From Rhodoferax sp. (GTDB taxonomy: Bacteria > Pseudomonadota > Gammaproteobacteria > Burkholderiales > Burkholderiaceae_C), in contig NZ_JAMPYG010000001.1 of NCBI RefSeq assembly GCF_023700745.1, positions 186,001 through 250,000 of the forward strand: a stretch of 64,000 nt of DNA, read 5' to 3'. Of this stretch, positions 1 through 64,000 are shown piece by piece. Below the pieces are notes generated by a model, which did not search any database, had not been told where the DNA came from, and saw nothing but the letters and a program-made list of their open reading frames with translations. The position numbers were made by a program, and so were the translations under genes. Each line of letters opens with the position of its first letter. Position 1 is the stretch's first letter.

Positions 1-1264
1 CGCCCTGCCTTATGTGCGCCAGAGCGATGGCAAAACGGTCTACTTCCCGGTCAACCTGATCGGCAACCTGTATGTCAGCAACGGCATGTCGGCGGGCAAT
101 ACCCAGATGGAGGCGCGCACCCAGGCCTTGTCCGAGATTTTCGAGCGGGCCATCAAAGCCCGCATCATCAGCCAGGGCCTGTGCCTGCCCGACGTGCCCG
201 AGGCCGTGATAGCCCGCTACCCACGCATTGCGCGTGGCATCGCCGCGCTGCGTGAAGCCGGTTTTGGCATCCTGGTCAAGGACGCATCGTTGGGCGGCCA
301 GTACCCGGTGATGAATGTCACGCTGCTGAATCCGCTGGATCAGGGTTGTTTTGCCAGCTTTGGCGCCCACCCCCGTTTTGAAGTCGCGCTGGAGCGTGCG
401 CTCACCGAATTGCTGCAGGGTCGGGCACTGGACGCGTTGTCAGGCTTCCCGGCACCCGGCTTTGACCTGGAAGAAACCGCGAGTTCGACCAACATTGAGA
501 TCCATTTTGTTGACTCCAGCGGCGTCATTCACTGGAAGTTCTTGGGGGATGTGCCTGATTTCGAATTTGTCGACTGGAACTTCAGCAATACCACGGCCGA
601 AGACTACGCATGGAGTTTGGCGCGTTTGCAGCAAGACGGCCATGAGGTTTACATTGCAGACTTCACCCAGCTCGGGGTCTATGCCTGCCGTGTTCTGGTG
701 CCCGGTTTGTCCGAGATCTATCCAATGGACGACCTGGAGTTTGAAAACAACAGCGTCGCCAATCAGTTCCGCGAAGCCGTCTTGAACCTCTCCGATCTGG
801 ATGACGAAGAATGTACCGATCTGCTCGAAACGCTTAACGAATCCAGTCTGGCGGACCACCGTCCGGTGGCTGGCTTGATTGGCTTGGCGGCCGATGCCGG
901 ATCTTTCTGGAGCGACTTGCGTCTGGGCGAACTCAAGACCCTGCTGGCTCTAGCGGTGGGCGACGAAGCCGCCACCCTTGAAGGTTGCGAATGGATTCTG
1001 AACTTCGACCAGGTCAACCCGCAACGCAAGCGCGTGTATGCCTGCATCCAGAACCTGATCAACCTGGCTGACATTGGCGACAGCGGCCCCTACCTTGACA
1101 CCCTGGCGCTGCTCTACGGTGCCGGCCCGCTGGCGCAGGCGCATGCACTCATCATGCAGGAAGATCGTTTCATGGGCTTGGGCGCACCCGGCCTGGCGCT
1201 GGACGGGTGCGAGATGCACCACAAACTACTGGCCGCCTATGACAAGATCCATGCCGCAGTTTGA
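1..1264 (+). CDS. ycaO: YcaO family protein (5' truncated by window edge)
   Basis: This is the C-terminal part of a YcaO-type protein. The family uses ATP to activate amide backbones; in E. coli YcaO is linked to ribosomal protein S12 methylthiolation, but the precise role is not settled. The frame is open from base 2, and the residues before the first possible GTG (14) still match the family, so the gene begins upstream of the window. Recognisable stretches are RQSDGKTVYFP, LYVSNGMSAGNT, ASFGAHPRFEVALERALTEL and YIADFTQLGVYACR. The C-terminal segment after about residue 270 matches the helical tail of the E. coli-type protein. A REP pair and then pgeF follow. Confidence 0.9.
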   Translation, partial: ALPYVRQSDGKTVYFPVNLIGNLYVSNGMSAGNTQMEARTQALSEIFERAIKARIISQGLCLPDVPEAVIARYPRIARGIAALREAGFGILVKDASLGGQYPVMNVTLLNPLDQGCFASFGAHPRFEVALERALTELLQGRALDALSGFPAPGFDLEETASSTNIEIHFVDSSGVIHWKFLGDVPDFEFVDWNFSNTTAEDYAWSLARLQQDGHEVYIADFTQLGVYACRVLVPGLSEIYPMDDLEFENNSVANQFREAVLNLSDLDDEECTDLLETLNESSLADHRPVAGLIGLAADAGSFWSDLRLGELKTLLALAVGDEAATLEGCEWILNFDQVNPQRKRVYACIQNLINLADIGDSGPYLDTLALLYGAGPLAQAHALIMQEDRFMGLGAPGLALDGCEMHHKLLAAYDKIHAAV

Positions 1265-1274
1265 TGATGCTGTT

Positions 1275-1339
1275 GTGGGAGCGGCGCCCTCGCCGCGAAT
1301 GCCCCCAAACAGCCTTCGGCCCGAGGGCGGGCCTCCTAC
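1275..1339. repeat. REP-like inverted pair, locus 1
   Basis: Two REP-like units face each other between ycaO and pgeF. 1275-1298 on the plus strand is GTGGGA, stem GCGGCG, loop CCCT, stem CGCCGC, GA. 1316-1339 on the minus strand is GTAGGA, stem GGCCCG, loop CCCT, stem CGGGCC, GA. Each can fold alone. The head-loop-tail plan is shared while the stem sequence differs. Confidence 0.8.
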
Positions 1340-1357
1340 AACTGCAGGGCCTTTTAG

Positions 1358-2098
1358 ATGCTGACGCCTGACTGGCCTGCGCCCGACGGCGTCCATGCGA
1401 TTTGCACCACGCGCATGGGCGGTGTGTCGGATGCGCCCTATGACAGCCTGAACTTGGGCGACCACGTCGGTGACGACCCCGTCCATGTGGCCGCCAACCG
1501 GGTCATCTTGCAAGAGGCCATTGGCGCACGCCCGGTATTCCTGACCCAGGTCCACGGCCTTCAGGTGGTGTCACTGGATGCCTCCACACCGGACGGCACC
1601 GTGGCAGACGCCTGCGTGACCGACCAGTCTGGCGTGGCCTGCACCGTGATGGTGGCCGACTGCCTGCCGGTGTTGTTCAGCACCGCCGATGGTCACCGGG
1701 TGGCTGCGGCTCACGCCGGCTGGCGCGGCTTGGCCGGGCAGGGTGGGATTGGTATTCTGGAGGCGACGGTTAAACGGATGCAGGGCAATGAGCTTCTGGC
1801 CTGGCTTGGTCCGTGTATTGGCCCGCAGGCGTTCGAGGTGGGAGATGAAGTGCGCGCAGCCTTCAGCACCAACGAGCCACTGGCGGCCGACTGCTTTAAA
1901 CCGCTGCTCCCTGGTAAATGGCTGGCGGACCTGGCCGCCCTGGCGCGATTGCGACTGCGTGCTCTGGGCGTCAGCCAGATTCACGGCAACGACAGCAGTC
2001 CGTCCTGGTGCACAGTTGGCAATGCGTCATGTTTCTTTTCCTACCGGCGCGACCGGGTCACCGGCCGCTTCTGCGCCAGCGTCTGGCGCGAGGGCTGA
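1358..2098 (+). CDS. pgeF: Peptidoglycan editing factor / multicopper-like purine phosphorylase (YfiH, DUF152)
   Basis: A 246-residue YfiH/PgeF protein. Family members have been described as polyphenol oxidases, as purine nucleoside phosphorylases and as enzymes that keep non-canonical residues out of the peptidoglycan stem peptide. The metal-binding residues are visible: His in QVHGLQVV, Cys in VADCLPVLF and His in AAHAGWRGL. The N-terminal TTRMGGVS motif and the C-terminal CTVGNASCFFSYRRD are also typical. The ATG at 1358 gives the usual family length. The 3' end overlaps the small membrane protein gene on the other strand by 72 bases. Confidence 0.88.
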   Translation: MLTPDWPAPDGVHAICTTRMGGVSDAPYDSLNLGDHVGDDPVHVAANRVILQEAIGARPVFLTQVHGLQVVSLDASTPDGTVADACVTDQSGVACTVMVADCLPVLFSTADGHRVAAAHAGWRGLAGQGGIGILEATVKRMQGNELLAWLGPCIGPQAFEVGDEVRAAFSTNEPLAADCFKPLLPGKWLADLAALARLRLRALGVSQIHGNDSSPSWCTVGNASCFFSYRRDRVTGRFCASVWREG

Positions 2099-2314
2099 GG
2101 TGGCCTGTGCGGCACGGAGTTCTGCTTCTTCCCGCGCCTTGATGGCACGCCGGCGTGCCGGAGTTCCCATCACATACAACACCAATACCAGGGGCAGCAC
2201 ACCATACAAAACAAAGGTGAAGATGCCGCCGAGCAGTGTGCCTGCAGTATGGGTGGCTTCGGCCACAGCCATGAGAATGGCCACATAGAGCCAGGCAATT
2301 GCAACGATGTACAT
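2027..2314 (-). CDS. Small two-TM membrane protein, function unknown
   Basis: A 95-residue protein starting MYIVAIAWLYVAILMAVAEA. It has two hydrophobic helices, at about residues 3-18 and 27-48, followed by a charged tail (ARRRAIKAREEAEL) and an Ala/Pro-rich end. The frame is open further upstream, but the first helix begins right at this ATG, and the upstream residues look like non-coding translation running into the phaC start. No clear Shine-Dalgarno precedes it. It is divergent from phaC and converges with pgeF with a 72-base overlap. I do not recognise a named family. Confidence 0.6.
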   Translation of the reverse strand: MYIVAIAWLYVAILMAVAEATHTAGTLLGGIFTFVLYGVLPLVLVLYVMGTPARRRAIKAREEAELRAAQATSALAPDAGAEAAGDPVAPVGKET

Positions 2315-2368
2315 GGTGAAGAGGGTATTTATTGACGAAAATCGGGGTATGTCAGGATTTCGAAGGAC

Positions 2369-2397
2369 TTGACCTAAGATACTATCGAAATTATTTT
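2369..2397 (+). promoter_or_regulatory. Candidate sigma-70 promoter for phaC
   Basis: TTGACC (2369-2374) and TATTTT (2392-2397) are separated by 17 bases. They lie about 27 bases upstream of the phaC ATG, in the AT-rich gap between divergent genes. Sequence-based guess only. Confidence 0.4.
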
Positions 2398-2423
2398 TTG
2401 ACCACAACAAAATAGGGATACGC

Positions 2424-4148
2424 ATGAACGAAAACGCTTCGGAAGTTTGGCTGCAATCGGCACAGAATCTACAGAAATCCATGGCCGAAAGCTTGAGCAA
2501 AGCATTTGAGTCGTTTCAGAACATGGACCTCGGCGAGGCCAGTACCAAACTCCTGGCTCCCACGGTCAAAGCGCCCAACATCAAATTTTCGGCCGAAAAA
2601 TTGCAACAACTGCAACAGCAGTTTCTGGCCGACGCCGCTGAATTGTGGGCCAACAGCGCCCAGGGCAAGCACCAACTCGCTGACCGCCGCTTTGCCGACG
2701 AAGCTTGGGCTGCCAATCCCACAGCCGCCTTTTCGGCGGCTGCGTATTTGCTCAACGCCAAAACGCTCAGCCAAATGGCAGAAGCGGTAGAGACCGATGC
2801 CAAAACCCGTGCCCGAATCCGCTTCGCTGTGGAACAGATCACCGCGGCCTCGGCCCCCAGCAATTTCATGGCCCTCAACGCCGAAGCGCAGAAAAAAGCC
2901 ATCGAGACCCAGGGCCAGAGCATTGCCAAGGGTATCCAGAACCTGTTGCACGACATGCAGCAAGGCCATGTGTCGATGACCGACGAGAGTCTTTTCGAAG
3001 TCGGTAAAAACGTCGCCACTACCGAAGGTGCGGTGGTCTTTGAGAACGAGCTGTTCCAACTCATTGAGTACAAACCGCTGACCGAAACCGTCTTTGAAAA
3101 GCCGTTCCTGTTGTTTCCCCCGTCGATCAACAAGTTTTACATCCTTGATCTGCAGCCAGAAAACTCACTGATCCGTTACGCCGTGGCCCAAGGTCACCGT
3201 ACCTTTGTCGTGAGCTGGCGCAATCCCGATGCCTCGCTGGCCAAAGCCAGCTGGGACGACTACATCGAAAAAGCGGTCATCAAGGCCATCCAGGTCACGC
3301 AGGACATCACGGGCGCCAAAACCATCAATACGCTGGGTTTTTGCGTCGGCGGCACCATGATGGGCAGTGCCCTGGCGGTACTGGCAGCGCGCGGCGAAAA
3401 GCCGGTGGCCAGCGCCACCTTCCTCACCTCCATGCTCGACTTCGCCGACACTGGCGTGCTCGACGTCTTCATTGACGAAGGCTTTGTCAAATACCGTGAA
3501 CAGGAAATGGGCAAGGGCGGCCTCATGAAGGGCAAGGACCTGGCCATGACCTTCAGCTTCCTGCGCCCCAATGACCTGGTCTGGAACTATGTGGTGGGCA
3601 ACTACCTCAAGGGCGAAACGCCGCCACCGTTCGACCTGCTCTACTGGAACAGCGACTCCACCAACCTGCCAGGCCCGTTCTACGCATGGTACCTGCGCAA
3701 CACCTACCTCGAAAACAACCTCACCAAACCCGGCGCGGCCACCGTCTGCGGTGAAAAGATTGACCTCAATCTGGTTGACATGCCGGTCTACATCTACGGC
3801 TCACGCGAAGATCACATCGTGCCCATCGGTGGTGCCTATGCTTCCACTCAATATCTGCCGGGAAAAAAACGCTTTGTCATGGGCGCCTCTGGCCACATTG
3901 CCGGTGTCATCAACCCACCGGCCAAGGGCAAGCGCAGTCACTGGATCCGCGAAGACGGCAAGTTGCCCAAATCGGTTGATCAGTGGATCGCCGGCGCAAC
4001 CGAGCACAAGGGCAGTTGGTGGACCGACTGGTCCAACTGGCTGGCCGCCCAGGCGGGCAAAGAAATCGCTGCGCCCAAGACCTATGGCAAAGGCAAGTAC
4101 AAGGCCATCGAGCCCGCGCCAGGCCGCTACGTCAAGGCCAAGGCTTAA
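2424..4148 (+). CDS. phaC: Class I poly(3-hydroxyalkanoate) synthase
   Basis: PhaC polymerises (R)-3-hydroxyacyl-CoA, mainly 3-hydroxybutyryl-CoA, on the surface of cytoplasmic PHA granules. The 574-residue length fits class I. The lipase-box-like GFCVGG places the nucleophile at Cys307. Asp463 in REDHIVP and His491 in SGHIAGVINPP complete the triad. The N-terminal PhaC domain (about 60-260) precedes the alpha/beta hydrolase core. An AGGGA site stands just before the ATG at 2424. It is first in phaC-phaA-phaB, 38 bases before phaA. Confidence 0.96.
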   Translation: MNENASEVWLQSAQNLQKSMAESLSKAFESFQNMDLGEASTKLLAPTVKAPNIKFSAEKLQQLQQQFLADAAELWANSAQGKHQLADRRFADEAWAANPTAAFSAAAYLLNAKTLSQMAEAVETDAKTRARIRFAVEQITAASAPSNFMALNAEAQKKAIETQGQSIAKGIQNLLHDMQQGHVSMTDESLFEVGKNVATTEGAVVFENELFQLIEYKPLTETVFEKPFLLFPPSINKFYILDLQPENSLIRYAVAQGHRTFVVSWRNPDASLAKASWDDYIEKAVIKAIQVTQDITGAKTINTLGFCVGGTMMGSALAVLAARGEKPVASATFLTSMLDFADTGVLDVFIDEGFVKYREQEMGKGGLMKGKDLAMTFSFLRPNDLVWNYVVGNYLKGETPPPFDLLYWNSDSTNLPGPFYAWYLRNTYLENNLTKPGAATVCGEKIDLNLVDMPVYIYGSREDHIVPIGGAYASTQYLPGKKRFVMGASGHIAGVINPPAKGKRSHWIREDGKLPKSVDQWIAGATEHKGSWWTDWSNWLAAQAGKEIAAPKTYGKGKYKAIEPAPGRYVKAKA

Positions 4149-4186
4149 TTTTCATCCCATTTTTTAACTAGGACTCAGGAGACATC

Positions 4187-5365
4187 ATGGAAGAGATCGT
4201 TATCGTTGCAGCAGCCCGTACGGCCGTTGGCAAATTTGGTGGTTCATTGGCCAAAGTTGCAGCCCCCGACCTGGGTGCCATCGTCATCAAGGCCCTGCTC
4301 GAGCGCACTGGCGTCAGCACCGACCAGATCGGTGAAGTCATCATGGGTCAGGTTCTAGCCGCAGGTGCCGGCCAGAACCCGGCCCGCCAAGCCATGCTCA
4401 AAGCCGGCATTGCCAAAGAAACGCCAGCCCTCACCATCAACGCCGTTTGCGGCTCTGGTTTGAAGGCCGTCATGCTGGCAGCCCAGTCCATCGCCTTTGG
4501 CGACAGTGAAATCGTCATTGCCGGTGGCCAGGAAAACATGAGCGCCTCGCCGCACGTTCTCATGGGCAGCCGCGACGGCCAGCGCATGGGCGACTGGAAA
4601 ATGGTTGACACCATGATTAACGACGGCTTGTGGGACGTCTACAACAAATACCACATGGGCATCACCGCTGAAAACGTCGCCAAAGCCCAAGGCATCACCC
4701 GCGAAATGCAGGACACCCTGGCTTTGGCCAGCCAGCAAAAAGCGGCTGCCGCCCAGGCGGCTGGCAAATTCAAGGACGAAATCGTCCCTGTTGTCATCCC
4801 CCAGAAAAAAGGCGACCCGCTGGTGTTTGACGCCGACGAATTCATCAACAAGAAAACCAATGCCGAAGGCCTCGCCGGTCTGCGCCCCGCCTTTGACAAA
4901 GCCGGTAGCGTCACCGCTGGCAATGCCTCCGGCATCAATGACGGCGCTGCTGCCGTCATGGTCATGAAAGCCAGCAAGGCGGCTGCCCTGGGCCTCAAAC
5001 CCATGGCCACCATCAAGAGCTTTGGTACCACCGGTCTGGACCCCGCCATCATGGGCATGGGCCCGGTCTCTGCCTCGCGCAAGGCGCTGGCCCGTGCTGG
5101 CTGGAACGTGGCTGACGTCGACCTGTTCGAATTGAACGAGGCCTTTGCCGCCCAAGCCTGCGCTGTCAATCAGGAGCTCGCTGTGGACACCGCCAAAGTC
5201 AACGTCAACGGTGGCGCTATTGCCTTGGGACACCCGATTGGTGCATCCGGTTGCCGCATTTTGGTCACCCTGCTGCACGAAATGCAGCGCCGTGATGCCC
5301 AAAAGGGTCTGGCCGCGCTGTGCATTGGCGGCGGCATGGGGGTTTCCCTCTGCCTGGAGCGTTGA
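4187..5365 (+). CDS. phaA: Acetyl-CoA acetyltransferase (beta-ketothiolase)
   Basis: Condenses two acetyl-CoA to acetoacetyl-CoA, the first step of PHB synthesis. This 392-residue thiolase has the acyl-accepting Cys88 in [11 protein letters not shown], His349 in [10 protein letters not shown] and the proton-shuttling Cys379 in CIGGGMG. The C-terminal NEAFAAQ motif is present. A strong CAGGAGA ribosome site precedes the ATG. It lies between phaC and phaB on the same strand, so its role in PHB supply is well supported, although related thiolases also act in fatty acid metabolism. Confidence 0.95.
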
Positions 5366-5464
5366 TTTAACCTTGATAATTCAAAAGCTTGTTGCTAGGC
5401 ATTTTTTAAATTTGCCAACTACTCGTTTTAATCAGCATTTGTGTTCGCAAAGAGGAGTAATTTC

Positions 5465-6202
5465 ATGAGTCAAAAAGTAGCTTACGTCACCGGCGGTATG
5501 GGTGGCATCGGTACCGCCATCTGCCAGCGCCTGAGTAAAGAAGGCTTCAAGGTGATTGCCGGATGCGGCCCCACTCGTGATTACGGCAAGTGGCTGGCCG
5601 AACAGGCAGCACTGGGCTTCACGTTCTACGCCTCGGCGGGTAACGTCGGCAACTGGAATTCCACTGTGGAGGCATTCACCAAAGCCAAGGCCGAGCACGG
5701 CAGTATCGACGTGTTGATCAACAACGCCGGCATTACCCGTGACCGCATGTTCGTCAAAATGACGCGCGAAGACTGGGATGCCGTGATCGAAACCAACCTC
5801 AACTCCATGTTCAATGTGACCAAGCAAGTGGTTGGCGACATGGTTGAAAATGGCTGGGGCCGTATCATCAACATCAGCAGCGTGAATGGCGTTAAAGGTC
5901 AGGCCGGTCAGACCAACTACTCGGCTGCCAAAGCCGGTATGCACGGTTTCTCCATGGCTTTGGCGCAAGAGTTGGCAACCAAGGGGGTCACTGTCAATAC
6001 CGTGAGTCCCGGCTACATTGGCACTGATATGGTCAAGGCCATCCGCCAGGAAGTGCTTGACAAGATCATTGCCACAGTGCCGGTCAAACGTCTGGGCGAA
6101 CCCTCCGAAATTGCTTCCATCATTGCCTGGCTGGCGTCTGATGAAGGTGGCTATGCCACCGGTGCCGAGTTCTCGGTCAACGGTGGCCTGCACATGGGTT
6201 AA
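5465..6202 (+). CDS. phaB: Acetoacetyl-CoA reductase (NADPH, SDR family)
   Basis: Reduces acetoacetyl-CoA to (R)-3-hydroxybutyryl-CoA for PhaC. It is a 245-residue short-chain dehydrogenase with the cofactor loop TGGMGGIG at the N terminus, NNAGITRD, the Ser in INISSVNG, and catalytic Tyr152 and Lys156 in NYSAAKAG. The start at 5465 (MSQKVAYVTGG) is chosen because AGAGGAG stands just upstream; the longer frame adds only eight unsupported residues. A gap of about 100 bases separates it from phaA, so it may have extra transcription control. Confidence 0.94.
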   Translation: MSQKVAYVTGGMGGIGTAICQRLSKEGFKVIAGCGPTRDYGKWLAEQAALGFTFYASAGNVGNWNSTVEAFTKAKAEHGSIDVLINNAGITRDRMFVKMTREDWDAVIETNLNSMFNVTKQVVGDMVENGWGRIINISSVNGVKGQAGQTNYSAAKAGMHGFSMALAQELATKGVTVNTVSPGYIGTDMVKAIRQEVLDKIIATVPVKRLGEPSEIASIIAWLASDEGGYATGAEFSVNGGLHMG

Positions 6203-6301
6203 AGCGGTCGTGTTGTAGCTGTCCGGCATCGGGGCATCATTCCTTATATAGTCTTGCTTGGGCTTTTAAGGGGTGAATATTGTCTCGTACACTTAAAGCC
6301 T

Positions 6302-6937
6302 ATGGCACGCTACAACACCCCTTTTGAAATCCACGTGCATGGCCAGGTGAGCCTGCGTGGTGATGTGACTTTTGAGAATATCCAGGATGCGCTGAAGCCG
6401 CTCTGGAAATACGCCGGAGAGCGCTCGCTGGCCGACGCGGCGGGCAGTTTTTACGAAGATGAACCCGGCATTCGGTTTGACTCAGCCGAGCATTTGCTGC
6501 AAATGTGCTGGACCGTCGAAGGTGATGACGACTTTCGCCAGGCACTGGACGAGATGTGCATGAACCTGAATGAAGTTGCCTTGACCGGTGCCGCCATCGA
6601 GGTCACGTTTTACGACACCGAGTTCGAAGATGAGGACGAAGAGGCCGACCCCGAAGCCGAGTCGCGTGACGATTTTATCATGCTGTTTGTCGGTCCTGAT
6701 CCAGCGGCCATCATGCAGGTGCAACGCGATTTGCTGGTGCAGGACGTGATCAGTCTGATGGAACGCCACTTTGATGGTGCCGAACTGGGCGGTGTCGTGG
6801 CGGCTGTTGATCAGTTGTTCAGTCAGCGTTTCAATGAATTGGTGAGTTCATTGCAACTGGGTAAACCACCCAGAGGATCAGGTGGCTCTGGTGGTATGGG
6901 CCACGGCGGTGGCCGCAAGCCCAGGCATTTGCATTAA
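6302..6937 (+). CDS. Conserved hypothetical protein downstream of phaB
   Basis: A 211-residue protein beginning MARYNTPFEIHVHGQVSL; the match to an uncharacterised betaproteobacterial family (possibly DUF6806) is from memory. The middle is rich in Asp/Glu (about residues 108-120) and the tail is Gly-rich, then basic and His-rich (GGMGHGGGRKPRHLH). There is no signal peptide or membrane helix. It sits where phaR follows phaCAB in some relatives but lacks the PhaR N-terminal signature. No good ribosome site was seen. Its stop overlaps the convergent dehydrogenase gene by four bases. Confidence 0.7.
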   Translation: MARYNTPFEIHVHGQVSLRGDVTFENIQDALKPLWKYAGERSLADAAGSFYEDEPGIRFDSAEHLLQMCWTVEGDDDFRQALDEMCMNLNEVALTGAAIEVTFYDTEFEDEDEEADPEAESRDDFIMLFVGPDPAAIMQVQRDLLVQDVISLMERHFDGAELGGVVAAVDQLFSQRFNELVSSLQLGKPPRGSGGSGGMGHGGGRKPRHLH

Positions 6938-7941
6938 CGGCGAACCTGTAAGGCCCCTGGATTGACGATGTTGGTGGGGCGGCCCTTGATGAAATTGACC
7001 ACATTGTCAAAGGCCGCGCTGAAATATATTTCGTAGCTGTCCTGCTCCACATACCCAATGTGCGGTGTGCAAATGCAGTTTTCCAGCCGCAACAGGGCAT
7101 GCCCCTGCAAAATGGGTTCACTCTCATAGACATCCACAGCGCCCAGACCCGGGCGCCCGCGGTTGAGCGCGCTGATCAGCGCGTCCGGCTCGATCAGTTC
7201 GGCGCGTGAGGTATTGACCAGCAAGGCTGTGGGCTTCATGCGTGTCAGGTCTTCCAGTCGGACAATGCCCTGGGTTTCCTCGTTGAGGCGCAGATGCAGT
7301 GCAAGGACATCGGACTGTTCAAAAAACTCTTCACGGGTTGCTGCAGCCTCGTAACCCGACTGGATGGCCCGTTCCCGGCTAGGTGCGCGACCCCACACCA
7401 ATACCCGCATGCCAAATGCCTTGCCGTATCCGGCAACCAATTGGCCAATGCGGCCAAATCCCCAAATACCCAGGGTGCGCCCCTTGAGCACTGTGCCGAG
7501 GCCAAAGTTGGGCGGCATGCCGCTGGACTTGAGTCCGGATTGTTGCCAGACGCCGTGCTTGAGGTTGCCGATGTACTGGGGCAGACGCCGCGTTGCGGCC
7601 ATGATGAGTGCCCAGGTCAATTCGGCCGGTGCAATCGGTGAGCCGGTGCCTTCGGCCACGGCAATGCCGCGTTCGGTGCAGGCGTTGACGTCGATGTGGT
7701 TGCCGACGCGACCGGTTTGTGAAATCAGCTTGAGCCGGGGCAATTTGTCGATCAGTGCACGGGATATCTGAGTGCGTTCACGGTTGAGCACGATCACATC
7801 GGCATCCTTGAGACGCACCGAGAGTTGCCCCAAACCCTTCACAGTGTTGGTAAAGACCTTGGCTTGGTATGTTTCCAATTTGGCCGAGCAGGCCAACTTG
7901 CGCACTACGTCCTGATAGTCGTCGAGAATCACAATGTTCAT
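6934..7941 (-). CDS. D-2-hydroxyacid dehydrogenase family protein
   Basis: A 335-residue NAD-dependent dehydrogenase of the D-isomer 2-hydroxyacid family (phosphoglycerate dehydrogenase-like). The Rossmann motif is GIWGFGRIGQ, with VNTSRAELI, the catalytic Arg/Glu region and the general-acid His in CTPHIGYVE. The substrate cannot be deduced. The ATG at 7941 gives MNIVILDDYQ, a normal N terminus for this subfamily. It stands alone on the minus strand, converging with the hypothetical gene to its left. Confidence 0.85.
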   Translation of the reverse strand: MNIVILDDYQDVVRKLACSAKLETYQAKVFTNTVKGLGQLSVRLKDADVIVLNRERTQISRALIDKLPRLKLISQTGRVGNHIDVNACTERGIAVAEGTGSPIAPAELTWALIMAATRRLPQYIGNLKHGVWQQSGLKSSGMPPNFGLGTVLKGRTLGIWGFGRIGQLVAGYGKAFGMRVLVWGRAPSRERAIQSGYEAAATREEFFEQSDVLALHLRLNEETQGIVRLEDLTRMKPTALLVNTSRAELIEPDALISALNRGRPGLGAVDVYESEPILQGHALLRLENCICTPHIGYVEQDSYEIYFSAAFDNVVNFIKGRPTNIVNPGALQVRR

Positions 7942-8003
7942 GACACGGATTGTGCCTTGGCGAGCGGCACTCTCTGATAGAGATAACTTTAAAAATACGG
8001 ACT

Positions 8004-8261
8004 TTAGTGTGGGCGCTCGAAGGCGGCGAGGCGGTCAAGTTCGGCACAGACGTCGGCCAGGCGCCCGGAAATCACCATGCGTCCGACCTGTGATGGTTTT
8101 TGTCCTGCCTCAAATACACGCAGGATGCGCAGTGGCCGCAGCGTATTGTCATTTGCGACGATTTTGACACTTGGATTGGCCCGGGTGCAGGCCCGTGGAC
8201 TGCCTGCCTTGAAGGGCGCCAGACCGGGCAGCAAGGAGGGTGTCAGGTACGCAATGTTCAT
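8004..8261 (-). CDS. Small conserved protein downstream of lexA, function unknown
   Basis: An 85-residue protein starting MNIAYLTPSLLPGL. The C-terminal half (VFEAGQKPSQVGRMVISGR, then ADVCAELDRLAA) resembles small proteins I recall from other Comamonadaceae, but I cannot name a domain. It follows lexA by 51 bases on the same strand with no obvious terminator, so it may be co-transcribed with lexA. Twelve further residues upstream are open but lack a ribosome site. No signal peptide or membrane helix. Confidence 0.6.
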   Translation of the reverse strand: MNIAYLTPSLLPGLAPFKAGSPRACTRANPSVKIVANDNTLRPLRILRVFEAGQKPSQVGRMVISGRLADVCAELDRLAAFERPH

Positions 8262-8312
8262 GGTGGGTGCTCTGGATGAGTTAAGACAGGGTGGCATAGG
8301 GAGTTGAATGTT

Positions 8313-8990
8313 TTACATCAGCATGGTGTTGCGGATCAGGCCGACCGCCAGGCCTTCAATCTCGAAGGCTTCACCGGGCTCGACCACAATGGTTTGGTAG
8401 TCGGGGTTTTCGGGGTGAAGCTCGATGAGGTTGTTGTGTCGCATGAACCGTTTCACGGTGACTTCATCGCCAAGTCGGGCCACCACAATCTGGCCATTTT
8501 TGGCTTCGTGGGTGCTTTGCACCGCCAACAGATCGCCATCCATGATGCCGGCATCGCGCATCGACATGCCGCGCACCTTGAGCAGGTAGTCTGGCTTGCG
8601 CTGGAACAGGCTGTCTTCCACGTAATAGGTTTTGTCGATGTGCTCTTGCGCCAAAATGGGGGAGCCAGCTGCCACCCGGCCGACCAGGGGCAGCGCCAGC
8701 TGACTCTCAAAATCAGCCACCGACTGCGCCAGCGTTTTGCTACGTGAAGCGTTGATGGCTTGCAAGGTGTCGCTTTTCAGACGAATGCCGCGCGAGGTGC
8801 CACTGACCAGCTCGATCGCGCCCTTGCGTGCCAGTGCCTGGAGATGCTCTTCGGCGGCGTTGGCAGATTTGAAGCCGAGCTCGGTGGCAATTTCTGCACG
8901 TGTGGGCGGAGACCCGGTGCTGGCAATGGCGCGCTGGATAAGATCGAGGATCTGTTGCTGGCGATCCGTCAGTTTGGGTCTGGTTAACAT
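8313..8990 (-). CDS. lexA: LexA repressor / autoprotease
   Basis: Transcriptional repressor of the SOS regulon, inactivated by RecA-stimulated self-cleavage. The 225-residue protein has an N-terminal winged helix ([18 protein letters not shown]), the cleavage pair Ala108-Gly109, catalytic Ser143 in [10 protein letters not shown] and Lys180 in EVTVKRF. The start at 8990 is preceded by CAGGAG at good spacing; the five extra upstream residues are not needed. Two SOS boxes lie just upstream, as expected for autoregulation. Confidence 0.96.
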
Positions 8991-9021
8991 GATGGCTCCT
9001 GGCATGGCTGGGTGATGAAAG

Positions 9022-9060
9022 TACTGGTTTCTTATCCAGTAACTGTATTTTTAACCAGTT
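9022..9060. promoter_or_regulatory. Tandem LexA-binding SOS boxes
   Basis: Two adjacent sites have the CTG-N10-CAG spacing of the enterobacterial-type SOS box: CTG at 9024-9026 with CAG at 9037-9039, and CTG at 9043-9045 with CAG at 9056-9058. Their centres are 19 bases apart. They lie in the 90-base gap between lexA and the divergent asparaginase gene, 21 bases before the latter's ATG. Confidence 0.82.
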
Positions 9061-9080
9061 TAAAGAAAGCCGCAAGTGGT

Positions 9081-10061
9081 ATGGATAAAAATTTGAAAAA
9101 AATTGTGGTACTGGGTACAGGTGGCACCATTGCCGGCACCGCTACCCATGCTGCTGACAATATTGGCTACAGCGCCGCCCAGCTAGGCGTGGCCGAATTG
9201 CTGGCGGACGTGCCGGGCATGGCGGATCTGCTCGAAGGCCATGCTCTGGTGGTGGAGCAGGTGGCTCAAATCGATAGCAAGGACATGAGTTTTGCTATCT
9301 GGACGGCGCTGGCGCTGCGCGTGCAACAGCATCTAGCCCAACACGAGGTGTCTGGTGTGGTTATCACACACGGCACCGACACGCTCGAAGAAACCGCATT
9401 TTTTCTGCATGCCGTGCTGCCGGCTGCGCTGCAATTGCACAAGCCTGTGGTGCTGACCTGTGCCATGCGGCCCGCTTCAGCTCTTAGCCCGGACGGCCCG
9501 CAGAATGTGCTTGATGCGGTCGCATTGGCGCGCACGCCAGGCGCCTGTGGCGTAGTGGCAATGTGTGCCGGTGTGGTGCATGACGCCTTGACGGTGCAGA
9601 AAGTGCATGTGTACCGCACAGATGCCTTTGGTTCGGGGGATGCCGGGCCGCTGGGATTCATGGAAGAAGGACGTTTGCGCCTGGTGAAATCCTGGCCGCT
9701 GACGCTGAGCCATCAAGCGGCCATATTGCTTGAAAAAATTGCCGCCATGACAAGCTGGCCACGGGTGGAGATCGTGATGAACTATGCAGGCGGCAGCGCG
9801 GCAGTGGTTGACGCGCTGCTGCTGCCCTTGCCCGGTGTGGCGCCGCTGCGCGGCCTGGTGGTGGCAGGCACTGGCAATGGCACACTGCATTTTGATCTTG
9901 CCGCTGCGCTGCAGCGTGCCGAGCAGATGGGAGTCAAGGTTGTCCGCGCCAGCCGATGCGGCGAGGGTCGTGTGCTGCCGGTGGCAGGAAGCGCGTTTGC
10001 TGACAGCGATGGACTCTCACCCGTCAAGGCTCGGGTGGCCCTGATGCTGGATTTGATGTAG
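9081..10061 (+). CDS. L-asparaginase (bacterial type I/II fold)
   Basis: Hydrolyses asparagine to aspartate and ammonia. The 326-residue protein carries both active-site signatures: TGGTIAGTAT near the N terminus and VITHGTDTLEETAFFL near residue 100. There is no signal peptide, so it is probably cytoplasmic. The ATG at 9081 (MDKNLKKIVVLGTGGT) fits the family; the longer frame would run through the SOS boxes. The stop codon TAG lies inside a partial REP head, GTAGGAGGCCC at 10058-10068. Confidence 0.88.
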   Translation: MDKNLKKIVVLGTGGTIAGTATHAADNIGYSAAQLGVAELLADVPGMADLLEGHALVVEQVAQIDSKDMSFAIWTALALRVQQHLAQHEVSGVVITHGTDTLEETAFFLHAVLPAALQLHKPVVLTCAMRPASALSPDGPQNVLDAVALARTPGACGVVAMCAGVVHDALTVQKVHVYRTDAFGSGDAGPLGFMEEGRLRLVKSWPLTLSHQAAILLEKIAAMTSWPRVEIVMNYAGGSAAVVDALLLPLPGVAPLRGLVVAGTGNGTLHFDLAAALQRAEQMGVKVVRASRCGEGRVLPVAGSAFADSDGLSPVKARVALMLDLM

Positions 10062-10139
10062 GAGGCCCTGGAATTGTGAGGGGCCCACCTCGGGCCGATG
10101 GTTATTTGGATTCAATCGCGGCGAGGGCGCCGCTCCCAC
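10058..10139. repeat. REP-like units, locus 2
   Basis: A truncated head GTAGGAGGCCC covers the asparaginase stop (10058-10068). A degenerate unit with a GGCCCA/CGGGCC stem is at 10076-10098 on the plus strand. A perfect GCGGCG/CGCCGC unit is at 10116-10139 on the minus strand. The group fills most of the gap between the convergent asparaginase and adk genes. Confidence 0.7.
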
Positions 10140-10162
10140 AGGGCCGATGGATGTCGGGGTGT

Positions 10163-10834
<672 letters not shown>

Positions 10835-10916
10835 TTATTGAAAATCTTTTTAGCAATGGTTGAGAATAGCATGCGAGAGCTTTGATATGGCTTACATGTC
10901 TTCTTGCTAAAACACT

Positions 10917-11660
10917 TTAGTCACCCAGCAAACGCCGCACCCGCTCCAAGTCGTCGGGGGTGTCCACGCCGGGGCCGGGCGCGTGCTGTGTGATGTGCAC
11001 CGCAATGCGATGGCCGTGCCACAAGGCGCGCAATTGTTCAAGCGATTCGGTGCGCTCCAGCGGTGCTTGTGCCAGTGTCGGGAACAGGCGCAAAAAACTG
11101 ACCCGATAGGCGTAAATACCGATATGGCGCAAAGGTGCCGGGCTGGGCAACTGCTCTGGCGTGTCGCGCGGGTAGGGAATGGGCGCGCGGCTGAAATACA
11201 GCGCCATGTGCTGGGCATCGAGCACGACCTTGACCACATTGGGGTTGTGAAAATCGGCAACGCTGACCAGTATGTGGGCGGCCGTGCTCATGGCCGCTTG
11301 GGGGCGCCTGGCCAGCAGGTGGGCGACGTCTGTGACCAGTTGCGGTTCCATCAACGGCTCGTCGCCCTGTACGTTGACCACAATGCTGTCGTCTGGCAGG
11401 TTCAGCAGATCGCAGGCCTCGGCCAGCCGGTCGCTGCCCGATGGGTGGTCGGTGCGGGTGAGCACGGACTCGATGCCATGGGCCCGGCAGGCGGCCACAA
11501 TTTCAAAACTGTCGCCAGCCACCACCACACGTTGTGCTCCGGAGCGCTGGGCCTGTTGCGCCACGCGTACCACCATGGGCACACCTGCAATGTCGGCCAG
11601 CGGCTTGTTGGGCAGGCGTACGGAGGCCAGCCGGGCTGGGATCAGGACGGTGAAAGTCAA
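10917..11660 (-). CDS. kdsB: 3-deoxy-manno-octulosonate cytidylyltransferase
   Basis: Activates Kdo as CMP-Kdo for lipopolysaccharide inner core synthesis. The 247-residue protein has the N-terminal [20 protein letters not shown] signature, plus [15 protein letters not shown] and VNVQGDEPL. The start codon appears to be TTG (11660), overlapping the upstream trm112 stop as TTGA, with AAGGA about eight bases upstream inside trm112. This suggests translational coupling. It forms an operon with lpxK and trm112. Confidence 0.95.
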
Positions 11661-11851
11661 GGTTGCCGTCCTTCTTCGAGCTCGATGTCGGTCAGCACCC
11701 TGGCCTCGTTCTCGAGTAAGACCGGTATGCCGTCACGCACCGGGTAGGCCAGCCGGGCGCTGCGCGACACCAGCTCCTGCGTTTCGTGCTTGTAAGTGAG
11801 GGGGCCCTTGGTGACGGGGCAAACCAATAATTCAAGTAGTCGTGTGTCCAT
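11657..11851 (-). CDS. Trm112 family protein (YcaR-like)
   Basis: A 64-residue protein, [20 protein letters not shown] at the N terminus and [17 protein letters not shown] in the middle. Trm112/YcaR-type proteins are small, and in some organisms they activate methyltransferases. Only one of the usual zinc-ligand cysteines remains (Cys11), so this is a degenerate ribbon. The position between lpxK and kdsB is conserved in proteobacteria. The ATG at 11851 matches the family start; the longer upstream frame is out of family and overlaps lpxK. Confidence 0.88.
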
Positions 11852-11885
11852 AACGCAATGATAGCGTGCCGGGCAAGCTGTACCC

Positions 11886-12887
11886 CTACAACTCCAGGAG
11901 TTGTGTGACCCGCTGGTCAAGGGCGGCCCAAAAGGCAGGCTCGGGCTCGAAATTGAGTGGCACGGCCAGCGCATGAGGTTCTTTGGTCCATAACTTGACG
12001 GCGTCCTTTTCTGTGCAAAGCACGGTGTAGACACTGTCAGCGTTGCCAGCCCACTGGCTGAAATCGTGGTGATCCGGCAGCGCTATCGTGTCGGCCAACG
12101 GCAGCCCCTGGGCGCGCAACATGCTGAAGAAAGCTTCGGGTTGGGCAATGGCTGCCAGCGCCAACAAGGGCTTACCGGGTACCAGGTCGGCCAGGGCGAC
12201 CTGGCTGCCATCGGCGCGCAGGGCATGACTGGCCAGGCTTCGGCTGGCTCTGAAACCGGCAAAAGCAGGCTGCTGGCCGGTGTGCAGCAGCAGGTCGAGC
12301 GGGCGCGGCCAGGGTTCGCGCAGGGGTCCGGCGGGCAACAAAAAACCATTGCCTACGCCCCGGTCGTCAAATACGCCGATTTCGAGGTCACGCTGCAGGC
12401 GCAGGTGCTGCAGGCCATCGTCACAGACCAGGACTTGTATGTGCGGATAGTTATCCAGCAACGCACGGGCAGCATCGACACGCCGGACCGCCACAAACAC
12501 CGGTGCAGAGGTGCAGCGCTGGATGAGCGCGGGCTCGTCGCCGACGTCTGCCACCGGGCTGTCGGGCAGAACCTCCAGGCATTCCTGGCTGCGGCGTCCA
12601 TAGCCGCGTGAGATCACACCCACCTGGATGCCGCGCGACTGCAAATGCCTGACGATGGCCATGACCACCGGAGTTTTGCCAGCACCGCCAGCCACCACGT
12701 TGCCCACCACCAGCACCGGCACTGGCAGACGTTCGGAAGCCAGCCAGCCCCGGCTGTAAAGCGTTTTGCGCAGGCGCACCAATAGACCGTAAAGCACAGA
12801 CAGCGGCCACAGCAGCCAGGCCAGCCAGCCCCGCTGCAACCAGGCACGGGTCAACATGTGGCCTGGCAATCGTGTGGCCTGGGTCAT
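11886..12887 (-). CDS. lpxK: Tetraacyldisaccharide 4'-kinase
   Basis: Phosphorylates the 4' position of the lipid A disaccharide precursor at the inner face of the cytoplasmic membrane. The 333-residue protein has an N-terminal hydrophobic segment ([19 protein letters not shown]), the P-loop [10 protein letters not shown] and the [15 protein letters not shown] motif with the catalytic Asp. It begins three bases after the exbD stop and continues toward trm112 and kdsB, forming an envelope operon. Confidence 0.95.
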
Positions 12888-12890
12888 GCG

Positions 12891-13319
12891 TCAGCGTGTG
12901 CTGCCCGGGGTGGGTGACACGGTGGCAAAGGTGATCTGGGTCAGTCCGGCCCGACGTGCGGCTTCCATCACATTGATCACAGCCTGGTGCCTGGCGCTGG
13001 CATCGGCGTGGATGATGAGTACCGACTCGGGGCCGGCTTTGGCACCAGCTTTCATGGCGTTGGCCAGTTCGGCCACGTTGCGCCCGTTCACCATCTGCTT
13101 GTTGATGCTGTACTGGCCATCGGCACTGACCGAGACCAGCACTTCTTTGGCGTGATCGCGCTGGGCGTCGACATCGGCCACCGGCAGTTTGAGTTGCATC
13201 TCGGTGAACTTGGCGTAGGTGGTGGAGAGCATCAAAAAGATCAGAATGACCAACAGCACGTCAATGAACGGGATCAGGTTGATCTCTGGCTCTTCCTTGG
13301 TGCGGACGCGGAAATTCAT
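12891..13319 (-). CDS. exbD: Biopolymer transport protein ExbD/TolR
   Basis: A 142-residue partner of the ExbB channel, which uses the proton gradient to energise TonB-type outer membrane import. It has one N-terminal membrane helix, INLIPFIDVLLVILIFLMLS, with the proton-carrying Asp in FIDVLL. The rest is periplasmic. It starts 11 bases after the exbB stop. With no tonB or tolA nearby the target system is not fixed by context; the exbBD-lpxK arrangement is common in betaproteobacteria. Confidence 0.92.
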   Translation of the reverse strand: MNFRVRTKEEPEINLIPFIDVLLVILIFLMLSTTYAKFTEMQLKLPVADVDAQRDHAKEVLVSVSADGQYSINKQMVNGRNVAELANAMKAGAKAGPESVLIIHADASARHQAVINVMEAARRAGLTQITFATVSPTPGSTR

Positions 13320-13330
13320 GACGCCTGGGC

Positions 13331-13951
13331 CTACTTGCGCAAGGTGTAGAGATGGCGCGCCAGTCGCTCGGCGGCCAGTTCCAGCGTAAGCAGGTATTCA
13401 TCGACGCGGGCGCGAAAGTAGCGCCAGAAAATCAGCGATGGGATGGCCACAATCAACCCGAATGCGGTGTTGTAAAGCGCCACCGAGATGCCGTGCGCCA
13501 GTTGCCCCGGGTTACCGCCCGTGCCGCCGGGTTGCGAACCAAAGATTTCGATCATGCCCACCACCGTGCCAAACAGGCCCATCAGCGGCGCCACCGAGGC
13601 AATGGTGGCCAGCGCGCTCAGGTAACGCTCCAGCCGGTGTGCAACCAGGCGGCCGCTGGCCTCCATGCCGGCGCGCAATTCGTCCTGATTGCACAAGGGG
13701 TTGGTGTTGAGCGCGCGCAGCCCGGCCGCCAGCACCTCGCCCAGTGCCGAGTTTTTTTCCAGCTTTGAAACCACATCGGGGCCCGGCACAGACAGGCGAG
13801 TGACGGTGAGGACTTCGTCAAGCAGCCTGGGCGGGGCCACTTTAAGCGTTTGCAGGCTGATGAAGCGCTCGATGATCAGCGCCATGGCCAGCACCGAGCA
13901 GGCCACCAAGGGCCAGATCGGCCAGCCTGCGGCTTGTAGGATGGAAAACAA
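13331..13951 (-). CDS. exbB: MotA/TolQ/ExbB proton channel protein
   Basis: A 206-residue inner membrane protein forming the pentameric proton channel with ExbD. Three helices are visible: an N-terminal one (WPIWPLVACSVLAMALIIE) and two C-terminal ones around ATIASVAPLMGLFGTVVGMI and LYNTAFGLIVAIPSLIFW. The Gly-rich GLFGTVVGMIEIF motif is diagnostic. It is first in the exbB-exbD-lpxK-trm112-kdsB group. Confidence 0.92.
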   Translation of the reverse strand: MFSILQAAGWPIWPLVACSVLAMALIIERFISLQTLKVAPPRLLDEVLTVTRLSVPGPDVVSKLEKNSALGEVLAAGLRALNTNPLCNQDELRAGMEASGRLVAHRLERYLSALATIASVAPLMGLFGTVVGMIEIFGSQPGGTGGNPGQLAHGISVALYNTAFGLIVAIPSLIFWRYFRARVDEYLLTLELAAERLARHLYTLRK

Positions 13952-13984
13952 ATCGAAACTCCACTGAAGAAAAAAACTGGGTGA

Positions 13985-14920
13985 TTATGGCGCAGGGAGG
14001 CTCAACATCCGCCCGCTCTCGAATTGCCTCGGTTCGCCACTGACCGGGTCGGTGAACGCAAGCCGTTTGGCCAGCAGTTGCAGCGGCCTGGCGTAATCCT
14101 GCTGGCCTTCGGGCGTGAGGGTGGGGTAGAGACCGTCATTCAAAATCGGCAGGCCCAGCGTCAGCATGTGGACCCGTAATTGGTGACGCTGGCCGGTGAC
14201 CGGCTGAAGCTGGTAGCGTGCCCATTCGCCATGTACCTCCAGCACGTCGATGTGTGTGATGGCGTTGGGCGTGCCGGGTACTTCGTGCTGCAGCATGAAG
14301 TGCCCGGCCTCCTGAATCCGGCTGCTGTGGGTGATGGGCCAGTTCAGACCAGCCCGCCAGGGTGCAATCGCCTCATAGGTTTTGTGCACTAGGTGCTGGC
14401 TGAACAGCGCACAGTAGGCCGCACGAGTGGCGGGCTGCTTGGCAAACAGCACGAGCCCGGCGGTGTCGCGGTCGATGCGGTGAATCGGCACCAGGTCATC
14501 CAGACCCCGTTTCATCTTGAGCCGCACCAGCACCGTTTCCTGCAGGTAGCCGCCCGAAGGCACGACCGGCAAAAAATGCGGCTTGTCGATCACCAGCAGG
14601 TGCGCGTCTTCAAACAGTACCACTTCATCAAATGGAATGTGCCGTTCGTCTGGCACCTCGCGGTAATAGTAGAGGCGCTGATGTGCTGTGTAGGGGCGCC
14701 GGCTGGCGTGTTCCGGCAACACGGGCTGGCCAAGCTCGTCGATGACGTCGCCGCGGGCCATGCGCGCCAGCCAGGTTTGTGACGTGATGTTGGGGAAACG
14801 TTCGCCCAGAAAGTCCAGCAGGGTCGGCCACGGTCCGGCGGGTAATCCCACGCAACTGGGGCCAACGCCCTGGCGCGTCGGTGGTTTAAACGCGTTCAAA
14901 CACCAGATCCCACACGCCAT
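13985..14920 (-). CDS. RluA-family pseudouridine synthase
   Basis: Isomerises a specific uridine in rRNA or tRNA; the target cannot be told from sequence. The catalytic motif is [18 protein letters not shown], with Asp in the canonical place. [20 protein letters not shown] and the C-terminal [18 protein letters not shown] are typical. The start is uncertain: an ATG at 14920 is used here, but a GTG (14938) and a TTG (14899) are also in frame, and all overlap the end of trmB. No clear ribosome site, so coupling to trmB is likely. Confidence 0.85.
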
Positions 14921-15689
14921 GGCCCAGCTTGAGGCCACGGTTTTCGAACTTGGTCAGCGGCCGGTAATGCGGCTTGGGGGCGTAGCCCAATAATTCAGGG
15001 TGTTTTTCGGAGGCGGTGTTTTTCAGCAGCGGCTCGGCATTCAATACGTCCAGTATCTGTTCGGCGTAAGGCTGCCAGTCGGTGGCGCAGTGCAGGTAAG
15101 CGCCCACCTTGAGGCGCGCCGCCAGTTTGGCAATCAAAGGGGCCTGGATCAGGCGGCGCTTGTTGTGTTTCTTCTTGTGCCAGGGGTCGGGGAAAAAAAT
15201 GTGCGCGCCAGCCAGGCTTTGCTGCGGCAGCATGTGGTCAATCACCTCGACCGCGTCGTGTGCGCAGATGCGGATGTTGCGCAGGCGCTGCGCGCCAATG
15301 CGCTTGAGCAACGCCCCTACACCGGGTTCGTGCACCTCGCAGCACAAAAAATTGGTGCCCGGCAGCAGCTCGGCAATGTGGGCCGTGGCCTCGCCCATGC
15401 CAAAACCGATCTCCAGCACCGTCGGCCGGCTGCTGTTTGCTGGGTCACCCGCGGCTACAGCATCGGCAAAGGCCGCCGCAAAATCAAGCGGGGCTGGCTG
15501 GTAGGGCAGCAGGAATGTCGGCCCCAGCTCGTCAAACGCCTTGGTCTGGCCGCTGGTGGTGCGGCCGGCGCGGCGGACGAAGCTCTTGATGGTCTTGGGG
15601 AATGCCACATCGGCCAGCGACTGCGGGCGGATGCGCGGCGTGCGAGCCTGCTCGGGCGGTTTTTTGGGGGTATTTGGGGTATCGTTCAC
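14886..15689 (-). CDS. trmB: tRNA (guanine-N7-)-methyltransferase
   Basis: Methylates G46 of the tRNA variable loop using S-adenosylmethionine. The SAM-binding core is [11 protein letters not shown], followed by [26 protein letters not shown] and [12 protein letters not shown], all diagnostic. The N-terminal tail is basic and Pro-rich ([17 protein letters not shown]). The GTG at 15689 overlaps the gluQ stop as GTGA, which favours it; an alternative GTG lies at 15716. Downstream it overlaps the pseudouridine synthase gene. Confidence 0.9.
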
Positions 15690-16669
15690 GGGGGCAGATT
15701 GTAGAGATTGCGCCACTGTGCCACCCAGTTGGGCAATGCATCGGCAAGTGCGTGCTGCCCGGTCAGTCCCAGCACAGCCGCGGCGTGATTCAGCGCAGTT
15801 AGCGGGTGTGCGGTGTCAAGCGCCTGGGCACCGTTTTGTTTACTGAGCTTTTCGCCGTTGGGCCCCAGCACCAGCGGGGTGTGCAGGTAGCGCGGGGTAG
15901 GCCGGTGCAGGGCGCGTTGCAGCAAAATCTGGCGCGCCGTGTTGTCGGCCAGGTCCTGGCCCCGCACGACATCGGTGATGCCTTGCCCAGCGTCGTCGAC
16001 CACCACCGCCAACTGGTAGGAAAAACAGCCGTCGGCACGCTTCAGGATGAAATCACCCACTTCGGCAGCCACATCCTGCGACTGCTCTCCCAGGCGACGA
16101 TCTTGCCAATGCAGTGATGGCTGGGTGTCTGTTCTGAAGCGCCAGGCACGCGCTGGCTTGCCATGCAGCCCATGGCGGCAGGTGCCGGGATAAACCAGCT
16201 CGCCATGGCGCGGTTTGACCTGGCCGCTGTGCTGTAGCGCTAGTTGAATATCACGGCGACTGCAGCCGCAGGGGTAGGCGTAGCCGCTGGCAATCAGTTG
16301 CGCCAGCACCAGCTGGTAGCGCTGCGAGCGTCGGGATTGGTAGCATGGCGGCTGGTCGCTGTGCAGACCGCAGGCGGCCAGTTGTTGCAAGATGGTCTGA
16401 TCCATGCCGGGCAGGCAGCGCGTACTGTCCACGTCTTCGATGCGCACCAGCCATTGACCGCCATGGGCACGCGCATCAAGCCAACTGGCCAGCGCCGCGA
16501 CCAGTGAACCCGCGTGCAGCGGTCCGGTGGGCGAGGGCGCAAAACGGCCAATGTAGGTTGTTGAATCAGGGTCCGTCGCGGCGGGGGCGCCGCTCCCACA
16601 GGGGGCTGCTCCCACCGGGGTAAGGGGCTGCATTTGTGGGAGGCCCGCCTCGGGCCGATGGTTGTTCAT
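15686..16669 (-). CDS. gluQ: Glutamyl-Q tRNA(Asp) synthetase
   Basis: Attaches glutamate to queuosine in tRNA(Asp). It is a class I synthetase paralogue lacking the anticodon domain, shown by the HIGH-like [18 protein letters not shown], the four-Cys zinc site region (YPCGCSRRD and CRHG) and the KMSKS-like [10 protein letters not shown]. The conserved protein begins near residue 38. The residues before it (for example [18 protein letters not shown]) are translated from REP-like repeats, and no start codon exists between the repeats and the core. The start is therefore uncertain; ATG 16669 or 16633 are candidates, neither with a good ribosome site. Confidence 0.88.
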
Positions 16670-16701
16670 GGGGTCAATCGCGGCGAAGGCGCCGCTCCCA
16701 C
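16576..16701. repeat. REP-like units at the gluQ start, locus 3
   Basis: Three units: 16576-16599 minus (GCGGCG/CGCCGC, loop CCCC), 16636-16658 plus (GGCCCG/CGGGCC, loop CCT) and 16678-16701 minus (GCGGCG/CGCCGC, loop CCTT). They cover the start region of gluQ and the gap before the oxidoreductase gene. Confidence 0.8.
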
Positions 16702-16712
16702 AGGGTGCTGTT

Positions 16713-17768
16713 TTAAGCCACCGCTAAGGCCAGTTCCAGCCCCGACAAAAACGCATCTTCAACCCGGTGCCCCAGGCACCAGTCGCCGCACACGCCAAGG
16801 CCTTTTTTGGCATCCCAAAGGTGACTTTTGCCGAGCGGCTTGACGGTCTTGGCATAGAGCCAGCGCTGGCTGTCAATATGGGCCGGCTCGGCCCGGATGC
16901 CAGTGACCTCGGAAAAGGCCTTCAGCAGCTTGGCTTCGATGCGCGGCGCGTCGTCGTGGATGTGTTCCTGCGACCAGGCGGGGCTGGCCTGGATGGTCCA
17001 GCGTTCAATCGGTTCACGCTTGGGTTTGCTGGATTCACGTGCCAGCCAGGCAATGCGGTGGTGTGTGCTGCGCGCTGCATTCCATTGCGGCCCCAACGCC
17101 GACAAACCAGGCTGCATGGCCTGCGGAAAAGCCAGCATCAGGGTCCAGCAGGGTGCCACCTTGACCTGTTCCAGTTGCCTGACCCAGGGTTTGGCCAGTT
17201 CAGACGTTTGCATCAGGCTGTGTGCCTGGGCGCTGGGTATGGCCAATAACACGCCATCAAAGCCGGAAAATACATGTTGTGATCCGTCAAGTCCTTCGGT
17301 GCGCAGTTGCCATTTCTTGGCGTTGACCGCATCAGCTTCAATGCGGTTGACACGGGTTTGCAGCTCAATGTGGCCACCTGCCGCCAGTGGTTCAGCCCAG
17401 CCGTTGACCAATGATTTCATGCCCGGCACCGCCACCCAGTGGGCATCGTGGCTGGGCAAACCGGGCCCCACCAGATGACCAAGCTCGTCAAGCACCTGCA
17501 CGCTGTTGGCGCTCCAGCGCTTGCACAGATTGGGCGTGGTCTCCAGTGCTTTCAGGAAACGTGGATCGCGCGCGGTGAAGTACTGGGCGCCGTGGTCAAA
17601 CGAGCCGAAAGCGCTGCTGCGTGTGGCCATGCGCCCGCTGGTGCTTTGGCTTTTCTCAAAAACAGTGACCTGATGGCCGGCCTGAACCAGCGTGCGAGCG
17701 CAGGTGATGCCAGCCATGCCGGCGCCTATGACAGCAAAGTGTTGGGGTGCGCGCTGTGCAGATCTCAT
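16713..17768 (-). CDS. FAD-dependent oxidoreductase, renalase-like
   Basis: A 351-residue flavoprotein of the amine oxidase/renalase type. The N-terminal dinucleotide-binding motif is [15 protein letters not shown] with [25 protein letters not shown] and the C-terminal [21 protein letters not shown] match the renalase-like group, common in proteobacteria with no agreed substrate. It lacks a signal peptide. It is co-oriented with gluQ, separated from it by a REP unit, and downstream of the LysR gene. Confidence 0.82.
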
Positions 17769-17836
17769 ATTTTTCTCCAGTTGATGACTATTTGCTTATC
17801 TCTACGAATGTGACCGACTTTACCAGTACACCTGCC

Positions 17837-18784
17837 CTACATGCCCCGGTGCCGCTCCAGCAGGGCAGTGCGGGTGGTGGGGCTCTCCAACTGGGTGAGC
17901 CACCATTGCAAAGCACGTCCCGGCGCGTTGCTGGCGGCGCGCCAGGCGTAATTGACCTGTATGGATCTGGGCGCACGTTCGGTCTTCTTGACCACCAGGC
18001 GGCCGGTGTCAATGAACGGTCCGGCCATGCATTCAGGCAGAGACCCGCAGCCCAGGCCGCGCAACTGGGCGTCCAGTTTGTCCTGCATGGTGGCCACGGT
18101 AAAAACGTCCTGCCCGCCCAGCAGGCCAAAGGTCACACCGCGACCGCGGCTGATGGTGTCGGCCACGGCCACGGCGCGGTGCGCGCGCATGGCTTCATCG
18201 CTGAGCGGTTCGGCTGCCTGGGCCAGCGGGTGGTGCGGCGCTACGGCATAGACAAAGCCCACATTGCCTAGCGGCTTGGCATGGATGGCGGTGTTTTGCA
18301 CCAGGTCCGCCACGCCCAGGGCCAGATCTGCTTCACCGCTGGTCAGGGCTTCCAGCGTGCCTGACAGGGTTTCGTCGCGCAGGCGAATGCGGGTGGGCGG
18401 ATTCAGGGTAAAAAAACTGTCAACCAGTTCCATCACCGTGGCCTTGGCGATGATGCTGTCCACGGCCAGCGTCAGTTGCGGCTCCCAGCCGGTGGCCACC
18501 CGCTTGACGCGGTTGGCCACCGCTTCCAGATCTTCCAGCAGGCGCTCACTCTCGCGTAACAGCTCCTGGCCCGCGACGGTGGGCAGGGCGCGACGCGAAC
18601 TGCGGTCAAACAGGAGCACATCGAGGGCATCTTCAAGCTGGCGCACGCGGTAGGTGAGGGCGCTGGGGACCATCCCGAGTTCCCGGGCGGCAGCGGCAAA
18701 ACTGCCGTTACCGGCAATGGTTTGCAGCATAGCGAGGGCATCCGGGGTCAGTGCATTGCGGGAAGTTTGCATGTTGTGGCTCAT
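17837..18784 (-). CDS. LysR family transcriptional regulator
   Basis: A protein of about 315 residues with an N-terminal helix-turn-helix (ALAMLQTIAGNGSFAAAARE, then SALTYRVRQLEDAL) and a C-terminal substrate-binding domain. The sensed ligand is unknown. It is divergent from the pirin gene, with about 90 bases between them, so it may regulate that gene; this is inference. In-frame ATGs at 18793, 18784 and 18772 are all possible starts; 18784 (MSHNMQ) is used here. Confidence 0.88.
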   Translation of the reverse strand: MSHNMQTSRNALTPDALAMLQTIAGNGSFAAAARELGMVPSALTYRVRQLEDALDVLLFDRSSRRALPTVAGQELLRESERLLEDLEAVANRVKRVATGWEPQLTLAVDSIIAKATVMELVDSFFTLNPPTRIRLRDETLSGTLEALTSGEADLALGVADLVQNTAIHAKPLGNVGFVYAVAPHHPLAQAAEPLSDEAMRAHRAVAVADTISRGRGVTFGLLGGQDVFTVATMQDKLDAQLRGLGCGSLPECMAGPFIDTGRLVVKKTERAPRSIQVNYAWRAASNAPGRALQWWLTQLESPTTRTALLERHRGM

Positions 18785-18877
18785 TAAGTTCAAACTGATT
18801 GAATGATGCCATCAAAAGGACTGCTTATTCAAGCGCTGCTGAACGCGTACAGTAGAGGCTATTCAAGGAGATGCGTG

Positions 18878-19579
18878 ATGTTGGCCCTGAGACCTTCCCA
18901 AGAGCGCGGCTATGCAGACCATGGCTGGCTCAAGTCATTCCATAGCTTTTCATTTGCCGGATATTACGACCCCGCGCACATGGGCTGGGGTAACCTGCGT
19001 GTGATCAACGAAGACCGCGTGGCACCTGGCAAAGGTTTTGGCACCCATGGTCACCGCGACATGGAAATCGTGAGTTACGTGTTGCAGGGCGCACTGGCAC
19101 ACCAGGACAGCATGGGCAATGTCAAGTCGATCCCGCCGGGTGACGTGCAGCGCATGAGCGCGGGCACCGGCGTGCAGCACAGCGAATTCAATTTCGCACC
19201 CAATGAAACCACGCATTTTTTGCAAATATGGCTTCTGCCGAGTGTGTTGGGTGTGACGCCAAGCTACGAGCAGAAGACCTTTGCCAAGTCGGACAAGCAA
19301 GGTCGCCTGTGTCTGGTGGCATCCCCCGACGGCGCACAAGGCTCCGTCACGCTCAATGCCGATGCCCGTATGTATGCCGGGCTGTTTGACGCCGGGCAAA
19401 CGGACTCGCTTGATCTGCACCCGGGGCGAAAGGCCTATGTGCATGTGGTACGCGGCACCCTGACCGTAAATGGTGTCCCCCTGCACATCGGCGATGCCGC
19501 CCTGCTCGCCGACGAGCCCCATGTGGTGCTGACCGACGCGCGGGATGCCGAGGTGCTCGTTTTTGATTTGTGCGCCTGA
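18878..19579 (+). CDS. Pirin family protein (bicupin)
   Basis: A 233-residue cupin-fold protein. The N-terminal pirin domain has the metal-binding set: the two His of THGHRDMEIV, and His and Glu of QHSEFN. Bacterial pirins include quercetin dioxygenases and redox regulators; the specific role here is unknown. The start at 18878 is supported by AAGGAG seven bases upstream; the longer frame has no such site. It is divergent from a LysR-type regulator. Confidence 0.88.
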   Translation: MLALRPSQERGYADHGWLKSFHSFSFAGYYDPAHMGWGNLRVINEDRVAPGKGFGTHGHRDMEIVSYVLQGALAHQDSMGNVKSIPPGDVQRMSAGTGVQHSEFNFAPNETTHFLQIWLLPSVLGVTPSYEQKTFAKSDKQGRLCLVASPDGAQGSVTLNADARMYAGLFDAGQTDSLDLHPGRKAYVHVVRGTLTVNGVPLHIGDAALLADEPHVVLTDARDAEVLVFDLCA

Positions 19580-19686
19580 ATCGCCTTTGCGAGCCAGCCG
19601 TATCCGGTCCGATACCACATACGGATCTTGAACCCGCGCCGTCATCGCGACGTTACTTATAATTTTTCCAAGGAGCTTTCATCATC

Positions 19687-20241
19687 ATGGCAAAAGTTGC
19701 CGTCGTTTTTCATTCGGGTTACGGCCACACCCTGCGCATGGCGCAATCGGTGGCTGATGGCGCCAACGCCGAGCTGGTGACGATTGACGCTGATGGCAAC
19801 CTGACCGAAGACGGCTGGGCAACACTCAATGAGGCCGATGCCATCATCATGGGCAGCCCCACCTACATGGGCAGCGTGAGTTGGCAGTTCAAGAAATTTG
19901 CCGACACGTCCAGTAAGGCCTGGTTCAGCCAAACCTGGAAAGACAAGATTTTTGGTGGCTTTACCGCCAGCGCCAACGTCAACGGCGACAAGCACTCCAC
20001 GCTGCATTACTTCATGACCCTGGCCATGCAGCATGGCGGCATCTGGGTAGGCACGGGCCTGCACTACAACAACACCAAGGCGGCGCAACGCCATGACATC
20101 AACTACCTGGCCTCCAGTACCGGCCCCATGGCGCAAACCCCCGGCGATGCGGGCGGCGCTGAAATGAATCCCGGTGACCTGGAGACCGCCCGCCTGTTCG
20201 GCCAGCGCGTAGCGGAAGTGGCGGCCAGATTCAAGGGATAA
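19687..20241 (+). CDS. Flavodoxin-fold NAD(P)H-quinone oxidoreductase-like protein (WrbA-related)
   Basis: A 184-residue flavoprotein with the FMN phosphate loop HSGYGHTLRMA, then IIMGSPTYMGSVSWQFK and the HYNNT region. WrbA-type enzymes reduce quinones with NAD(P)H. It is slightly shorter than E. coli WrbA and more distant, so I give the fold rather than a symbol. AAGGAG lies about ten bases before the ATG. It is followed by a REP pair and rlmB. Confidence 0.8.
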   Translation: MAKVAVVFHSGYGHTLRMAQSVADGANAELVTIDADGNLTEDGWATLNEADAIIMGSPTYMGSVSWQFKKFADTSSKAWFSQTWKDKIFGGFTASANVNGDKHSTLHYFMTLAMQHGGIWVGTGLHYNNTKAAQRHDINYLASSTGPMAQTPGDAGGAEMNPGDLETARLFGQRVAEVAARFKG

Positions 20242-20250
20242 GGACAGCCA

Positions 20251-20313
20251 TCGGCCCGAGGACGGGCCTCCCACAAATTGCGAACCCCTGTGGGAGCGGC
20301 GCCCTCGCCGCGA
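20251..20313. repeat. REP-like inverted pair, locus 4
   Basis: 20251-20274 minus (GGCCCG/CGGGCC, loop TCCT) and 20290-20313 plus (GCGGCG/CGCCGC, loop CCCT), lying 30 bases before the rlmB start. The heads face inward, the reverse of locus 1. Confidence 0.8.
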
Positions 20314-20342
20314 TTGACTCACAGCCGCGATAATTGTGCACT

Positions 20343-21113
20343 ATGTCCAATCCCAAAGTTCTGTTCGGCTTTCATGCCGTGGGCGTGCGTCTCAAGACCG
20401 CGCCCAAATCCATCGTCGAAATCTACATCGACCCGACCCGTCGCGACGCGCGTATGCGCCAGTTTGTCGACAAGGTCAAGGAGGCTGGTGTGCGCCTGCT
20501 CGAAGCCGACGGCATGCGCCTGGCCAAGCTGTGCGGCAGTCACGGGCATCAGGGCGTGGCAGCGCGGGTGCATGAACTCACGCAAGTGACTTCGCTCGAT
20601 GAGTTGCTCGAACAACTTGAAGCTACCCAGCTGGCGCTGCCCGTGAACGAGCGCGTGCAGCCGCTGATTCTGGTGCTTGACGGTGTGACCGATCCACACA
20701 ACCTGGGCGCCTGCCTGCGCGTGGCCGACGGCGCCGGCGTGCATGCCGTGATTGCGCCCAAGGACCACGCTGCAGGCATCAACGCCACCGTGGCCAAGGT
20801 GGCCAGCGGTGCCGCCGAGACCGTGCCGTATTTCATGGTGACCAATCTGGCGCGCACCCTCAATGAGCTGAAGGAACGCAATATCTGGATCATTGGCACC
20901 AGCGATGCGGCCACCAGAACACTGTACCAGGCGGATCTGAAAGGCCCGGTGGCGCTGGTGCTGGGTGCCGAGGGCGACGGCATGCGCCAGCTCACTGCCA
21001 AGACCTGCGACGAGTTGATCAGCATCCCGATGCGCGGTGCGGTGGAGAGCCTGAATGTGTCAGTGGCCAGCGGGGTTTGCTTGTACGAGGCGCTGCGTCA
21101 GCGGTCTTTGTAG
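20343..21113 (+). CDS. rlmB: 23S rRNA (guanosine-2'-O-)-methyltransferase RlmB (SpoU family)
   Basis: Methylates the ribose of G2251 in the 23S rRNA P-loop. The 256-residue protein has an N-terminal substrate-binding domain (VLFGFHAVGVRL) and a C-terminal SPOUT domain with the three signatures LDGVTDPHNLGACLRVADGA, LVLGAEGDGMR and IPMRGAVESLNVSVASGV. The ATG at 20343 gives MSNPKVLFGFHAV. A TTG three codons upstream is in frame but less likely. No strong ribosome site; REP units lie just upstream. Confidence 0.93.
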   Translation: MSNPKVLFGFHAVGVRLKTAPKSIVEIYIDPTRRDARMRQFVDKVKEAGVRLLEADGMRLAKLCGSHGHQGVAARVHELTQVTSLDELLEQLEATQLALPVNERVQPLILVLDGVTDPHNLGACLRVADGAGVHAVIAPKDHAAGINATVAKVASGAAETVPYFMVTNLARTLNELKERNIWIIGTSDAATRTLYQADLKGPVALVLGAEGDGMRQLTAKTCDELISIPMRGAVESLNVSVASGVCLYEALRQRSL

Positions 21114-21127
21114 GGGACAAGGGGCAT

Positions 21128-21151
21128 TCGCGGCGAGGGCGCCGCTCCCAC
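21128..21151 (-). repeat. REP-like unit, locus 5
   Basis: A single perfect unit (GTGGGA, GCGGCG, CCCT, CGCCGC, GA on the minus strand) between the convergent ends of rlmB and rfbC. It could act as a bidirectional transcription end. Confidence 0.78.
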
Positions 21152-21182
21152 AAGGGTGCTGCTCTCACAGGGCGCGCAGCAC

Positions 21183-21734
21183 CTACGCAAACGTAGAGGC
21201 GCTGGCCAAAGGCAATCCGGCCAGGTCCTTGGCGGCCAGCAGTGGCGTGCCTTCCATAGGCCAGTTCACGCCCACGGCGGGGTCGTTCCACAACAGGCTG
21301 CGCTCAAACTCGGGGTACCAGTAGTCGGTGGTTTTGTACAGGAACTCGGCACTGTCGCTGGTCACCAGAAAGCCATGGGCAAAACCCGGCGGGATCCAGA
21401 GCTGGCGCTTGTTCTCGGCGGACAAGCACACGCCTTCCCATTGGCCAAAGTGCGGTGAGCTGCGGCGCATGTCCACCGCCACGTCAAAGACCTCGCCTTG
21501 GGTCACACGCACCAGCTTGCCCTGGGCGTGCTCGATCTGGTAATGCAGGCCGCGCAGCACACCTTGGGCCGACTTGCTGTGGTTGTCCTGCACAAAGGCC
21601 ACGTCGAGCCCGGTGCATTGGGCAAAGTCGCGCGCGTTGAAGCTCTCAAAAAAGAAGCCACGGGCGTCGCCAAAGACCTTGGGTTCAAGAATCAGCACGC
21701 CGGGCAGGGCAGTCGGGGTGACGGTGTAGGGCAT
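21183..21734 (-). CDS. rfbC: dTDP-4-dehydrorhamnose 3,5-epimerase
   Basis: Third step of dTDP-L-rhamnose synthesis. The 183-residue cupin enzyme shows the N-terminal PKVFGDARGFFFESFN, QDNHSKSAQGVLRGLHYQ with the catalytic His, and WIPPGFAHGFLV. It is last in the leftward operon rfbB-rfbD-rfbA-rfbC, three bases after rfbA. Confidence 0.95.
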   Translation of the reverse strand: MPYTVTPTALPGVLILEPKVFGDARGFFFESFNARDFAQCTGLDVAFVQDNHSKSAQGVLRGLHYQIEHAQGKLVRVTQGEVFDVAVDMRRSSPHFGQWEGVCLSAENKRQLWIPPGFAHGFLVTSDSAEFLYKTTDYWYPEFERSLLWNDPAVGVNWPMEGTPLLAAKDLAGLPLASASTFA

Positions 21735-21737
21735 GAT

Positions 21738-22610
21738 TTATTTCAGCAGGTTCAGCAAATACTGGCCATAGCCATTCTTGGCCAGGGGTGCGGCGAGTTT
21801 TTGAATCTGTGAAGCGTCAATCCAGTTTTGCGCAAAGGCAATTTCTTCGGGGCAGGCCACTTGCAGGCCCTGACGCTTTTGCAGCGTGGCAATAAAGCTG
21901 GTGGCCTCCAGCAGGCTGTCGTGGGTGCCGGTGTCGAGCCAGGCGTAACCGCGACCCATGATTTCGACATTGAGCTGACCCTGCTCCAGGTAGCGCCGGT
22001 TGACATCGGTGATTTCCAGCTCGCCGCGCGGCGACGGCTTGATGCTGGCGGCGATGTCGCAGACCTGGTGATCGTAAAAGTACAGGCCGGTGACGGCGTA
22101 ATTGCTCTTGGGCTGCCTGGGCTTTTCCTCGATGCTGATGGCGCGTTTGTACGCATCGAACTCGACCACGCCATAACGTTCGGGGTCGGTCACATGGTAG
22201 GCAAACACGCTTGCGCCGCTGGTGTGGGCATTGGCGTTGGCCAGCAGTTTGACCAGGTCATGACCATAAAAAATGTTGTCGCCCAGCACCAGCGCGCTCG
22301 GCTGCCCGGCCACGAAGTCGCGGCCGATGATGAAAGCTTGCGCCAGACCGTCCGGGCTGGGTTGCACGGCGTAGCTGATGGTCATGCCCCACTGGCTGCC
22401 GTCACCCAGCAATTCCGCAAAGCGCGGCGTGTCGTGCGGGGTCGAGATCACCAGCACCTCGCGCATCCCGGCCAACATGAGAGTGCTCAAGGGGTAATAG
22501 ATCATGGGCTTGTCATAGACCGGCATGAGCTGTTTGCTGACCGCCTGGGTGACCGGGTAAAGCCGGGTGCCGGAGCCGCCCGCGAGGATGATGCCTTTGC
22601 GCTGTGTCAT
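21738..22610 (-). CDS. rfbA: Glucose-1-phosphate thymidylyltransferase
   Basis: Makes dTDP-glucose from glucose-1-phosphate and dTTP, the entry step of the rhamnose pathway. The 290-residue nucleotidyltransferase has the N-terminal [16 protein letters not shown], the [10 protein letters not shown] substrate loop, [20 protein letters not shown] and the C-terminal [13 protein letters not shown]. It sits between rfbD and rfbC. Confidence 0.96.
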
Positions 22611-22629
22611 TGTTTTGTTCCCTTGAAAT

Positions 22630-23538
22630 TTATTTGCCCAGCACCTCTGCCAGCATGCGGTTTACCCCCATTTGCCATGGCGGCAGGGTCAAACCAAAGG
22701 TGGTTTGCAGCTTGCGGGTGTCCAGGCGTGAGTTCAGCGGCCGCTTGGCCGGTGTCGGAAAGGCGCTGGTGGGTACCGGTTTGACCTCGGTCGCCTTGAT
22801 CTTCACATCAGGCAGGATGTCCTGGGCCTGTTCGATGACGTGTTTGGCATAGTCGAACCAGGTGGTACTGCCATCGGCACCGAGGTGGTAAATGCCGGCC
22901 AGGGCTTCGGACGATGCATCTTGACGGCAGACCTGGCGGATGGCGTGGGCAGTGATGTCGGCAATCAGCTCGGCACCCGTGGGCGCACCCCATTGGTCGT
23001 TGATGACCGTGAGCAACTCGCGCTCCTGCGCCAGGCGCAACATGGTCTTTGCAAAGTTGCCACCACGTGCGGCGTAAACCCAGCTGGTGCGGAAAATCAG
23101 ATGGCGTGGATTGTTGCCAACAATCAATGCTTCGCCTTCCAGCTTGCTGCTGCCATAAACATTCAGCGGACCGGTGGCGTCGCCTTCGCTCCAGGGCAAC
23201 ATGCCGCTGCCGTCAAAGACGTAGTCGGTGCTGTAGTGCACCAGCCAGGCACCGAGCTTGGCTGCCTCTGCGGCCAGCACCCCGGGTGCCATCGCGTTGA
23301 GGGTTCGGGCCAGTTCGGGTTCACCCTCAGCCTTATCCACCGCGGTGTGGGCCGCCGCATTGACGATGACATCAGGCTGGATGGCCCGCACGGTGGTGGC
23401 AAGATCGTCCAGGCGACTGATGTCACCACAGAAATCGGTGTTGTGGCGATCGAGTGCAAAAAGTTCACCCAAAGGCGCCAGGCTGCGTTGCAACTCCCAG
23501 CCGACCTGGCCGTTTTTACCGAGGAGCAGGATTTTCAT
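22630..23538 (-). CDS. rfbD: dTDP-4-dehydrorhamnose reductase
   Basis: Final NAD(P)H-dependent reduction giving dTDP-L-rhamnose. The 302-residue SDR-type protein starts [20 protein letters not shown] at 23538 and has [13 protein letters not shown], then the YxxxK equivalent in [10 protein letters not shown]. The ATG overlaps the rfbB stop as ATGA; the longer frame into rfbB is rejected. A 19-base gap separates it from rfbA. Confidence 0.95.
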
Positions 23539-24614
23539 GCGTACTGCTTTTGCACCCACTCGCGGTAGGCGCCGCTTTGCACATGCGCCACCCAGTCCGG
23601 GTTGTCCAGGTACCACTGCACAGTTTTGCGGATGCCGGACTCAAACGTCTCGGCCGGTTTCCAGCCCAGTTCGGCTTCGAGTTTGCGCGCGTCGATGGCG
23701 TAGCGGCGGTCGTGGCCGGGGCGGTCGGTCACATAGGTGATCTGGTCTTTGTAAGGCTTGCCGTCGGCGCGCGGGCGCAGCTCGTCGAGCAGGGCGCAAA
23801 CGGTGTGCACAATGTCGATGTTGGCCTTTTCGTTCCAGCCGCCGACGTTGTAGACCTCGCCCAGGCGGCCGGCTTCGAGCACACGGCGGATCGCGCTGCA
23901 GTGGTCCTTGACGTACAGCCAGTCGCGTATTTGCTGGCCGTCGCCATACACCGGCAGCGCCTTGCCAGCCAGCGCGTTGACAATCATCAGCGGGATCAAC
24001 TTTTCGGGGAAATGGTAGGGGCCGTAGTTGTTGGAGCAGTTGGTGGTCAGCACCGGCAGGCCATAGGTGTGGTGCCAGGCACGCACCAGGTGGTCGGAAG
24101 CGGCTTTGCTGGCCGAATACGGGCTGTTGGGTTCTATGTGGCTGGTCTCGGTAAAGGCCGGATCGTCCTTTTTAAGCGACCCATAGACCTCGTCGGTGGA
24201 GACATGCAGAAACCGGAACCTGTTTTTTGTAGGAGCGACGCCCCCGTCGCGATTTTCCTGGGGCAGGTTCTGCCAATAGCCGCGCACCGACTCCAGCAGG
24301 TTGAAGGTGCCCACAATATTGGTCTGGATGAACTCACCGGGGCCGTGGATGGAGCGGTCAACATGGCTCTCGGCGGCAAAATTGACCACGGCACGCGGCT
24401 GGTACCGGGCCAGCAGCTGGCTGACCAGTGCCACATCGCCAATGTCGCCCTGTACCAGCGTGTGGCGGGTGTCGCCTTGCAGGCTTTGCAGGGTTTCGGG
24501 GTTGCCGGCGTAGGTGAGTTTGTCGAGATTGATGACCGGCTCGTCGCTCTGCGCTAGCCAATCGAGGACGAAATTGGCGCCAATAAAACCAGCGCCGCCT
24601 GTGACCAGGATCAT
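23535..24614 (-). CDS. rfbB: dTDP-glucose 4,6-dehydratase
   Basis: Converts dTDP-glucose to dTDP-4-keto-6-deoxyglucose. The 359-residue enzyme has the NAD motif [22 protein letters not shown] with the catalytic Thr/Asp/Glu set, and [12 protein letters not shown] with Tyr/Lys. It is first in the rfbBDAC operon. An oddity is residues 121-129 (NRDGGVAPT), encoded by a REP-like palindrome (24229-24252) between the RGYWQNL helix and the RFLHVSTDE strand, a place where other members vary in length. The enzyme is probably still active. Confidence 0.95.
24229..24252 (+). repeat. REP-like unit inside rfbB, locus 6
   Basis: GTAGGA, stem GCGACG, loop CCCC, stem CGTCGC, GA. The stem differs from the common types at matching positions on both arms, so pairing is kept. 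It lies in frame within rfbB, antisense to the coding direction. Confidence 0.75.
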
Positions 24615-24704
24615 GTTGTTCTTCCCTCATTAATTCAGTTTGAGAAGTGTAATGGGGACAAAGCAGGGAATGTGGTGGGATTGTCACAGACCAAACAGCG
24701 CCCT

Positions 24705-24768
24705 GTGGGAGCGGCGCCCTCGCCGCGATTGCCCCCAACAGCCATCGGCCAGAGGGCAGGCCGCCTAG
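24705..24768. repeat. REP-like inverted pair, locus 7
   Basis: 24705-24728 plus is a perfect GCGGCG/CGCCGC unit. 24745-24768 minus is a decayed GGCCCG-type unit with one stem mismatch. They lie in the 187-base gap between the ABC-F gene and rfbB, downstream of the ABC-F stop and upstream of the rfbB start. Confidence 0.75.
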
Positions 24769-24801
24769 AGGCTACCGTCGCCGCGATGGACTGATTGTGC
24801 A

Positions 24802-26757
24802 TCAAGCCGCGGACTCCATTTCGCTCGACACGGCCAGCCACTGCTCTTCGAGGTTTTGCAATTCTTCGTTGACCGCTTTCAGGCGTTTGCCCTGGTTGGC
24901 AAAGTCGGCGGGCGGTGGCGATTGGCACAGGTGACCTTCCAGCTGGGTGCCCTCGGCCTGAAGTGTCGCCATGCGGGCTTCAAGGTCGGCCAGTTTGCGC
25001 TTGAGCGCGCTGCTGGGGGCGGGTTTGGCCTTGAGCTTGGCAGCGGCCGCCGCTTCGGCCTGTGCCTTGCGCTCGGCCTTGGCGGCGGCGCTGCTGGCTT
25101 CCTTGATGAGTTCGCGCTGGCGCTTGGCCTCGTCGAGCAGGTAACGCTGGTAGTCGTCCAGGTCGCCGTCAAAGGGTTCGACGCCGCCATGCGAGACCAT
25201 CCAGAATTCGTCACAGACCGACCTGAGCAGGGCACGGTCGTGGCTGACCAGCATGACGGTGCCCTCGAATTCATTGAGTGCCATGGCCAGCGCCTCGCGG
25301 GTGGCCAGGTCGAGGTGGTTGGTCGGCTCGTCAAGCAGCAGCAGGTTGGGGCGCTGCCAGACGATCATGCACAGCACCAGCCGCGCTTTTTCGCCGCCGC
25401 TCATGCTGCCCACGGCCTGCTTGACCATGTCGCCACCAAAGTTGAAGGTACCCAGGAAACTGCGCAGGTCTTGCTCGCGCGTCTGCTGGCCAACGATCTT
25501 GCCGGCTGCCGTCATGTCCTTGACCAGGCGGATCATGTGCTCCAGCGGGGTATCTGCAGGTCGCAGCACGTCGAGCTCCTGCTGGGCAAAGTAGCCAATG
25601 TTGAGGCCCTTGCCTTCGGTGATCTCGCCGCCGATGGGCGCCAGATCACGCGCGATGGTTTTCACCACGGTCGATTTGCCCTGGCCGTTGGCGCCCAGAA
25701 TACCGATGCGCTGACCGGCCAGCACCGACTTGCTGACGTTGCGCACGATCACCGTGGGCGGCGTGCCCTCGGGCGCATCCTCCGGCGGCGGATAACCAAA
25801 GCTGACACCGCTCATCGACAGCATCGGGTTGGGCAGGTTGGCGGGTTCCTTGAATTCAAAGGTGAAGTCGGCCTCGGACAGCAGGGGGGCGATTTTTTCC
25901 ATGCGGTCCAGTGCCTTGACCCGGCTTTGCGCCTGCTTGGCCTTGCTGGCTTTGGCCTTGAAGCGGGCGATGAACTTTTGCAGGTGGGCAATCTTGTCCT
26001 GCTGCTTGGCAAAGGCGTTCTGTTGCAACTCCATCTGCTCGGCGCGCATGTCCTCGAACTTGCTGTAGTTGCCGCCGTAGCGCACCAGCTTGCCCGCGTC
26101 AATGTGCAGCGTGACATTGGTCACGGCATCGAGAAATTCGCGGTCGTGGCTGATGACGATCATGGTGCCTTCGTAACGCTTGAGCCAGGCCTCCAGCCAG
26201 ACCAATGCGTCCAGGTCCAGGTGGTTGGTGGGTTCGTCCAGCAGCAGCAGGTCGCTGGGGCACATCAGCGCGCGGGCCAATTGCAGGCGCATGCGCCAGC
26301 CGCCCGAGAAGCTGTTGACCGGGTTGTCGAGCTCGGTGGTCTTGAAACCCAGGCCTTGAATGAGTGCTTGGGCGCGCGCCGGCGCGTCGTGGGCACCGGC
26401 ATCCTGCAACGCCATGTAGGCGTGGGCCATGCGGTCGTAGTCGTCGGTGGCCTCAGAAGCCGTGACTTCCTGTTGTGCGGCCAGCAGGGTGGTGTCGCCG
26501 TCGACGACAAAGTCGGTGGCGCTCTGCTCGGTTTCGGGCATGTCCTGCGCCACCTGGCCCATGCGCCACTGGGTGGGGATGTAGTATTCGCCGCCGTCCT
26601 CGTGCAGATTGCCGTTGAAGAGGGCAAACAGCGACGACTTGCCGGCGCCGTTGCGCCCCACCAAGCCGACCTTTTCGCCGGGGTTGATGGTGACGCTGGC
26701 ACCGTCAAGCAGCACTTTGGCGCCGCGACGCAAATTAACGTTTTTTAATGTAATCAA
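24802..26757 (-). CDS. ABC-F family ATP-binding protein (YheS-like)
   Basis: A 651-residue soluble protein with two ABC ATPase domains and no membrane helices. Domain 1 has GLVGRNGAGKSS and LLLDEPTNHLDLDALVWLE; domain 2 has GILGANGQGKST, SGGEKARLVL and LLLDEPTNHLD. The linker (RFKAKASKAKQAQSRVKALD) and the C-terminal Lys/Ala-rich coiled coil are typical of ABC-F translation factors, which act on ribosomes. The length and C-terminal extension suggest YheS rather than EttA, with moderate certainty. Confidence 0.9.
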   Translation of the reverse strand: MITLKNVNLRRGAKVLLDGASVTINPGEKVGLVGRNGAGKSSLFALFNGNLHEDGGEYYIPTQWRMGQVAQDMPETEQSATDFVVDGDTTLLAAQQEVTASEATDDYDRMAHAYMALQDAGAHDAPARAQALIQGLGFKTTELDNPVNSFSGGWRMRLQLARALMCPSDLLLLDEPTNHLDLDALVWLEAWLKRYEGTMIVISHDREFLDAVTNVTLHIDAGKLVRYGGNYSKFEDMRAEQMELQQNAFAKQQDKIAHLQKFIARFKAKASKAKQAQSRVKALDRMEKIAPLLSEADFTFEFKEPANLPNPMLSMSGVSFGYPPPEDAPEGTPPTVIVRNVSKSVLAGQRIGILGANGQGKSTVVKTIARDLAPIGGEITEGKGLNIGYFAQQELDVLRPADTPLEHMIRLVKDMTAAGKIVGQQTREQDLRSFLGTFNFGGDMVKQAVGSMSGGEKARLVLCMIVWQRPNLLLLDEPTNHLDLATREALAMALNEFEGTVMLVSHDRALLRSVCDEFWMVSHGGVEPFDGDLDDYQRYLLDEAKRQRELIKEASSAAAKAERKAQAEAAAAAKLKAKPAPSSALKRKLADLEARMATLQAEGTQLEGHLCQSPPPADFANQGKRLKAVNEELQNLEEQWLAVSSEMESAA

Positions 26758-26803
26758 TGGGTTGCTTTGTATTTTTAATGTTTTAGATGAATATTAGGAA
26801 GCG

Positions 26804-26883
26804 TCGACCCGAGGGCGGGCCTCCTACAAAGGCAAGGCGCCCTGTGGGAGCTCCACCCTGTAGGAGCGGCGCCCTCGCCGCGA
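26804..26883. repeat. REP-like units, locus 8
   Basis: 26804-26827 minus (GGCCCG-type, one mismatch), a truncated head at 26844-26849, and 26860-26883 plus (GTAGGA, GCGGCG, CCCT, CGCCGC, GA). They fill the gap between prmB and the ABC-F gene. The short head may mark a partly deleted unit. Confidence 0.75.
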
Positions 26884-26898
26884 TTGCATTCCAATCGA

Positions 26899-27834
26899 TC
26901 ATGGCAACTTCAACATCGCCTCACGCGTCACCAGCAACACCTGGTCTTCGCCGGCGCTGGTGGCCAGCCAGATCACGCCGAGGGAGGGGAAAGCGGCTTC
27001 GAAGTGGGTATTCTCGTTGCCGATTTCAAGCACCAGGATGGCGTTTTCTGTCATGTGGGCAGGCGCTGCCTGCAACAGGCGGCGGACAAAATCCATGCCA
27101 TCGACACCGCCTGCCGTGTTGCCGTCAAGCGCCAGCGCAGGCTCTGCCCTGAATTCTGGTGGCAGTGTGGCCATGCTGGCGGCATTGACATAGGGCGGGT
27201 TGCACAAAATCAGGTCATAGGGGCCGCCGTGATCCGGCAGGCCATCACCCAGATGCAGGGTGATGCGCTCATGCAGACCATGGTGCTCCACGTTGATGCG
27301 GGCCACTTCGAGCGCATCGGCACTGATGTCCGATGCCTGCACCATCACCTCGGGGTAAACCAGCGCGGCCAGCACGGCCAGGCTGCCGTTGCCGGTGCAC
27401 AAATCGAGCACCCGGTGGGTCGATTCATTGAGCCAGTAGTCGAGACTGCCTTCGACCAGCACTTCGGCTATCAGCGAGCGTGGCACGATGGCGCGTTCGT
27501 CCACGTAAAACGAGACGCCTTGCAGCCAGGCCTCGCGGGTCAGGTAGGCAGCTGGTTTGCGTGTCTTAATGCGGGTTTTCAACAGAGCGGCTACCTGCGC
27601 CTGTTCGGCAGGCGTGACCAGCCGCGTCGACACCGGGGCATCCGCGTCGGGGGTGGGTTCAAGCGGTGTGTCCAGCGGCAGTTCGAGTTGCCACAACACC
27701 AGCCAGGCGGCTTCGTCGAAAGCATTCTGGGTGCCGTGGCCAAACACCACACCGGCTTCGGTCAATTGCTGCGCGGCACGGGTCACACAGTCCAGCAGTG
27801 TGATGTCTTCGCCGTGAGGAAGATGCCGCTTCAT
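26899..27834 (-). CDS. prmB: 50S ribosomal protein L3 glutamine N5-methyltransferase
   Basis: Methylates a glutamine of ribosomal protein L3. The 311-residue protein has an N-terminal helical domain, the SAM motif [19 protein letters not shown] and the catalytic [10 protein letters not shown]. It resembles PrmC, but the PRSLIAEVL motif upstream of the SAM site favours PrmB. Its start overlaps the dapE stop by four bases, so the two are probably translated together. Confidence 0.9.
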
Positions 27835-29006
27835 GCCAGCAACTGCGCATGCAGGTTTTCCAGCACCCGACGGTAAATGTTTTTGAGCGGCTCAATGTCG
27901 GTCAGGGCAATGTGCTCGTTGATCTTGTGGATGGTGGCGTTGGGTGGGCCGAACTCGATGACTTGTGGGCAGATCTTGGCAATGAAACGGCCGTCGCTGG
28001 TGCCACCGCTGGTGGAAAGCTCCGGGGTCAGGCCGGTTTCGGCACCAATAGCCGCCACCACGGTATCGACCAGGGTGCCAGGTGGCGTCAAAAAAGGCAG
28101 GCCGCTGAGCGTCCAGGCCAGGTCATAGGCAAAGTCATGGCGGTCCAACACCGCTTGCAGGCGGCTTTGCAGGGTTTCCGGTGTGGATTCCGTTGAAAAC
28201 CGGAAGTTGAAGTCCACCACCACCGTGCCCGGAATGACATTGGTGGCACCGGTGCCGCCATGAATGTTGCTGACCTGCCAACTGGTGGGCGGGAAAAATG
28301 CGTTGCCGCGGTCCCATTCGATGCCGATCAGCTCGGCGAGCGCCGGTGCCAACAGGTGAATGGGATTGTTGGCCAGCTGCGGGTAGGCAATGTGGCCTTG
28401 GGTGCCCTTGACGGTCAGCTTGCCATTCAAGGAGCCGCGGCGGCCGTTTTTGATCATGTCGCCGGTGGACTTGACCGAAGTAGGCTCACCCACAATGCAG
28501 TAGTCCAGCACTTCGCCACGGGCTTGCAGCATGTCGCAGACCTTGACGGTACCGTCCAGGGCCGGGCCCTCTTCGTCACTGGTCAGCAGAAAACCGATGG
28601 CCAGCGGGGAGTCGGGCTGCGCTGTCACAAATTCTTCCGTGGCCACCATAAAGGCGGCCAGCGAAGTTTTCATGTCGGCAGCACCTCTGCCAAACAGTTT
28701 GCCGTCACGCAGCGTGGGCTTGAATGGGTCACTGTCCCAGAGTTTCACCGGACCGGTAGGCACGACATCAGTGTGGCCGGCAAACACCAGCAACCTGGTT
28801 GCGCCTGGCTGTCCCGGTATGGGCTTGGCCGGGCGTTTGGCCCACAGGTTGGTGACTTCAAAATCTGCCGGGCCACTGACGATGGTTTCCAGCTGGAAAC
28901 CGATGGCTTGCAGACGCGCGCCCATGATCTGCTGGCAGTGGGCGTCGCTTGGGGTCTCGGAAGGGCAAGCGATCAGGTCACAGGCCAGGGCAAGGGTAGG
29001 GTTCAT
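27831..29006 (-). CDS. dapE: Succinyl-diaminopimelate desuccinylase
   Basis: Removes succinate from N-succinyl-LL-diaminopimelate in lysine and peptidoglycan precursor synthesis. The 391-residue M20 metallopeptidase has the zinc ligands in [23 protein letters not shown] and [10 protein letters not shown], and the C-terminal [12 protein letters not shown] plus [14 protein letters not shown]. It lies downstream of dapC, dapD and the pilus ATPase gene on the same strand, and overlaps prmB. Confidence 0.95.
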
Positions 29007-29014
29007 GGGCAGGT

Positions 29015-30193
29015 TCAGTGGTTCAAGTCGAGCGTGATTTCGGTAAAGCTGGGTTCGTCGTCAGGATCGTCAACAGGCACCTGGGCGTTGGCTTTTGAGC
29101 TAAAGTCGTTTTGCAGGCGCCACATCAGGTTGGTGGGCGAATCGGCAAAGGCCAGGCCTTCTTTGCGATCGACAACGTCGGTCGTGATCAGACGGGCGAT
29201 GTCTTCCTCGAAAGTCTGACTGCCCTCGGCCATGGACTTCGCCATGGCCTCCTGAATGCCTGAAAAATCGCCTTTTTCAATCAACTCGGCCACCAATTTG
29301 GTGTTGAGCATGATTTCGACCGCGGCGCTGCGGGTACCGGCGATGTTCCGCAGCAAGCGTTGCGAAATGATGGCCTTCATGGCGGCGGCCAGGTCACCCA
29401 GCATGGTCATGCGTACCTCGGCCGGGTAAAAGCTCAGGATGCGGTTGAGTGCCTGGTAACTGTTGTTGGCATGCATGGTGGCCAGGCACAAATGCCCGGT
29501 TTGGGCATAGGCAATGGCGGCGGTCATGGTTTCACGGTCGCGCACTTCGCCAATCAGGATCACATCAGGGGCCTGGCGAAGGGCATTTTTGAGGGCGATG
29601 TCGGTGCTGTGGGTGTCGGGTCCGACCTCGCGCTGGTTGATGATGGAGCGCTTGTTTCTGAACAGGAACTCAATCGGGTCTTCGATTGTGAGGATATGCC
29701 CCGTCATGTTGACATTGCGGTGGTCGATCATGGCGGCCAGTGTGGTGCTTTTGCCTGCGCCAGTGGCACCCACCATCAGGATCAGGCCACGTTTCTGCAA
29801 CATCAACTCGGCCAGCGCAGACGGCAAGCCAAGGGTGCCCAGTGGCGGGATGTCATTGTTGATGTGCCGGATCACCACCGCCACGCTGCTGCGCTGCACC
29901 ATGGCACTGATGCGAAAACGTCCGATACCGGGCAGTGACAAGGCCATGTTGAGTTCATGGCTCTTTTGCAGTTCCTGGATGCGCTCGGGTGGCAATACTT
30001 CGGCAAGAAGGGTCAGCGGGGCATCGGGCGGCAGAATCTGGCTATTGATGGGAATGCACTCACCATTGATGCGTATCGTGGCAGGTGCATTGGCTGACAG
30101 ATAAATGTCGGAAGCGCGCTTTTCAGGCATCAAGCGCAGGATGCGCACCATGGTGCCCATGGGCGCGCTGCTTTCATTGCTGGTCATTGCCAT
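29015..30193 (-). CDS. Type IV pilus retraction ATPase, PilU/PilT family
   Basis: A 392-residue secretion-type ATPase. The Walker A motif is GATGAGKST at about 142-150, with the Asp box [10 protein letters not shown], Walker [12 protein letters not shown] and a His box around ATMHANNSY. The C-terminal tail ([13 protein letters not shown]) resembles PilU more than PilT. Such proteins disassemble type IV pili at the inner membrane base. It is embedded between dapD and dapE, eight bases before the latter. No other pilus gene is present. Confidence 0.88.
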
Positions 30194-30209
30194 CGGATAC
30201 CACTCAGGG

Positions 30210-31034
30210 TTAGTCGCGCAACAGGTCGTTCAAACTGGTTTTGGCACGGGTTTGTGCGTCCACATGTTTGACGATGATGGCGGCATACAGGCTGTATTTG
30301 CCACTCTCCTTGGGCAGGTTGCCGCTGATGACGACCGAGCCGGCCGGAATGCGGCCATAGCTCACGGTGTCCGTTGCCCGGTCGTAGATGGGTGTGCTCT
30401 GGCCGATGTAGACGCCCATGGAAATCACCGAGTTTTCCTCGACGATGACGCCTTCGACAATCTCGGAGCGGGCACCAATGAAGCAGTTGTCCTCGATGAT
30501 GGTGGGGTTGGCCTGCATCGGCTCCAGCACGCCACCGATGCCGACACCGCCACTCAGGTGCACGTTTTTGCCAATCTGGGCGCACGAGCCCACGGCGGCC
30601 CAGGTGTCGACCATGGTGCCTTCATCCACATAGGCACCGATGTTGACAAAGGAGGGCATCAGGATCACGCCTTTGGCCAGATAGCTGCCGCGGCGCGCCA
30701 CGGCGGGCGGCACGATGCGCACTCCGGTGGCTTGCAGACCGGTGGCGTCCATGTGGGAAAACTTGGTCGGCACCTTGTCGTAAAAAGCCAGGTCGCCGGA
30801 CTTCATGAGAACGTTGTCGTTGAGACGAAAGCTCAGCAGCACGGCTTTTTTGATCCACTGGTGAGTGGTCCACTGGCCCACGCCATCGCGCGTGGCCACG
30901 CGCAGCGCACCGGTATTGAGTCCTTGAATCACGTGTTCGACCGCATCGGTCAGCTCTTTGGGGGCCGAGGCCACTGAAATGTTGGCACGGTCTTCCCAGG
31001 CGGCGTTGAGGATGTTTTGCAATTGTTGGGTCAT
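30210..31034 (-). CDS. dapD: 2,3,4,5-tetrahydropyridine-2,6-dicarboxylate N-succinyltransferase
   Basis: Succinylates tetrahydrodipicolinate in the lysine pathway. The 274-residue protein begins [20 protein letters not shown] and has the left-handed beta helix (hexapeptide repeats such as [20 protein letters not shown] and [16 protein letters not shown]), then EVIVEE-like turns and the [11 protein letters not shown] region. The start at 31034 matches the family; the longer frame is rejected. It lies between dapC and the pilU-like gene. Confidence 0.95.
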
Positions 31035-31063
31035 GGCAGCAGATTGGTTGGATGAAACAGGAA

Positions 31064-32284
31064 TTAAGAATGGTGGGCGCGGACAAACTCGACGATGCGT
31101 TGGGCCGCTTCCAGGCACTCGGCGGTGTCAGCCACCAGTGCCATGCGAATGCGCCCGGCACCGGGGTTATGGCCATGCGCTTCGCGCGCCAAAAATGAAC
31201 CGGGCAACACGGTCACATTGTAAAGAGCGTACAGTTCGCGGGCGAAAGCCGTGTCATCCCCGGCCACATCCGCCCACAAATAGAAGCCCGCGTCAGGCAA
31301 GGCCACGTTCATGACCTGCGCCAGCAGGGGCGTCACCTGGGCAAACTTGGTCCGGTACAGGGCGCGGTTATCCACCACGTGTGCCTCGTCATGCCAGGCA
31401 GCGATGCTGGCGGCCTGCACCACCGGACTCATGGCACAGCCGTGGTAGGTGCGGTAAAGCAGATATTGCTTGATGAGGGCCGCGTCACCAGCAACAAAAC
31501 CACTGCGCATGCCCGGCACGTTGCTGCGTTTGGACAGGCTGGTCAGGATGATGAGGTTTTTGAAGTCGCTGCGGCCCAGTTTGGCTGCTGCTTCCAGGCC
31601 CCCCAGGGGTGGCTCGTCGCGGAAATAAATTTCGCTGTAACACTCGTCTGAGGCAATCACAAAGCCAAAGCGGTCGCTCAAGACGAACAACTTCTTCCAC
31701 TCCGACAAAGGCATCACTGCGCCGGTTGGGTTGCCGGGCGAGCAGACAAAAAGCTGCTGCGTGCGCGCCCAGACCGCCTCCGGGACGCTGTCCCAGTCAG
31801 GGGCAAAGTTGCGTGCCGGATCACTGGCCACATAGTAGGCATCAGCGCCGGCCAGCAAGGCTGCGCCTTCGTAAATCTGGTAGAACGGGTTGGGGCAGAC
31901 CACCAGCGGTTTTTCACTCAGGCTGGTTGCCGTGCCCGGGTTGATGATGGTTTGTGTGAGTGAAAACAGCGCTTCGCGCGAGCCGTTCACTGGCAGTATC
32001 TGCAAGGCCGGGCTCAGACTCAGGCCGTAGCGTTTCTGGAGCCACGCCGCAAAAGCCTCCCGCAGTTTCGGTTCTCCTGCCGTGGCGGGATAACTGGCCA
32101 GACCACTGGGCGTACCGGTGATCGACGCCATCATGGCTTGCTGGATGAATGCTGGCGGGGCGTGTTTGGGTTCACCAATGCCCAGGCTGATGGGGCGATA
32201 GGCCGGGTTGGGTGTGACGCCGGCAAAAAGCTGGCGCAGGCGTTCAAACGGGTAAGGCTGTAAAAGGGAGAGCAATGGATTCAT
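31064..32284 (-). CDS. dapC: Succinyldiaminopimelate transaminase
   Basis: A PLP-dependent class I/II aminotransferase of 406 residues. Visible motifs are [13 protein letters not shown] at the N terminus, [33 protein letters not shown] and the PLP lysine region [17 protein letters not shown]. The family match and first position in dapC-dapD-x-dapE make the DapC assignment sound; sequence alone would leave some room for another specificity. Confidence 0.9.
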
Positions 32285-32317
32285 GGGGCGGGATTATCCC
32301 TTGTCGGGAACCTTTTT

Positions 32318-32415
32318 ATAGGAGACCCGCCTTGGGCCGATGGGATTCATTCAATCGCGGCGAGGGCACCGCTCCCGCAGGGCGATATCTTCTGGGAGGA
32401 CCGCCCCCGGGCCGA
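32318..32415. repeat. REP-like units, locus 9
   Basis: Three units: 32318-32340 plus (decayed GGCCCG type), 32355-32378 minus (GCGGCG/CACCGC, one mismatch) and 32392-32415 plus (GGACCG/CGGGCC, loop CCCC). They fill the gap between murI and dapC and look older than the perfect copies elsewhere. Confidence 0.72.
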
Positions 32416-32437
32416 TGGTTTTAGGATTTGGACGCAG

Positions 32438-33283
32438 TCAGATGAGCAAGCACTTCACCGGCACATCAAGACCCAGCCAGCGCCGGGCTGCGATGTGCAG
32501 CGTGGCTGGGTCGCCGGTTGAGAGCAGCAGGCATTGGCCCGGGGCGCAATGGCTGGACAAACTGGGCAGCATGCGGCGGGTCTGACGAGCCACGGGTTCG
32601 CCGTTGTCCACCAGACGCACGTTGGGCCCGACCAGGGCTTGTAAATAAGTGCTGGCAAAGGGGTAATGGGTGCAGCCCAGGACCAGTGTGTCAATGTCAC
32701 CCGCCATGGCGCCAAACTGACCCATGGCTCTGGTGTATTGGCCGCACAGCCCGATGATTTTGCCCGTATCGTGGCGTTCGATCGCGTCGGCCAGACCATC
32801 GCAGGGCTGGCAGACGAATTGCGCCTGATCTGCCAGACTGGCCAGCAAGGTCTTGAACTTCTGGCTGTTCAAGGTGCCACGCGTGGCCATGACGCCGATG
32901 TGTCGGGTCTGGCTCAGGACGATGGCAGGCTTAAGAGCTGGCTCGACGCCGATGATGGATAAATCGGGGTGTTCCTGGCGCAGCAGGTGGATGGCCGCCG
33001 CAGTAGCGGTGTTGCAGGCAATGACCAGGGCTTTGATGGCCAGGTGTTGCTGCGTGAGCAAATGGCGGGTGATGACGCGGGACCGCTCAAGCACAAAACC
33101 TTCATCGCGCTCACCATAGGGCGCAAAGCCGCTGTCGGCCACATAGACGAAGTCTTCATGTGGCAACTCGGCACGCAGGGCCTTGAGGATACTCATCCCC
33201 CCAACGCCGCTGTCAAACACCCCGATGGGATGTTTGACCAGAGCCGCTTCAGGCCGCAGAAACCGAGATGCCTTTGAATTCAC
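32438..33283 (-). CDS. murI: Glutamate racemase
   Basis: Supplies D-glutamate for peptidoglycan. The 281-residue protein has IGVFDSGVGGMSIL, the first catalytic cysteine in VIACNTATAAA and the second in VLGCTHYPF. The only acceptable start is GTG at 33283, which lies 35 bases inside the end of the fumarase gene; the next in-frame GTG would remove the active-site Asp loop. Coupling to the fumarase gene is likely. Confidence 0.93.
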   Translation of the reverse strand: MNSKASRFLRPEAALVKHPIGVFDSGVGGMSILKALRAELPHEDFVYVADSGFAPYGERDEGFVLERSRVITRHLLTQQHLAIKALVIACNTATAAAIHLLRQEHPDLSIIGVEPALKPAIVLSQTRHIGVMATRGTLNSQKFKTLLASLADQAQFVCQPCDGLADAIERHDTGKIIGLCGQYTRAMGQFGAMAGDIDTLVLGCTHYPFASTYLQALVGPNVRLVDNGEPVARQTRRMLPSLSSHCAPGQCLLLSTGDPATLHIAARRWLGLDVPVKCLLI

Positions 33284-34799
33284 CGGTGGCGATGCGTTTT
33301 TGCCACTCTTGGGGGCCGGTAATGTGGGCGCTGGTGCCGCCCGCGTCCACCGCCACCGTCACGGGCATGTCGACCACGTCAAATTCGTAGATGGCTTCCA
33401 TGCCGAGGTCGGCAAAGCCGACCACCTTGGCGGTCTTGATGGCCTTGGACACCAGGTAGGCCGCACCGCCCACCGCCATGAGGTAGGCGCTTTGATGTTT
33501 TTTGATAGCCTCAATGGCCACCGGACCGCGCTCGGCCTTGCCAATCATGGCGATCAGGCCGGTCTGCGCCAGCATCATCTCGGTGAAGCCGTCCATGCGG
33601 GTGGCCGTGGTGGGACCGGCCGGGCCCACGGCTTCGTCGCCAATGGGATCGACCGGACCGACGTAGTAAATCACGCGGTTGGTGAAGTCCACCGGCAGCG
33701 GTTCACCCTTGGCCAGCATGTCCTTGATGCGTTTGTGGGCGGCATCGCGGCCGGTGAGCATCTTGCCATTGAGCAGCAGGGTGTCACCGGGCTTCCAACT
33801 GGCGACTTCTTCCTTGCTCAAGGTGTTCAGGTCAACTTTTTTGCTTTTGACGTAGTCGGGAGCCCAGTCCACGTCGGGCCAGGTGTCCAACGACGGGGGT
33901 GTCAGGTAGACCGGGCCGCTGCCATCCATCACAAAATGGGCGTGCCGGGTGGCGGCGCAGTTGGGAATCATGGCGATGGGCTTGCTGGCGGCGTGGGTCG
34001 GGTACATCTTGATCTTGACATCCAGCACGGTGGTCAGGCCGCCCAGGCCTTGCGCCCCAATGCCCAGGGCGTTGACCTTGTCGAACAACTCTAGGCGAAG
34101 CTTTTCAACTTTGGAGAGCTCCGCGCCGCTGGCTGCCTTGGCCTGCAGTTCGTACATGTCAAGGTCGTCCATCAGGCTTTCCTTGGCCATCAGCACGGCT
34201 TTTTCGGCGGTGCCGCCAATCCCGATGCCCAGCATGCCGGGCGGGCACCAGCCCGCGCCCATCGTCGGCACGGTCTTGAGCACCCAGTCCACCACCGAGT
34301 CGCCGGGGTTGAGCATGTACATCTTGCTCTTGTTCTCGGAGCCGCCGCCCTTGGCCGCCACCGTGACCTCCAGTTGGTTGCCGGGAACGATCTCGGAGAA
34401 GATCACGGCGGGGGTGTTGTCTTTGGTGTTTTTGCGCAAAAACTCGGGGTCTGCCACGACGCTGGCACGCAAGGTGTTGGCGGGATCGTTGTAGGCGCGG
34501 CGCACGCCTTCGTTGATGGCGTCGTCCAGGCTGCCGGTGAAACCTTCCCAGCGCACATCCATGCCGACTTTGAGGAACACGTTGACGATGCCGGTGTCCT
34601 GGCAAATCGGGCGGTGACCGGTAGCGCTCATCTTGCTGTTGGTGAGAATCTGGGCAATCGCATCCTTGGCGGCCGGGCTTTGCTCGCGCTCGTAAGCGCG
34701 TGCCAGGTGGGCAATGTAGTCGGCCGGGTGGTAGTAGCTGATGTACTGCAGGGCGGCGGCAACGGATTCAATCAGGTCGTTCTGGCGGATGGTGCTCAT
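33249..34799 (-). CDS. Fumarate hydratase, class I (iron-sulfur)
   Basis: Interconverts fumarate and malate in the TCA cycle using an oxygen-sensitive 4Fe-4S cluster. The 516-residue single-chain enzyme has the cluster cysteines in RPICQDTGIVNVF, GAGWCPPGMLG and IPNCAATRHAHF, and the C-terminal swivelling domain with GPAGPTTATRMDGF. The start at 34799 (MSTIRQND) has GAGGACA upstream; eleven extra upstream residues are rejected. Both the fumA/B and ttdAB-like fused families share these motifs, but the length fits fumarase. Confidence 0.92.
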   Translation of the reverse strand: MSTIRQNDLIESVAAALQYISYYHPADYIAHLARAYEREQSPAAKDAIAQILTNSKMSATGHRPICQDTGIVNVFLKVGMDVRWEGFTGSLDDAINEGVRRAYNDPANTLRASVVADPEFLRKNTKDNTPAVIFSEIVPGNQLEVTVAAKGGGSENKSKMYMLNPGDSVVDWVLKTVPTMGAGWCPPGMLGIGIGGTAEKAVLMAKESLMDDLDMYELQAKAASGAELSKVEKLRLELFDKVNALGIGAQGLGGLTTVLDVKIKMYPTHAASKPIAMIPNCAATRHAHFVMDGSGPVYLTPPSLDTWPDVDWAPDYVKSKKVDLNTLSKEEVASWKPGDTLLLNGKMLTGRDAAHKRIKDMLAKGEPLPVDFTNRVIYYVGPVDPIGDEAVGPAGPTTATRMDGFTEMMLAQTGLIAMIGKAERGPVAIEAIKKHQSAYLMAVGGAAYLVSKAIKTAKVVGFADLGMEAIYEFDVVDMPVTVAVDAGGTSAHITGPQEWQKRIATGEFKGISVSAA

Positions 34800-34857
34800 G
34801 GTTGTGTCCTCAAAAAAGGCAAGTTTAACCATCCGGCCCCGACGCCAGACTGACGAC

Positions 34858-35778
34858 TCAGCCGACGGACGATTTTTGCGCCTGCACCATCTTCATGGCC
34901 GATCCCACCAGGGCCGCGACTTCGGTCATGTTGCTGGGCACGATCAGCGTGGTGGTGGCGTCTGCGGCCACCTTGCTGTAGGCATCCACGGCTTTTTCGG
35001 CCACCTTGAGCTGCACCGCCTGCTCACCGCCGGGCTGGCGGATGGCGGCAGCCACGCGCTCGATGGCCTGGGCGTTGGCTTCGGCCACCGCCAGAATGGA
35101 GGCAGCTTGGCCCTGAGCGTTGTTGATGATGGCCTGTTTTTCACCCTCGGAGCGGGCAATGAAGGCTTCCCGCTCACCGGTGGCAATGTTGATCTGTTCC
35201 TGGCGACGGCCTTCAGAGGCGGCAATCAGGGCACGTTTTTCGCGCTCGGCAGTGATCTGCTGCTGCATGGCGTGCAGGATTTCCTTCGGTGGCGTCAGGT
35301 CCTTGATTTCGTAGCGCAACACTTTCACGCCCCAGTTCAGCGCGGCTTCGTCAATGGCCTGCACCACCTGGGCGTTGATGATGTCGCGCTCCTCGAAGGT
35401 CTTGTCGAGTTCAAGCTTGCCGATCACCGAACGCAATGAGGTTTGCGCCAATTGCGAAATCGCCATGATGTAGTTGCTGGAGCCGTAGCTGGCGCGCATG
35501 GCGTCGGTCACCTGGAAATACAGAATGCCATCAACCTGCAACTGGGTGTTGTCGCGCGTGATGCAGACTTGGCTCGGGATGTCCAGCGGGACCTCCTTGA
35601 GCAGGTGCTTGTAGGCCACCTTGTCAACGAACGGGATCAAGAAATTGAGGCCAGGCATCAGGGTGCCGGTGTATTTACCCAAGCGCTCAACGACCCAGGC
35701 GTGTTGCTGGGGAACAACCTTGATCGATTGCGTGACGAAGATGACCGCGATGACAAAAAAGATGACTGCGACTTCCAT
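34858..35778 (-). CDS. SPFH/Band 7 stomatin-like protein (QmcA type)
   Basis: A 306-residue membrane-anchored protein. One N-terminal helix (VAVIFFVIAVIFVTQSI) is followed by the SPFH domain (VPQQHAWVVERLGKYTGTL to about 190) and an Ala/Glu/Gln-rich coiled coil. These proteins form oligomers in the inner membrane and are often paired with NfeD-type proteins, as here. The start at 35778 has GGAG upstream. The partner nfeD gene lies upstream on the same strand, with a large hairpin between them. Confidence 0.9.
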   Translation of the reverse strand: MEVAVIFFVIAVIFVTQSIKVVPQQHAWVVERLGKYTGTLMPGLNFLIPFVDKVAYKHLLKEVPLDIPSQVCITRDNTQLQVDGILYFQVTDAMRASYGSSNYIMAISQLAQTSLRSVIGKLELDKTFEERDIINAQVVQAIDEAALNWGVKVLRYEIKDLTPPKEILHAMQQQITAEREKRALIAASEGRRQEQINIATGEREAFIARSEGEKQAIINNAQGQAASILAVAEANAQAIERVAAAIRQPGGEQAVQLKVAEKAVDAYSKVAADATTTLIVPSNMTEVAALVGSAMKMVQAQKSSVG

Positions 35779-35820
35779 TGATGACTCCAAAAAACTAGCT
35801 AGACGATGATCCCGTCACGA

Positions 35821-35877
35821 CGAACGAAGTGAAACAGTCCATGCAGCTGGAAGTCATGGACTGTTTCACTTCGTTCG
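35821..35877. repeat. Long perfect inverted repeat between nfeD and the stomatin gene
   Basis: Two 23-base arms, 35821-35843 and 35855-35877, are exact reverse complements around an 11-base loop. The arm core GAACGAAGTGAAACAGTCC resembles the widespread CATTGCGA..GAAGCAATCC type of dispersed intergenic repeat known from many bacteria. On the plus strand a T run follows (about 35887-35894). It could end or stabilise the nfeD transcript, or be a small mobile hairpin. Confidence 0.7.
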
Positions 35878-35905
35878 CAACGACAGCCTTTTTTTCACTT
35901 TAAAT

Positions 35906-36331
35906 TCACAATTTTTCGACCACCAGGCGACTGCCGATCACCTCGACAATGCGGTACGGACCGGGGCCTGATGCCGCACCGGGGCGCAGGGAAACGCTCC
36001 AGGTGGCGCCGCGGTACCTGGCGGAGCTGGTGCCATCCTCGTTCCAGGCATCGATATGCAGGGTTTCGCCGATGTCCAGATTGACATCGCGGTTGGCGCC
36101 AGCCGGCAGGGCGGGTGGTTGGTGCTTCTTGAAGCTGCGCCAGGCCACCACACAGCCACCACCAAGCACTGCAGCCACCACCAGTTGCACCGTCACCGAC
36201 GCCCCCAGGTGGGCGGCGATGGCGGCACCCGCCACACCCAGCGACAGCATCAGCAGGTAAAAGGTGCCGGTCAGCAGTTCAAGCGCAATCAGTCCCCCTG
36301 CCAGTAGCCACCAGATGGTCGATTCAGTCAT
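35906..36331 (-). CDS. NfeD family protein
   Basis: A 141-residue protein with two or three N-terminal membrane helices (STIWWLLAGGLIALELL, TFYLLMLSLGVAGAAIAAHL and VQLVVAAVLGGGCVVAW), then an OB-fold domain (about 75-141: NLDIGETLHIDAWNEDG to VEVIGSRLVVEK). NfeD proteins partner SPFH proteins in membrane microdomains. The start at 36331 is preferred because GGAAG stands upstream; an ATG four codons earlier is also in frame. It is divergent from the decarboxylase gene. Confidence 0.85.
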   Translation of the reverse strand: MTESTIWWLLAGGLIALELLTGTFYLLMLSLGVAGAAIAAHLGASVTVQLVVAAVLGGGCVVAWRSFKKHQPPALPAGANRDVNLDIGETLHIDAWNEDGTSSARYRGATWSVSLRPGAASGPGPYRIVEVIGSRLVVEKL

Positions 36332-36460
36332 GCTTGCTTCCATTTGTGATTTGTCCTGCCGCATTCTGCGGTAAAAGTGCGTGTTCGCAACAGTGCTGTC
36401 TTGATAAGTCCTTACACTTCGCGCCAATTTACTTTTTTACGTGTGTCGCTGGAGCCTGCC

Positions 36461-38749
36461 ATGAAATTCCGCTTTCCGATTGTCATCATTGACGAGGACT
36501 ACCGTTCCGAGAACATCTCCGGGCTGGGCATTCGCGCGCTGGCGCAGGCCATTGAGACCGAAGGTTTTGAGGTGCTGGGTGTCACCAGTTATGGTGACCT
36601 GAGCCAGTTTGCCCAGCAACAAAGCCGGGCCAGCACCTTCATTTTGTCGATCGACGACGAGGAATTCACCCCCGGACCGGACCTGGACCCGGCGGTGGTG
36701 AACCTGCGCCACTTCATTGAAGAGGTGCGGCGGCGCAACCTCGATGTGCCGATCTACATCTACGGTGAAACCAAGACCAGTCGCCACCTGCCCAATGACA
36801 TTTTGCGCGAGTTGCACGGCTTCATTCACATGTTCGAGGACACGCCCGAGTTTGTTGCACGCCACATCATCCGCGAAGCCAAAAGTTATCTGGAAGGCGT
36901 GCAACCGCCGTTTTTCAAGGCCTTGCTCGACTATGCCGAAGATGGCTCGTATTCGTGGCATTGCCCGGGTCACTCCGGCGGCGTGGCTTTTCTGAAAAGC
37001 CCGGTAGGCCAGATGTACCACCAGTTTTATGGTGAGAACATGCTGCGCGCCGATGTCTGCAATGCGGTCGAAGAGCTGGGCCAGTTGCTCGACCATGACG
37101 GCGCCATTGGCAAGAGCGAGCGCAATGCGGCGCGCATTTTCAATGCCGACCACTGCTTTTTTGTCACCAACGGCACCAGCACCAGCAACAAGATGGTCTG
37201 GCACCACACGGTGGCGCCGAACGATGTGGTGGTGGTGGACCGCAATTGCCACAAATCCATCCTGCACGCGATCATCATGACCGGCGCGATCCCGGTGTTT
37301 TTGAAGCCCACGCGCAACCACTTCGGCATCATCGGCCCGATCCCGAAAAGCGAGTTCGAGCCCGCCACCATCAAGGCCAAGATCAGGGCCAATCCACTGA
37401 TCAAGGAGCATTTGCCCGCCATTGATGTGAACCAGATCAAGCCGCGCGTGCTGACGCTGACGCAATCGACCTACGACGGCGTGCTGTACAACACCGAAAC
37501 AGTCAAGAACATGCTTGACGGATATGTGGAAAACATCCACTTTGACGAAGCCTGGTTGCCGCACGCGGCATTCCATCCGTTTTACGGTACCTACCACGCC
37601 ATGGGCAAGGACCGGGCACGGCCCAAAAAGGCCATGGTTTATGCGACCCAGTCGATCCACAAACTGCTGGCCGGTATCAGCCAGGCCAGCCATGTGCTGG
37701 TGCAGGATTCGCAAACCGTCAAGCTCGACAAACACCTGTTCAACGAAGCCTACCTGATGCACACCAGCACCAGTCCGCAGTACAGCATCATTGCCAGTTG
37801 CGACGTGGCGGCGGCCATGATGGAACCGCCCGGCGGCACCGCGCTGGTGGAAGAAAGCATTGCCGAGGCACTGGACTTCCGCCGTGCCATGCGCCAAATT
37901 GACGACGACTATGGTTCGGACTGGTGGTTCAAGGTCTGGGGCCCGGACAAGCTGGTGGAGGAGGGCATTGGCCGCGCCGACGACTGGATCATCAAGGGTG
38001 AGTCGCGCACCATCAAGGCCGGCGTGAACTGGCACGGTTTTGGCAAGATGGCCACCGGCTTCAACATGCTCGACCCGATCAAATCCACCGTGGTGACGCC
38101 TGGCATGGACCTGAACGGAAAATTTGCGAAAAGAGGCATACCGGCCAGCATCGTCACCAAGTTCCTGGCCGAGCACGGCGTGGTGGTGGAAAAAACCGGG
38201 CTGTACAGCTTTTTCATCATGTTCACCATCGGTATCACCAAGGGCCGCTGGAACAGCATGTTGACCGCTTTGCAGCAGTTCAAGGATGATTACGCCAAGA
38301 ACCAGGCGATGTGGCGCATCCTGCCCGAGTTTTGCCAGAAGTACCCCCAATATGAGGACATGGGCCTGGCCGACCTGTGCCAGCACATTCACCAGCTCTA
38401 CGCCAAGTACGACATTGCGCGGCTCACCACCGAGATGTACCTGAGCGACCTGACGCCGGCCATGAAGCCCAGCGATGCCTATGCCCACATCGCCTTGCGC
38501 AAAACCGAGCGCGTGGAGATTGACCAGCTCGAAGGCCGCATTACCGTCGGCCTGGTGACGCCTTACCCACCGGGTATTCCGCTGCTGATTCCGGGCGAGG
38601 TGTTCAACCGGAAGATTGTGGATTACCTCAAGTTTTCCCGCGAGTTCAATCGCCAGTGCCCGGGCTTCGAAACCGACATCCACGGTCTGGTGGAAGAGCA
38701 GGGCGCCGACGGCCAGGTGCATTACTATGCGGATTGTGTGAAAACCTGA
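36461..38749 (+). CDS. Arginine/lysine/ornithine decarboxylase
   Basis: A 762-residue PLP-dependent fold-III decarboxylase of a basic amino acid. An N-terminal response-regulator-like wing domain (about 1-130) is followed by the PLP domain, with Lys401 in QSIHKLLAGISQASH as the cofactor lysine, and the HCPGHSGG-type motif WHCPGHSGGVAFL. The length is closest to the biodegradative arginine decarboxylase AdiA, but the substrate cannot be fixed from sequence. GGAG precedes the ATG at 36461. No antiporter gene is adjacent. Confidence 0.9.
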   Translation: MKFRFPIVIIDEDYRSENISGLGIRALAQAIETEGFEVLGVTSYGDLSQFAQQQSRASTFILSIDDEEFTPGPDLDPAVVNLRHFIEEVRRRNLDVPIYIYGETKTSRHLPNDILRELHGFIHMFEDTPEFVARHIIREAKSYLEGVQPPFFKALLDYAEDGSYSWHCPGHSGGVAFLKSPVGQMYHQFYGENMLRADVCNAVEELGQLLDHDGAIGKSERNAARIFNADHCFFVTNGTSTSNKMVWHHTVAPNDVVVVDRNCHKSILHAIIMTGAIPVFLKPTRNHFGIIGPIPKSEFEPATIKAKIRANPLIKEHLPAIDVNQIKPRVLTLTQSTYDGVLYNTETVKNMLDGYVENIHFDEAWLPHAAFHPFYGTYHAMGKDRARPKKAMVYATQSIHKLLAGISQASHVLVQDSQTVKLDKHLFNEAYLMHTSTSPQYSIIASCDVAAAMMEPPGGTALVEESIAEALDFRRAMRQIDDDYGSDWWFKVWGPDKLVEEGIGRADDWIIKGESRTIKAGVNWHGFGKMATGFNMLDPIKSTVVTPGMDLNGKFAKRGIPASIVTKFLAEHGVVVEKTGLYSFFIMFTIGITKGRWNSMLTALQQFKDDYAKNQAMWRILPEFCQKYPQYEDMGLADLCQHIHQLYAKYDIARLTTEMYLSDLTPAMKPSDAYAHIALRKTERVEIDQLEGRITVGLVTPYPPGIPLLIPGEVFNRKIVDYLKFSREFNRQCPGFETDIHGLVEEQGADGQVHYYADCVKT

Positions 38750-38756
38750 GGGGCAT

Positions 38757-38852
38757 TCGCGGCGAGGGCGCCGCTCCCATAGAGTGCATATCCCACAGAG
38801 TGCAGATCTCGCAGGGTGCGGGTATCTTGTAGGAGGCCCGCCCTCGGGCCGA
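38757..38852. repeat. REP-like units, locus 10
   Basis: 38757-38780 minus (GCGGCG/CGCCGC, loop CCCT, head ATGGGA) and 38829-38852 plus (GTAGGA, GGCCCG, CCCT, CGGGCC, GA), with about 48 bases between them. They lie between the decarboxylase stop and the putA control region. Confidence 0.78.
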
Positions 38853-38872
38853 AGGCTGTCCAGGGTCCAATG

Positions 38873-38952
38873 TGCAACCCAAGGGTTATCCCTGATTTTA
38901 ATGGGTTGTACCTTTAATAGAATTGGTGCAACCAATCCTAAAATGAGTTGCA
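38873..38952. promoter_or_regulatory. Candidate PutA operator cluster
   Basis: GTTGCA-like sites, on either strand, occur at 38873-38878 (TGCAAC), 38905-38910 (GTTGTA), 38927-38932 (TGCAAC) and 38947-38952 (GTTGCA). The last three are spaced 20-22 bases apart. The ribbon-helix-helix domain of PutA is known to bind GTTGCA in enterobacteria. The final site ends three bases before the putA ATG, where a ribosome site would be expected. Confidence 0.55.
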
Positions 38953-38955
38953 CCC

Positions 38956-41900
38956 ATGGCTACAGTCACACTTGGCATCAAGGTCGATGAATCTCTCCGA
39001 ACACGCATCAAGGAAGCCGCCAGCGTGCAGGGAAAAACTCCGCACTGGCTCATCAAGCAGGCGGTCATGCAGTACGTGGAGAGCGTCGAGCGGGGCCCGT
39101 TGCCAGCGCTTGCAGGTTTAGGTGCAACCCACCCTGCTGATGCCCCTGAGCCGGATGAAACCGACGAGCCGACCACACCCGTCGCAACCCCATTTTCTGC
39201 GCCGCAACCCTTTCTGGACTGGGCACAAAACGTGCTGCCGCAGACCGACATGCGCGCCGCCATCACCGCTGCCTGGCACCGCCCCGAACCCGAGTGTTTG
39301 CCGATGCTGGTGCAACTGGCCCATGTGTCCGACCCGGTCCAGCGCAAAGCCATAGAAACCGTGGCGGCCCGGCTGGTGGAAGGCCTGCGCAGCAACAAGG
39401 ACAGCGGCGGGGTGGAGGCGCTGGTGCAGGAGTTTTCACTCTCCAGCCAGGAAGGCGTGGCGCTGATGTGCATGGCCGAAGCGCTGTTGCGCATCCCGGA
39501 CAACGCCACCCGCGACGCGCTGATTCGCGACAAGATCAGCCATGGCGACTGGCATTCGCATCTGGGCAACTCACCCTCGATGTTCGTCAATGCTGCCGTC
39601 TGGGGCCTGATGTTGACTGGCAAACTCACCGCCACCGCCAGCGAAAAAAGCATGGCCAGCGCACTGACGCGTCTGATCGGCAAGGGTGGCGAGCCGTTGA
39701 TCCGCCAGGGTGTGCACCGTGCCATGAAGCTCATGGGCGAGCAATTTGTCACCGGACAAACCATCTCCGAAGCGCTGGCCAACAGCCGACCGCTGGAGAA
39801 AAAGGGCTTTCGCTACTCCTACGACATGTTGGGCGAAGCGGCCACCACCGAGCTGGACGCCGAGCGCTATGTGGCGTCCTACGAGCAGTCGATTCGCGCC
39901 ATTGGCATGGCCTCGAACGGCCGCGGTATTTTTGAAGGGCCGGGTATTTCGGTCAAACTCTCCGCCTTGCATACACGCTACAGCCGCGCCCAGCGCGACC
40001 GCGTCATGGGCGAATTGCTGCCGCGCCTGACCAAACTGGCCCTGCTGGCGCGCCAGTACGACATTGCCATCAACATCGACGCTGAAGAATCCGACCGGCT
40101 GGAGCTGTCGCTGGACCTGCTGGAAAGCCTGTGTTTTGACCCCCGGCTCAAAGGCTGGAACGGCATTGGCTTTGTGGTGCAGGCTTACCTCAAGCGTTGC
40201 CCCTTCGTGATCGACCATGTGATCGATCTGGCCCGGCGTAGCGGCCATCGGCTGATGATCCGGCTGGTCAAGGGTGCGTATTGGGATGCCGAAATCAAAC
40301 GTGCGCAACTCGATGGCCTGGACGGCTATCCGGTGTACACGCGCAAGGCCCATACCGACGTGGCTTACCTGGCCTGCGCGCGTAAATTGCTGGCCGTTCC
40401 GGATGCGGTGTACCCGCAATTTGCCACCCACAATGCGCAGACCGTGGCCTCCATCTACCAAATGGCAGGTCAAAACTATTACGCCGGTCAGTACGAGTTC
40501 CAGTGCCTGCACGGCATGGGCGAGCCGCTCTACGAACAGGTGACAGGTACCGTGGCAAACGGCAAACTGGGCCGCCCGTGCCGCATTTATGCGCCGGTGG
40601 GAACGCATGAGACGCTGCTTGCCTACCTGGTGCGCCGATTGCTGGAAAACGGTTCCAACTCTTCCTTTGTCAACCGCATTGGCGACCCCAAGATCAAAGT
40701 CGATGAACTGGTGGCCGACCCGGTGGGTGAAGCGCAGGCCATCGAGGCGCAGACCGGCCAGCTTGGCGCACCGCATCCCAAAATTGCCCTGCCACGGCAG
40801 ATGTTTGCCGAGTTGGGTGCCCAGTCACGGCTGAACTCTTCCGGTCTGAACCTGGCCAATGAACAGCAACTGGCCTCACTGGCTGCTGGCTTGCTGCGCA
40901 GCACGCAAACCAGCTACGCCGCTGCGGCCACCGTGGCTGAGGTGGCGCCCGTGAATCCGCAAACGGCTGAGACTGACGGCTGGCAAGCCGTGCTCAACCC
41001 GGCAGACACGCGCGATGTGGTGGGCTGGGTGCGCCCGGCCAGCGCCAGCGAGGTGAACCTGGCAGCGAGCCGGGCAGACCATGCCACGCAAATCTGGCAG
41101 GTCACACCGCCGCAGGAGCGCGCCGCCTGTCTGAAGCGTGCGGCTGACTTGCTTGCGCAACGCATGCAAAGCATTCTGGGCCTGATCGTGCGCGAGGCGG
41201 GCAAATCTTTGCCCAACGCGGTGTCCGAAGTGCGCGAGGCAGTGGACTTCCTGCGTTATTACGCGGCCCAGGCTGAAGCCACATTTGACAACCAGACGCA
41301 TCGGCCCCTGGGCGTGGTACTGTGCATCAGTCCGTGGAATTTTCCGCTGGCCATTTTTGCCGGTCAGGTGGCGGCAGCGCTGGCCAGCGGCAACTGCGTG
41401 CTGGCCAAACCGGCCGAACAAACGCCGCTGGTGGCTGATGTGATGGTCAAGCTGCTGCACGAAGCCGGCGTGCCACAGGATGCGGTGCAACTGGTGCCCG
41501 GCACCGGCGATGTGGTGGGCGCCGCGCTGGTGGCGCACCCGCTGGTGGCGGGTGTGATGTTTACCGGCTCGACCGAGGTGGCGCGCCTGATTGCGCAAAC
41601 TCTGTCACAGCGTCTGAGCCTGCAGGGCCGCAACATTCCGCTGATTGCCGAGACCGGTGGCCAGAATGCCATGGTGGTCGATTCATCGGCGCTGGCCGAG
41701 CAGGTGGTGGGCGACGTGTTGTCGTCGGCCTTTGATTCGGCCGGCCAGCGCTGCTCGGCCTTGCGCCTGTTGTGCGTTCAGGAAGACGTGGCCGAGCGGG
41801 TGCTGGACATGATCAAACAGGCCATGCGCGAGTGGGTGATGGGTAACCCGGACCGCATGCACACCGACATCGGACCAGTGATCAACGAAGACGCACGGGT

Positions 41901-43041
41901 ACAAATTGAACGGCATATTGCCCGCATGCAGGCCGACGGCCAGGTCGTGACACGCATGGCGCGCGACGAAAGCGCCGGTCAAGGCCATTTTGTGATGCCC
42001 ACGTTGATTGAAATTGACGGTATTGAACGCCTGCAGCGCGAGGTGTTCGGCCCGGTACTGCATGTGCTGCGCTACCAGCGTGACGAGCTTGACAAGGTGC
42101 TCGATGCCATCAACGCCACCGGCTACGGCCTGACCTTTGGCGTGCACAGCCGCATTGATGAAACCATTGCCCAGGTGACCAAAAAGGTGCTGGCTGGCAA
42201 TATTTACGTGAACCGCAACGTCATCGGGGCCGTGGTGGGCGTGCAGCCGTTTGGCGGCATGGGCCTGTCTGGCACCGGACCCAAGGCGGGTGGACCGCTG
42301 TATTTGTACCGTTTGTTGCAGGCCGACGAGGCGCAGAACAACCCGGCGCTCACCGCACTGGCAGACTCGCCCGCTTGCCGCCTGCTGGTCCCCGCAAGCA
42401 CCGAGCGCCAACAAGCCGAGCCCGCCAGCCTGCAAGCCCTGGCGTTTTTATTGGAAAGCCTGCAGGGACTGGCCCTGGTGGCGCCTTTGGGCGAGTTAGG
42501 CCATTTTGAAGCGGTGCAAGCTACCGCCGCCTGTGAAGCCTACCTGGCCTGCACCGTGCTGGGTCAATCTTTCCGGCTGCCAGGTCCGACGGGTGAATCA
42601 AACCGTTACCAACTGCAGCCGCGCGGCGCGGTCTGGGTCGTCCCGCGCACCGCGCTTGGATTTGTCAATCAATTGGCGGCGACCCTGGCCAGCGGCAACA
42701 CCTGCTGGCTTGAGACCCCGGCCGCGGACAGCGCTGTGGCGCGTTTGCTCAACACACTGCCTGCTGAGGTCAAATCGTTTGTGCGGTTATGCAGCGCCGG
42801 GCAATTGCACGGTGAAGTCCATTTGAGTGCCTTGTTGTTCGAAGGTGATGGCGATGCCTTGCAGGCCCTGTCGCTTCAGGTGGCGCAACGGGTAGGCGCC
42901 ATCGTGCGCATTGAAAGCCTGTCATCCGCGCAATTGGCTGCGGGTGCAAACTATGATCTGAGTGCCTTGATGCACGAACAAAGCATCAGTACCAACACGG
43001 CGGCGGCCGGCGGTAATGCGCAGCTGATGACCATGGGCTGA
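38956..43041 (+). CDS. putA: Trifunctional proline dehydrogenase / P5C dehydrogenase / regulator
   Basis: Oxidises proline to glutamate in two steps and represses its own gene. This 1361-residue protein has an N-terminal ribbon-helix-helix domain (about 1-45, TVTLGIKVDESLRTRIKEAA), a flavin-dependent proline dehydrogenase barrel (about 230-590, ending in DEAESDRLELS- and RLVKGAYWDAE-type motifs), an aldehyde dehydrogenase domain with Glu899 and Cys933 (SAGQRCSAL), and a C-terminal domain that matches the long PutA form. A Pro/Thr-rich linker (about 55-75) follows the DNA-binding domain. No ribosome site is seen, as operator-like sites occupy that place. Confidence 0.96.
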   Translation: MATVTLGIKVDESLRTRIKEAASVQGKTPHWLIKQAVMQYVESVERGPLPALAGLGATHPADAPEPDETDEPTTPVATPFSAPQPFLDWAQNVLPQTDMRAAITAAWHRPEPECLPMLVQLAHVSDPVQRKAIETVAARLVEGLRSNKDSGGVEALVQEFSLSSQEGVALMCMAEALLRIPDNATRDALIRDKISHGDWHSHLGNSPSMFVNAAVWGLMLTGKLTATASEKSMASALTRLIGKGGEPLIRQGVHRAMKLMGEQFVTGQTISEALANSRPLEKKGFRYSYDMLGEAATTELDAERYVASYEQSIRAIGMASNGRGIFEGPGISVKLSALHTRYSRAQRDRVMGELLPRLTKLALLARQYDIAINIDAEESDRLELSLDLLESLCFDPRLKGWNGIGFVVQAYLKRCPFVIDHVIDLARRSGHRLMIRLVKGAYWDAEIKRAQLDGLDGYPVYTRKAHTDVAYLACARKLLAVPDAVYPQFATHNAQTVASIYQMAGQNYYAGQYEFQCLHGMGEPLYEQVTGTVANGKLGRPCRIYAPVGTHETLLAYLVRRLLENGSNSSFVNRIGDPKIKVDELVADPVGEAQAIEAQTGQLGAPHPKIALPRQMFAELGAQSRLNSSGLNLANEQQLASLAAGLLRSTQTSYAAAATVAEVAPVNPQTAETDGWQAVLNPADTRDVVGWVRPASASEVNLAASRADHATQIWQVTPPQERAACLKRAADLLAQRMQSILGLIVREAGKSLPNAVSEVREAVDFLRYYAAQAEATFDNQTHRPLGVVLCISPWNFPLAIFAGQVAAALASGNCVLAKPAEQTPLVADVMVKLLHEAGVPQDAVQLVPGTGDVVGAALVAHPLVAGVMFTGSTEVARLIAQTLSQRLSLQGRNIPLIAETGGQNAMVVDSSALAEQVVGDVLSSAFDSAGQRCSALRLLCVQEDVAERVLDMIKQAMREWVMGNPDRMHTDIGPVINEDARVQIERHIARMQADGQVVTRMARDESAGQGHFVMPTLIEIDGIERLQREVFGPVLHVLRYQRDELDKVLDAINATGYGLTFGVHSRIDETIAQVTKKVLAGNIYVNRNVIGAVVGVQPFGGMGLSGTGPKAGGPLYLYRLLQADEAQNNPALTALADSPACRLLVPASTERQQAEPASLQALAFLLESLQGLALVAPLGELGHFEAVQATAACEAYLACTVLGQSFRLPGPTGESNRYQLQPRGAVWVVPRTALGFVNQLAATLASGNTCWLETPAADSAVARLLNTLPAEVKSFVRLCSAGQLHGEVHLSALLFEGDGDALQALSLQVAQRVGAIVRIESLSSAQLAAGANYDLSALMHEQSISTNTAAAGGNAQLMTMG

Positions 43042-43064
43042 TTTTTATAAAAAAGGAGACATTG

Positions 43065-43088
43065 ATGACTTTCAAGACACCGCCATGA
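43065..43088 (+). other. Possible seven-codon upstream ORF
   Basis: AAGGAG at 43053-43058 is followed at correct spacing by ATG and seven sense codons (MTFKTPP), then TGA. The stop overlaps an ATG at 43085 that opens a longer frame into the binding protein gene. It may be a leader peptide or chance. Confidence 0.3.
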
Positions 43089-43144
43089 GGCATGGGTTTA
43101 ACCGCAAGCTGGCTCACAAACATTCACCTTTTCAGGAAACCCCT

Positions 43145-44278
43145 ATGAAACTTACCTCCACCCTTTTGCCCTTGATGGGCGCGCTGACCCTGGCCTTTGC
43201 CAGCCAGGCTTATGCCCAGGAACAAACCGTCGTGATCGGCCTGACCGGTCCCTTGTCGGGCTCCAACGCCTTTGCCGGCAAGGACAACGAGAACGGCGTG
43301 CGCCTGGCCGTTGATGACCTCAACAGCAAGAAGATCACGGTCGGCGGCAAAACGCTTAAATTTGTACTGCAATCCGAAGATGACCAATGCGACCCCAAAG
43401 CCGGTGTGCAGGTTGCGCAAAAATTTGTCGATGGCGGCGTCAAGTTCGTCATGGGCCCCTATTGCTCGGGTGTGGCGGTTCCGGCCTCGCGGATTTATAA
43501 CGAGGGTGGCGCCATGATGTCCACCGTTGGCACCAACCCCAAAGTCACCCTGGGTGGCTACAAAAATCTGTTTCGAATCATTGCCAGCGACAACCAGATT
43601 GGCACCGGCATGGCCAGCTATGCAGCCAATGTGCTGAAGGTCAAATCAGTGGCGGTGATTGACGACCGCACCGCTTTTGGCCAGGGCGTGGCTCAGGAGT
43701 TCACCAAGGAAGCCAAGCGCTTGGGACTCAATGTCGTCGGACAGGAGTTCACCACGGACAAGGCGACGGACTTCACCTCCATCCTGACCACCCTCAAGGC
43801 CAAAAATCCGGACGCCATTTTCTTTGGCGGCTACGCCCCTCAAGCTGCACCCATGACACGGCAGATGAAGCAACTCGCTGTCAAAGCCAAGTTGCTCGGC
43901 GGTGACACCCTGTGCAGCCCCGAAATGGGCAAGCTCGCGGGCGATGCAGTCAATGACGTGGTGTTCTGTGCGCAGGGCGGCTCCATCCTGGAAAAGACGG
44001 CCGCTGGCCCGGCTTTCAAAGCCAAGTACAAGCAACGTTACAACCAGGATGCCGACGTGTATGCCGCGCCGTTTTATGACCAGACCATGTTCATCGGGGA
44101 GTCGATCCAGAAAGCCGGCTCACTGGACCCGGACAAAGTGGGCGCCGTCATCTACAAAGGCAGTTACAAGGGCATCATGGGCACCTATGCCTATGACGAC
44201 AAAGGCAATATGAAGCAGGCCCCGATCACGGTCTACACCTTCAAAAACGCAACTTTGGTGCCGCTGGCAAGTTATTGA
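43145..44278 (+). CDS. Branched-chain amino acid ABC transporter substrate-binding protein
   Basis: A 377-residue periplasmic binding protein of the LivJ/LivK type. The signal peptide (MKLTSTLLPLMGALTLAFAS, cleaved after QAYA) is followed by VVIGLTGPLSGSNAFAGKDNENGVRLAVDDLN. The signal peptide and AGGAAA before 43145 select this start over an ATG at 43085. The permease and ATPase genes are not adjacent. Its place directly after putA suggests amino acid uptake linked to catabolism, but the ligand is unknown. Confidence 0.9.
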   Translation: MKLTSTLLPLMGALTLAFASQAYAQEQTVVIGLTGPLSGSNAFAGKDNENGVRLAVDDLNSKKITVGGKTLKFVLQSEDDQCDPKAGVQVAQKFVDGGVKFVMGPYCSGVAVPASRIYNEGGAMMSTVGTNPKVTLGGYKNLFRIIASDNQIGTGMASYAANVLKVKSVAVIDDRTAFGQGVAQEFTKEAKRLGLNVVGQEFTTDKATDFTSILTTLKAKNPDAIFFGGYAPQAAPMTRQMKQLAVKAKLLGGDTLCSPEMGKLAGDAVNDVVFCAQGGSILEKTAAGPAFKAKYKQRYNQDADVYAAPFYDQTMFIGESIQKAGSLDPDKVGAVIYKGSYKGIMGTYAYDDKGNMKQAPITVYTFKNATLVPLASY

Positions 44279-44290
44279 ACGGGCTCCTCT

Positions 44291-44355
44291 GTAGGAGTCG
44301 CGCCCTCGCGAAGATGGCTGTTTGAATTCATTCGCGGCGAAGGCCCCGCTCCCAC
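44291..44355. repeat. REP-like units, locus 11
   Basis: 44291-44312 plus has head GTAGGA and a distinct stem TCGCG/CGCGA with loop CCCT. 44332-44355 minus is GCGGCG/CCCCGC type with one mismatch. They lie between the convergent binding protein gene and amrS. No further unit is seen to the right in this window. Confidence 0.7.
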
Positions 44356-44388
44356 AGGGAGGGCTGATCAGATGACACGGTCAACTCA

Positions 44389-45464
<1,076 letters not shown>

Positions 45465-45468
<4 letters not shown>

Positions 45469-46052
45469 GATGTTGGCTCGCTTTCCTTGAACTTGCTTAC
45501 CGTGTAGCGCTGCAGCCGGACCTCGGCTGCCCAGAAATCGGGCGCCAGCCCGGCCTTGTGTTTGAGGTGGGCCATGAATTGGCGGGTGTCGGGCAATTGC
45601 TTCCAGACCTGTGGCAAAAACGTGCTGCGGTAACGTCCGAACTCAAACACCAAGCCATCCACGCCCGGTCGCAGCTGCGCCAGCGCATCGGATTCGGAGG
45701 CAAACGGCAGGGGCTGCATCTCAGACAGCACCGAGACATCCACAGTGGTGATCTCAAGCTCCATCCGGGTCAGCGGGGCAAAGCGCGGATCATGCAGGGC
45801 GGCGGCAATGGCGTTGGCCTGGATGTCGGCCATGAGCGGCCGGTGCGCCTGCAGCGAGCCGATACAGCCGCGCAGTTGCCCCTGCTGGTTCAGGGTGACA
45901 AAACTGGCCCCTGGGGCTTGCAGCACATCGGTCGCCTGGCCGGCTGGCTCAGGCTGTGCCACCGCTTGCCCCAGCTCGTTTGCGATGGCCGCGCGGGCGA
46001 TCTGCAGCAGCAATTGGCCGGGCAGACTTGCTAACGCGGGTTCAGTGCGCAT
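45465..46052 (-). CDS. amrA: AmmeMemoRadiSam system protein A (AMMECR1 family)
   Basis: A 195-residue protein of the AMMECR1 family. The most conserved hexapeptide LRGCIG appears in QGQLRGCIGSL, followed by the helical region with AIAAALHDPRFAPL and LEITTVDVSVLSEM. The start at 46052 (MRTEPALASLPGQ) is chosen; it overlaps the end of amrB by 11 bases. The function is unknown in all organisms. It lies between amrB and amrS. Confidence 0.92.
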
Positions 46053-46866
46053 GTCGTTCTGCCGGAGTGAAGGCCAGCGCCGCATAACCCACCACGCGCC
46101 CCTTGTCACCCGCGGTGTCACCCGAATTGCACAGCCCCAGCAGATGCGGCTGCAAGTGATGGTGTCGGGCTGCCAGCAGCAGGCCATTGACCGGAGTGGC
46201 GCCACAAGCCTGCTGGTGGTTCAGTGTGGGCACCAGCTGCAGCACGGCCTGCACCGTCGAGCTATCCATCGCCTGCGCTGTGGCGTAAGGCAAGAAGTGC
46301 GACAGGTCGGAGCTGATCACGATCACTGTCTCGTCGCCGCCCCAGAGCGCCTCCAGCACCTGGGCCACCTCTGCTGGCGTGGCGTCGCCCACCGCCAGCG
46401 GCAGCAGTTTGAAGTCATCCAGCGCCAATTGCAAAAAAGGCAATTGCACCTCCAGCGAGTGTTCCTGCGCGTGGGCAGCCGGGCTCACCACCACCTGGGA
46501 CAGCGGGCGGATGGCCGCTACCGCGTCCTGGTCGATTTCTATCTCACCCAAAGGCGTGGCAAAAAAATCGGCGCCAGGCAAAGCCAGACCGCGTACCGGC
46601 ACCCGGTGTACCGGCCCCAGCAAGACCACACGCCGGATTTTCTGACGCATGCTGGCAAGTTGGGCATAGGCCTGCGCCGCGGTGGCACCGGAGTAGATGT
46701 AGCCCGCGTGGGGCACGATCAGGGCTTTGGGGGCGGACGCGGCAGCGTCAGCACTTGCAGCGCCCGGTTTGGCAGCAGCCAGCATGGCCAGCACGTCGTG
46801 CAACAGGGTCTGGCTGCGGCCCGGGTAAAAGGCCACGGCGACGGCGGGGGGACGGACTTGGTGCAT
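46042..46866 (-). CDS. amrB: AmmeMemoRadiSam system protein B (MEMO1 family)
   Basis: A 274-residue protein of the MEMO family, related in fold to non-heme iron dioxygenases. The conserved metal-site residues are present: His in VPHAGYIYSG, His in GPVHRVPV, Asp and His in SSDLSHFLPY and Cys in ACGATPVNGL. Human MEMO1 binds metal ions in this site. The start at 46866 is preceded by AAAGGA. It is first in the three-gene operon. A structured non-coding stretch lies upstream. Confidence 0.92.
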   Translation of the reverse strand: MHQVRPPAVAVAFYPGRSQTLLHDVLAMLAAAKPGAASADAAASAPKALIVPHAGYIYSGATAAQAYAQLASMRQKIRRVVLLGPVHRVPVRGLALPGADFFATPLGEIEIDQDAVAAIRPLSQVVVSPAAHAQEHSLEVQLPFLQLALDDFKLLPLAVGDATPAEVAQVLEALWGGDETVIVISSDLSHFLPYATAQAMDSSTVQAVLQLVPTLNHQQACGATPVNGLLLAARHHHLQPHLLGLCNSGDTAGDKGRVVGYAALAFTPAERHAH

Positions 46867-46991
46867 TTGAATTTCCTTTGGCCAAAGATGACTTTCTTGC
46901 TTCGTCATATTGGGTTGGCTGAGCACAAAACAATACAAATTCTGTGGTAAAGAACTCGTCACTTGCCTGATTATTCGCAGCGCCTTGCTCA

Positions 46992-47056
46992 AATGCCCTG
47001 AACGACCCTCGTCCAAAGCGAGGGGCATTCAGAGAGGGGCTGTCTCAGAAAACGGA
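46992..47056. other. Structured intergenic segment with IS-end-like sequence
   Basis: A stem-loop pairs 46998-47011 with 47019-47032 (CTGAA and CCCTCG arms with a 3-base internal loop). It is followed by GGGGCTGTCTCAGAAAACGG at 47037-47056, which recalls the terminal repeats of some insertion sequences. No transposase remains are seen in the 235-base gap between amrB and the TauE gene. Confidence 0.35.
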
Positions 47057-47101
47057 AAATAAAGCACGCCAAGCCCAAAAAACCGTTGCTCTTGAACAGC
47101 G

Positions 47102-47884
47102 TCAGACCAGGCCGGCCATCAAACCAACACCGATCAGCAGCATTGCCACAGCCACCACGATCTGCACCGTGCGCAGGGTCACTTTTTGAAGCATGCGCTT
47201 GCCCATGAAGGAACCAATGAAAGCGCAGATTGTGCCCACCGCAACTGGCACAAGTAGTTCCTGTGACTGGGCCAAGTTGCTCGCCATGAAACTAGCGCTA
47301 TAAACCACCAGTCGCGCAGCATCAACGATGACAGCTGAAACCACGCCTGTAGCGACGAACGCCTCTTTCGATAGGCCACTTTTCAACAGGAAGGCTGAGC
47401 GCAGTGCACCTTGGTTCCCTGACAGGCCGCCGAAGAAACCGGACAGCGCGCCTCCCAGCGGCAGCCAACTCGGCGGGAACGCCAGCGCTTGAAAGCGGGG
47501 TGACAACTCCAGGAGGGCGAATGCCACGATCAGGGCGCCTATGACGGCCTTGATCATGGTGATCTCGAACGTCGATCCGTCAACGGTGTAACTCGCAATG
47601 ACCGGCATCTTGTCAAACAGAGGAATGAGACTTGCCCCCGCCAAGGCGGCGATAGCGGCAGGCCCACTGAAGCGGGCTACGACCCGCCAGTCAGCCTGCT
47701 TGGCCATCAAGCCGAACTTGAAAATGTTGTTGGCGAAATGCACGACAGCGGTGGCTGCGATAGCCAGTGACAAGGGGAAGAACAGCGCGAAAACCGGCAT
47801 CAGAACTGTCCCAAGGCCAAAGCCTGAAAAAAGTGTCAGGCCAGAGACCAATAGGGCCGAGACGCCAATCAAGACAAGTTCCAT
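47102..47884 (-). CDS. TSUP family (TauE/SafE) sulfite exporter-like membrane protein
   Basis: A 260-residue inner membrane protein with about eight hydrophobic helices in two halves. GFGLGTVLMPVFALFFPLSLAI and the second-half GGALSGFFGGLSGNQGALRSAF are the family repeats. Members export sulfite, sulfoacetate or related anions; the substrate is unknown here. AAGGA stands before the ATG. It is divergent from chrA, with a palindrome between the two genes, so both may be controlled by the same regulator. Confidence 0.87.
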   Translation of the reverse strand: MELVLIGVSALLVSGLTLFSGFGLGTVLMPVFALFFPLSLAIAATAVVHFANNIFKFGLMAKQADWRVVARFSGPAAIAALAGASLIPLFDKMPVIASYTVDGSTFEITMIKAVIGALIVAFALLELSPRFQALAFPPSWLPLGGALSGFFGGLSGNQGALRSAFLLKSGLSKEAFVATGVVSAVIVDAARLVVYSASFMASNLAQSQELLVPVAVGTICAFIGSFMGKRMLQKVTLRTVQIVVAVAMLLIGVGLMAGLV

Positions 47885-47900
47885 TTGTGATCCTTCATCA

Positions 47901-47934
47901 AATAATCGAATTTCAGTATCGACATTCGATTATT
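47901..47934. promoter_or_regulatory. Perfect inverted repeat between tauE-like gene and chrA
   Basis: AATAATCGAA (47901-47910) and TTCGATTATT (47925-47934) are exact reverse complements with 14 bases between. The site lies in the 83-base gap of the divergent pair and is a candidate operator for the PadR-type regulator encoded after chrA. Confidence 0.5.
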
Positions 47935-47967
47935 ATCAACCGATCCCAATTGAAATCAAAAAAAACC

Positions 47968-49173
47968 ATGACCAACCCGCACACTGGCAACTGCAGCCCC
48001 TGGTCTGTTTTTTTCATCTTTCTGCGCCTCGGGCTGACCTCTTTCGGCGGCCCCATCGCGCACTTGGGCTACTTTCGCGATGAGTTCGTCACCCGGCGGC
48101 GCTGGTTGTCCGAGCGCAGCTATGCGGATTTGGTCGCGCTGTGCCAATTCCTGCCGGGGCCTGCAAGCAGCCAGGTCGGCATCGCCTTGGGTCTGTCCCG
48201 GTCGGGCTACGCCGGGGCACTGGCTGCCTGGGCAGGCTTCACACTGCCTTCAGCGGTTGTCCTGATCCTGTTCGCGCTGGGCATTTCCAATTTCGGCGAT
48301 GCCATATCGCCCGGAGCGCTGTACGGTCTGAAAGTGGTGGCCGTCGCAGTCGTCGTCCAAGCGGTATGGGGCATGGCACGCAACCTCTGTACTGACGTGC
48401 CGCGTGTCACCATCATGGCGATTACGGCCTGTGTCGTTCTGCTTGTGCCATCTGCATGGGGGCAGGTCGGCATCATTGCTGCCGCTGGGATCGCTGGACT
48501 GCTGTTGTTCAAGCCGATTCAGAACGGCGCACACGATCAACTGCCGCTGACGGTGAGTCATCGTGCCGGTGTGATCTGGTTGACACTGTTTTTTGCTCTG
48601 CTGATCGGTCTGCCGGTTTGGGTGCAACTGATGCCGAGTCAAACCATGGCCATGGTGGACGCCTTCTTCCGTGCCGGGTCACTGGTTTTTGGCGGGGGCC
48701 ACGTCGTGCTGCCCTTGCTGCAAGCTGAGGTCGTGCCCTCTGGTTGGGTCAGCAATGAAGCCTTCCTTACCGGGTACGGTGCTGTGCAGGCGGTGCCCGG
48801 CCCTTTGTTCACTTTCGCCTCGTTCCTCGGTGCTTCCATGAGCACCACGCCTTCGGGCTGGCTCGGCGGACTGATCTGCCTTTTGGCGATCTTTGCGCCG
48901 TCATTTCTGCTGGTCGTCGGTGCCTTGCCGTTTTGGGAGCGGCTGCGCCATAGCATGCGCACGCAAGCGGCGCTAGCCGGGGTCAATGCTGCCGTGGTCG
49001 GTCTTCTGCTGGCTGCGCTCTATCAGCCAGTATGGACGAGCGCCATTCACCAGCCGCAAGACTTCGGGCTGGCTCTGGTGGCCCTTGTCGCACTGATGTT
49101 CTGGAAACTCCCGCCCTGGTTGGTCGTCATCGGTAGCGGCGTGGTGGGCTGGCTGTTGAGTGCCGTTCTGTGA
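47968..49173 (+). CDS. chrA: Chromate transport family protein ChrA
   Basis: A 401-residue CHR-family membrane protein with two homologous halves. The first has FLRLGLTSFGGPIAHLGYFRDEF and LCQFLPGPASSQVGIALG; the second has FRAGSLVFGGGHVVLPLL and GAVQAVPGPLFTFASFLG. ChrA proteins export chromate, though many remain untested. The start at 47968 is the family-typical N terminus; the longer frame runs back into the divergent gene. The PadR-type gene follows by ten bases. Confidence 0.92.
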   Translation: MTNPHTGNCSPWSVFFIFLRLGLTSFGGPIAHLGYFRDEFVTRRRWLSERSYADLVALCQFLPGPASSQVGIALGLSRSGYAGALAAWAGFTLPSAVVLILFALGISNFGDAISPGALYGLKVVAVAVVVQAVWGMARNLCTDVPRVTIMAITACVVLLVPSAWGQVGIIAAAGIAGLLLFKPIQNGAHDQLPLTVSHRAGVIWLTLFFALLIGLPVWVQLMPSQTMAMVDAFFRAGSLVFGGGHVVLPLLQAEVVPSGWVSNEAFLTGYGAVQAVPGPLFTFASFLGASMSTTPSGWLGGLICLLAIFAPSFLLVVGALPFWERLRHSMRTQAALAGVNAAVVGLLLAALYQPVWTSAIHQPQDFGLALVALVALMFWKLPPWLVVIGSGVVGWLLSAVL

Positions 49174-49183
49174 GGCTGTAGCA

Positions 49184-49489
49184 ATGACCGATAAAGACCT
49201 CTATGGTGGCCTGATCCGCCTGCACATCCTGCACCATGCCGCCGAGGAACCGATCTTCGGACTTGGCATCATTGAAGAGCTACGGCATCACGGATACGAG
49301 ATAAGCGCCGGAACCCTGTATCCGATGCTGCATGGGCTCGAAAAAAAAGGCTATCTGACTTCGCGTCACGAGCGTACTGGACGGCGGGCGCGGCGCGTCT
49401 ACGAGATCACCGAGCAAGGCCGGGTTGCGCTTGCACAGGCGCGGACGAAGGTCAAAGAATTGTTCGGGGAACTGATTGAGGGTCACTGA
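49184..49489 (+). CDS. PadR family transcriptional regulator
   Basis: A 101-residue winged-helix protein. MTDKDLYGGLIRLHILHHAA, the GLGIIEELRHHGYEISAGTL recognition region, LYPMLHGLEKKGYLTS and RARRVYEITEQGRVAL are classic PadR motifs. GAGG stands before the ATG at 49184. It lies ten bases after chrA and probably controls chrA and the divergent exporter. The inducer is unknown; PadR with ChrA is less usual than the ChrB regulator. Confidence 0.9.
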   Translation: MTDKDLYGGLIRLHILHHAAEEPIFGLGIIEELRHHGYEISAGTLYPMLHGLEKKGYLTSRHERTGRRARRVYEITEQGRVALAQARTKVKELFGELIEGH

Positions 49490-49540
49490 GCTTGGCGCAT
49501 GAGCGTCAGTTTGAGCTATTTCAACTCGGGGGTGAACAAT

Positions 49541-50629
49541 TCAGGGCCGGTATTCGAATTGCGGTGAAAAGGTGGGGGGTGAAATGGATTCTTCGAGGTC
49601 CAGGGTTTGAAGCGTTTCATGGTCAACGACCTGGATGACGGGGCCCACGTGGCGCGCGTAGTTCCGGCCTTCCAGCATGTCGACCGCCTGTGCAATGGAC
49701 AGACGGCCTTGCAGCACGGGTAAATCGGTGGGAGCGGCCAGAATTTTGCGTCGCACAATGCCGCGGTACACCCCTGGCGTGAAATAGGTCGAGAGAATGC
49801 CTTTTTTCTGTTCAAGCCCTTTTTCACGCAGGATACTGACCGCCGCTTCGGCCATCATGGCATTACCTACCAGGTAACGAATATGGGGGTAGTCGCCCAG
49901 GGCCACCTGAACCAGATTGCGCTGCACAGACTTGTCGGTGTCGCCCCATCCGGTGGTGACGATGCGTATGGGTGTGTTACGGATGGCATCGCGAAAGCCA
50001 CGGTCGACAAAGGGTACCCAGCCGGCGGCGTGGGGTCCGGGAAACCAGGCAATCGGGACCGGCGTGTCCGAGTTTTGGTGCAACTTGACCAGGTGGCGAC
50101 CAATCAGATTCCCCATGTCATACCAAGGCACGCCCACCTTGCCGCTCAGGCCGTCATTGGCGATGTCGTTGACGGTGGCAAAGACCGGCTTTTTCCGGCT
50201 GACAGACTTGATGGTCTCGGTAAGTCCGGCAAAGGAAACACTGCCAAGAATGATGGCGTCCACATCCGCCATGGCGGCACAGTCCTGCAACAGGCTGCGC
50301 TGGCGTTGCAGGTTGGCATAGCCCCAGGCTTCGAGAATGCGCAGTTTGACACCGAGTCGGCGGGCTTCGTCAACCATTCCATAATCCACCGCCAGCCAAT
50401 AGGCGTCCTTGACATGGGGGAAGACGATACACAAACTCCATGGCTTGCTGGCCAAGGCCGCGGGCTGATAGGGCAGCGGTATGGCACGGCCGGTGTAGGC
50501 GTAGGGTGGTTCCCATCGGTACAGCTCGGTGGCTGTCAGATGAGCGCTGGCACACAAAAACACCAGGCTGGCAACCAACTGCGCAAAGCAACTCGGGAAA
50601 GGCTTGCAGTATGCTTTCGGCATCATCAT
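49541..50629 (-). CDS. torT: TMAO reductase system periplasmic sensor TorT
   Basis: A 362-residue periplasmic binding protein that senses trimethylamine N-oxide with TorS. A signal peptide (hydrophobic FAQLVASLVFLCASAHLTA) is followed by the type I periplasmic binding fold, with LCIVFPHVKDAYWLAVDYGM and IAWFPGPHAAGWVPF. Three consecutive ATG codons (50629, 50626, 50623) make the exact start unclear. It is divergent from torS with only about 13 bases between the proposed starts. Confidence 0.92.
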   Translation of the reverse strand: MMMPKAYCKPFPSCFAQLVASLVFLCASAHLTATELYRWEPPYAYTGRAIPLPYQPAALASKPWSLCIVFPHVKDAYWLAVDYGMVDEARRLGVKLRILEAWGYANLQRQRSLLQDCAAMADVDAIILGSVSFAGLTETIKSVSRKKPVFATVNDIANDGLSGKVGVPWYDMGNLIGRHLVKLHQNSDTPVPIAWFPGPHAAGWVPFVDRGFRDAIRNTPIRIVTTGWGDTDKSVQRNLVQVALGDYPHIRYLVGNAMMAEAAVSILREKGLEQKKGILSTYFTPGVYRGIVRRKILAAPTDLPVLQGRLSIAQAVDMLEGRNYARHVGPVIQVVDHETLQTLDLEESISPPTFSPQFEYRP

Positions 50630-50642
50630 TTTTCATCAGGCA

Positions 50643-53603
50643 GTGAGGACAGTCTTGCACATCTTACGTCGTTACGACGGTTTTTTCCGCTGGTGGTCGC
50701 AGGTCAAAGCGAACGATCCGGGCCTGCGCACGGGATTGGTTGGCAAGCTGATGGCAGTGTTTGGCGTGGCGGCTGTGCTGGTGCTGGTGCTGGCCACGCT
50801 GGCCTGGCTCAGTTTCCAGCAGGTCATCTCCAGTCACGAAAGAATTGTCAATGAAGCCATTCCGGCCATGGAGGCGGTGCAGGGTCTGGTCAACAGCAAT
50901 TCCCGCATTTCCGCCTGGGTTGAACAATTACCGCGGGTGCAAAGTTCGCCAGAGACCCAACGGATTGCGGCCGGCATCGATGTGCAACTCCAGGACATGG
51001 GGCAGATTTTGGACCGCTTGAAGCAGCAAAATTTCGCCCACACCCAAAGTACCGAGGTGCGTCTGACCGTGGCGGCAATGGCAGAAAATTTCAGACGCCA
51101 GATTGAGCAGACCCAGGCGCGGGTCGAGACCGAACAGGCCGAACACGCGGCCTTGTCCCGTCAGCACCTGGCGCTGGACGCCTTGCTGGGCCTGTCCGAG
51201 TTTTTGGTTGCCAACGCATCGACCACCACCACGGCCAATATTGCCAACCTTTACCGACTGGTGGACGGTAACAGCCAGCGCGAGCAACTGTTTCGCACGC
51301 TCGACCGATTGATTGAGGTCGACGTGGACGCCATAGAGCGCATGTCCGAGCTCCAGCTTTTGTGCGCCAACCTGAAAACCTTGCTCGACCAACTGCAAAA
51401 TGCGCAACAAGTCGATCAGATTACGCAGCTTCAAGCAGGCTTTGTGGCGGGCTTGGCGACCTTGAAGCGGCGCATTGACGACTTGCGAGACCCGAGCCTG
51501 CAGCAAAATAGCCTGACGCATTACAAGGTGCTGGCCGGGCCTGAAACCATGGGACCTTTTGCCATTCGCCGCCAGCGCCTGGCGCAGGTCCTTGAGATGC
51601 AGCAGCTGGGCAGTCAGGGCAGTGCGCTGATTTCCCAACTCAACGAACAAGCCAGCGCCCTGGCCACTTCGGGCGGCAAGGCAATTGACAGCGCCCGCAT
51701 ACAAAACAAGAGCGCAGTCGACCGTGTGCTGGTGGGCTTTTTGCTGGTCGCCGCTTTGTTCGGTATCGCCTTCTTCGCAAGCCTGTGGGCCGTCTTCAGA
51801 CACCATGTTCTGACGCGTCTCAAGGGCATGGAAACCGCCGTGCGCGCGCTCAGCACCGGCAATTACGACGTCAACTTGACCACTTCTGATCAGGATCCAC
51901 TGGCGCCACTGGGACGCGCGCTGGAGCAGGTCCGGGACAACGTACGCGCGCGCGAAAACCTGGAGCGCCAACTGCGCCTGCATCAGGAAGCCCTGGAGAG
52001 CCAGGTGGCCGAACGCACGGCGGAGCTGAAAGAGACCAATACCTTGCTGGAGCGTGAGGTGGCCGAGCATGCCGTGGCACGCCAGGCGGCGGAAGATGCC
52101 AACAAGGCCAAGAACGTTTTTCTGGGCAGCTTGAGTCATGAACTGCGCACACCCCTGAGCGGTGTGAGCGGTGCCGTGCGCCTGCTGGAGGAAACTGCGC
52201 CCGACGCACGGCAACTTGAATACATCCACATGATTGGCTACGCCAACCGGACCTTGCTGGAAATTCTGGAGGACATGCTTAGTTTTTCCCGCATCGAGGC
52301 GGGCAAGCTTGACCTTCAGCTGGAGCCTTTCAGCTTACGCAAAAGCGTCGAAGCCATGTTGTCCCTGCAATCGGTTCCGGCGCAGCACAAGGGGATTGCC
52401 CTGCGTCTGGAGGTGGGACCCGAGGTGCCAGAGGTGGTGTTTGGTGACCGACCAAAAATCAACCAGTTGCTGCTCAACATCATCGGCAACGCCATTAAAT
52501 TCACCGATCTGGGCAGCGTGACGGTGTCGATCCGGGCGCAGGCTGCGGCGCAAGCAAACCGTCAACGAATCCGTTTCGCCATTACCGACACCGGTATCGG
52601 CATACCACCATCCAAATGCACCGAGGTTTTCAAGCCTTTCGTTCAGGTGGAAGACACGGCGCACCGGCGCCACGGCGGAACCGGTCTGGGCCTGGCAATT
52701 TGCCAGCGCCTGGTGCTGGCCATGGGTGGCGAGATTGGCCTGGAATCCGAGGAGAACCGCGGCACCTGTGTCCACTTCAGTCTCGAACTTGAGACGGCCG
52801 ATGCGCTGGCTGCCGATCTCGGGCCTCAGCCGCCGCGTACGCTTGCGGCCCCGCGGCCATTGACCGTGCTCGTCGTTGAGGACGATGACATCAACCGGCT
52901 GGTTTGTGTCCGGTACCTTGAACTGCTGGGGCACCACGCCCTGGTGGCCGCACACGGCGCAGCGGCCATGGCCCTGCTGGCGCAACATCAGGGGCTGATT
53001 GATGCCATCCTGATGGACATCAGTCTGCCGGGCAAGTCGGGCCTCGAGGTGGTCAAGGACATTCGTGTCCTGGCGCAGGGGCGCTGGGCCAAGGTGCCGG
53101 TCATCGTGATGTCCGCCCATCTGGCCGCCCAGACCCAGGACGCGCAAGCGGCGGCTGGTTTGGCGGGTTTTTTGAGCAAGCCGTTCAGCCTGGACGCCCT
53201 GGCCGGCGCCTTAGGTGTGGCCGTTCCCTCGGGGGCGGTGGTCGATGAGGGCTGGCTCGATGAGGTCTTTCTGGCCAAAGAAACCGAGACACTGGGCGTC
53301 ACCATGCTGACCGAGCTGTTGGAGCTTTTCAGTGCCAGCTTGCCCGACGTTTTTGCGCCGATGGAAACCGCCTTGCAAGATTGTCAATGGCAGCAGCTCG
53401 GCAAACTGGCGCACCGCTTGCGCGGCTCGGCCGCCAATTTGGGCTTGCGCCAGCTGATGGCCGGGACGCGCGAACTTGAATTGGCTGCTGCCAGCGAGAC
53501 ACCAGATCACGGGAAACTACAAGAGCAGTTGACCCGACTCAAGGCGCATGCCCTGCACAGTTGCCAACGCCTGCGCCAGCACTTGCAGCCCGGGCCGACT
53601 TAA
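50643..53603 (+). CDS. torS: TMAO-responsive hybrid sensor histidine kinase TorS
   Basis: Membrane sensor kinase that phosphorylates TorR through a four-step relay. The domains are: TM1 at about 36-57, a periplasmic helical sensor, TM2 at about 358-382, HAMP, a coiled linker, HisKA with His499 in SLSHELRTPLSG, an ATPase domain, a receiver with Asp792 in LMDISLPG, and an Hpt domain with His924 in AHRLRGSAANLG. At about 986 residues it is longer than E. coli TorS. The start is uncertain: GTG 50643, TTG 50655 (GAGGA upstream) or TTG 50604. The stop overlaps torR by four bases. Confidence 0.93.
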   Translation: MRTVLHILRRYDGFFRWWSQVKANDPGLRTGLVGKLMAVFGVAAVLVLVLATLAWLSFQQVISSHERIVNEAIPAMEAVQGLVNSNSRISAWVEQLPRVQSSPETQRIAAGIDVQLQDMGQILDRLKQQNFAHTQSTEVRLTVAAMAENFRRQIEQTQARVETEQAEHAALSRQHLALDALLGLSEFLVANASTTTTANIANLYRLVDGNSQREQLFRTLDRLIEVDVDAIERMSELQLLCANLKTLLDQLQNAQQVDQITQLQAGFVAGLATLKRRIDDLRDPSLQQNSLTHYKVLAGPETMGPFAIRRQRLAQVLEMQQLGSQGSALISQLNEQASALATSGGKAIDSARIQNKSAVDRVLVGFLLVAALFGIAFFASLWAVFRHHVLTRLKGMETAVRALSTGNYDVNLTTSDQDPLAPLGRALEQVRDNVRARENLERQLRLHQEALESQVAERTAELKETNTLLEREVAEHAVARQAAEDANKAKNVFLGSLSHELRTPLSGVSGAVRLLEETAPDARQLEYIHMIGYANRTLLEILEDMLSFSRIEAGKLDLQLEPFSLRKSVEAMLSLQSVPAQHKGIALRLEVGPEVPEVVFGDRPKINQLLLNIIGNAIKFTDLGSVTVSIRAQAAAQANRQRIRFAITDTGIGIPPSKCTEVFKPFVQVEDTAHRRHGGTGLGLAICQRLVLAMGGEIGLESEENRGTCVHFSLELETADALAADLGPQPPRTLAAPRPLTVLVVEDDDINRLVCVRYLELLGHHALVAAHGAAAMALLAQHQGLIDAILMDISLPGKSGLEVVKDIRVLAQGRWAKVPVIVMSAHLAAQTQDAQAAAGLAGFLSKPFSLDALAGALGVAVPSGAVVDEGWLDEVFLAKETETLGVTMLTELLELFSASLPDVFAPMETALQDCQWQQLGKLAHRLRGSAANLGLRQLMAGTRELELAAASETPDHGKLQEQLTRLKAHALHSCQRLRQHLQPGPT

Positions 53604-54316
53604 GTTGCGCTGACCTCGTTCATCAGAACATAACCTTCGCTGCGCACGGTCACGATCAGTCGGGGTTTTTTGGGATCTTCTTCGAGCTTGTCGCGTAGCC
53701 TCGAAATCAGCACATCGATGGTGCGGTCGCTCGGGTCCCAACTGCGGTGACTGACATTCTGCATCAGCCTTTCCCGGCTGAGTACCTCGCCCGCATGGGT
53801 GGCCAGGGCAGCGAGGACTTCAAGTTCGCCGCGCGTCAGCACCTCCTGCTGGCCCTGCTGGTCCGACAAGCGGCGGTGGTTGATGTCAAACTTCCAGCGG
53901 CCAAAACTCACGCCTTGGTGCACGTGCCTGTGCGCTTGTCGGCGCGCGCCACGCAGCACGATTTTGACCCGGGCCAGCAATTCGCGTGCGTTGAACGGTT
54001 TTGTGACGTAATCATCGGCGCCCGACTCCAGGCCGACGATCTTGTCGACATCGTCGTCGCGTCCGCTGACCAAAATAATGCCCAGCACATCGTCCCGGGC
54101 GCGCAGCTCGCGCGCGAGTTCCAGACCATCCTTACCAGGCAGGCCGACGTCGAGCAACAGCACCGCAATGTCTTGCTGGTTCAGCACCTTCCACATCTCC
54201 TGCCCGTTGTGAGCTAGGAACACGACGTAGCCTTCGGCCATGAAATAGGCTTCCAGGCGCTTGCAGGTGATGGGGTCGTCGTCGACGACCAGAAGTTTGA
54301 TCGGGCTATTTTCCAC
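53600..54316 (-). CDS. torR: Response regulator TorR (OmpR family)
   Basis: A 238-residue activator of the tor genes. The receiver has LLVVDDDPITCKR, the phospho-acceptor Asp56 in LLLDVGLPGKDG and TKPFN. The C-terminal winged helix has RGELEVLAALATHAGEVLSRERL and DRTIDVLISRLRDKLEEDP. It converges with torS and is divergent from torECAD, as expected for a regulator of that operon. The assignment as TorR rests on both sequence type and context. Confidence 0.9.
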   Translation of the reverse strand: MENSPIKLLVVDDDPITCKRLEAYFMAEGYVVFLAHNGQEMWKVLNQQDIAVLLLDVGLPGKDGLELARELRARDDVLGIILVSGRDDDVDKIVGLESGADDYVTKPFNARELLARVKIVLRGARRQAHRHVHQGVSFGRWKFDINHRRLSDQQGQQEVLTRGELEVLAALATHAGEVLSRERLMQNVSHRSWDPSDRTIDVLISRLRDKLEEDPKKPRLIVTVRSEGYVLMNEVSAT

Positions 54317-54636
54317 GGGCTTGACCGAGGTGAGGGCGTTGGAGCGTTGGGGTGGGCGTCATCAGGGGGAGATTTTGCCGGATAAAGCGCGCGTTTCAGC
54401 GCGCGGGGTCCAGCACGTGCGAAGGTGTCGGACGGCTGCACTTCCTGCGCCATGAGGGCGTTCTGTGTGTTAACGCGGTTAACACAAAAGCACGGACTGT
54501 TGACAATTTTCTGCACCCAGTTAATTCCCGCTTATCAAAATCAGTCATGGCAGGAAGATGCTTTTGCTGGTCAGGCAACACCAGAACTTGACGTGATCGC
54601 ATCCCTTGAATTCAACTTTTTAGCCAAGGTATCAGC
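54317..54636. promoter_or_regulatory. torR-torE control region
   Basis: A 320-base gap between divergent genes. It holds the palindrome listed separately, a TTGACA at 54500-54505 with only a weak matching -10 (TTAATT at 54521-54526), and no gene I can support. No clear copy of the enterobacterial CTGTTCATAT tor box was found. Confidence 0.5.
54466..54486. promoter_or_regulatory. Palindrome upstream of the tor operon
   Basis: TGTGTTAAC (54466-54474) and GTTAACACA (54478-54486) are exact reverse complements around GCG. It lies 14 bases before a TTGACA hexamer, so it may be an operator for TorR or an anaerobic regulator. Confidence 0.5.
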
Positions 54637-54819
54637 ATGAACAACAAGCCGGATGATTTTTCAGGCACCACTGCAAGCACGCTTGCTTCGCAATCCGAAT
54701 GGAGAAAGTTTTTACTGCTCGCGTGCGTCGGACTGCCCGCCACGATGGGCGCCTTGATGGTTGTTTACGGATTTCTTGTTTGGTTCTCGCAGTTGCTGTT
54801 TTTTGGACCACCGGCCTGA
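54637..54819 (+). CDS. torE: TorE/NapE family small membrane protein
   Basis: A 60-residue protein with one membrane helix (KFLLLACVGLPATMGALMVVYGFLVW region) near the C terminus and a polar N-terminal tail. TorE/NapE proteins accompany TMAO and periplasmic nitrate reductases; their role is unclear. It is the first gene of the torECAD operon, 50 bases before torC. The ATG at 54637 has AAGG upstream. Confidence 0.85.
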   Translation: MNNKPDDFSGTTASTLASQSEWRKFLLLACVGLPATMGALMVVYGFLVWFSQLLFFGPPA

Positions 54820-54869
54820 AGCGATCGAAGCCGCACCAACCTGTGTTTTTGATTCGAAAGCAAAAGACC

Positions 54870-56096
54870 ATGAAAAAAATATTTGGATTTATCGCCCAGC
54901 TGTTCCTGCGACCTTCGGTGCGGATCGGTCTGGGTGCGCTCGTCACCGGCGGCTTTATCGCCGGTGCTCTGGCTTGGCAGGGTTTCAATACCGCCATGGA
55001 CTTGACCAACAAGGAAGAGTTCTGTCTGAACTGCCACACCATGCATGACAACTTGTTGCCGGAGCTGCAGAAAACCGTGCACTGGAGCAACCGATCTGGT
55101 GTGCGGGCAACCTGCCCGGACTGCCATGTACCGCACAATTTCACCGACAAGCTGGCGCGCAAAATGCAGGCCAGCCGTGAAGTGCTGGCGCAGTTCACAG
55201 GTCAGATCGGCACCCGCGAAAAGTTCAAGGAACACCGCATTGTGCTGGCCCAGCGTGAGTGGGCGCGCTTTGCCGCCAATGGGTCGCGCGAATGCCGCAG
55301 CTGCCATGATTACAAGGACATGGATTTCAACAAGATGCGCCCGACCTCGCAAGTGGCCATGCGCAATGCCGCCGCACGCGACCAGAGCTGCATGGATTGC
55401 CACAAGGGCATTGCCCACCAGCTGCCCGACATGAAAGGCGCGCGCAATCCGGCCTTTGATACCTTGGTATCCAGCGCTTCCGGCCAAAGCGTGTCGGGTG
55501 GCAAGGACTATTTCACGGTCCTGCCGCAGGACATGTTCACCGATGCCGGCTTGAAAAACAAGATCGGCAAGCTGGAAGTGGCCACCAAGGTCAAGGTGCT
55601 TGAGGTCAAGGGTGATGCGCAACGGGTCGAGTTGGCGCTGTGGCGCAAAAACAAAGGCTACGGCCGGGTTTGGTACAGCCAGTTTGGCCTGAACATCACC
55701 AACGCCGTGTTCAGCAAGGAAGTGGCGCAAGACAAGGCGCTGGTGCAGGTGCTCGCGGCCAAGGAAGATCCCGTCACGGGTCTGGAGTGGCAGCAGGTTC
55801 AAGCCAAGGTCTGGATCAAGAAGGGCGGCCTGATCGACAGCGTCGAACCGATCTGGACGGTGGCACGCGCCTCTTACACCCAGAGCTGCAGCGTCTGCCA
55901 TCGTCAGCCACAAGAGTCGCACTTTGACGCCAACGCCTGGCCCGGCTTGTTTGGCGGCATGGTGGGCTTCACCAGCATGGACACCGACACCGCCCAGGTG
56001 GTGCTGAAATACCTGCAGTCCAATTCGTCCGATTTCAGCAAGACGCCGCATGGTGCAGATGCTGCCGACACTTCGTTGCAAACGGCCCGGCCTTAA
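54870..56096 (+). CDS. torC: Pentaheme c-type cytochrome TorC (NapC/NirT family)
   Basis: Carries electrons from the quinol pool to periplasmic TorA. One N-terminal membrane anchor (about 17-38) is followed by five CxxCH heme sites: CLNCH, CPDCH, CRSCH and CMDCH in the NapC-like part, and CSVCH in the C-terminal extension that is specific to TorC. The 408-residue length fits the family. ATG 54870 ([10 protein letters not shown]) is chosen since the longer frame overlaps torE. The torA start follows by 25 bases. Confidence 0.94.
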
Positions 56097-56121
56097 ATCC
56101 AGGTTTAACAGGATGATTAAC

Positions 56122-58668
56122 ATGACTTATTCACGTCGCAATTTTTTAAAAGGGCTGGCGGCCTTCTCCGGCACCACGCTGGTGGCCCCCACCTTATTGA
56201 CCGCACGCCCAGCCGAAGCGGCCGTTGCCGAGGGCGGCGCGGCTTCAGTTACAGGCTTGGCCGGTGCAGCCGGTAACGCGTTGACAGGCTGGAAGATCAC
56301 GGGTTCCCATTTCGGGGCCATCCGCGCCAAGGTGGTCAATGACCGGGTGATGGAAGTGCGTCCGTTCGAGTACGACAAACACCCGACCGAGATGATCAAA
56401 GGCATTCCCGGCCTGATCTACAGCTCATCGCGGATCCGTTACCCCATGGTTCGGCTGGACTGGTACAAAAAACGGCACAACAGCGACACCACACAACGCG
56501 GTGACAACCGTTTTGTGCGCGTCAGCTGGGACGAAGCCATCGACTTGTTCTACGAAGAACTCGAGCGTGTCCAGAAGACCTACGGCCCCTGGGCCTTGCA
56601 CACGGCCGGCGTCGGTTGGCGCACGGTGGGCCAGATGCACAGTTGCGGTAACCACATGATCCGCGCCATCGGCATGCATGGCCGCAGCGTCGGCACGGTG
56701 GGCGATTACTCCACCGGCGCCGGTCAGACTATCCTGCCCTATGTGCTGGGTTCGACCGAGGTCTACTCGCAAGGCACCTCCTGGGAGCTGATCCTGAAGG
56801 AAAGCAAAACCATCATCTTCTGGGCCAACGACCCGATCAAAAACCTGCAGGTCGGCTGGAACACCGAGACCCACGAGTCTTATGCCTACTTTGAGCAACT
56901 GAAAAAAAAGGTCGCCGCCAAGGAAATCGAGGTCATTTGCCTGGACCCGGTCAAGAGCAAAACGCAAAATTACCTGGGCTGCGCGCACCAGTACATCAAC
57001 CCGATGACTGACGTGGCCATGATGCTGGCCATGGCTCATGTGCTGGTCAAGGAAGACCTCTACGACAAGGCCTTCCTCAAGACCCATACCCTGGGCTTCG
57101 ATCGTTTCCTGCCCTACCTGCAAGGCAAGACCGAAGACAAGATTGAGAAAACCCCGGAATGGGCAGCGGCCATTTGCGGCGTGCCGGCACAGCGCATTCG
57201 CCAGTTGGCGCGCCTGATGGCCAAAAACCGCACCCAGCTGATCTTTGGCTGGTCTATCCAGCGCCAGCAGCACGGTGAACAGCCCTACTGGATGGGTGCC
57301 GTGCTGGCGGCCATGTTGGGCCAGATCGGCCTGCCGGGTGGCGGCATCAGCTACGCGCACCATTACAGCTCGGTCGGCGTGTCGTCGTCGGGGGCGGCCA
57401 TGCCAGGCGCTTTCCCGCTCAACCTCGACCCAGGGCGCAAACCAAAATACGACAACACCGATTTCAAGGGCTACAGCCCGACCATGCCGATTGCCCGTGT
57501 CATTGACGCACTGCTGGAGCCTGGCAAGGAGATCGACTTCAATGGCAGCAAGGTCAAGCTGGCCCCCTACAAGATGGCGATCTTCAGCGGCTGCAACCAA
57601 TGGCACCGCCAACCACAGCGCAACCGCATGAAGCTGGCCTACCGCAAGCTGGAAACCGTGGTGGCGATCGACTACAACTGGACGGCCACCTGCCGTTTCG
57701 CCGACATCGTGCTGCCCGCCTGCACGCATTTCGAGCGCAATGACATCGACGCCTACGGCTCCTACAGCAACCGCGGTGTGCTGGCGATGCACAAGCTGGT
57801 GGATCCGCTGTTCCATTCACGGCCAGACTTTGAGATTTTCAAGGGCCTGTGCCGTCGCTTTGACCGTGAGGAGGAGTACACCCGCGGCATGAACGAAATG
57901 CAATGGGTTGAAAAGCTCTACGAAGACTGCCGCAAGGAAAACGGCCTGAAAGAATTCCCGATGCCGCCGTTTGCCGAATTCTGGAAAAAAGGTTACGTGC
58001 TGTTCCCCGAAGGCAAACCCTGGGTGCGCCACGCCGACTTCCGCGACGATGCTGAAGTCAACGCGCTGGGCACACCGTCGGGCTTCATCGAGATCTTCAG
58101 TCGCAAGATCGAACGTTTTGGCTACAAGGACTGCAAGGGCCATCCGGTGTGGATGGAAAAAACCGAGCGTTCGCACGGCGGCCCCAACTCCAAGCGCTTT
58201 CCGCTGTGGCTGCAGTCGGTACACCCGGACAAGCGCCTGCACTCGCAGCTGTGCGAATCGGAACCGCTGCGCTCCAGCTACGCCATCAAGGGCCGCGAGC
58301 CGGTGTTCCTGAGCCCCGCCGATGCCCAGGCACGCGGTATTGCCCATGGTGACCTGGTGCGCGTCTTCAATGACCGCGGCCAGTTGCTGGCGGGCGCCCA
58401 TGTGTCGGACAATTTCCCCAGCGGCGTGGTGCGTATTCAAGAAGGTGCGTGGTACGGCCCTACCGGCCCCGAAATTGGTGCGATCGACACCTACGGTGAC
58501 CCGAACACCCTGACGCTGGACATCGGCACATCCAGCCTGGCCCAGGCCACCAGTGCCAACACCTGTCTGGTGCAGATGGAAAAATACACTGGTACGGTGC
58601 CCGCGGTGACGGCCTTTGGCGGTCCGACCGAAGTCGACAGCAGCGGCAAACTGGTGCGCCAGTCATGA
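56122..58668 (+). CDS. torA: Trimethylamine N-oxide reductase TorA, molybdopterin enzyme
   Basis: Reduces TMAO to trimethylamine in the periplasm as the terminal step of anaerobic respiration. The N terminus carries a Tat signal (SRRNFLKG) ending near ARPAEA. The bis-MGD enzyme shows Ser197 in GDYSTGAGQ as the likely molybdenum ligand, [38 protein letters not shown] and [11 protein letters not shown]. The 848-residue length equals E. coli TorA. ATG 56122 is preferred over 56113 because AGG is then well spaced. torD overlaps its end. Confidence 0.95.
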
Positions 58669-59357
58669 TGGCCGCTGACCGAGGCGAGCTCACGGCCGCC
58701 GAGTGGCAGCAGGCCTGCCAGCAGCGCGCCGCGGTGTACGGCTGGTTCTCAAGCCTTTACGCCAAAGAGTTACCAGCCGCTACGCTGGCCGCCTATGAAG
58801 CCGGCGAGTTGGTGACCTTGCTGGAGGGCCTGTGCAGTATTGGCCTGGAGAGCCCGAGCCAGCGCCTGCAACAGGCCTTTGACAGTTTACGCGAGGTGCC
58901 GCATGCCCACCTGGAACTGGCCGCCGACTTTGCCCACGTCTTTCTGCTCGACGCCAAGGCCGGCGCCTTGCCTTACGCGTCCTGCTACACCGGCAAAACG
59001 CAGGAGTTCTTTGGTGAAGCGGAACAACGCATGCGCTCGTTTTTGGAACAGTCCGCCCTGGCGCTGCAAGAGGAGTTCAAGGAGCCCGCCGACCATTTGG
59101 CGATCTACCTGGCCGTGATGGTCAAGCTGATCGAACAAGCCGACACCAGCGGCATGCCCACCCCGGTCCAGGCCCTCGACCAGGCCGCGTTTTTGCAGGA
59201 TGGTTTGATGAGCTGGCTGGCGCTATTTGTTGACAAATGTCAGCAGGTCGAAACCCGTTTCGACGTCTATCCCGCCCTGGCCACCTTGCTGTTGGCTTTT
59301 GTGCAACAGGACCAGTCGTTCCTGCAGGACATGGCACAAGGTGATGCGGTGGCGTGA
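58665..59357 (+). CDS. torD: TorA-specific cytoplasmic chaperone TorD
   Basis: A 230-residue all-helical chaperone that binds apo-TorA and its Tat signal and helps molybdenum cofactor insertion. [16 protein letters not shown] at the N terminus, [26 protein letters not shown] in the middle and the [13 protein letters not shown] motif are typical of the TorD/DmsD family. The ATG overlaps the torA stop as ATGA. It is the last gene of torECAD and converges with the MFS gene. Confidence 0.93.
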
Positions 59358-59361
59358 GAAT

Positions 59362-60552
59362 CTAGCGCGGCAAACCGCGCGGTTGCAGCGCCAGCAAAAC
59401 CAGCGCCACGGCGGCAAAGCCTATGCCTGCCATGAAGGTGAACGAGGCGCCAAAAAATTGCCATAGGCCGCCGGCCAAACCGCTGGCCAGCAAGAGCGCC
59501 ACGCCGCTGAGCAGGTTGAAAAAACCATAGGCGGTGCCGCGCAAGTCAGCCGGCGCGGTGTCGGCCACCATGGCCGCCAGCAGGCCCTGCGTCATGGCCA
59601 TGTGCAGACCCCACAGCGCCACACCGGCCCAAAAAAACAAACCACTGTTACTGTAGGCCAGCAGGGCATCGGCACCGATCAACAGCAACAAGCCCCAAGC
59701 AAGTAATTTGGTATGGCTCAATGTGTCGGCGAGTTTGCCAAATGGATAGGCGCAAGCAGCATAAATGATGTTCATGCCGATCAGCACCACCGGCGTCCAG
59801 GCCAGCGCCAGGCCGCCTTGCTGTGCCCGCAGCACCAGAAAGGCTTCGCTGAACCGTGCCAGCGTGAAAACCGCACCGACACTCACCACCCACCAATAGG
59901 CAGGACTCAATCGCGCCAGGTTGGCGCGGCTGATCGGGTTGACACGCTTGTGGGCGTGGGGCCGATCGGGTTCCTGCACGCCCCACACCAGCAGCGCCAC
60001 ACACAGGACAGCCGGCACCGTGGCCACCCAGAACACGGCGCGAAAGTCGTTTTGCCACAGCAGCATGAAACCAATGGCCAGCAGCGGCCCCAAAAAGGCG
60101 CCCACGGTGTCGAGCGACTGGCGCAGGCCAAAGGCGGCGCCGCGCAGTTCGGGCGGCGCGATGTCAGCCACCAGCGCATCACGCGGTGCGCCACGGATGC
60201 CTTTGCCAACCCGGTCCGCCATCCGGGCGGTGATGATCCAGCCGCTGGACGTAGCCAGTGCAAACAGCGGTTTGGAAAGAGCGCCCAGGCCGTAGCCCAG
60301 CACGGCGAGTGGTTTGCGCTTGCCCCAGTAGTCGCTCAAGGCGCCGGAGAACACCTTGACGATGAGCGCCGTGGCCTCGGCCGCGCCTTCGATCAGTCCG
60401 ACCACAAAAACGCTGATGCCCAAGGTGGTCACCATGAACACCGGCAACAGGCTGTGAATCAGCTCGCTCGACACATCCATCAGCAGGCTGACGAAGCCCA
60501 GCGCCCAGATGCTTGCGGGCAGTTTGCGCAAGGGCTGGGTCGGTGGGGGCAT
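59362..60552 (-). CDS. MFS transporter
   Basis: A 396-residue membrane protein with about 12 hydrophobic helices. The N-terminal WALGFVSLLMDVSSELIHSL and the loop ADRVGKGIRGAPRDALVAD identify a major facilitator subgroup found widely in proteobacteria with no known substrate. Its end converges with torD and its start lies six bases after the purM stop on the same strand, so it is more likely linked to purM than to tor. Confidence 0.85.
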   Translation of the reverse strand: MPPPTQPLRKLPASIWALGFVSLLMDVSSELIHSLLPVFMVTTLGISVFVVGLIEGAAEATALIVKVFSGALSDYWGKRKPLAVLGYGLGALSKPLFALATSSGWIITARMADRVGKGIRGAPRDALVADIAPPELRGAAFGLRQSLDTVGAFLGPLLAIGFMLLWQNDFRAVFWVATVPAVLCVALLVWGVQEPDRPHAHKRVNPISRANLARLSPAYWWVVSVGAVFTLARFSEAFLVLRAQQGGLALAWTPVVLIGMNIIYAACAYPFGKLADTLSHTKLLAWGLLLLIGADALLAYSNSGLFFWAGVALWGLHMAMTQGLLAAMVADTAPADLRGTAYGFFNLLSGVALLLASGLAGGLWQFFGASFTFMAGIGFAAVALVLLALQPRGLPR

Positions 60553-60558
60553 GGTTAA

Positions 60559-61602
60559 TCAGCGCACCAGCACGGCGGCGCTGTCGCCGCGTGGGGCAAT
60601 CGTGCCAATCTCAAACACCGTTTCACCCGCAGCACGCAGCGTGGCGGCACAAGCGGTGGCGTTGGCGGCGTCGATGACCACCACCATGCCAATGCCGTTG
60701 TTGAAAGTGCGGTTCATCTCGATGTCGTCAATGCCGGCGGTGGCCTGCAGCCAGGCAAAGAGTTCGGTCTGCGGCCAGCTGCCCTTGGTCAGATGGGCGG
60801 CTGTACCTTCGGGCAGCACGCGCGGGATGTTTTCCAGCAAGCCACCACCGGTGATGTGGGCCAGCGCCTTGATGGGGTGGGCCGCCAGCGCCGCCAGCAC
60901 ATTCTTGACATAAAGGCGGGTGGGCTCCATCAACGCTTGCCTGAAGGGCTTGCCATCCAGTGTGGCAGGTACGGTGCCAGCGCCCTCAGAACGTTCGATG
61001 CACTTGCGCACCAAGCTGAAACCGTTGGAATGGACGCCGCTGGAGGCCAGGCCCAGCACCACGTCGCCGGGCTGGACCGTTGCACCCGTCAAAATTTTGG
61101 ACTTTTCAACCGCGCCCACGGCAAAACCGGCCAGGTCGTATTCACCGGCCGGGTACATGCCGGGCATTTCAGCGGTTTCGCCGCCGATCAACGCGCAGCC
61201 GGACAACTCGCAACCCCTGGCAATGCCACCGACCACGGCGGCGGCGGTATCGACGTCGAGCTTGCCGCAGGCAAAGTAGTCCAGGAAGAACAGCGGCTCG
61301 GCGCCCTGCACCAGCACGTCGTTGACGCTCATGGCCACCAGATCAATGCCCACAGTGTCGTGCATGTTCCACTCGAACGCCAGTTTCAGCTTGGTGCCGA
61401 CGCCGTCGGTGCCGCTCACCAGTACCGGTTCCTGGTAGCGCTTGGGCACTTCAAACAGTGCGCCAAAGCCGCCAATACCGGCCAGCACGCCTTCGCGCAT
61501 GGTTTTCTTGGCCAGTGGCTTGATGCGTTCCACCAGCGCGTCACCCGCGTCAATATCAACGCCGGCGGCTTTGTAGGAAAGAGGGGTGGAGGATTGGGTC
61601 AT
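60559..61602 (-). CDS. purM: Phosphoribosylformylglycinamidine cyclo-ligase (AIR synthetase)
   Basis: Fifth step of purine synthesis, closing the imidazole ring with ATP. The 347-residue protein has [49 protein letters not shown] and [12 protein letters not shown], all diagnostic. The start at 61602 ([11 protein letters not shown]) is chosen; seven extra upstream residues are open but off-family. It is divergent from the AI-2E family gene, with about 100 bases between. Confidence 0.95.
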
Positions 61603-61700
61603 GGCAGTGTGCAGGTAAGGCAAAGGGGTGGCTCAGGCGGCAAGCCGTAAGCCGATAGAATTTGGCCTGATTTTAAGGGGTTGGCCCGTTGGCCATTTCA

Positions 61701-62795
61701 ATGCAATTTACTTCCACACAAAAAAGAGCTTCTGCCTGGTTTGCGCTGCTGCTGGGCACGCTGGCCGTGCTTTGGCTGCTGGCACCGGTGTTGACACCGT
61801 TTGTGGTGGCGGCCATTCTGGCCTACGCGCTGACGCCCGTGGTGGATTGGCTGGACCGGCTGGGCCGCGGCCGCATGCCCCGTTTGCTGGCGGTGGTGGC
61901 GGTGGAAATTGTTTTCCTGCTGTTGCTGTTGGCGTTGATGCTGCTGGTGGTGCCCATCCTGATCAAGCAGCTGCCGCTGTTGCGCGAGCAGGTGCCGCCG
62001 ATGCTGGACCGTTTCAATACGTTTCTGCAACCTTTTTTGTCGCAATTTGGTCTGCATGTGTCGTTTGACGTGGCCGGGCTCAAGGCTTTTGCCATGGAGC
62101 ACCTGAACGCCAATTTTGAAGACTTGCTGGGTCGCTTGCTGGCTTCAGCCAAACTGGGCGGCAGCGTCGCCTTGTCACTGGTGGGCAATGCGGTGCTGAT
62201 TCCGGTGGTGCTGTTTTACCTGCTGATGGAGTGGCGTCGTTTTGTCGATCTGCTGCTGGTGTTGGTACCACCCCGGCTGCGCACTGCGGTCGACAGTTTC
62301 ACGGGTGAGGCGGATGCCGTGCTGGGCCAGTACCTGCGCGGCCAGATGCTGGTGATGGTGGTGCTGGCGGTGTATTACAGCGCCGGGCTGGCGTTGTTTG
62401 GCCTGGATCTGGCGCTGCCCATTGGCGTTTTTACCGGCCTGGCGGTGGCGATTCCTTACCTGGGTTTCGGGCTGGGACTAATTCTGGCCACACTGGCGAG
62501 TTTTCTGGAATTCTCGGCACAGGCAGGTCACGTCAGCGCCCTAGTGATGGTGGCCGTGGTGTATGGTCTGGGCCAGTTGGTGGAGAGTTTCTTTTTGACA
62601 CCGCGCCTGGTGGGGGAGCGCGTCGGGCTGCATCCGCTGGCAGTTATCTTTGCCTTGTTGGCGTTTGGCCATTTGCTGGGTTTTGTCGGCGTGTTGATCG
62701 CCCTGCCGCTGAGCGCGGTGATGCTGGTCGCGATCCGCCGGCTGCGCATGGCTTATCTGGACAGCGCGCTTTACCAGGACCGTCACGACGCATGA
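61701..62795 (+). CDS. AI-2E family transporter (PerM/TqsA-like)
   Basis: A 364-residue membrane protein with about eight helices. The long amphipathic middle (about 90-150) and FLTPRLVGERVGLHPLAVIFALLAFG near the C terminus are typical of this family, whose substrates vary (autoinducer-2 export, Na+/H+ exchange). The ATG at 61701 is taken over a TTG four codons earlier. The stop overlaps hda by four bases. The purM-perM-hda order is common in betaproteobacteria. Confidence 0.87.
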   Translation: MQFTSTQKRASAWFALLLGTLAVLWLLAPVLTPFVVAAILAYALTPVVDWLDRLGRGRMPRLLAVVAVEIVFLLLLLALMLLVVPILIKQLPLLREQVPPMLDRFNTFLQPFLSQFGLHVSFDVAGLKAFAMEHLNANFEDLLGRLLASAKLGGSVALSLVGNAVLIPVVLFYLLMEWRRFVDLLLVLVPPRLRTAVDSFTGEADAVLGQYLRGQMLVMVVLAVYYSAGLALFGLDLALPIGVFTGLAVAIPYLGFGLGLILATLASFLEFSAQAGHVSALVMVAVVYGLGQLVESFFLTPRLVGERVGLHPLAVIFALLAFGHLLGFVGVLIALPLSAVMLVAIRRLRMAYLDSALYQDRHDA

Positions 62796-63478
62796 TGCAA
62801 CAACTGGTGCTGGACATGGGCTTGCCTACGGGGCCGAGCCTGAAGAATTTTTGCGTTGGCTCGAATCAAGCCGTCGTGGCGCATCTCAAACTTTGGTTGG
62901 GTCAAGACGGTACCACCCGGCGTTCACCCGTTCCCACTTACCTTTGGGGCGGTAACGCCTGTGGCAAAACCCATTTGCTGCAAGCCATGCGGGTGGCGCT
63001 GCATGCGCAGGGCGCCAGCGTTGGCTGGCTTGATGCCGGCAGCCAGATGGCCCCGGAATTTGACGAGTCCTGGGCCTGCGTGCTGATGGATGACGTGCAT
63101 GCCTTCAGCACGGCACAACAGCAACTGGCCTTCAACTGGTTTGTCCACGCCCAGACCCTGCAAATTGCGGTGCTGGCCAGCGGCAGCCTGCCGCCCGCTG
63201 ATCTGAAGTTGCGCGATGACCTGCGTACCCGACTGGGGGGCGGCCATGTTTTTGCGCTGCACGCCTTGAGCGAGCCAGAGCGGCGCGCCGTGTTGCGTCT
63301 GGCCGCCGATGAACGCGGTATCGTGCTGAGCAACGAGGTCATGGATTTCATGCTGACGCGGTTTTCCCGCGATCTGGGGTCACTGATGGAGTTGCTCGAC
63401 CTGATGGACGGCTACGCCTTGCAAACCCAGCGCGCCATCACGATTCCCCTGATCAAAGCCATGATGGACAACACATGA
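62792..63478 (+). CDS. hda: DnaA regulatory inactivator Hda
   Basis: A 228-residue AAA+ protein related to DnaA domain III. With the DNA sliding clamp it stimulates DnaA-ATP hydrolysis to prevent re-initiation. The N-terminal clamp-binding stretch is QLVLDMGL, the Walker A-like motif is LWGGNACGKTHLLQA, then LMDDVHAFS. There is no DnaA domain IV for DNA binding. It overlaps the AI-2E gene upstream and the HAD gene downstream by four bases each. Confidence 0.92.
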   Translation: MMQQLVLDMGLPTGPSLKNFCVGSNQAVVAHLKLWLGQDGTTRRSPVPTYLWGGNACGKTHLLQAMRVALHAQGASVGWLDAGSQMAPEFDESWACVLMDDVHAFSTAQQQLAFNWFVHAQTLQIAVLASGSLPPADLKLRDDLRTRLGGGHVFALHALSEPERRAVLRLAADERGIVLSNEVMDFMLTRFSRDLGSLMELLDLMDGYALQTQRAITIPLIKAMMDNT

Positions 63479-64000
63479 CCCAAAAATTGACCCTGTTTGA
63501 CCTGGATCACACCCTGATCCCGATGGATTCCGACTACGAGTGGAATGCCTTTACCACCACGCTGGGCTGGCACGACCCGGTTGAATTCAACCGGCGCAAC
63601 GACGCTTTTTACGAACAGTACAAGGCGGGCACACTCGATATTTCTGAGTATGTGCACTTTGCCACGCAAGCCCTGCGCGCACAAGGTGCGGTAAAAGCAG
63701 AAGCTGCGCATGCCAAGTTCATGGCGTCGGTGGTGCAACAAGCCATTCAGCCCCAGGCTCTGGCGTTGGTGCAACAGCACCAGGCCGCCGGCGATGCGGT
63801 GCTGATCGTGACCGCCACCAATGAATTTGTCACGCGCCCCATTGCGCAGGCCTTTGGCGTGCCCGAGCTGATTGCCATTGAGCTGGCACGCGACCCGCAA
63901 AGTGGCTGGTTCAATGGCGAGATTGCCGGCATACCGTCGTTTCGCGAAGGCAAGGTGACGCGGGTGGAACAGTGGCTGACGGAACGCGGCTTGCGCTGGG
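63475..64000 (+). CDS. HAD-superfamily IB phosphatase (3' truncated by window edge)
   Basis: The first 175 residues of a SerB-like HAD hydrolase. It opens MTQKLTLFDLDHTLIPMDSD with the catalytic DxDxT (FDLDHTL), then a helical cap, and motif II Thr in LIVTATNEFVT. Members dephosphorylate serine phosphate or other small phosphates; the substrate is unknown. The ATG overlaps the hda stop as ATGA, indicating one operon. The frame stays open to the end of the window. Confidence 0.88.
   Translation, partial: MTQKLTLFDLDHTLIPMDSDYEWNAFTTTLGWHDPVEFNRRNDAFYEQYKAGTLDISEYVHFATQALRAQGAVKAEAAHAKFMASVVQQAIQPQALALVQQHQAAGDAVLIVTATNEFVTRPIAQAFGVPELIAIELARDPQSGWFNGEIAGIPSFREGKVTRVEQWLTERGLRW

Follow-up and report, generated by a model that had tools for sequence, protein, structure and literature searches.

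The 64,000-nucleotide stretch of Rhodoferax sp. DNA analysed here (the window) carries a family of short hairpin units, each comprised of a GTRGGA head, a stem, a loop, the complementary stem and a GA tail (Table 1). About 20 such units at 11 loci had been claimed in the initial annotation, and 19 units at 11 loci, with this architecture at the annotated positions, are recovered when a unit may have a single mismatch in its head or a single unpaired stem position; unbroken stems alone give 15 rows in the window, of which that at 2563 is spurious, leaving 14 units. Three of the annotated stem types, GCGGCG (type A), GGCCCG (type B) and GCGACG, are present as described, whereas the fourth, given as TCGCG, is correctly read in the register GTCGCG/CGCGAC, a type with a clean copy at C20:38529 and another on contig C16. 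Sixteen of the 19 units are intergenic by a crude gene caller, often directly 3' of a stop codon, but the GCGACG unit lies within the gene rfbB, which corrects its earlier intergenic placement. The type A unit at 16576 is located upstream of the tRNA-synt_1c domain of its ORF and thus probably precedes the true start.

Table 1. Repeat units and associated features in window coordinates
Feature	Position	Strand	Basis
REP type A (GCGGCG/CCCT/CGCCGC)	1275..1298	+	pattern search
REP type B (GGCCCG/CCCT/CGGGCC), partner of 1275, heads outside	1316..1339	-	pattern search
Probable decayed type B partner, insert in stem-loop	10058..10098	+	by eye; end estimated
REP type A	10116..10139	-	pattern search
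REP type A, within codons 1-31 of called ORF 15686-16669	16576..16599	-	pattern search
16-nt 5' half-unit of type A unit at 16576	16600..16615	-	
REP type B, 3-nt loop	16636..16658	+	
REP type A, partner of 16636	16678..16701	-	pattern search
REP type B, heads inside with 20290	20251..20274	-	pattern search
REP type A	20290..20313	+	pattern search
REP type A	21128..21151	-	pattern search
rfbB-like gene (GDP_Man_Dehyd, E 3.8e-93), host of REP 24229	23535..24614	-	
REP, GCGACG/CGTCGC stem, in frame within rfbB	24229..24252	+	
REP type A	24705..24728	+	pattern search
Probable decayed type B partner	24745..24768	-	by eye; coordinates estimated
REP type B, one broken pair	26804..26827	-	
16-nt 5' half-unit of type A unit at 26860	26844..26859	+	
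REP type A	26860..26883	+	pattern search
REP type A, two mismatches	32355..32378	-	
REP type B, two mismatches	32392..32415	+	
REP type A, head ATGGGA	38757..38780	-	
16-nt 5' half-unit of type A unit at 38757	38781..38796	-	
REP type B	38829..38852	+	pattern search
REP third type, GTCGCG stem, one broken pair	44291..44314	+	
REP type A-like, partner of 44291, one broken pair	44332..44355	-	

These hairpins are REP elements of the GTAG-1 kind, associated with group-3 RAYTs (REP-associated tyrosine transposases), scattered and occurring in pairs with two different stems. In known REPs the tetranucleotide is set off from the stem by two unpaired bases, and a conserved motif lies across from it (PMC3733652); in the units from the window and genome-wide searches, a short hairpin has GTRG at its 5' foot, GA supplies the two unpaired bases and a GA tail stands opposite. 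The window has no Rfam match. By itself, the word GTRGGA shows no enrichment there (42 seen versus 42.9 expected from shuffling); it stands out only when taken together with its hairpin. Genome-wide, both main types lie far above their reversed-pattern controls, with 54 places versus 2 for type A (GTRGGAGCGGCGNNNNCGCCGCGA, up to two mismatches) and 27 versus 3 for type B (GTRGGAGGCCCGNNNNCGGGCCGA, up to three mismatches), and the covariance-model search proposed in the initial annotation returned 70 family matches at E ≤ 0.1. In the stretches of this genome examined, 85 units are listed (one, C12:57516, is probably spurious, and the coordinates given for a locus on contig C17 are 40 bp out, its pair spacing being unaffected). 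Thirty of the 34 close pairs are inverted A/B pairs, and those with heads outward are spaced by 63-65 bp in all 16 cases.

The initial annotation had pointed to RAYT systems, and a Y1 gene flanked by matching units, as that reading called for, is found in Rhodoferax sp. Kmv23 (G227), a sister genome, and not in the genome of the window. The Kmv23 gene is bordered on both sides by type A and type B units; its 150-residue product bears DHLH, WQ and YIVANP, in keeping with group 3 and with TnpA_REP subclass 2.5 (DH[LF]H, WQ, YI[VI]ANP, ~151 residues; PMC6006769), scores 143.1 bits against NCBIfam REP_Tyr_transpos (cut-off 80) and matches the solved E. coli TnpA_REP structure 4er8 at 4.4e-9. A group-3 RAYT was not found in the 94.6% complete assembly of the window's own genome. 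Its single Y1 gene encodes 234 residues with NHFH and YIDLNP, motifs outside subclass 2.5, and its 1.5-kb flanks contain zero REP units, so it was rejected as the cognate RAYT. It is nearest to subclass 2.1/group 1, listed as REP-less in the same source, and relatives more than 70% identical to it occur in 22 of 30 loci (L066-L095, own gene included). A RAYT remnant was likewise rejected, the two candidate matches being weak (E 0.014 and 0.33) with no units nearby. Eight genomes of the genus hold at least five units, but only two of them have a strong RAYT match, and in one of these (G213) the gene is flanked by other REPs. To the choice posed earlier between several RAYT lineages and one enzyme, the answer is thus divided: one lineage suffices for stems A and B, since the same Kmv23 gene is flanked by both, and several lineages also exist in the genus, since other RAYTs there carry quite different REPs.

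Related RAYT loci, the best 80 of at least 521, extend this picture. GTRGGA hairpin units lie within 200 bp on both sides of the gene at 58 of these 80 loci, downstream only at 8, upstream only at 3 and on neither side at 11. Among 366 heads near RAYT genes, 258 open a perfect hairpin, compared with 1.4% of random 22-mers, and 253 of these 258 paired units end in the GA tail; the first G-C stem pair is also near-invariant, although these letters, like those of head and loop, come mostly from loci similar to one RAYT and form a biased sample. The A/B pair recurs at RAYT loci in other genera, and with a perfect stem demanded both in pair typing and in the survey of stem types across lineages, 274 of 319 pairs at RAYT loci are heterotypic, and stem types track RAYT relatedness between genomes, closer RAYTs sharing them more often. 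Along the RAYT tree, 11 changes between heterotypic and homotypic pairing are found, at least 7 of which are forced by well-supported branches.

The covarying arms first noticed in the window hold at RAYT loci. Units were picked by head and GA tail alone, without demanding a perfect stem, and 110 distinct locus/stem units were reduced to 82 by dropping identical strings; all 82 were used. Across these, 87.2% of cells pair, compared with 60.3% after shuffling, and the covariation score of 0.583 (0.163 shuffled) was reached in none of 500 shuffles. Among 469 adjacent inverted pairs, selected with no pairing requirement, pairing within the hairpin is kept at 92.9%, whereas complementarity between partners is 69.8%, and locus by locus the former exceeds the latter in 50 of 68 cases, equals it in 15 and falls below it in 3. 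It is thus the local hairpin that is conserved and not the long foldback, nor are partners complementary along their length in the strict REPIN sense. Loops are common to the two stems of one locus more often than expected (0.78 versus 0.667; 0 of 2000 shuffles). The suggestion that the enzyme reads only head and loop is supported in part, by the shared loops; the GA tail and first G-C pair, however, hardly vary, and the recurrence of stem types in related RAYTs shows that the stems keep some constraint. In published experiments, two enzymes of group 3 partly tolerated stem swaps but did not tolerate mismatches or loop changes (PMC8266576).

The closest known relatives are the GTAG-1 REPs of group 3 in Pseudomonas and Xanthomonas, with which these units have in common the head and foot, for example GTGGGAGCGGGC...GCCCGCGA (PMC3686654 and PMC2817692), the two unpaired bases, inverted doublets and a small Y1 enzyme with DHLH, WQ and YIVANP. 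They differ in their stems, their mostly CCCT loop and their heterotypic pairs, homodimers being the majority in P. putida and P. entomophila (PMC3733652), and in their beta-proteobacterial hosts, since published descriptions place subclass 2.5 mostly in Xanthomonads and Pseudomonads (PMC6006769). As here, two unlike REPs (Y and Z2) of the E. coli BIME-2 alternate in orientation and flank the sole RAYT gene, yafM (PMC2817692), but the E. coli units are long and bulged and belong to a group-2 enzyme, in contrast to the short unbroken stems and group-3 enzyme seen here. The REPINs of P. fluorescens SBW25 are likewise inverted REP doublets with a spacer that form the copied unit and have a cognate RAYT, but they are described as symmetrical and as forming one long hairpin, and the REPIN model rests on such symmetrical pairs (PMC3116915), whereas partner stems here are unmatched. 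Symmetrical pairs cannot separate pairing within the hairpin from pairing between partners; the RAYT-locus set, in which many stem pairs obey one rule of head, loop and foot, can, so that a single enzyme and two stems would be enough to put the heterodimer question to an in vitro test. Both stem covariation and heterodimers have been published before; the wider spread, the test of within- against between-partner pairing, the 5' half-unit ladders and the 24-bp in-frame REP in rfbB are new, and searches of open-licence PMC papers on beta-proteobacterial RAYTs and on asymmetric REPINs added nothing to those cited.

The family is very probably a REP/BIME system of the group-3 RAYT (TnpA_REP subclass 2.5) kind in the genus that holds Kmv23. 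Counted against this assignment are the failure to find a group-3 RAYT in the own genome, the few genus genomes that have one, the constrained stems, the biased sample and the bare loci among the 80. The copied unit would be the inverted A/B pair, approximately 64 bp head to head, mobilized by a group-3 RAYT, a small Y1 single-strand transposase. This enzyme would recognize every REP by its own local hairpin in single-stranded form, and presumably the GTRG(GA) head, the loop and the GA foot would count for more than the letters of the stem. A mutation in a stem would then harm copying until the opposite arm compensates, so that stems drift in covarying fashion while the two arms of a pair, though copied together, diverge. 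The copies in the window's genome may be left from a lost RAYT, or the gene may lie in an assembly gap.

That the hairpins are instead ordinary intrinsic terminators or host-kept RNA hairpins of no mobile origin would accord with their intergenic positions after stop codons, but is extremely improbable: the listed units end in GA with no T run, pair spacing and sequence are fixed, the sister genome holds a transposase gene amid identical units, and one unit lies within coding sequence, where the rfbB REP occupies a formerly empty site, adding a net 24 bp and 8 codons relative to 15 relatives (21 of the 30 rfbB loci yielded a loop, the remainder falling outside the search pattern). Only slightly less remote is an origin from two RAYT lineages, one per stem type, in which mixed pairs would come from insertions that happened to land side by side. 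Stem types do vary between lineages, and Stenotrophomonas is described as having hybrid BIMEs that derive from two RAYTs (PMC2817692), but the single Kmv23 gene is flanked by both types, the outward spacing is constant, and the A/B pair recurs at RAYT loci of other genera.

The prevalence of REP heterodimers 'has no obvious explanation', in the words of the paper that gave them their name (PMC3733652). Following a suggestion in that paper, unlike stems might be selected for avoiding a long foldback that SbcCD would cut or that would stall replication; outward heterotypic pairs indeed have far weaker folds (mean -20.9 kcal/mol; 140 pairs at 40 loci) than their homotypic counterparts (-35.1 kcal/mol; 27 pairs at 18 loci), and both local hairpins appear in the best structure of the two window pairs folded. 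This remains an unlikely account, in that the local hairpins have a mean probability below 0.4 at 31 of 40 heterotypic loci, and homotypic pairs persist at 16 of 62 pair-bearing loci. Selection of partners for unlikeness itself was rejected, as stems from one locus are on average dissimilar at 2.06 of 6 positions, fewer than the 2.46 of random unlike partners (1996 of 2000 shuffles as high), which also counts against the SbcCD account. On a further reading, somewhat less likely than not, the heterotypic pair would be what the RAYTs of this clade actually work on, and no decay product of a symmetrical REPIN; the enzyme would need two separate local hairpins, read by head, loop and foot, and could dispense with the long foldback that has been proposed as transposition intermediate of symmetrical REPINs. 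If so, switches between heterotypic and homotypic pairs would be neutral stem drift under a local-hairpin rule, which would answer why heterodimers prevail.

The dinucleotide preceding the head in the own genome is CT in 37 and TT in 17 type A units, and TT in 25, CT in 3 and GT in 1 of type B; a rule by which one partner always carries the cleavage dinucleotide CT and the other TT holds in this genome but was discarded, the 7 CT/TT pairs at 29 RAYT loci (4.7 expected) being matched in 14% of shuffles. Not every GTGGGA word in the region heads a full unit; some are 5' half-units with no hairpin of their own. Such ladders accompany 19 of 54 type A units, at -16 to -18, and 7 of 29 type B units, mostly at -18; the latter rule out a restriction to type A suggested by a first count (at -16), and slippage between the CCCT loop and a CCCT flank fits the ladders of type A but not those of type B.

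The 64-kb window holds 19 short REP units at 11 loci, close to the roughly 20 units at 11 loci counted in the initial annotation, and built as a GTRGGA head, a 6-bp stem, usually a CCCT loop, the complementary arm and a GA foot. The commonest stems are GCGGCG (type A) and GGCCCG (type B), accompanied by a third type, GTCGCG, and a single copy of GCGACG, a stem close to A. The bare GTRGGA word is not enriched in the window, whereas the word with its hairpin is enriched across the genome (3.21 Mb, 35 contigs, 94.6% complete), where the type A pattern occurs at 54 places against 2 for a reversed control and the type B pattern at 27 against 3. The covariance-model scan proposed at the outset gave 70 matches to the family at E ≤ 0.1. 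Passages of PMC2817692, PMC3733652 and PMC3686654 already describe heterodimers, covarying stems under a GTRG head, the flanking of REP-associated Y1 transposase (RAYT) genes by REPs and the Y/Z2 pairs of Escherichia coli; the window family thus belongs to a known class, to which it adds a useful comparative test.

The stretches of this genome examined yielded 85 listed units (54 A, 29 B, one of the latter probably spurious, and 2 others), 41 of which sit in about 105 kb over three regions, or 3% of the genome. Pairs spaced within 90 bp are inverted A/B in 30 of 34 cases, with heads either outside (n = 16, 63-65 bp) or inside (n = 14, 12-49 bp); the other four are one pair of A and a third type, one A/A pair, a direct B/B pair having an A in between, and a direct A/B pair. 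Type A accounts for 21 of the 23 units outside such pairs, and the base right before the head is T throughout A and B units, including one counted as GT.

Among 82 units picked by head and foot alone, both-sided changes occur in five of the six stem pairs and the covariation score greatly exceeds that of shuffles and also surpasses every slid version, which bears out the proposal that the stem arms change together. In 469 adjacent inverted pairs, likewise picked by head and foot only, 92.9% of places retain their pairing inside the hairpin, as do 85.1% of those where the partners differ, with between-partner complementarity at 69.8%. The two stems found at one locus share their loops at 0.78 versus 0.667 (0/2000 shuffles), and, whatever the level of RAYT identity, sharing is greater for loop types than for stem types. 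This conservation of loop and pairing agrees with assays on two group-3 enzymes in PMC8266576, where the stem letters counted for less than the loop bases and the integrity of the stem. Calculated with DNA energies, homotypic (like-stem) pairs with heads outside form a single long hairpin (-35.1 on average, with local hairpins at 0.0), whereas heterotypic (unlike-stem) pairs fold more weakly (-20.9 on average). Just 9 of the 40 heterotypic loci attain a mean local-hairpin probability of 0.4; for the majority, a two-hairpin fold is therefore not preferred on thermodynamic grounds alone.

A single Y1 gene lies above the cut-offs in this genome, encoding 234 residues with NHFH and YIDLNP motifs; REP units are absent from its flanks, and a relative is present in 22 of 30 genus loci examined, the gene itself counted. 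By the motif table printed in PMC6006769 it is nearest to subclass 2.1 (group 1), entered there as without REPs. The REP_Tyr_transpos model at ≥140 bits recovers 9 genes in 8 of 89 genus genomes, including one in the sister genome G227 whose protein bears subclass 2.5 motifs and is identical to that of the MAG Rhodoferax sp. Kmv23. This group-3 gene has A and B units resembling those of the window on both flanks, which upholds the REP/RAYT reading of the initial annotation; the anticipated Y1 gene between matching units was thus found in the sister genome and not in that of the window, whose one Y1 gene above the cut-offs lacks flanking units. The flank repeats of the other strong genus RAYTs examined differ (e.g. 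GTAGGTCAGAATTTATTCTGAC and GTGGGGCAGGCTTCAGCCTGCC). Loci L071, L072, L232 and L066-L070 hold other genus RAYTs with unrelated REPs, some long and E. coli-like.

REP units were found in 16 of the 89 genomes (E ≤ 0.001, stricter filters), the richest being G251 (71), that of the window (38), G227 (24), G246 (15) and G222 (13). Only two (G227 and G213) of the eight genus genomes with ≥5 units carry a strong RAYT. Since the assemblies compared are mostly drafts and assemblies break at repeats, RAYT loss is likely in some unit-bearing genomes and no more than possible in that of the window.

A search with the G227 protein found at least 521 relatives; the best 80 loci, retained for the following counts, include Thiobacillus, Methylobacter, Thioalkalivibrio, Limnohabitans, Methyloversatilis, the Pseudomonas mendocina group, Desulfobulbaceae and others. 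The 200-bp flanks of these genes contain 366 GTRGGA heads; a recount over the same zone gave 356, with three control words scoring 33, 18 and 23. A perfect hairpin starts at 258 of the 366 heads (1.4% for random 22-mers), and GA ends 253 of these. Units flank both sides at 58 of the 80 loci and neither at 11. Heterotypic arrangements make up 274 of 319 adjacent inverted pairs; by locus, 70 with units divide into 43 heterotypic, 16 homotypic, 3 mixed and 8 pairless. The RAYT tree, in which many forks are weak because it was built on 149 columns, needs 11 switches between the two states versus 15.0 under shuffled labels, at least 7 of them on well-supported branches. In Comamonadaceae, a GCCCCG partner is constant and the other is GCGGCG or GCGACG.

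The GCGACG/CGTCGC unit of the window is inserted in rfbB, in a loop that measures 33 residues in 15 of 21 extracted relatives' loops and 41 residues in the four with the REP at the same place (this genome, G253, G240 and G227), so that the insertion is common to this genome and at least three others of the genus. The gain is 24 bp, one REP unit, with no target duplication visible there. Because G242 and G250 carry other inserts at that place, this part of the protein seems to tolerate insertion. Stem pair 4 reads A-T here and in G253, G-T in G240 and A-C in G227; these are one-armed states such as would be expected between GCGGCG/CGCCGC and GCGACG/CGTCGC, but, lying inside a coding gene, they may equally represent decay.

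Among A units 19 of 54, and among B units 7 of 29, have an extra head at -16 to -18, directly 5' of the full head, which forms a half-unit with head and left arm but no right arm; the step is exactly -16 in 15 of the A cases and mostly 18 nt in B. Heads at -15 or -16 are rare near the RAYT genes, preceding just 6 of the 621 units at the 80 loci. Slippage at the hairpin is a guess as to how such ladders arise.

Coordinates of unit clusters, the host gene and half-units (C1 and C14, contigs of this genome)
Feature	Location	Remark
Unit cluster	window, C1:186001-250000	19 units
Unit cluster	C1:314000-337000	14 units
Unit cluster	C14:207000-225000	8 units
rfbB (GDP_Man_Dehyd)	window 23535-24614	hosts in-frame REP at 24229
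5' half-unit, type A	window 16600-16615	
5' half-unit, type A	window 26844-26859	
5' half-unit, type A	window 38781-38796	
Similar half-unit ladder	G251, locus L188, near 220	

Separately, a perfect inverted repeat of 23 bp, with 11 nt in its loop and a T run after it, lies at 35821-35877 of the window; it has no second copy in this genome at ≤2 mismatches and is probably a terminator.
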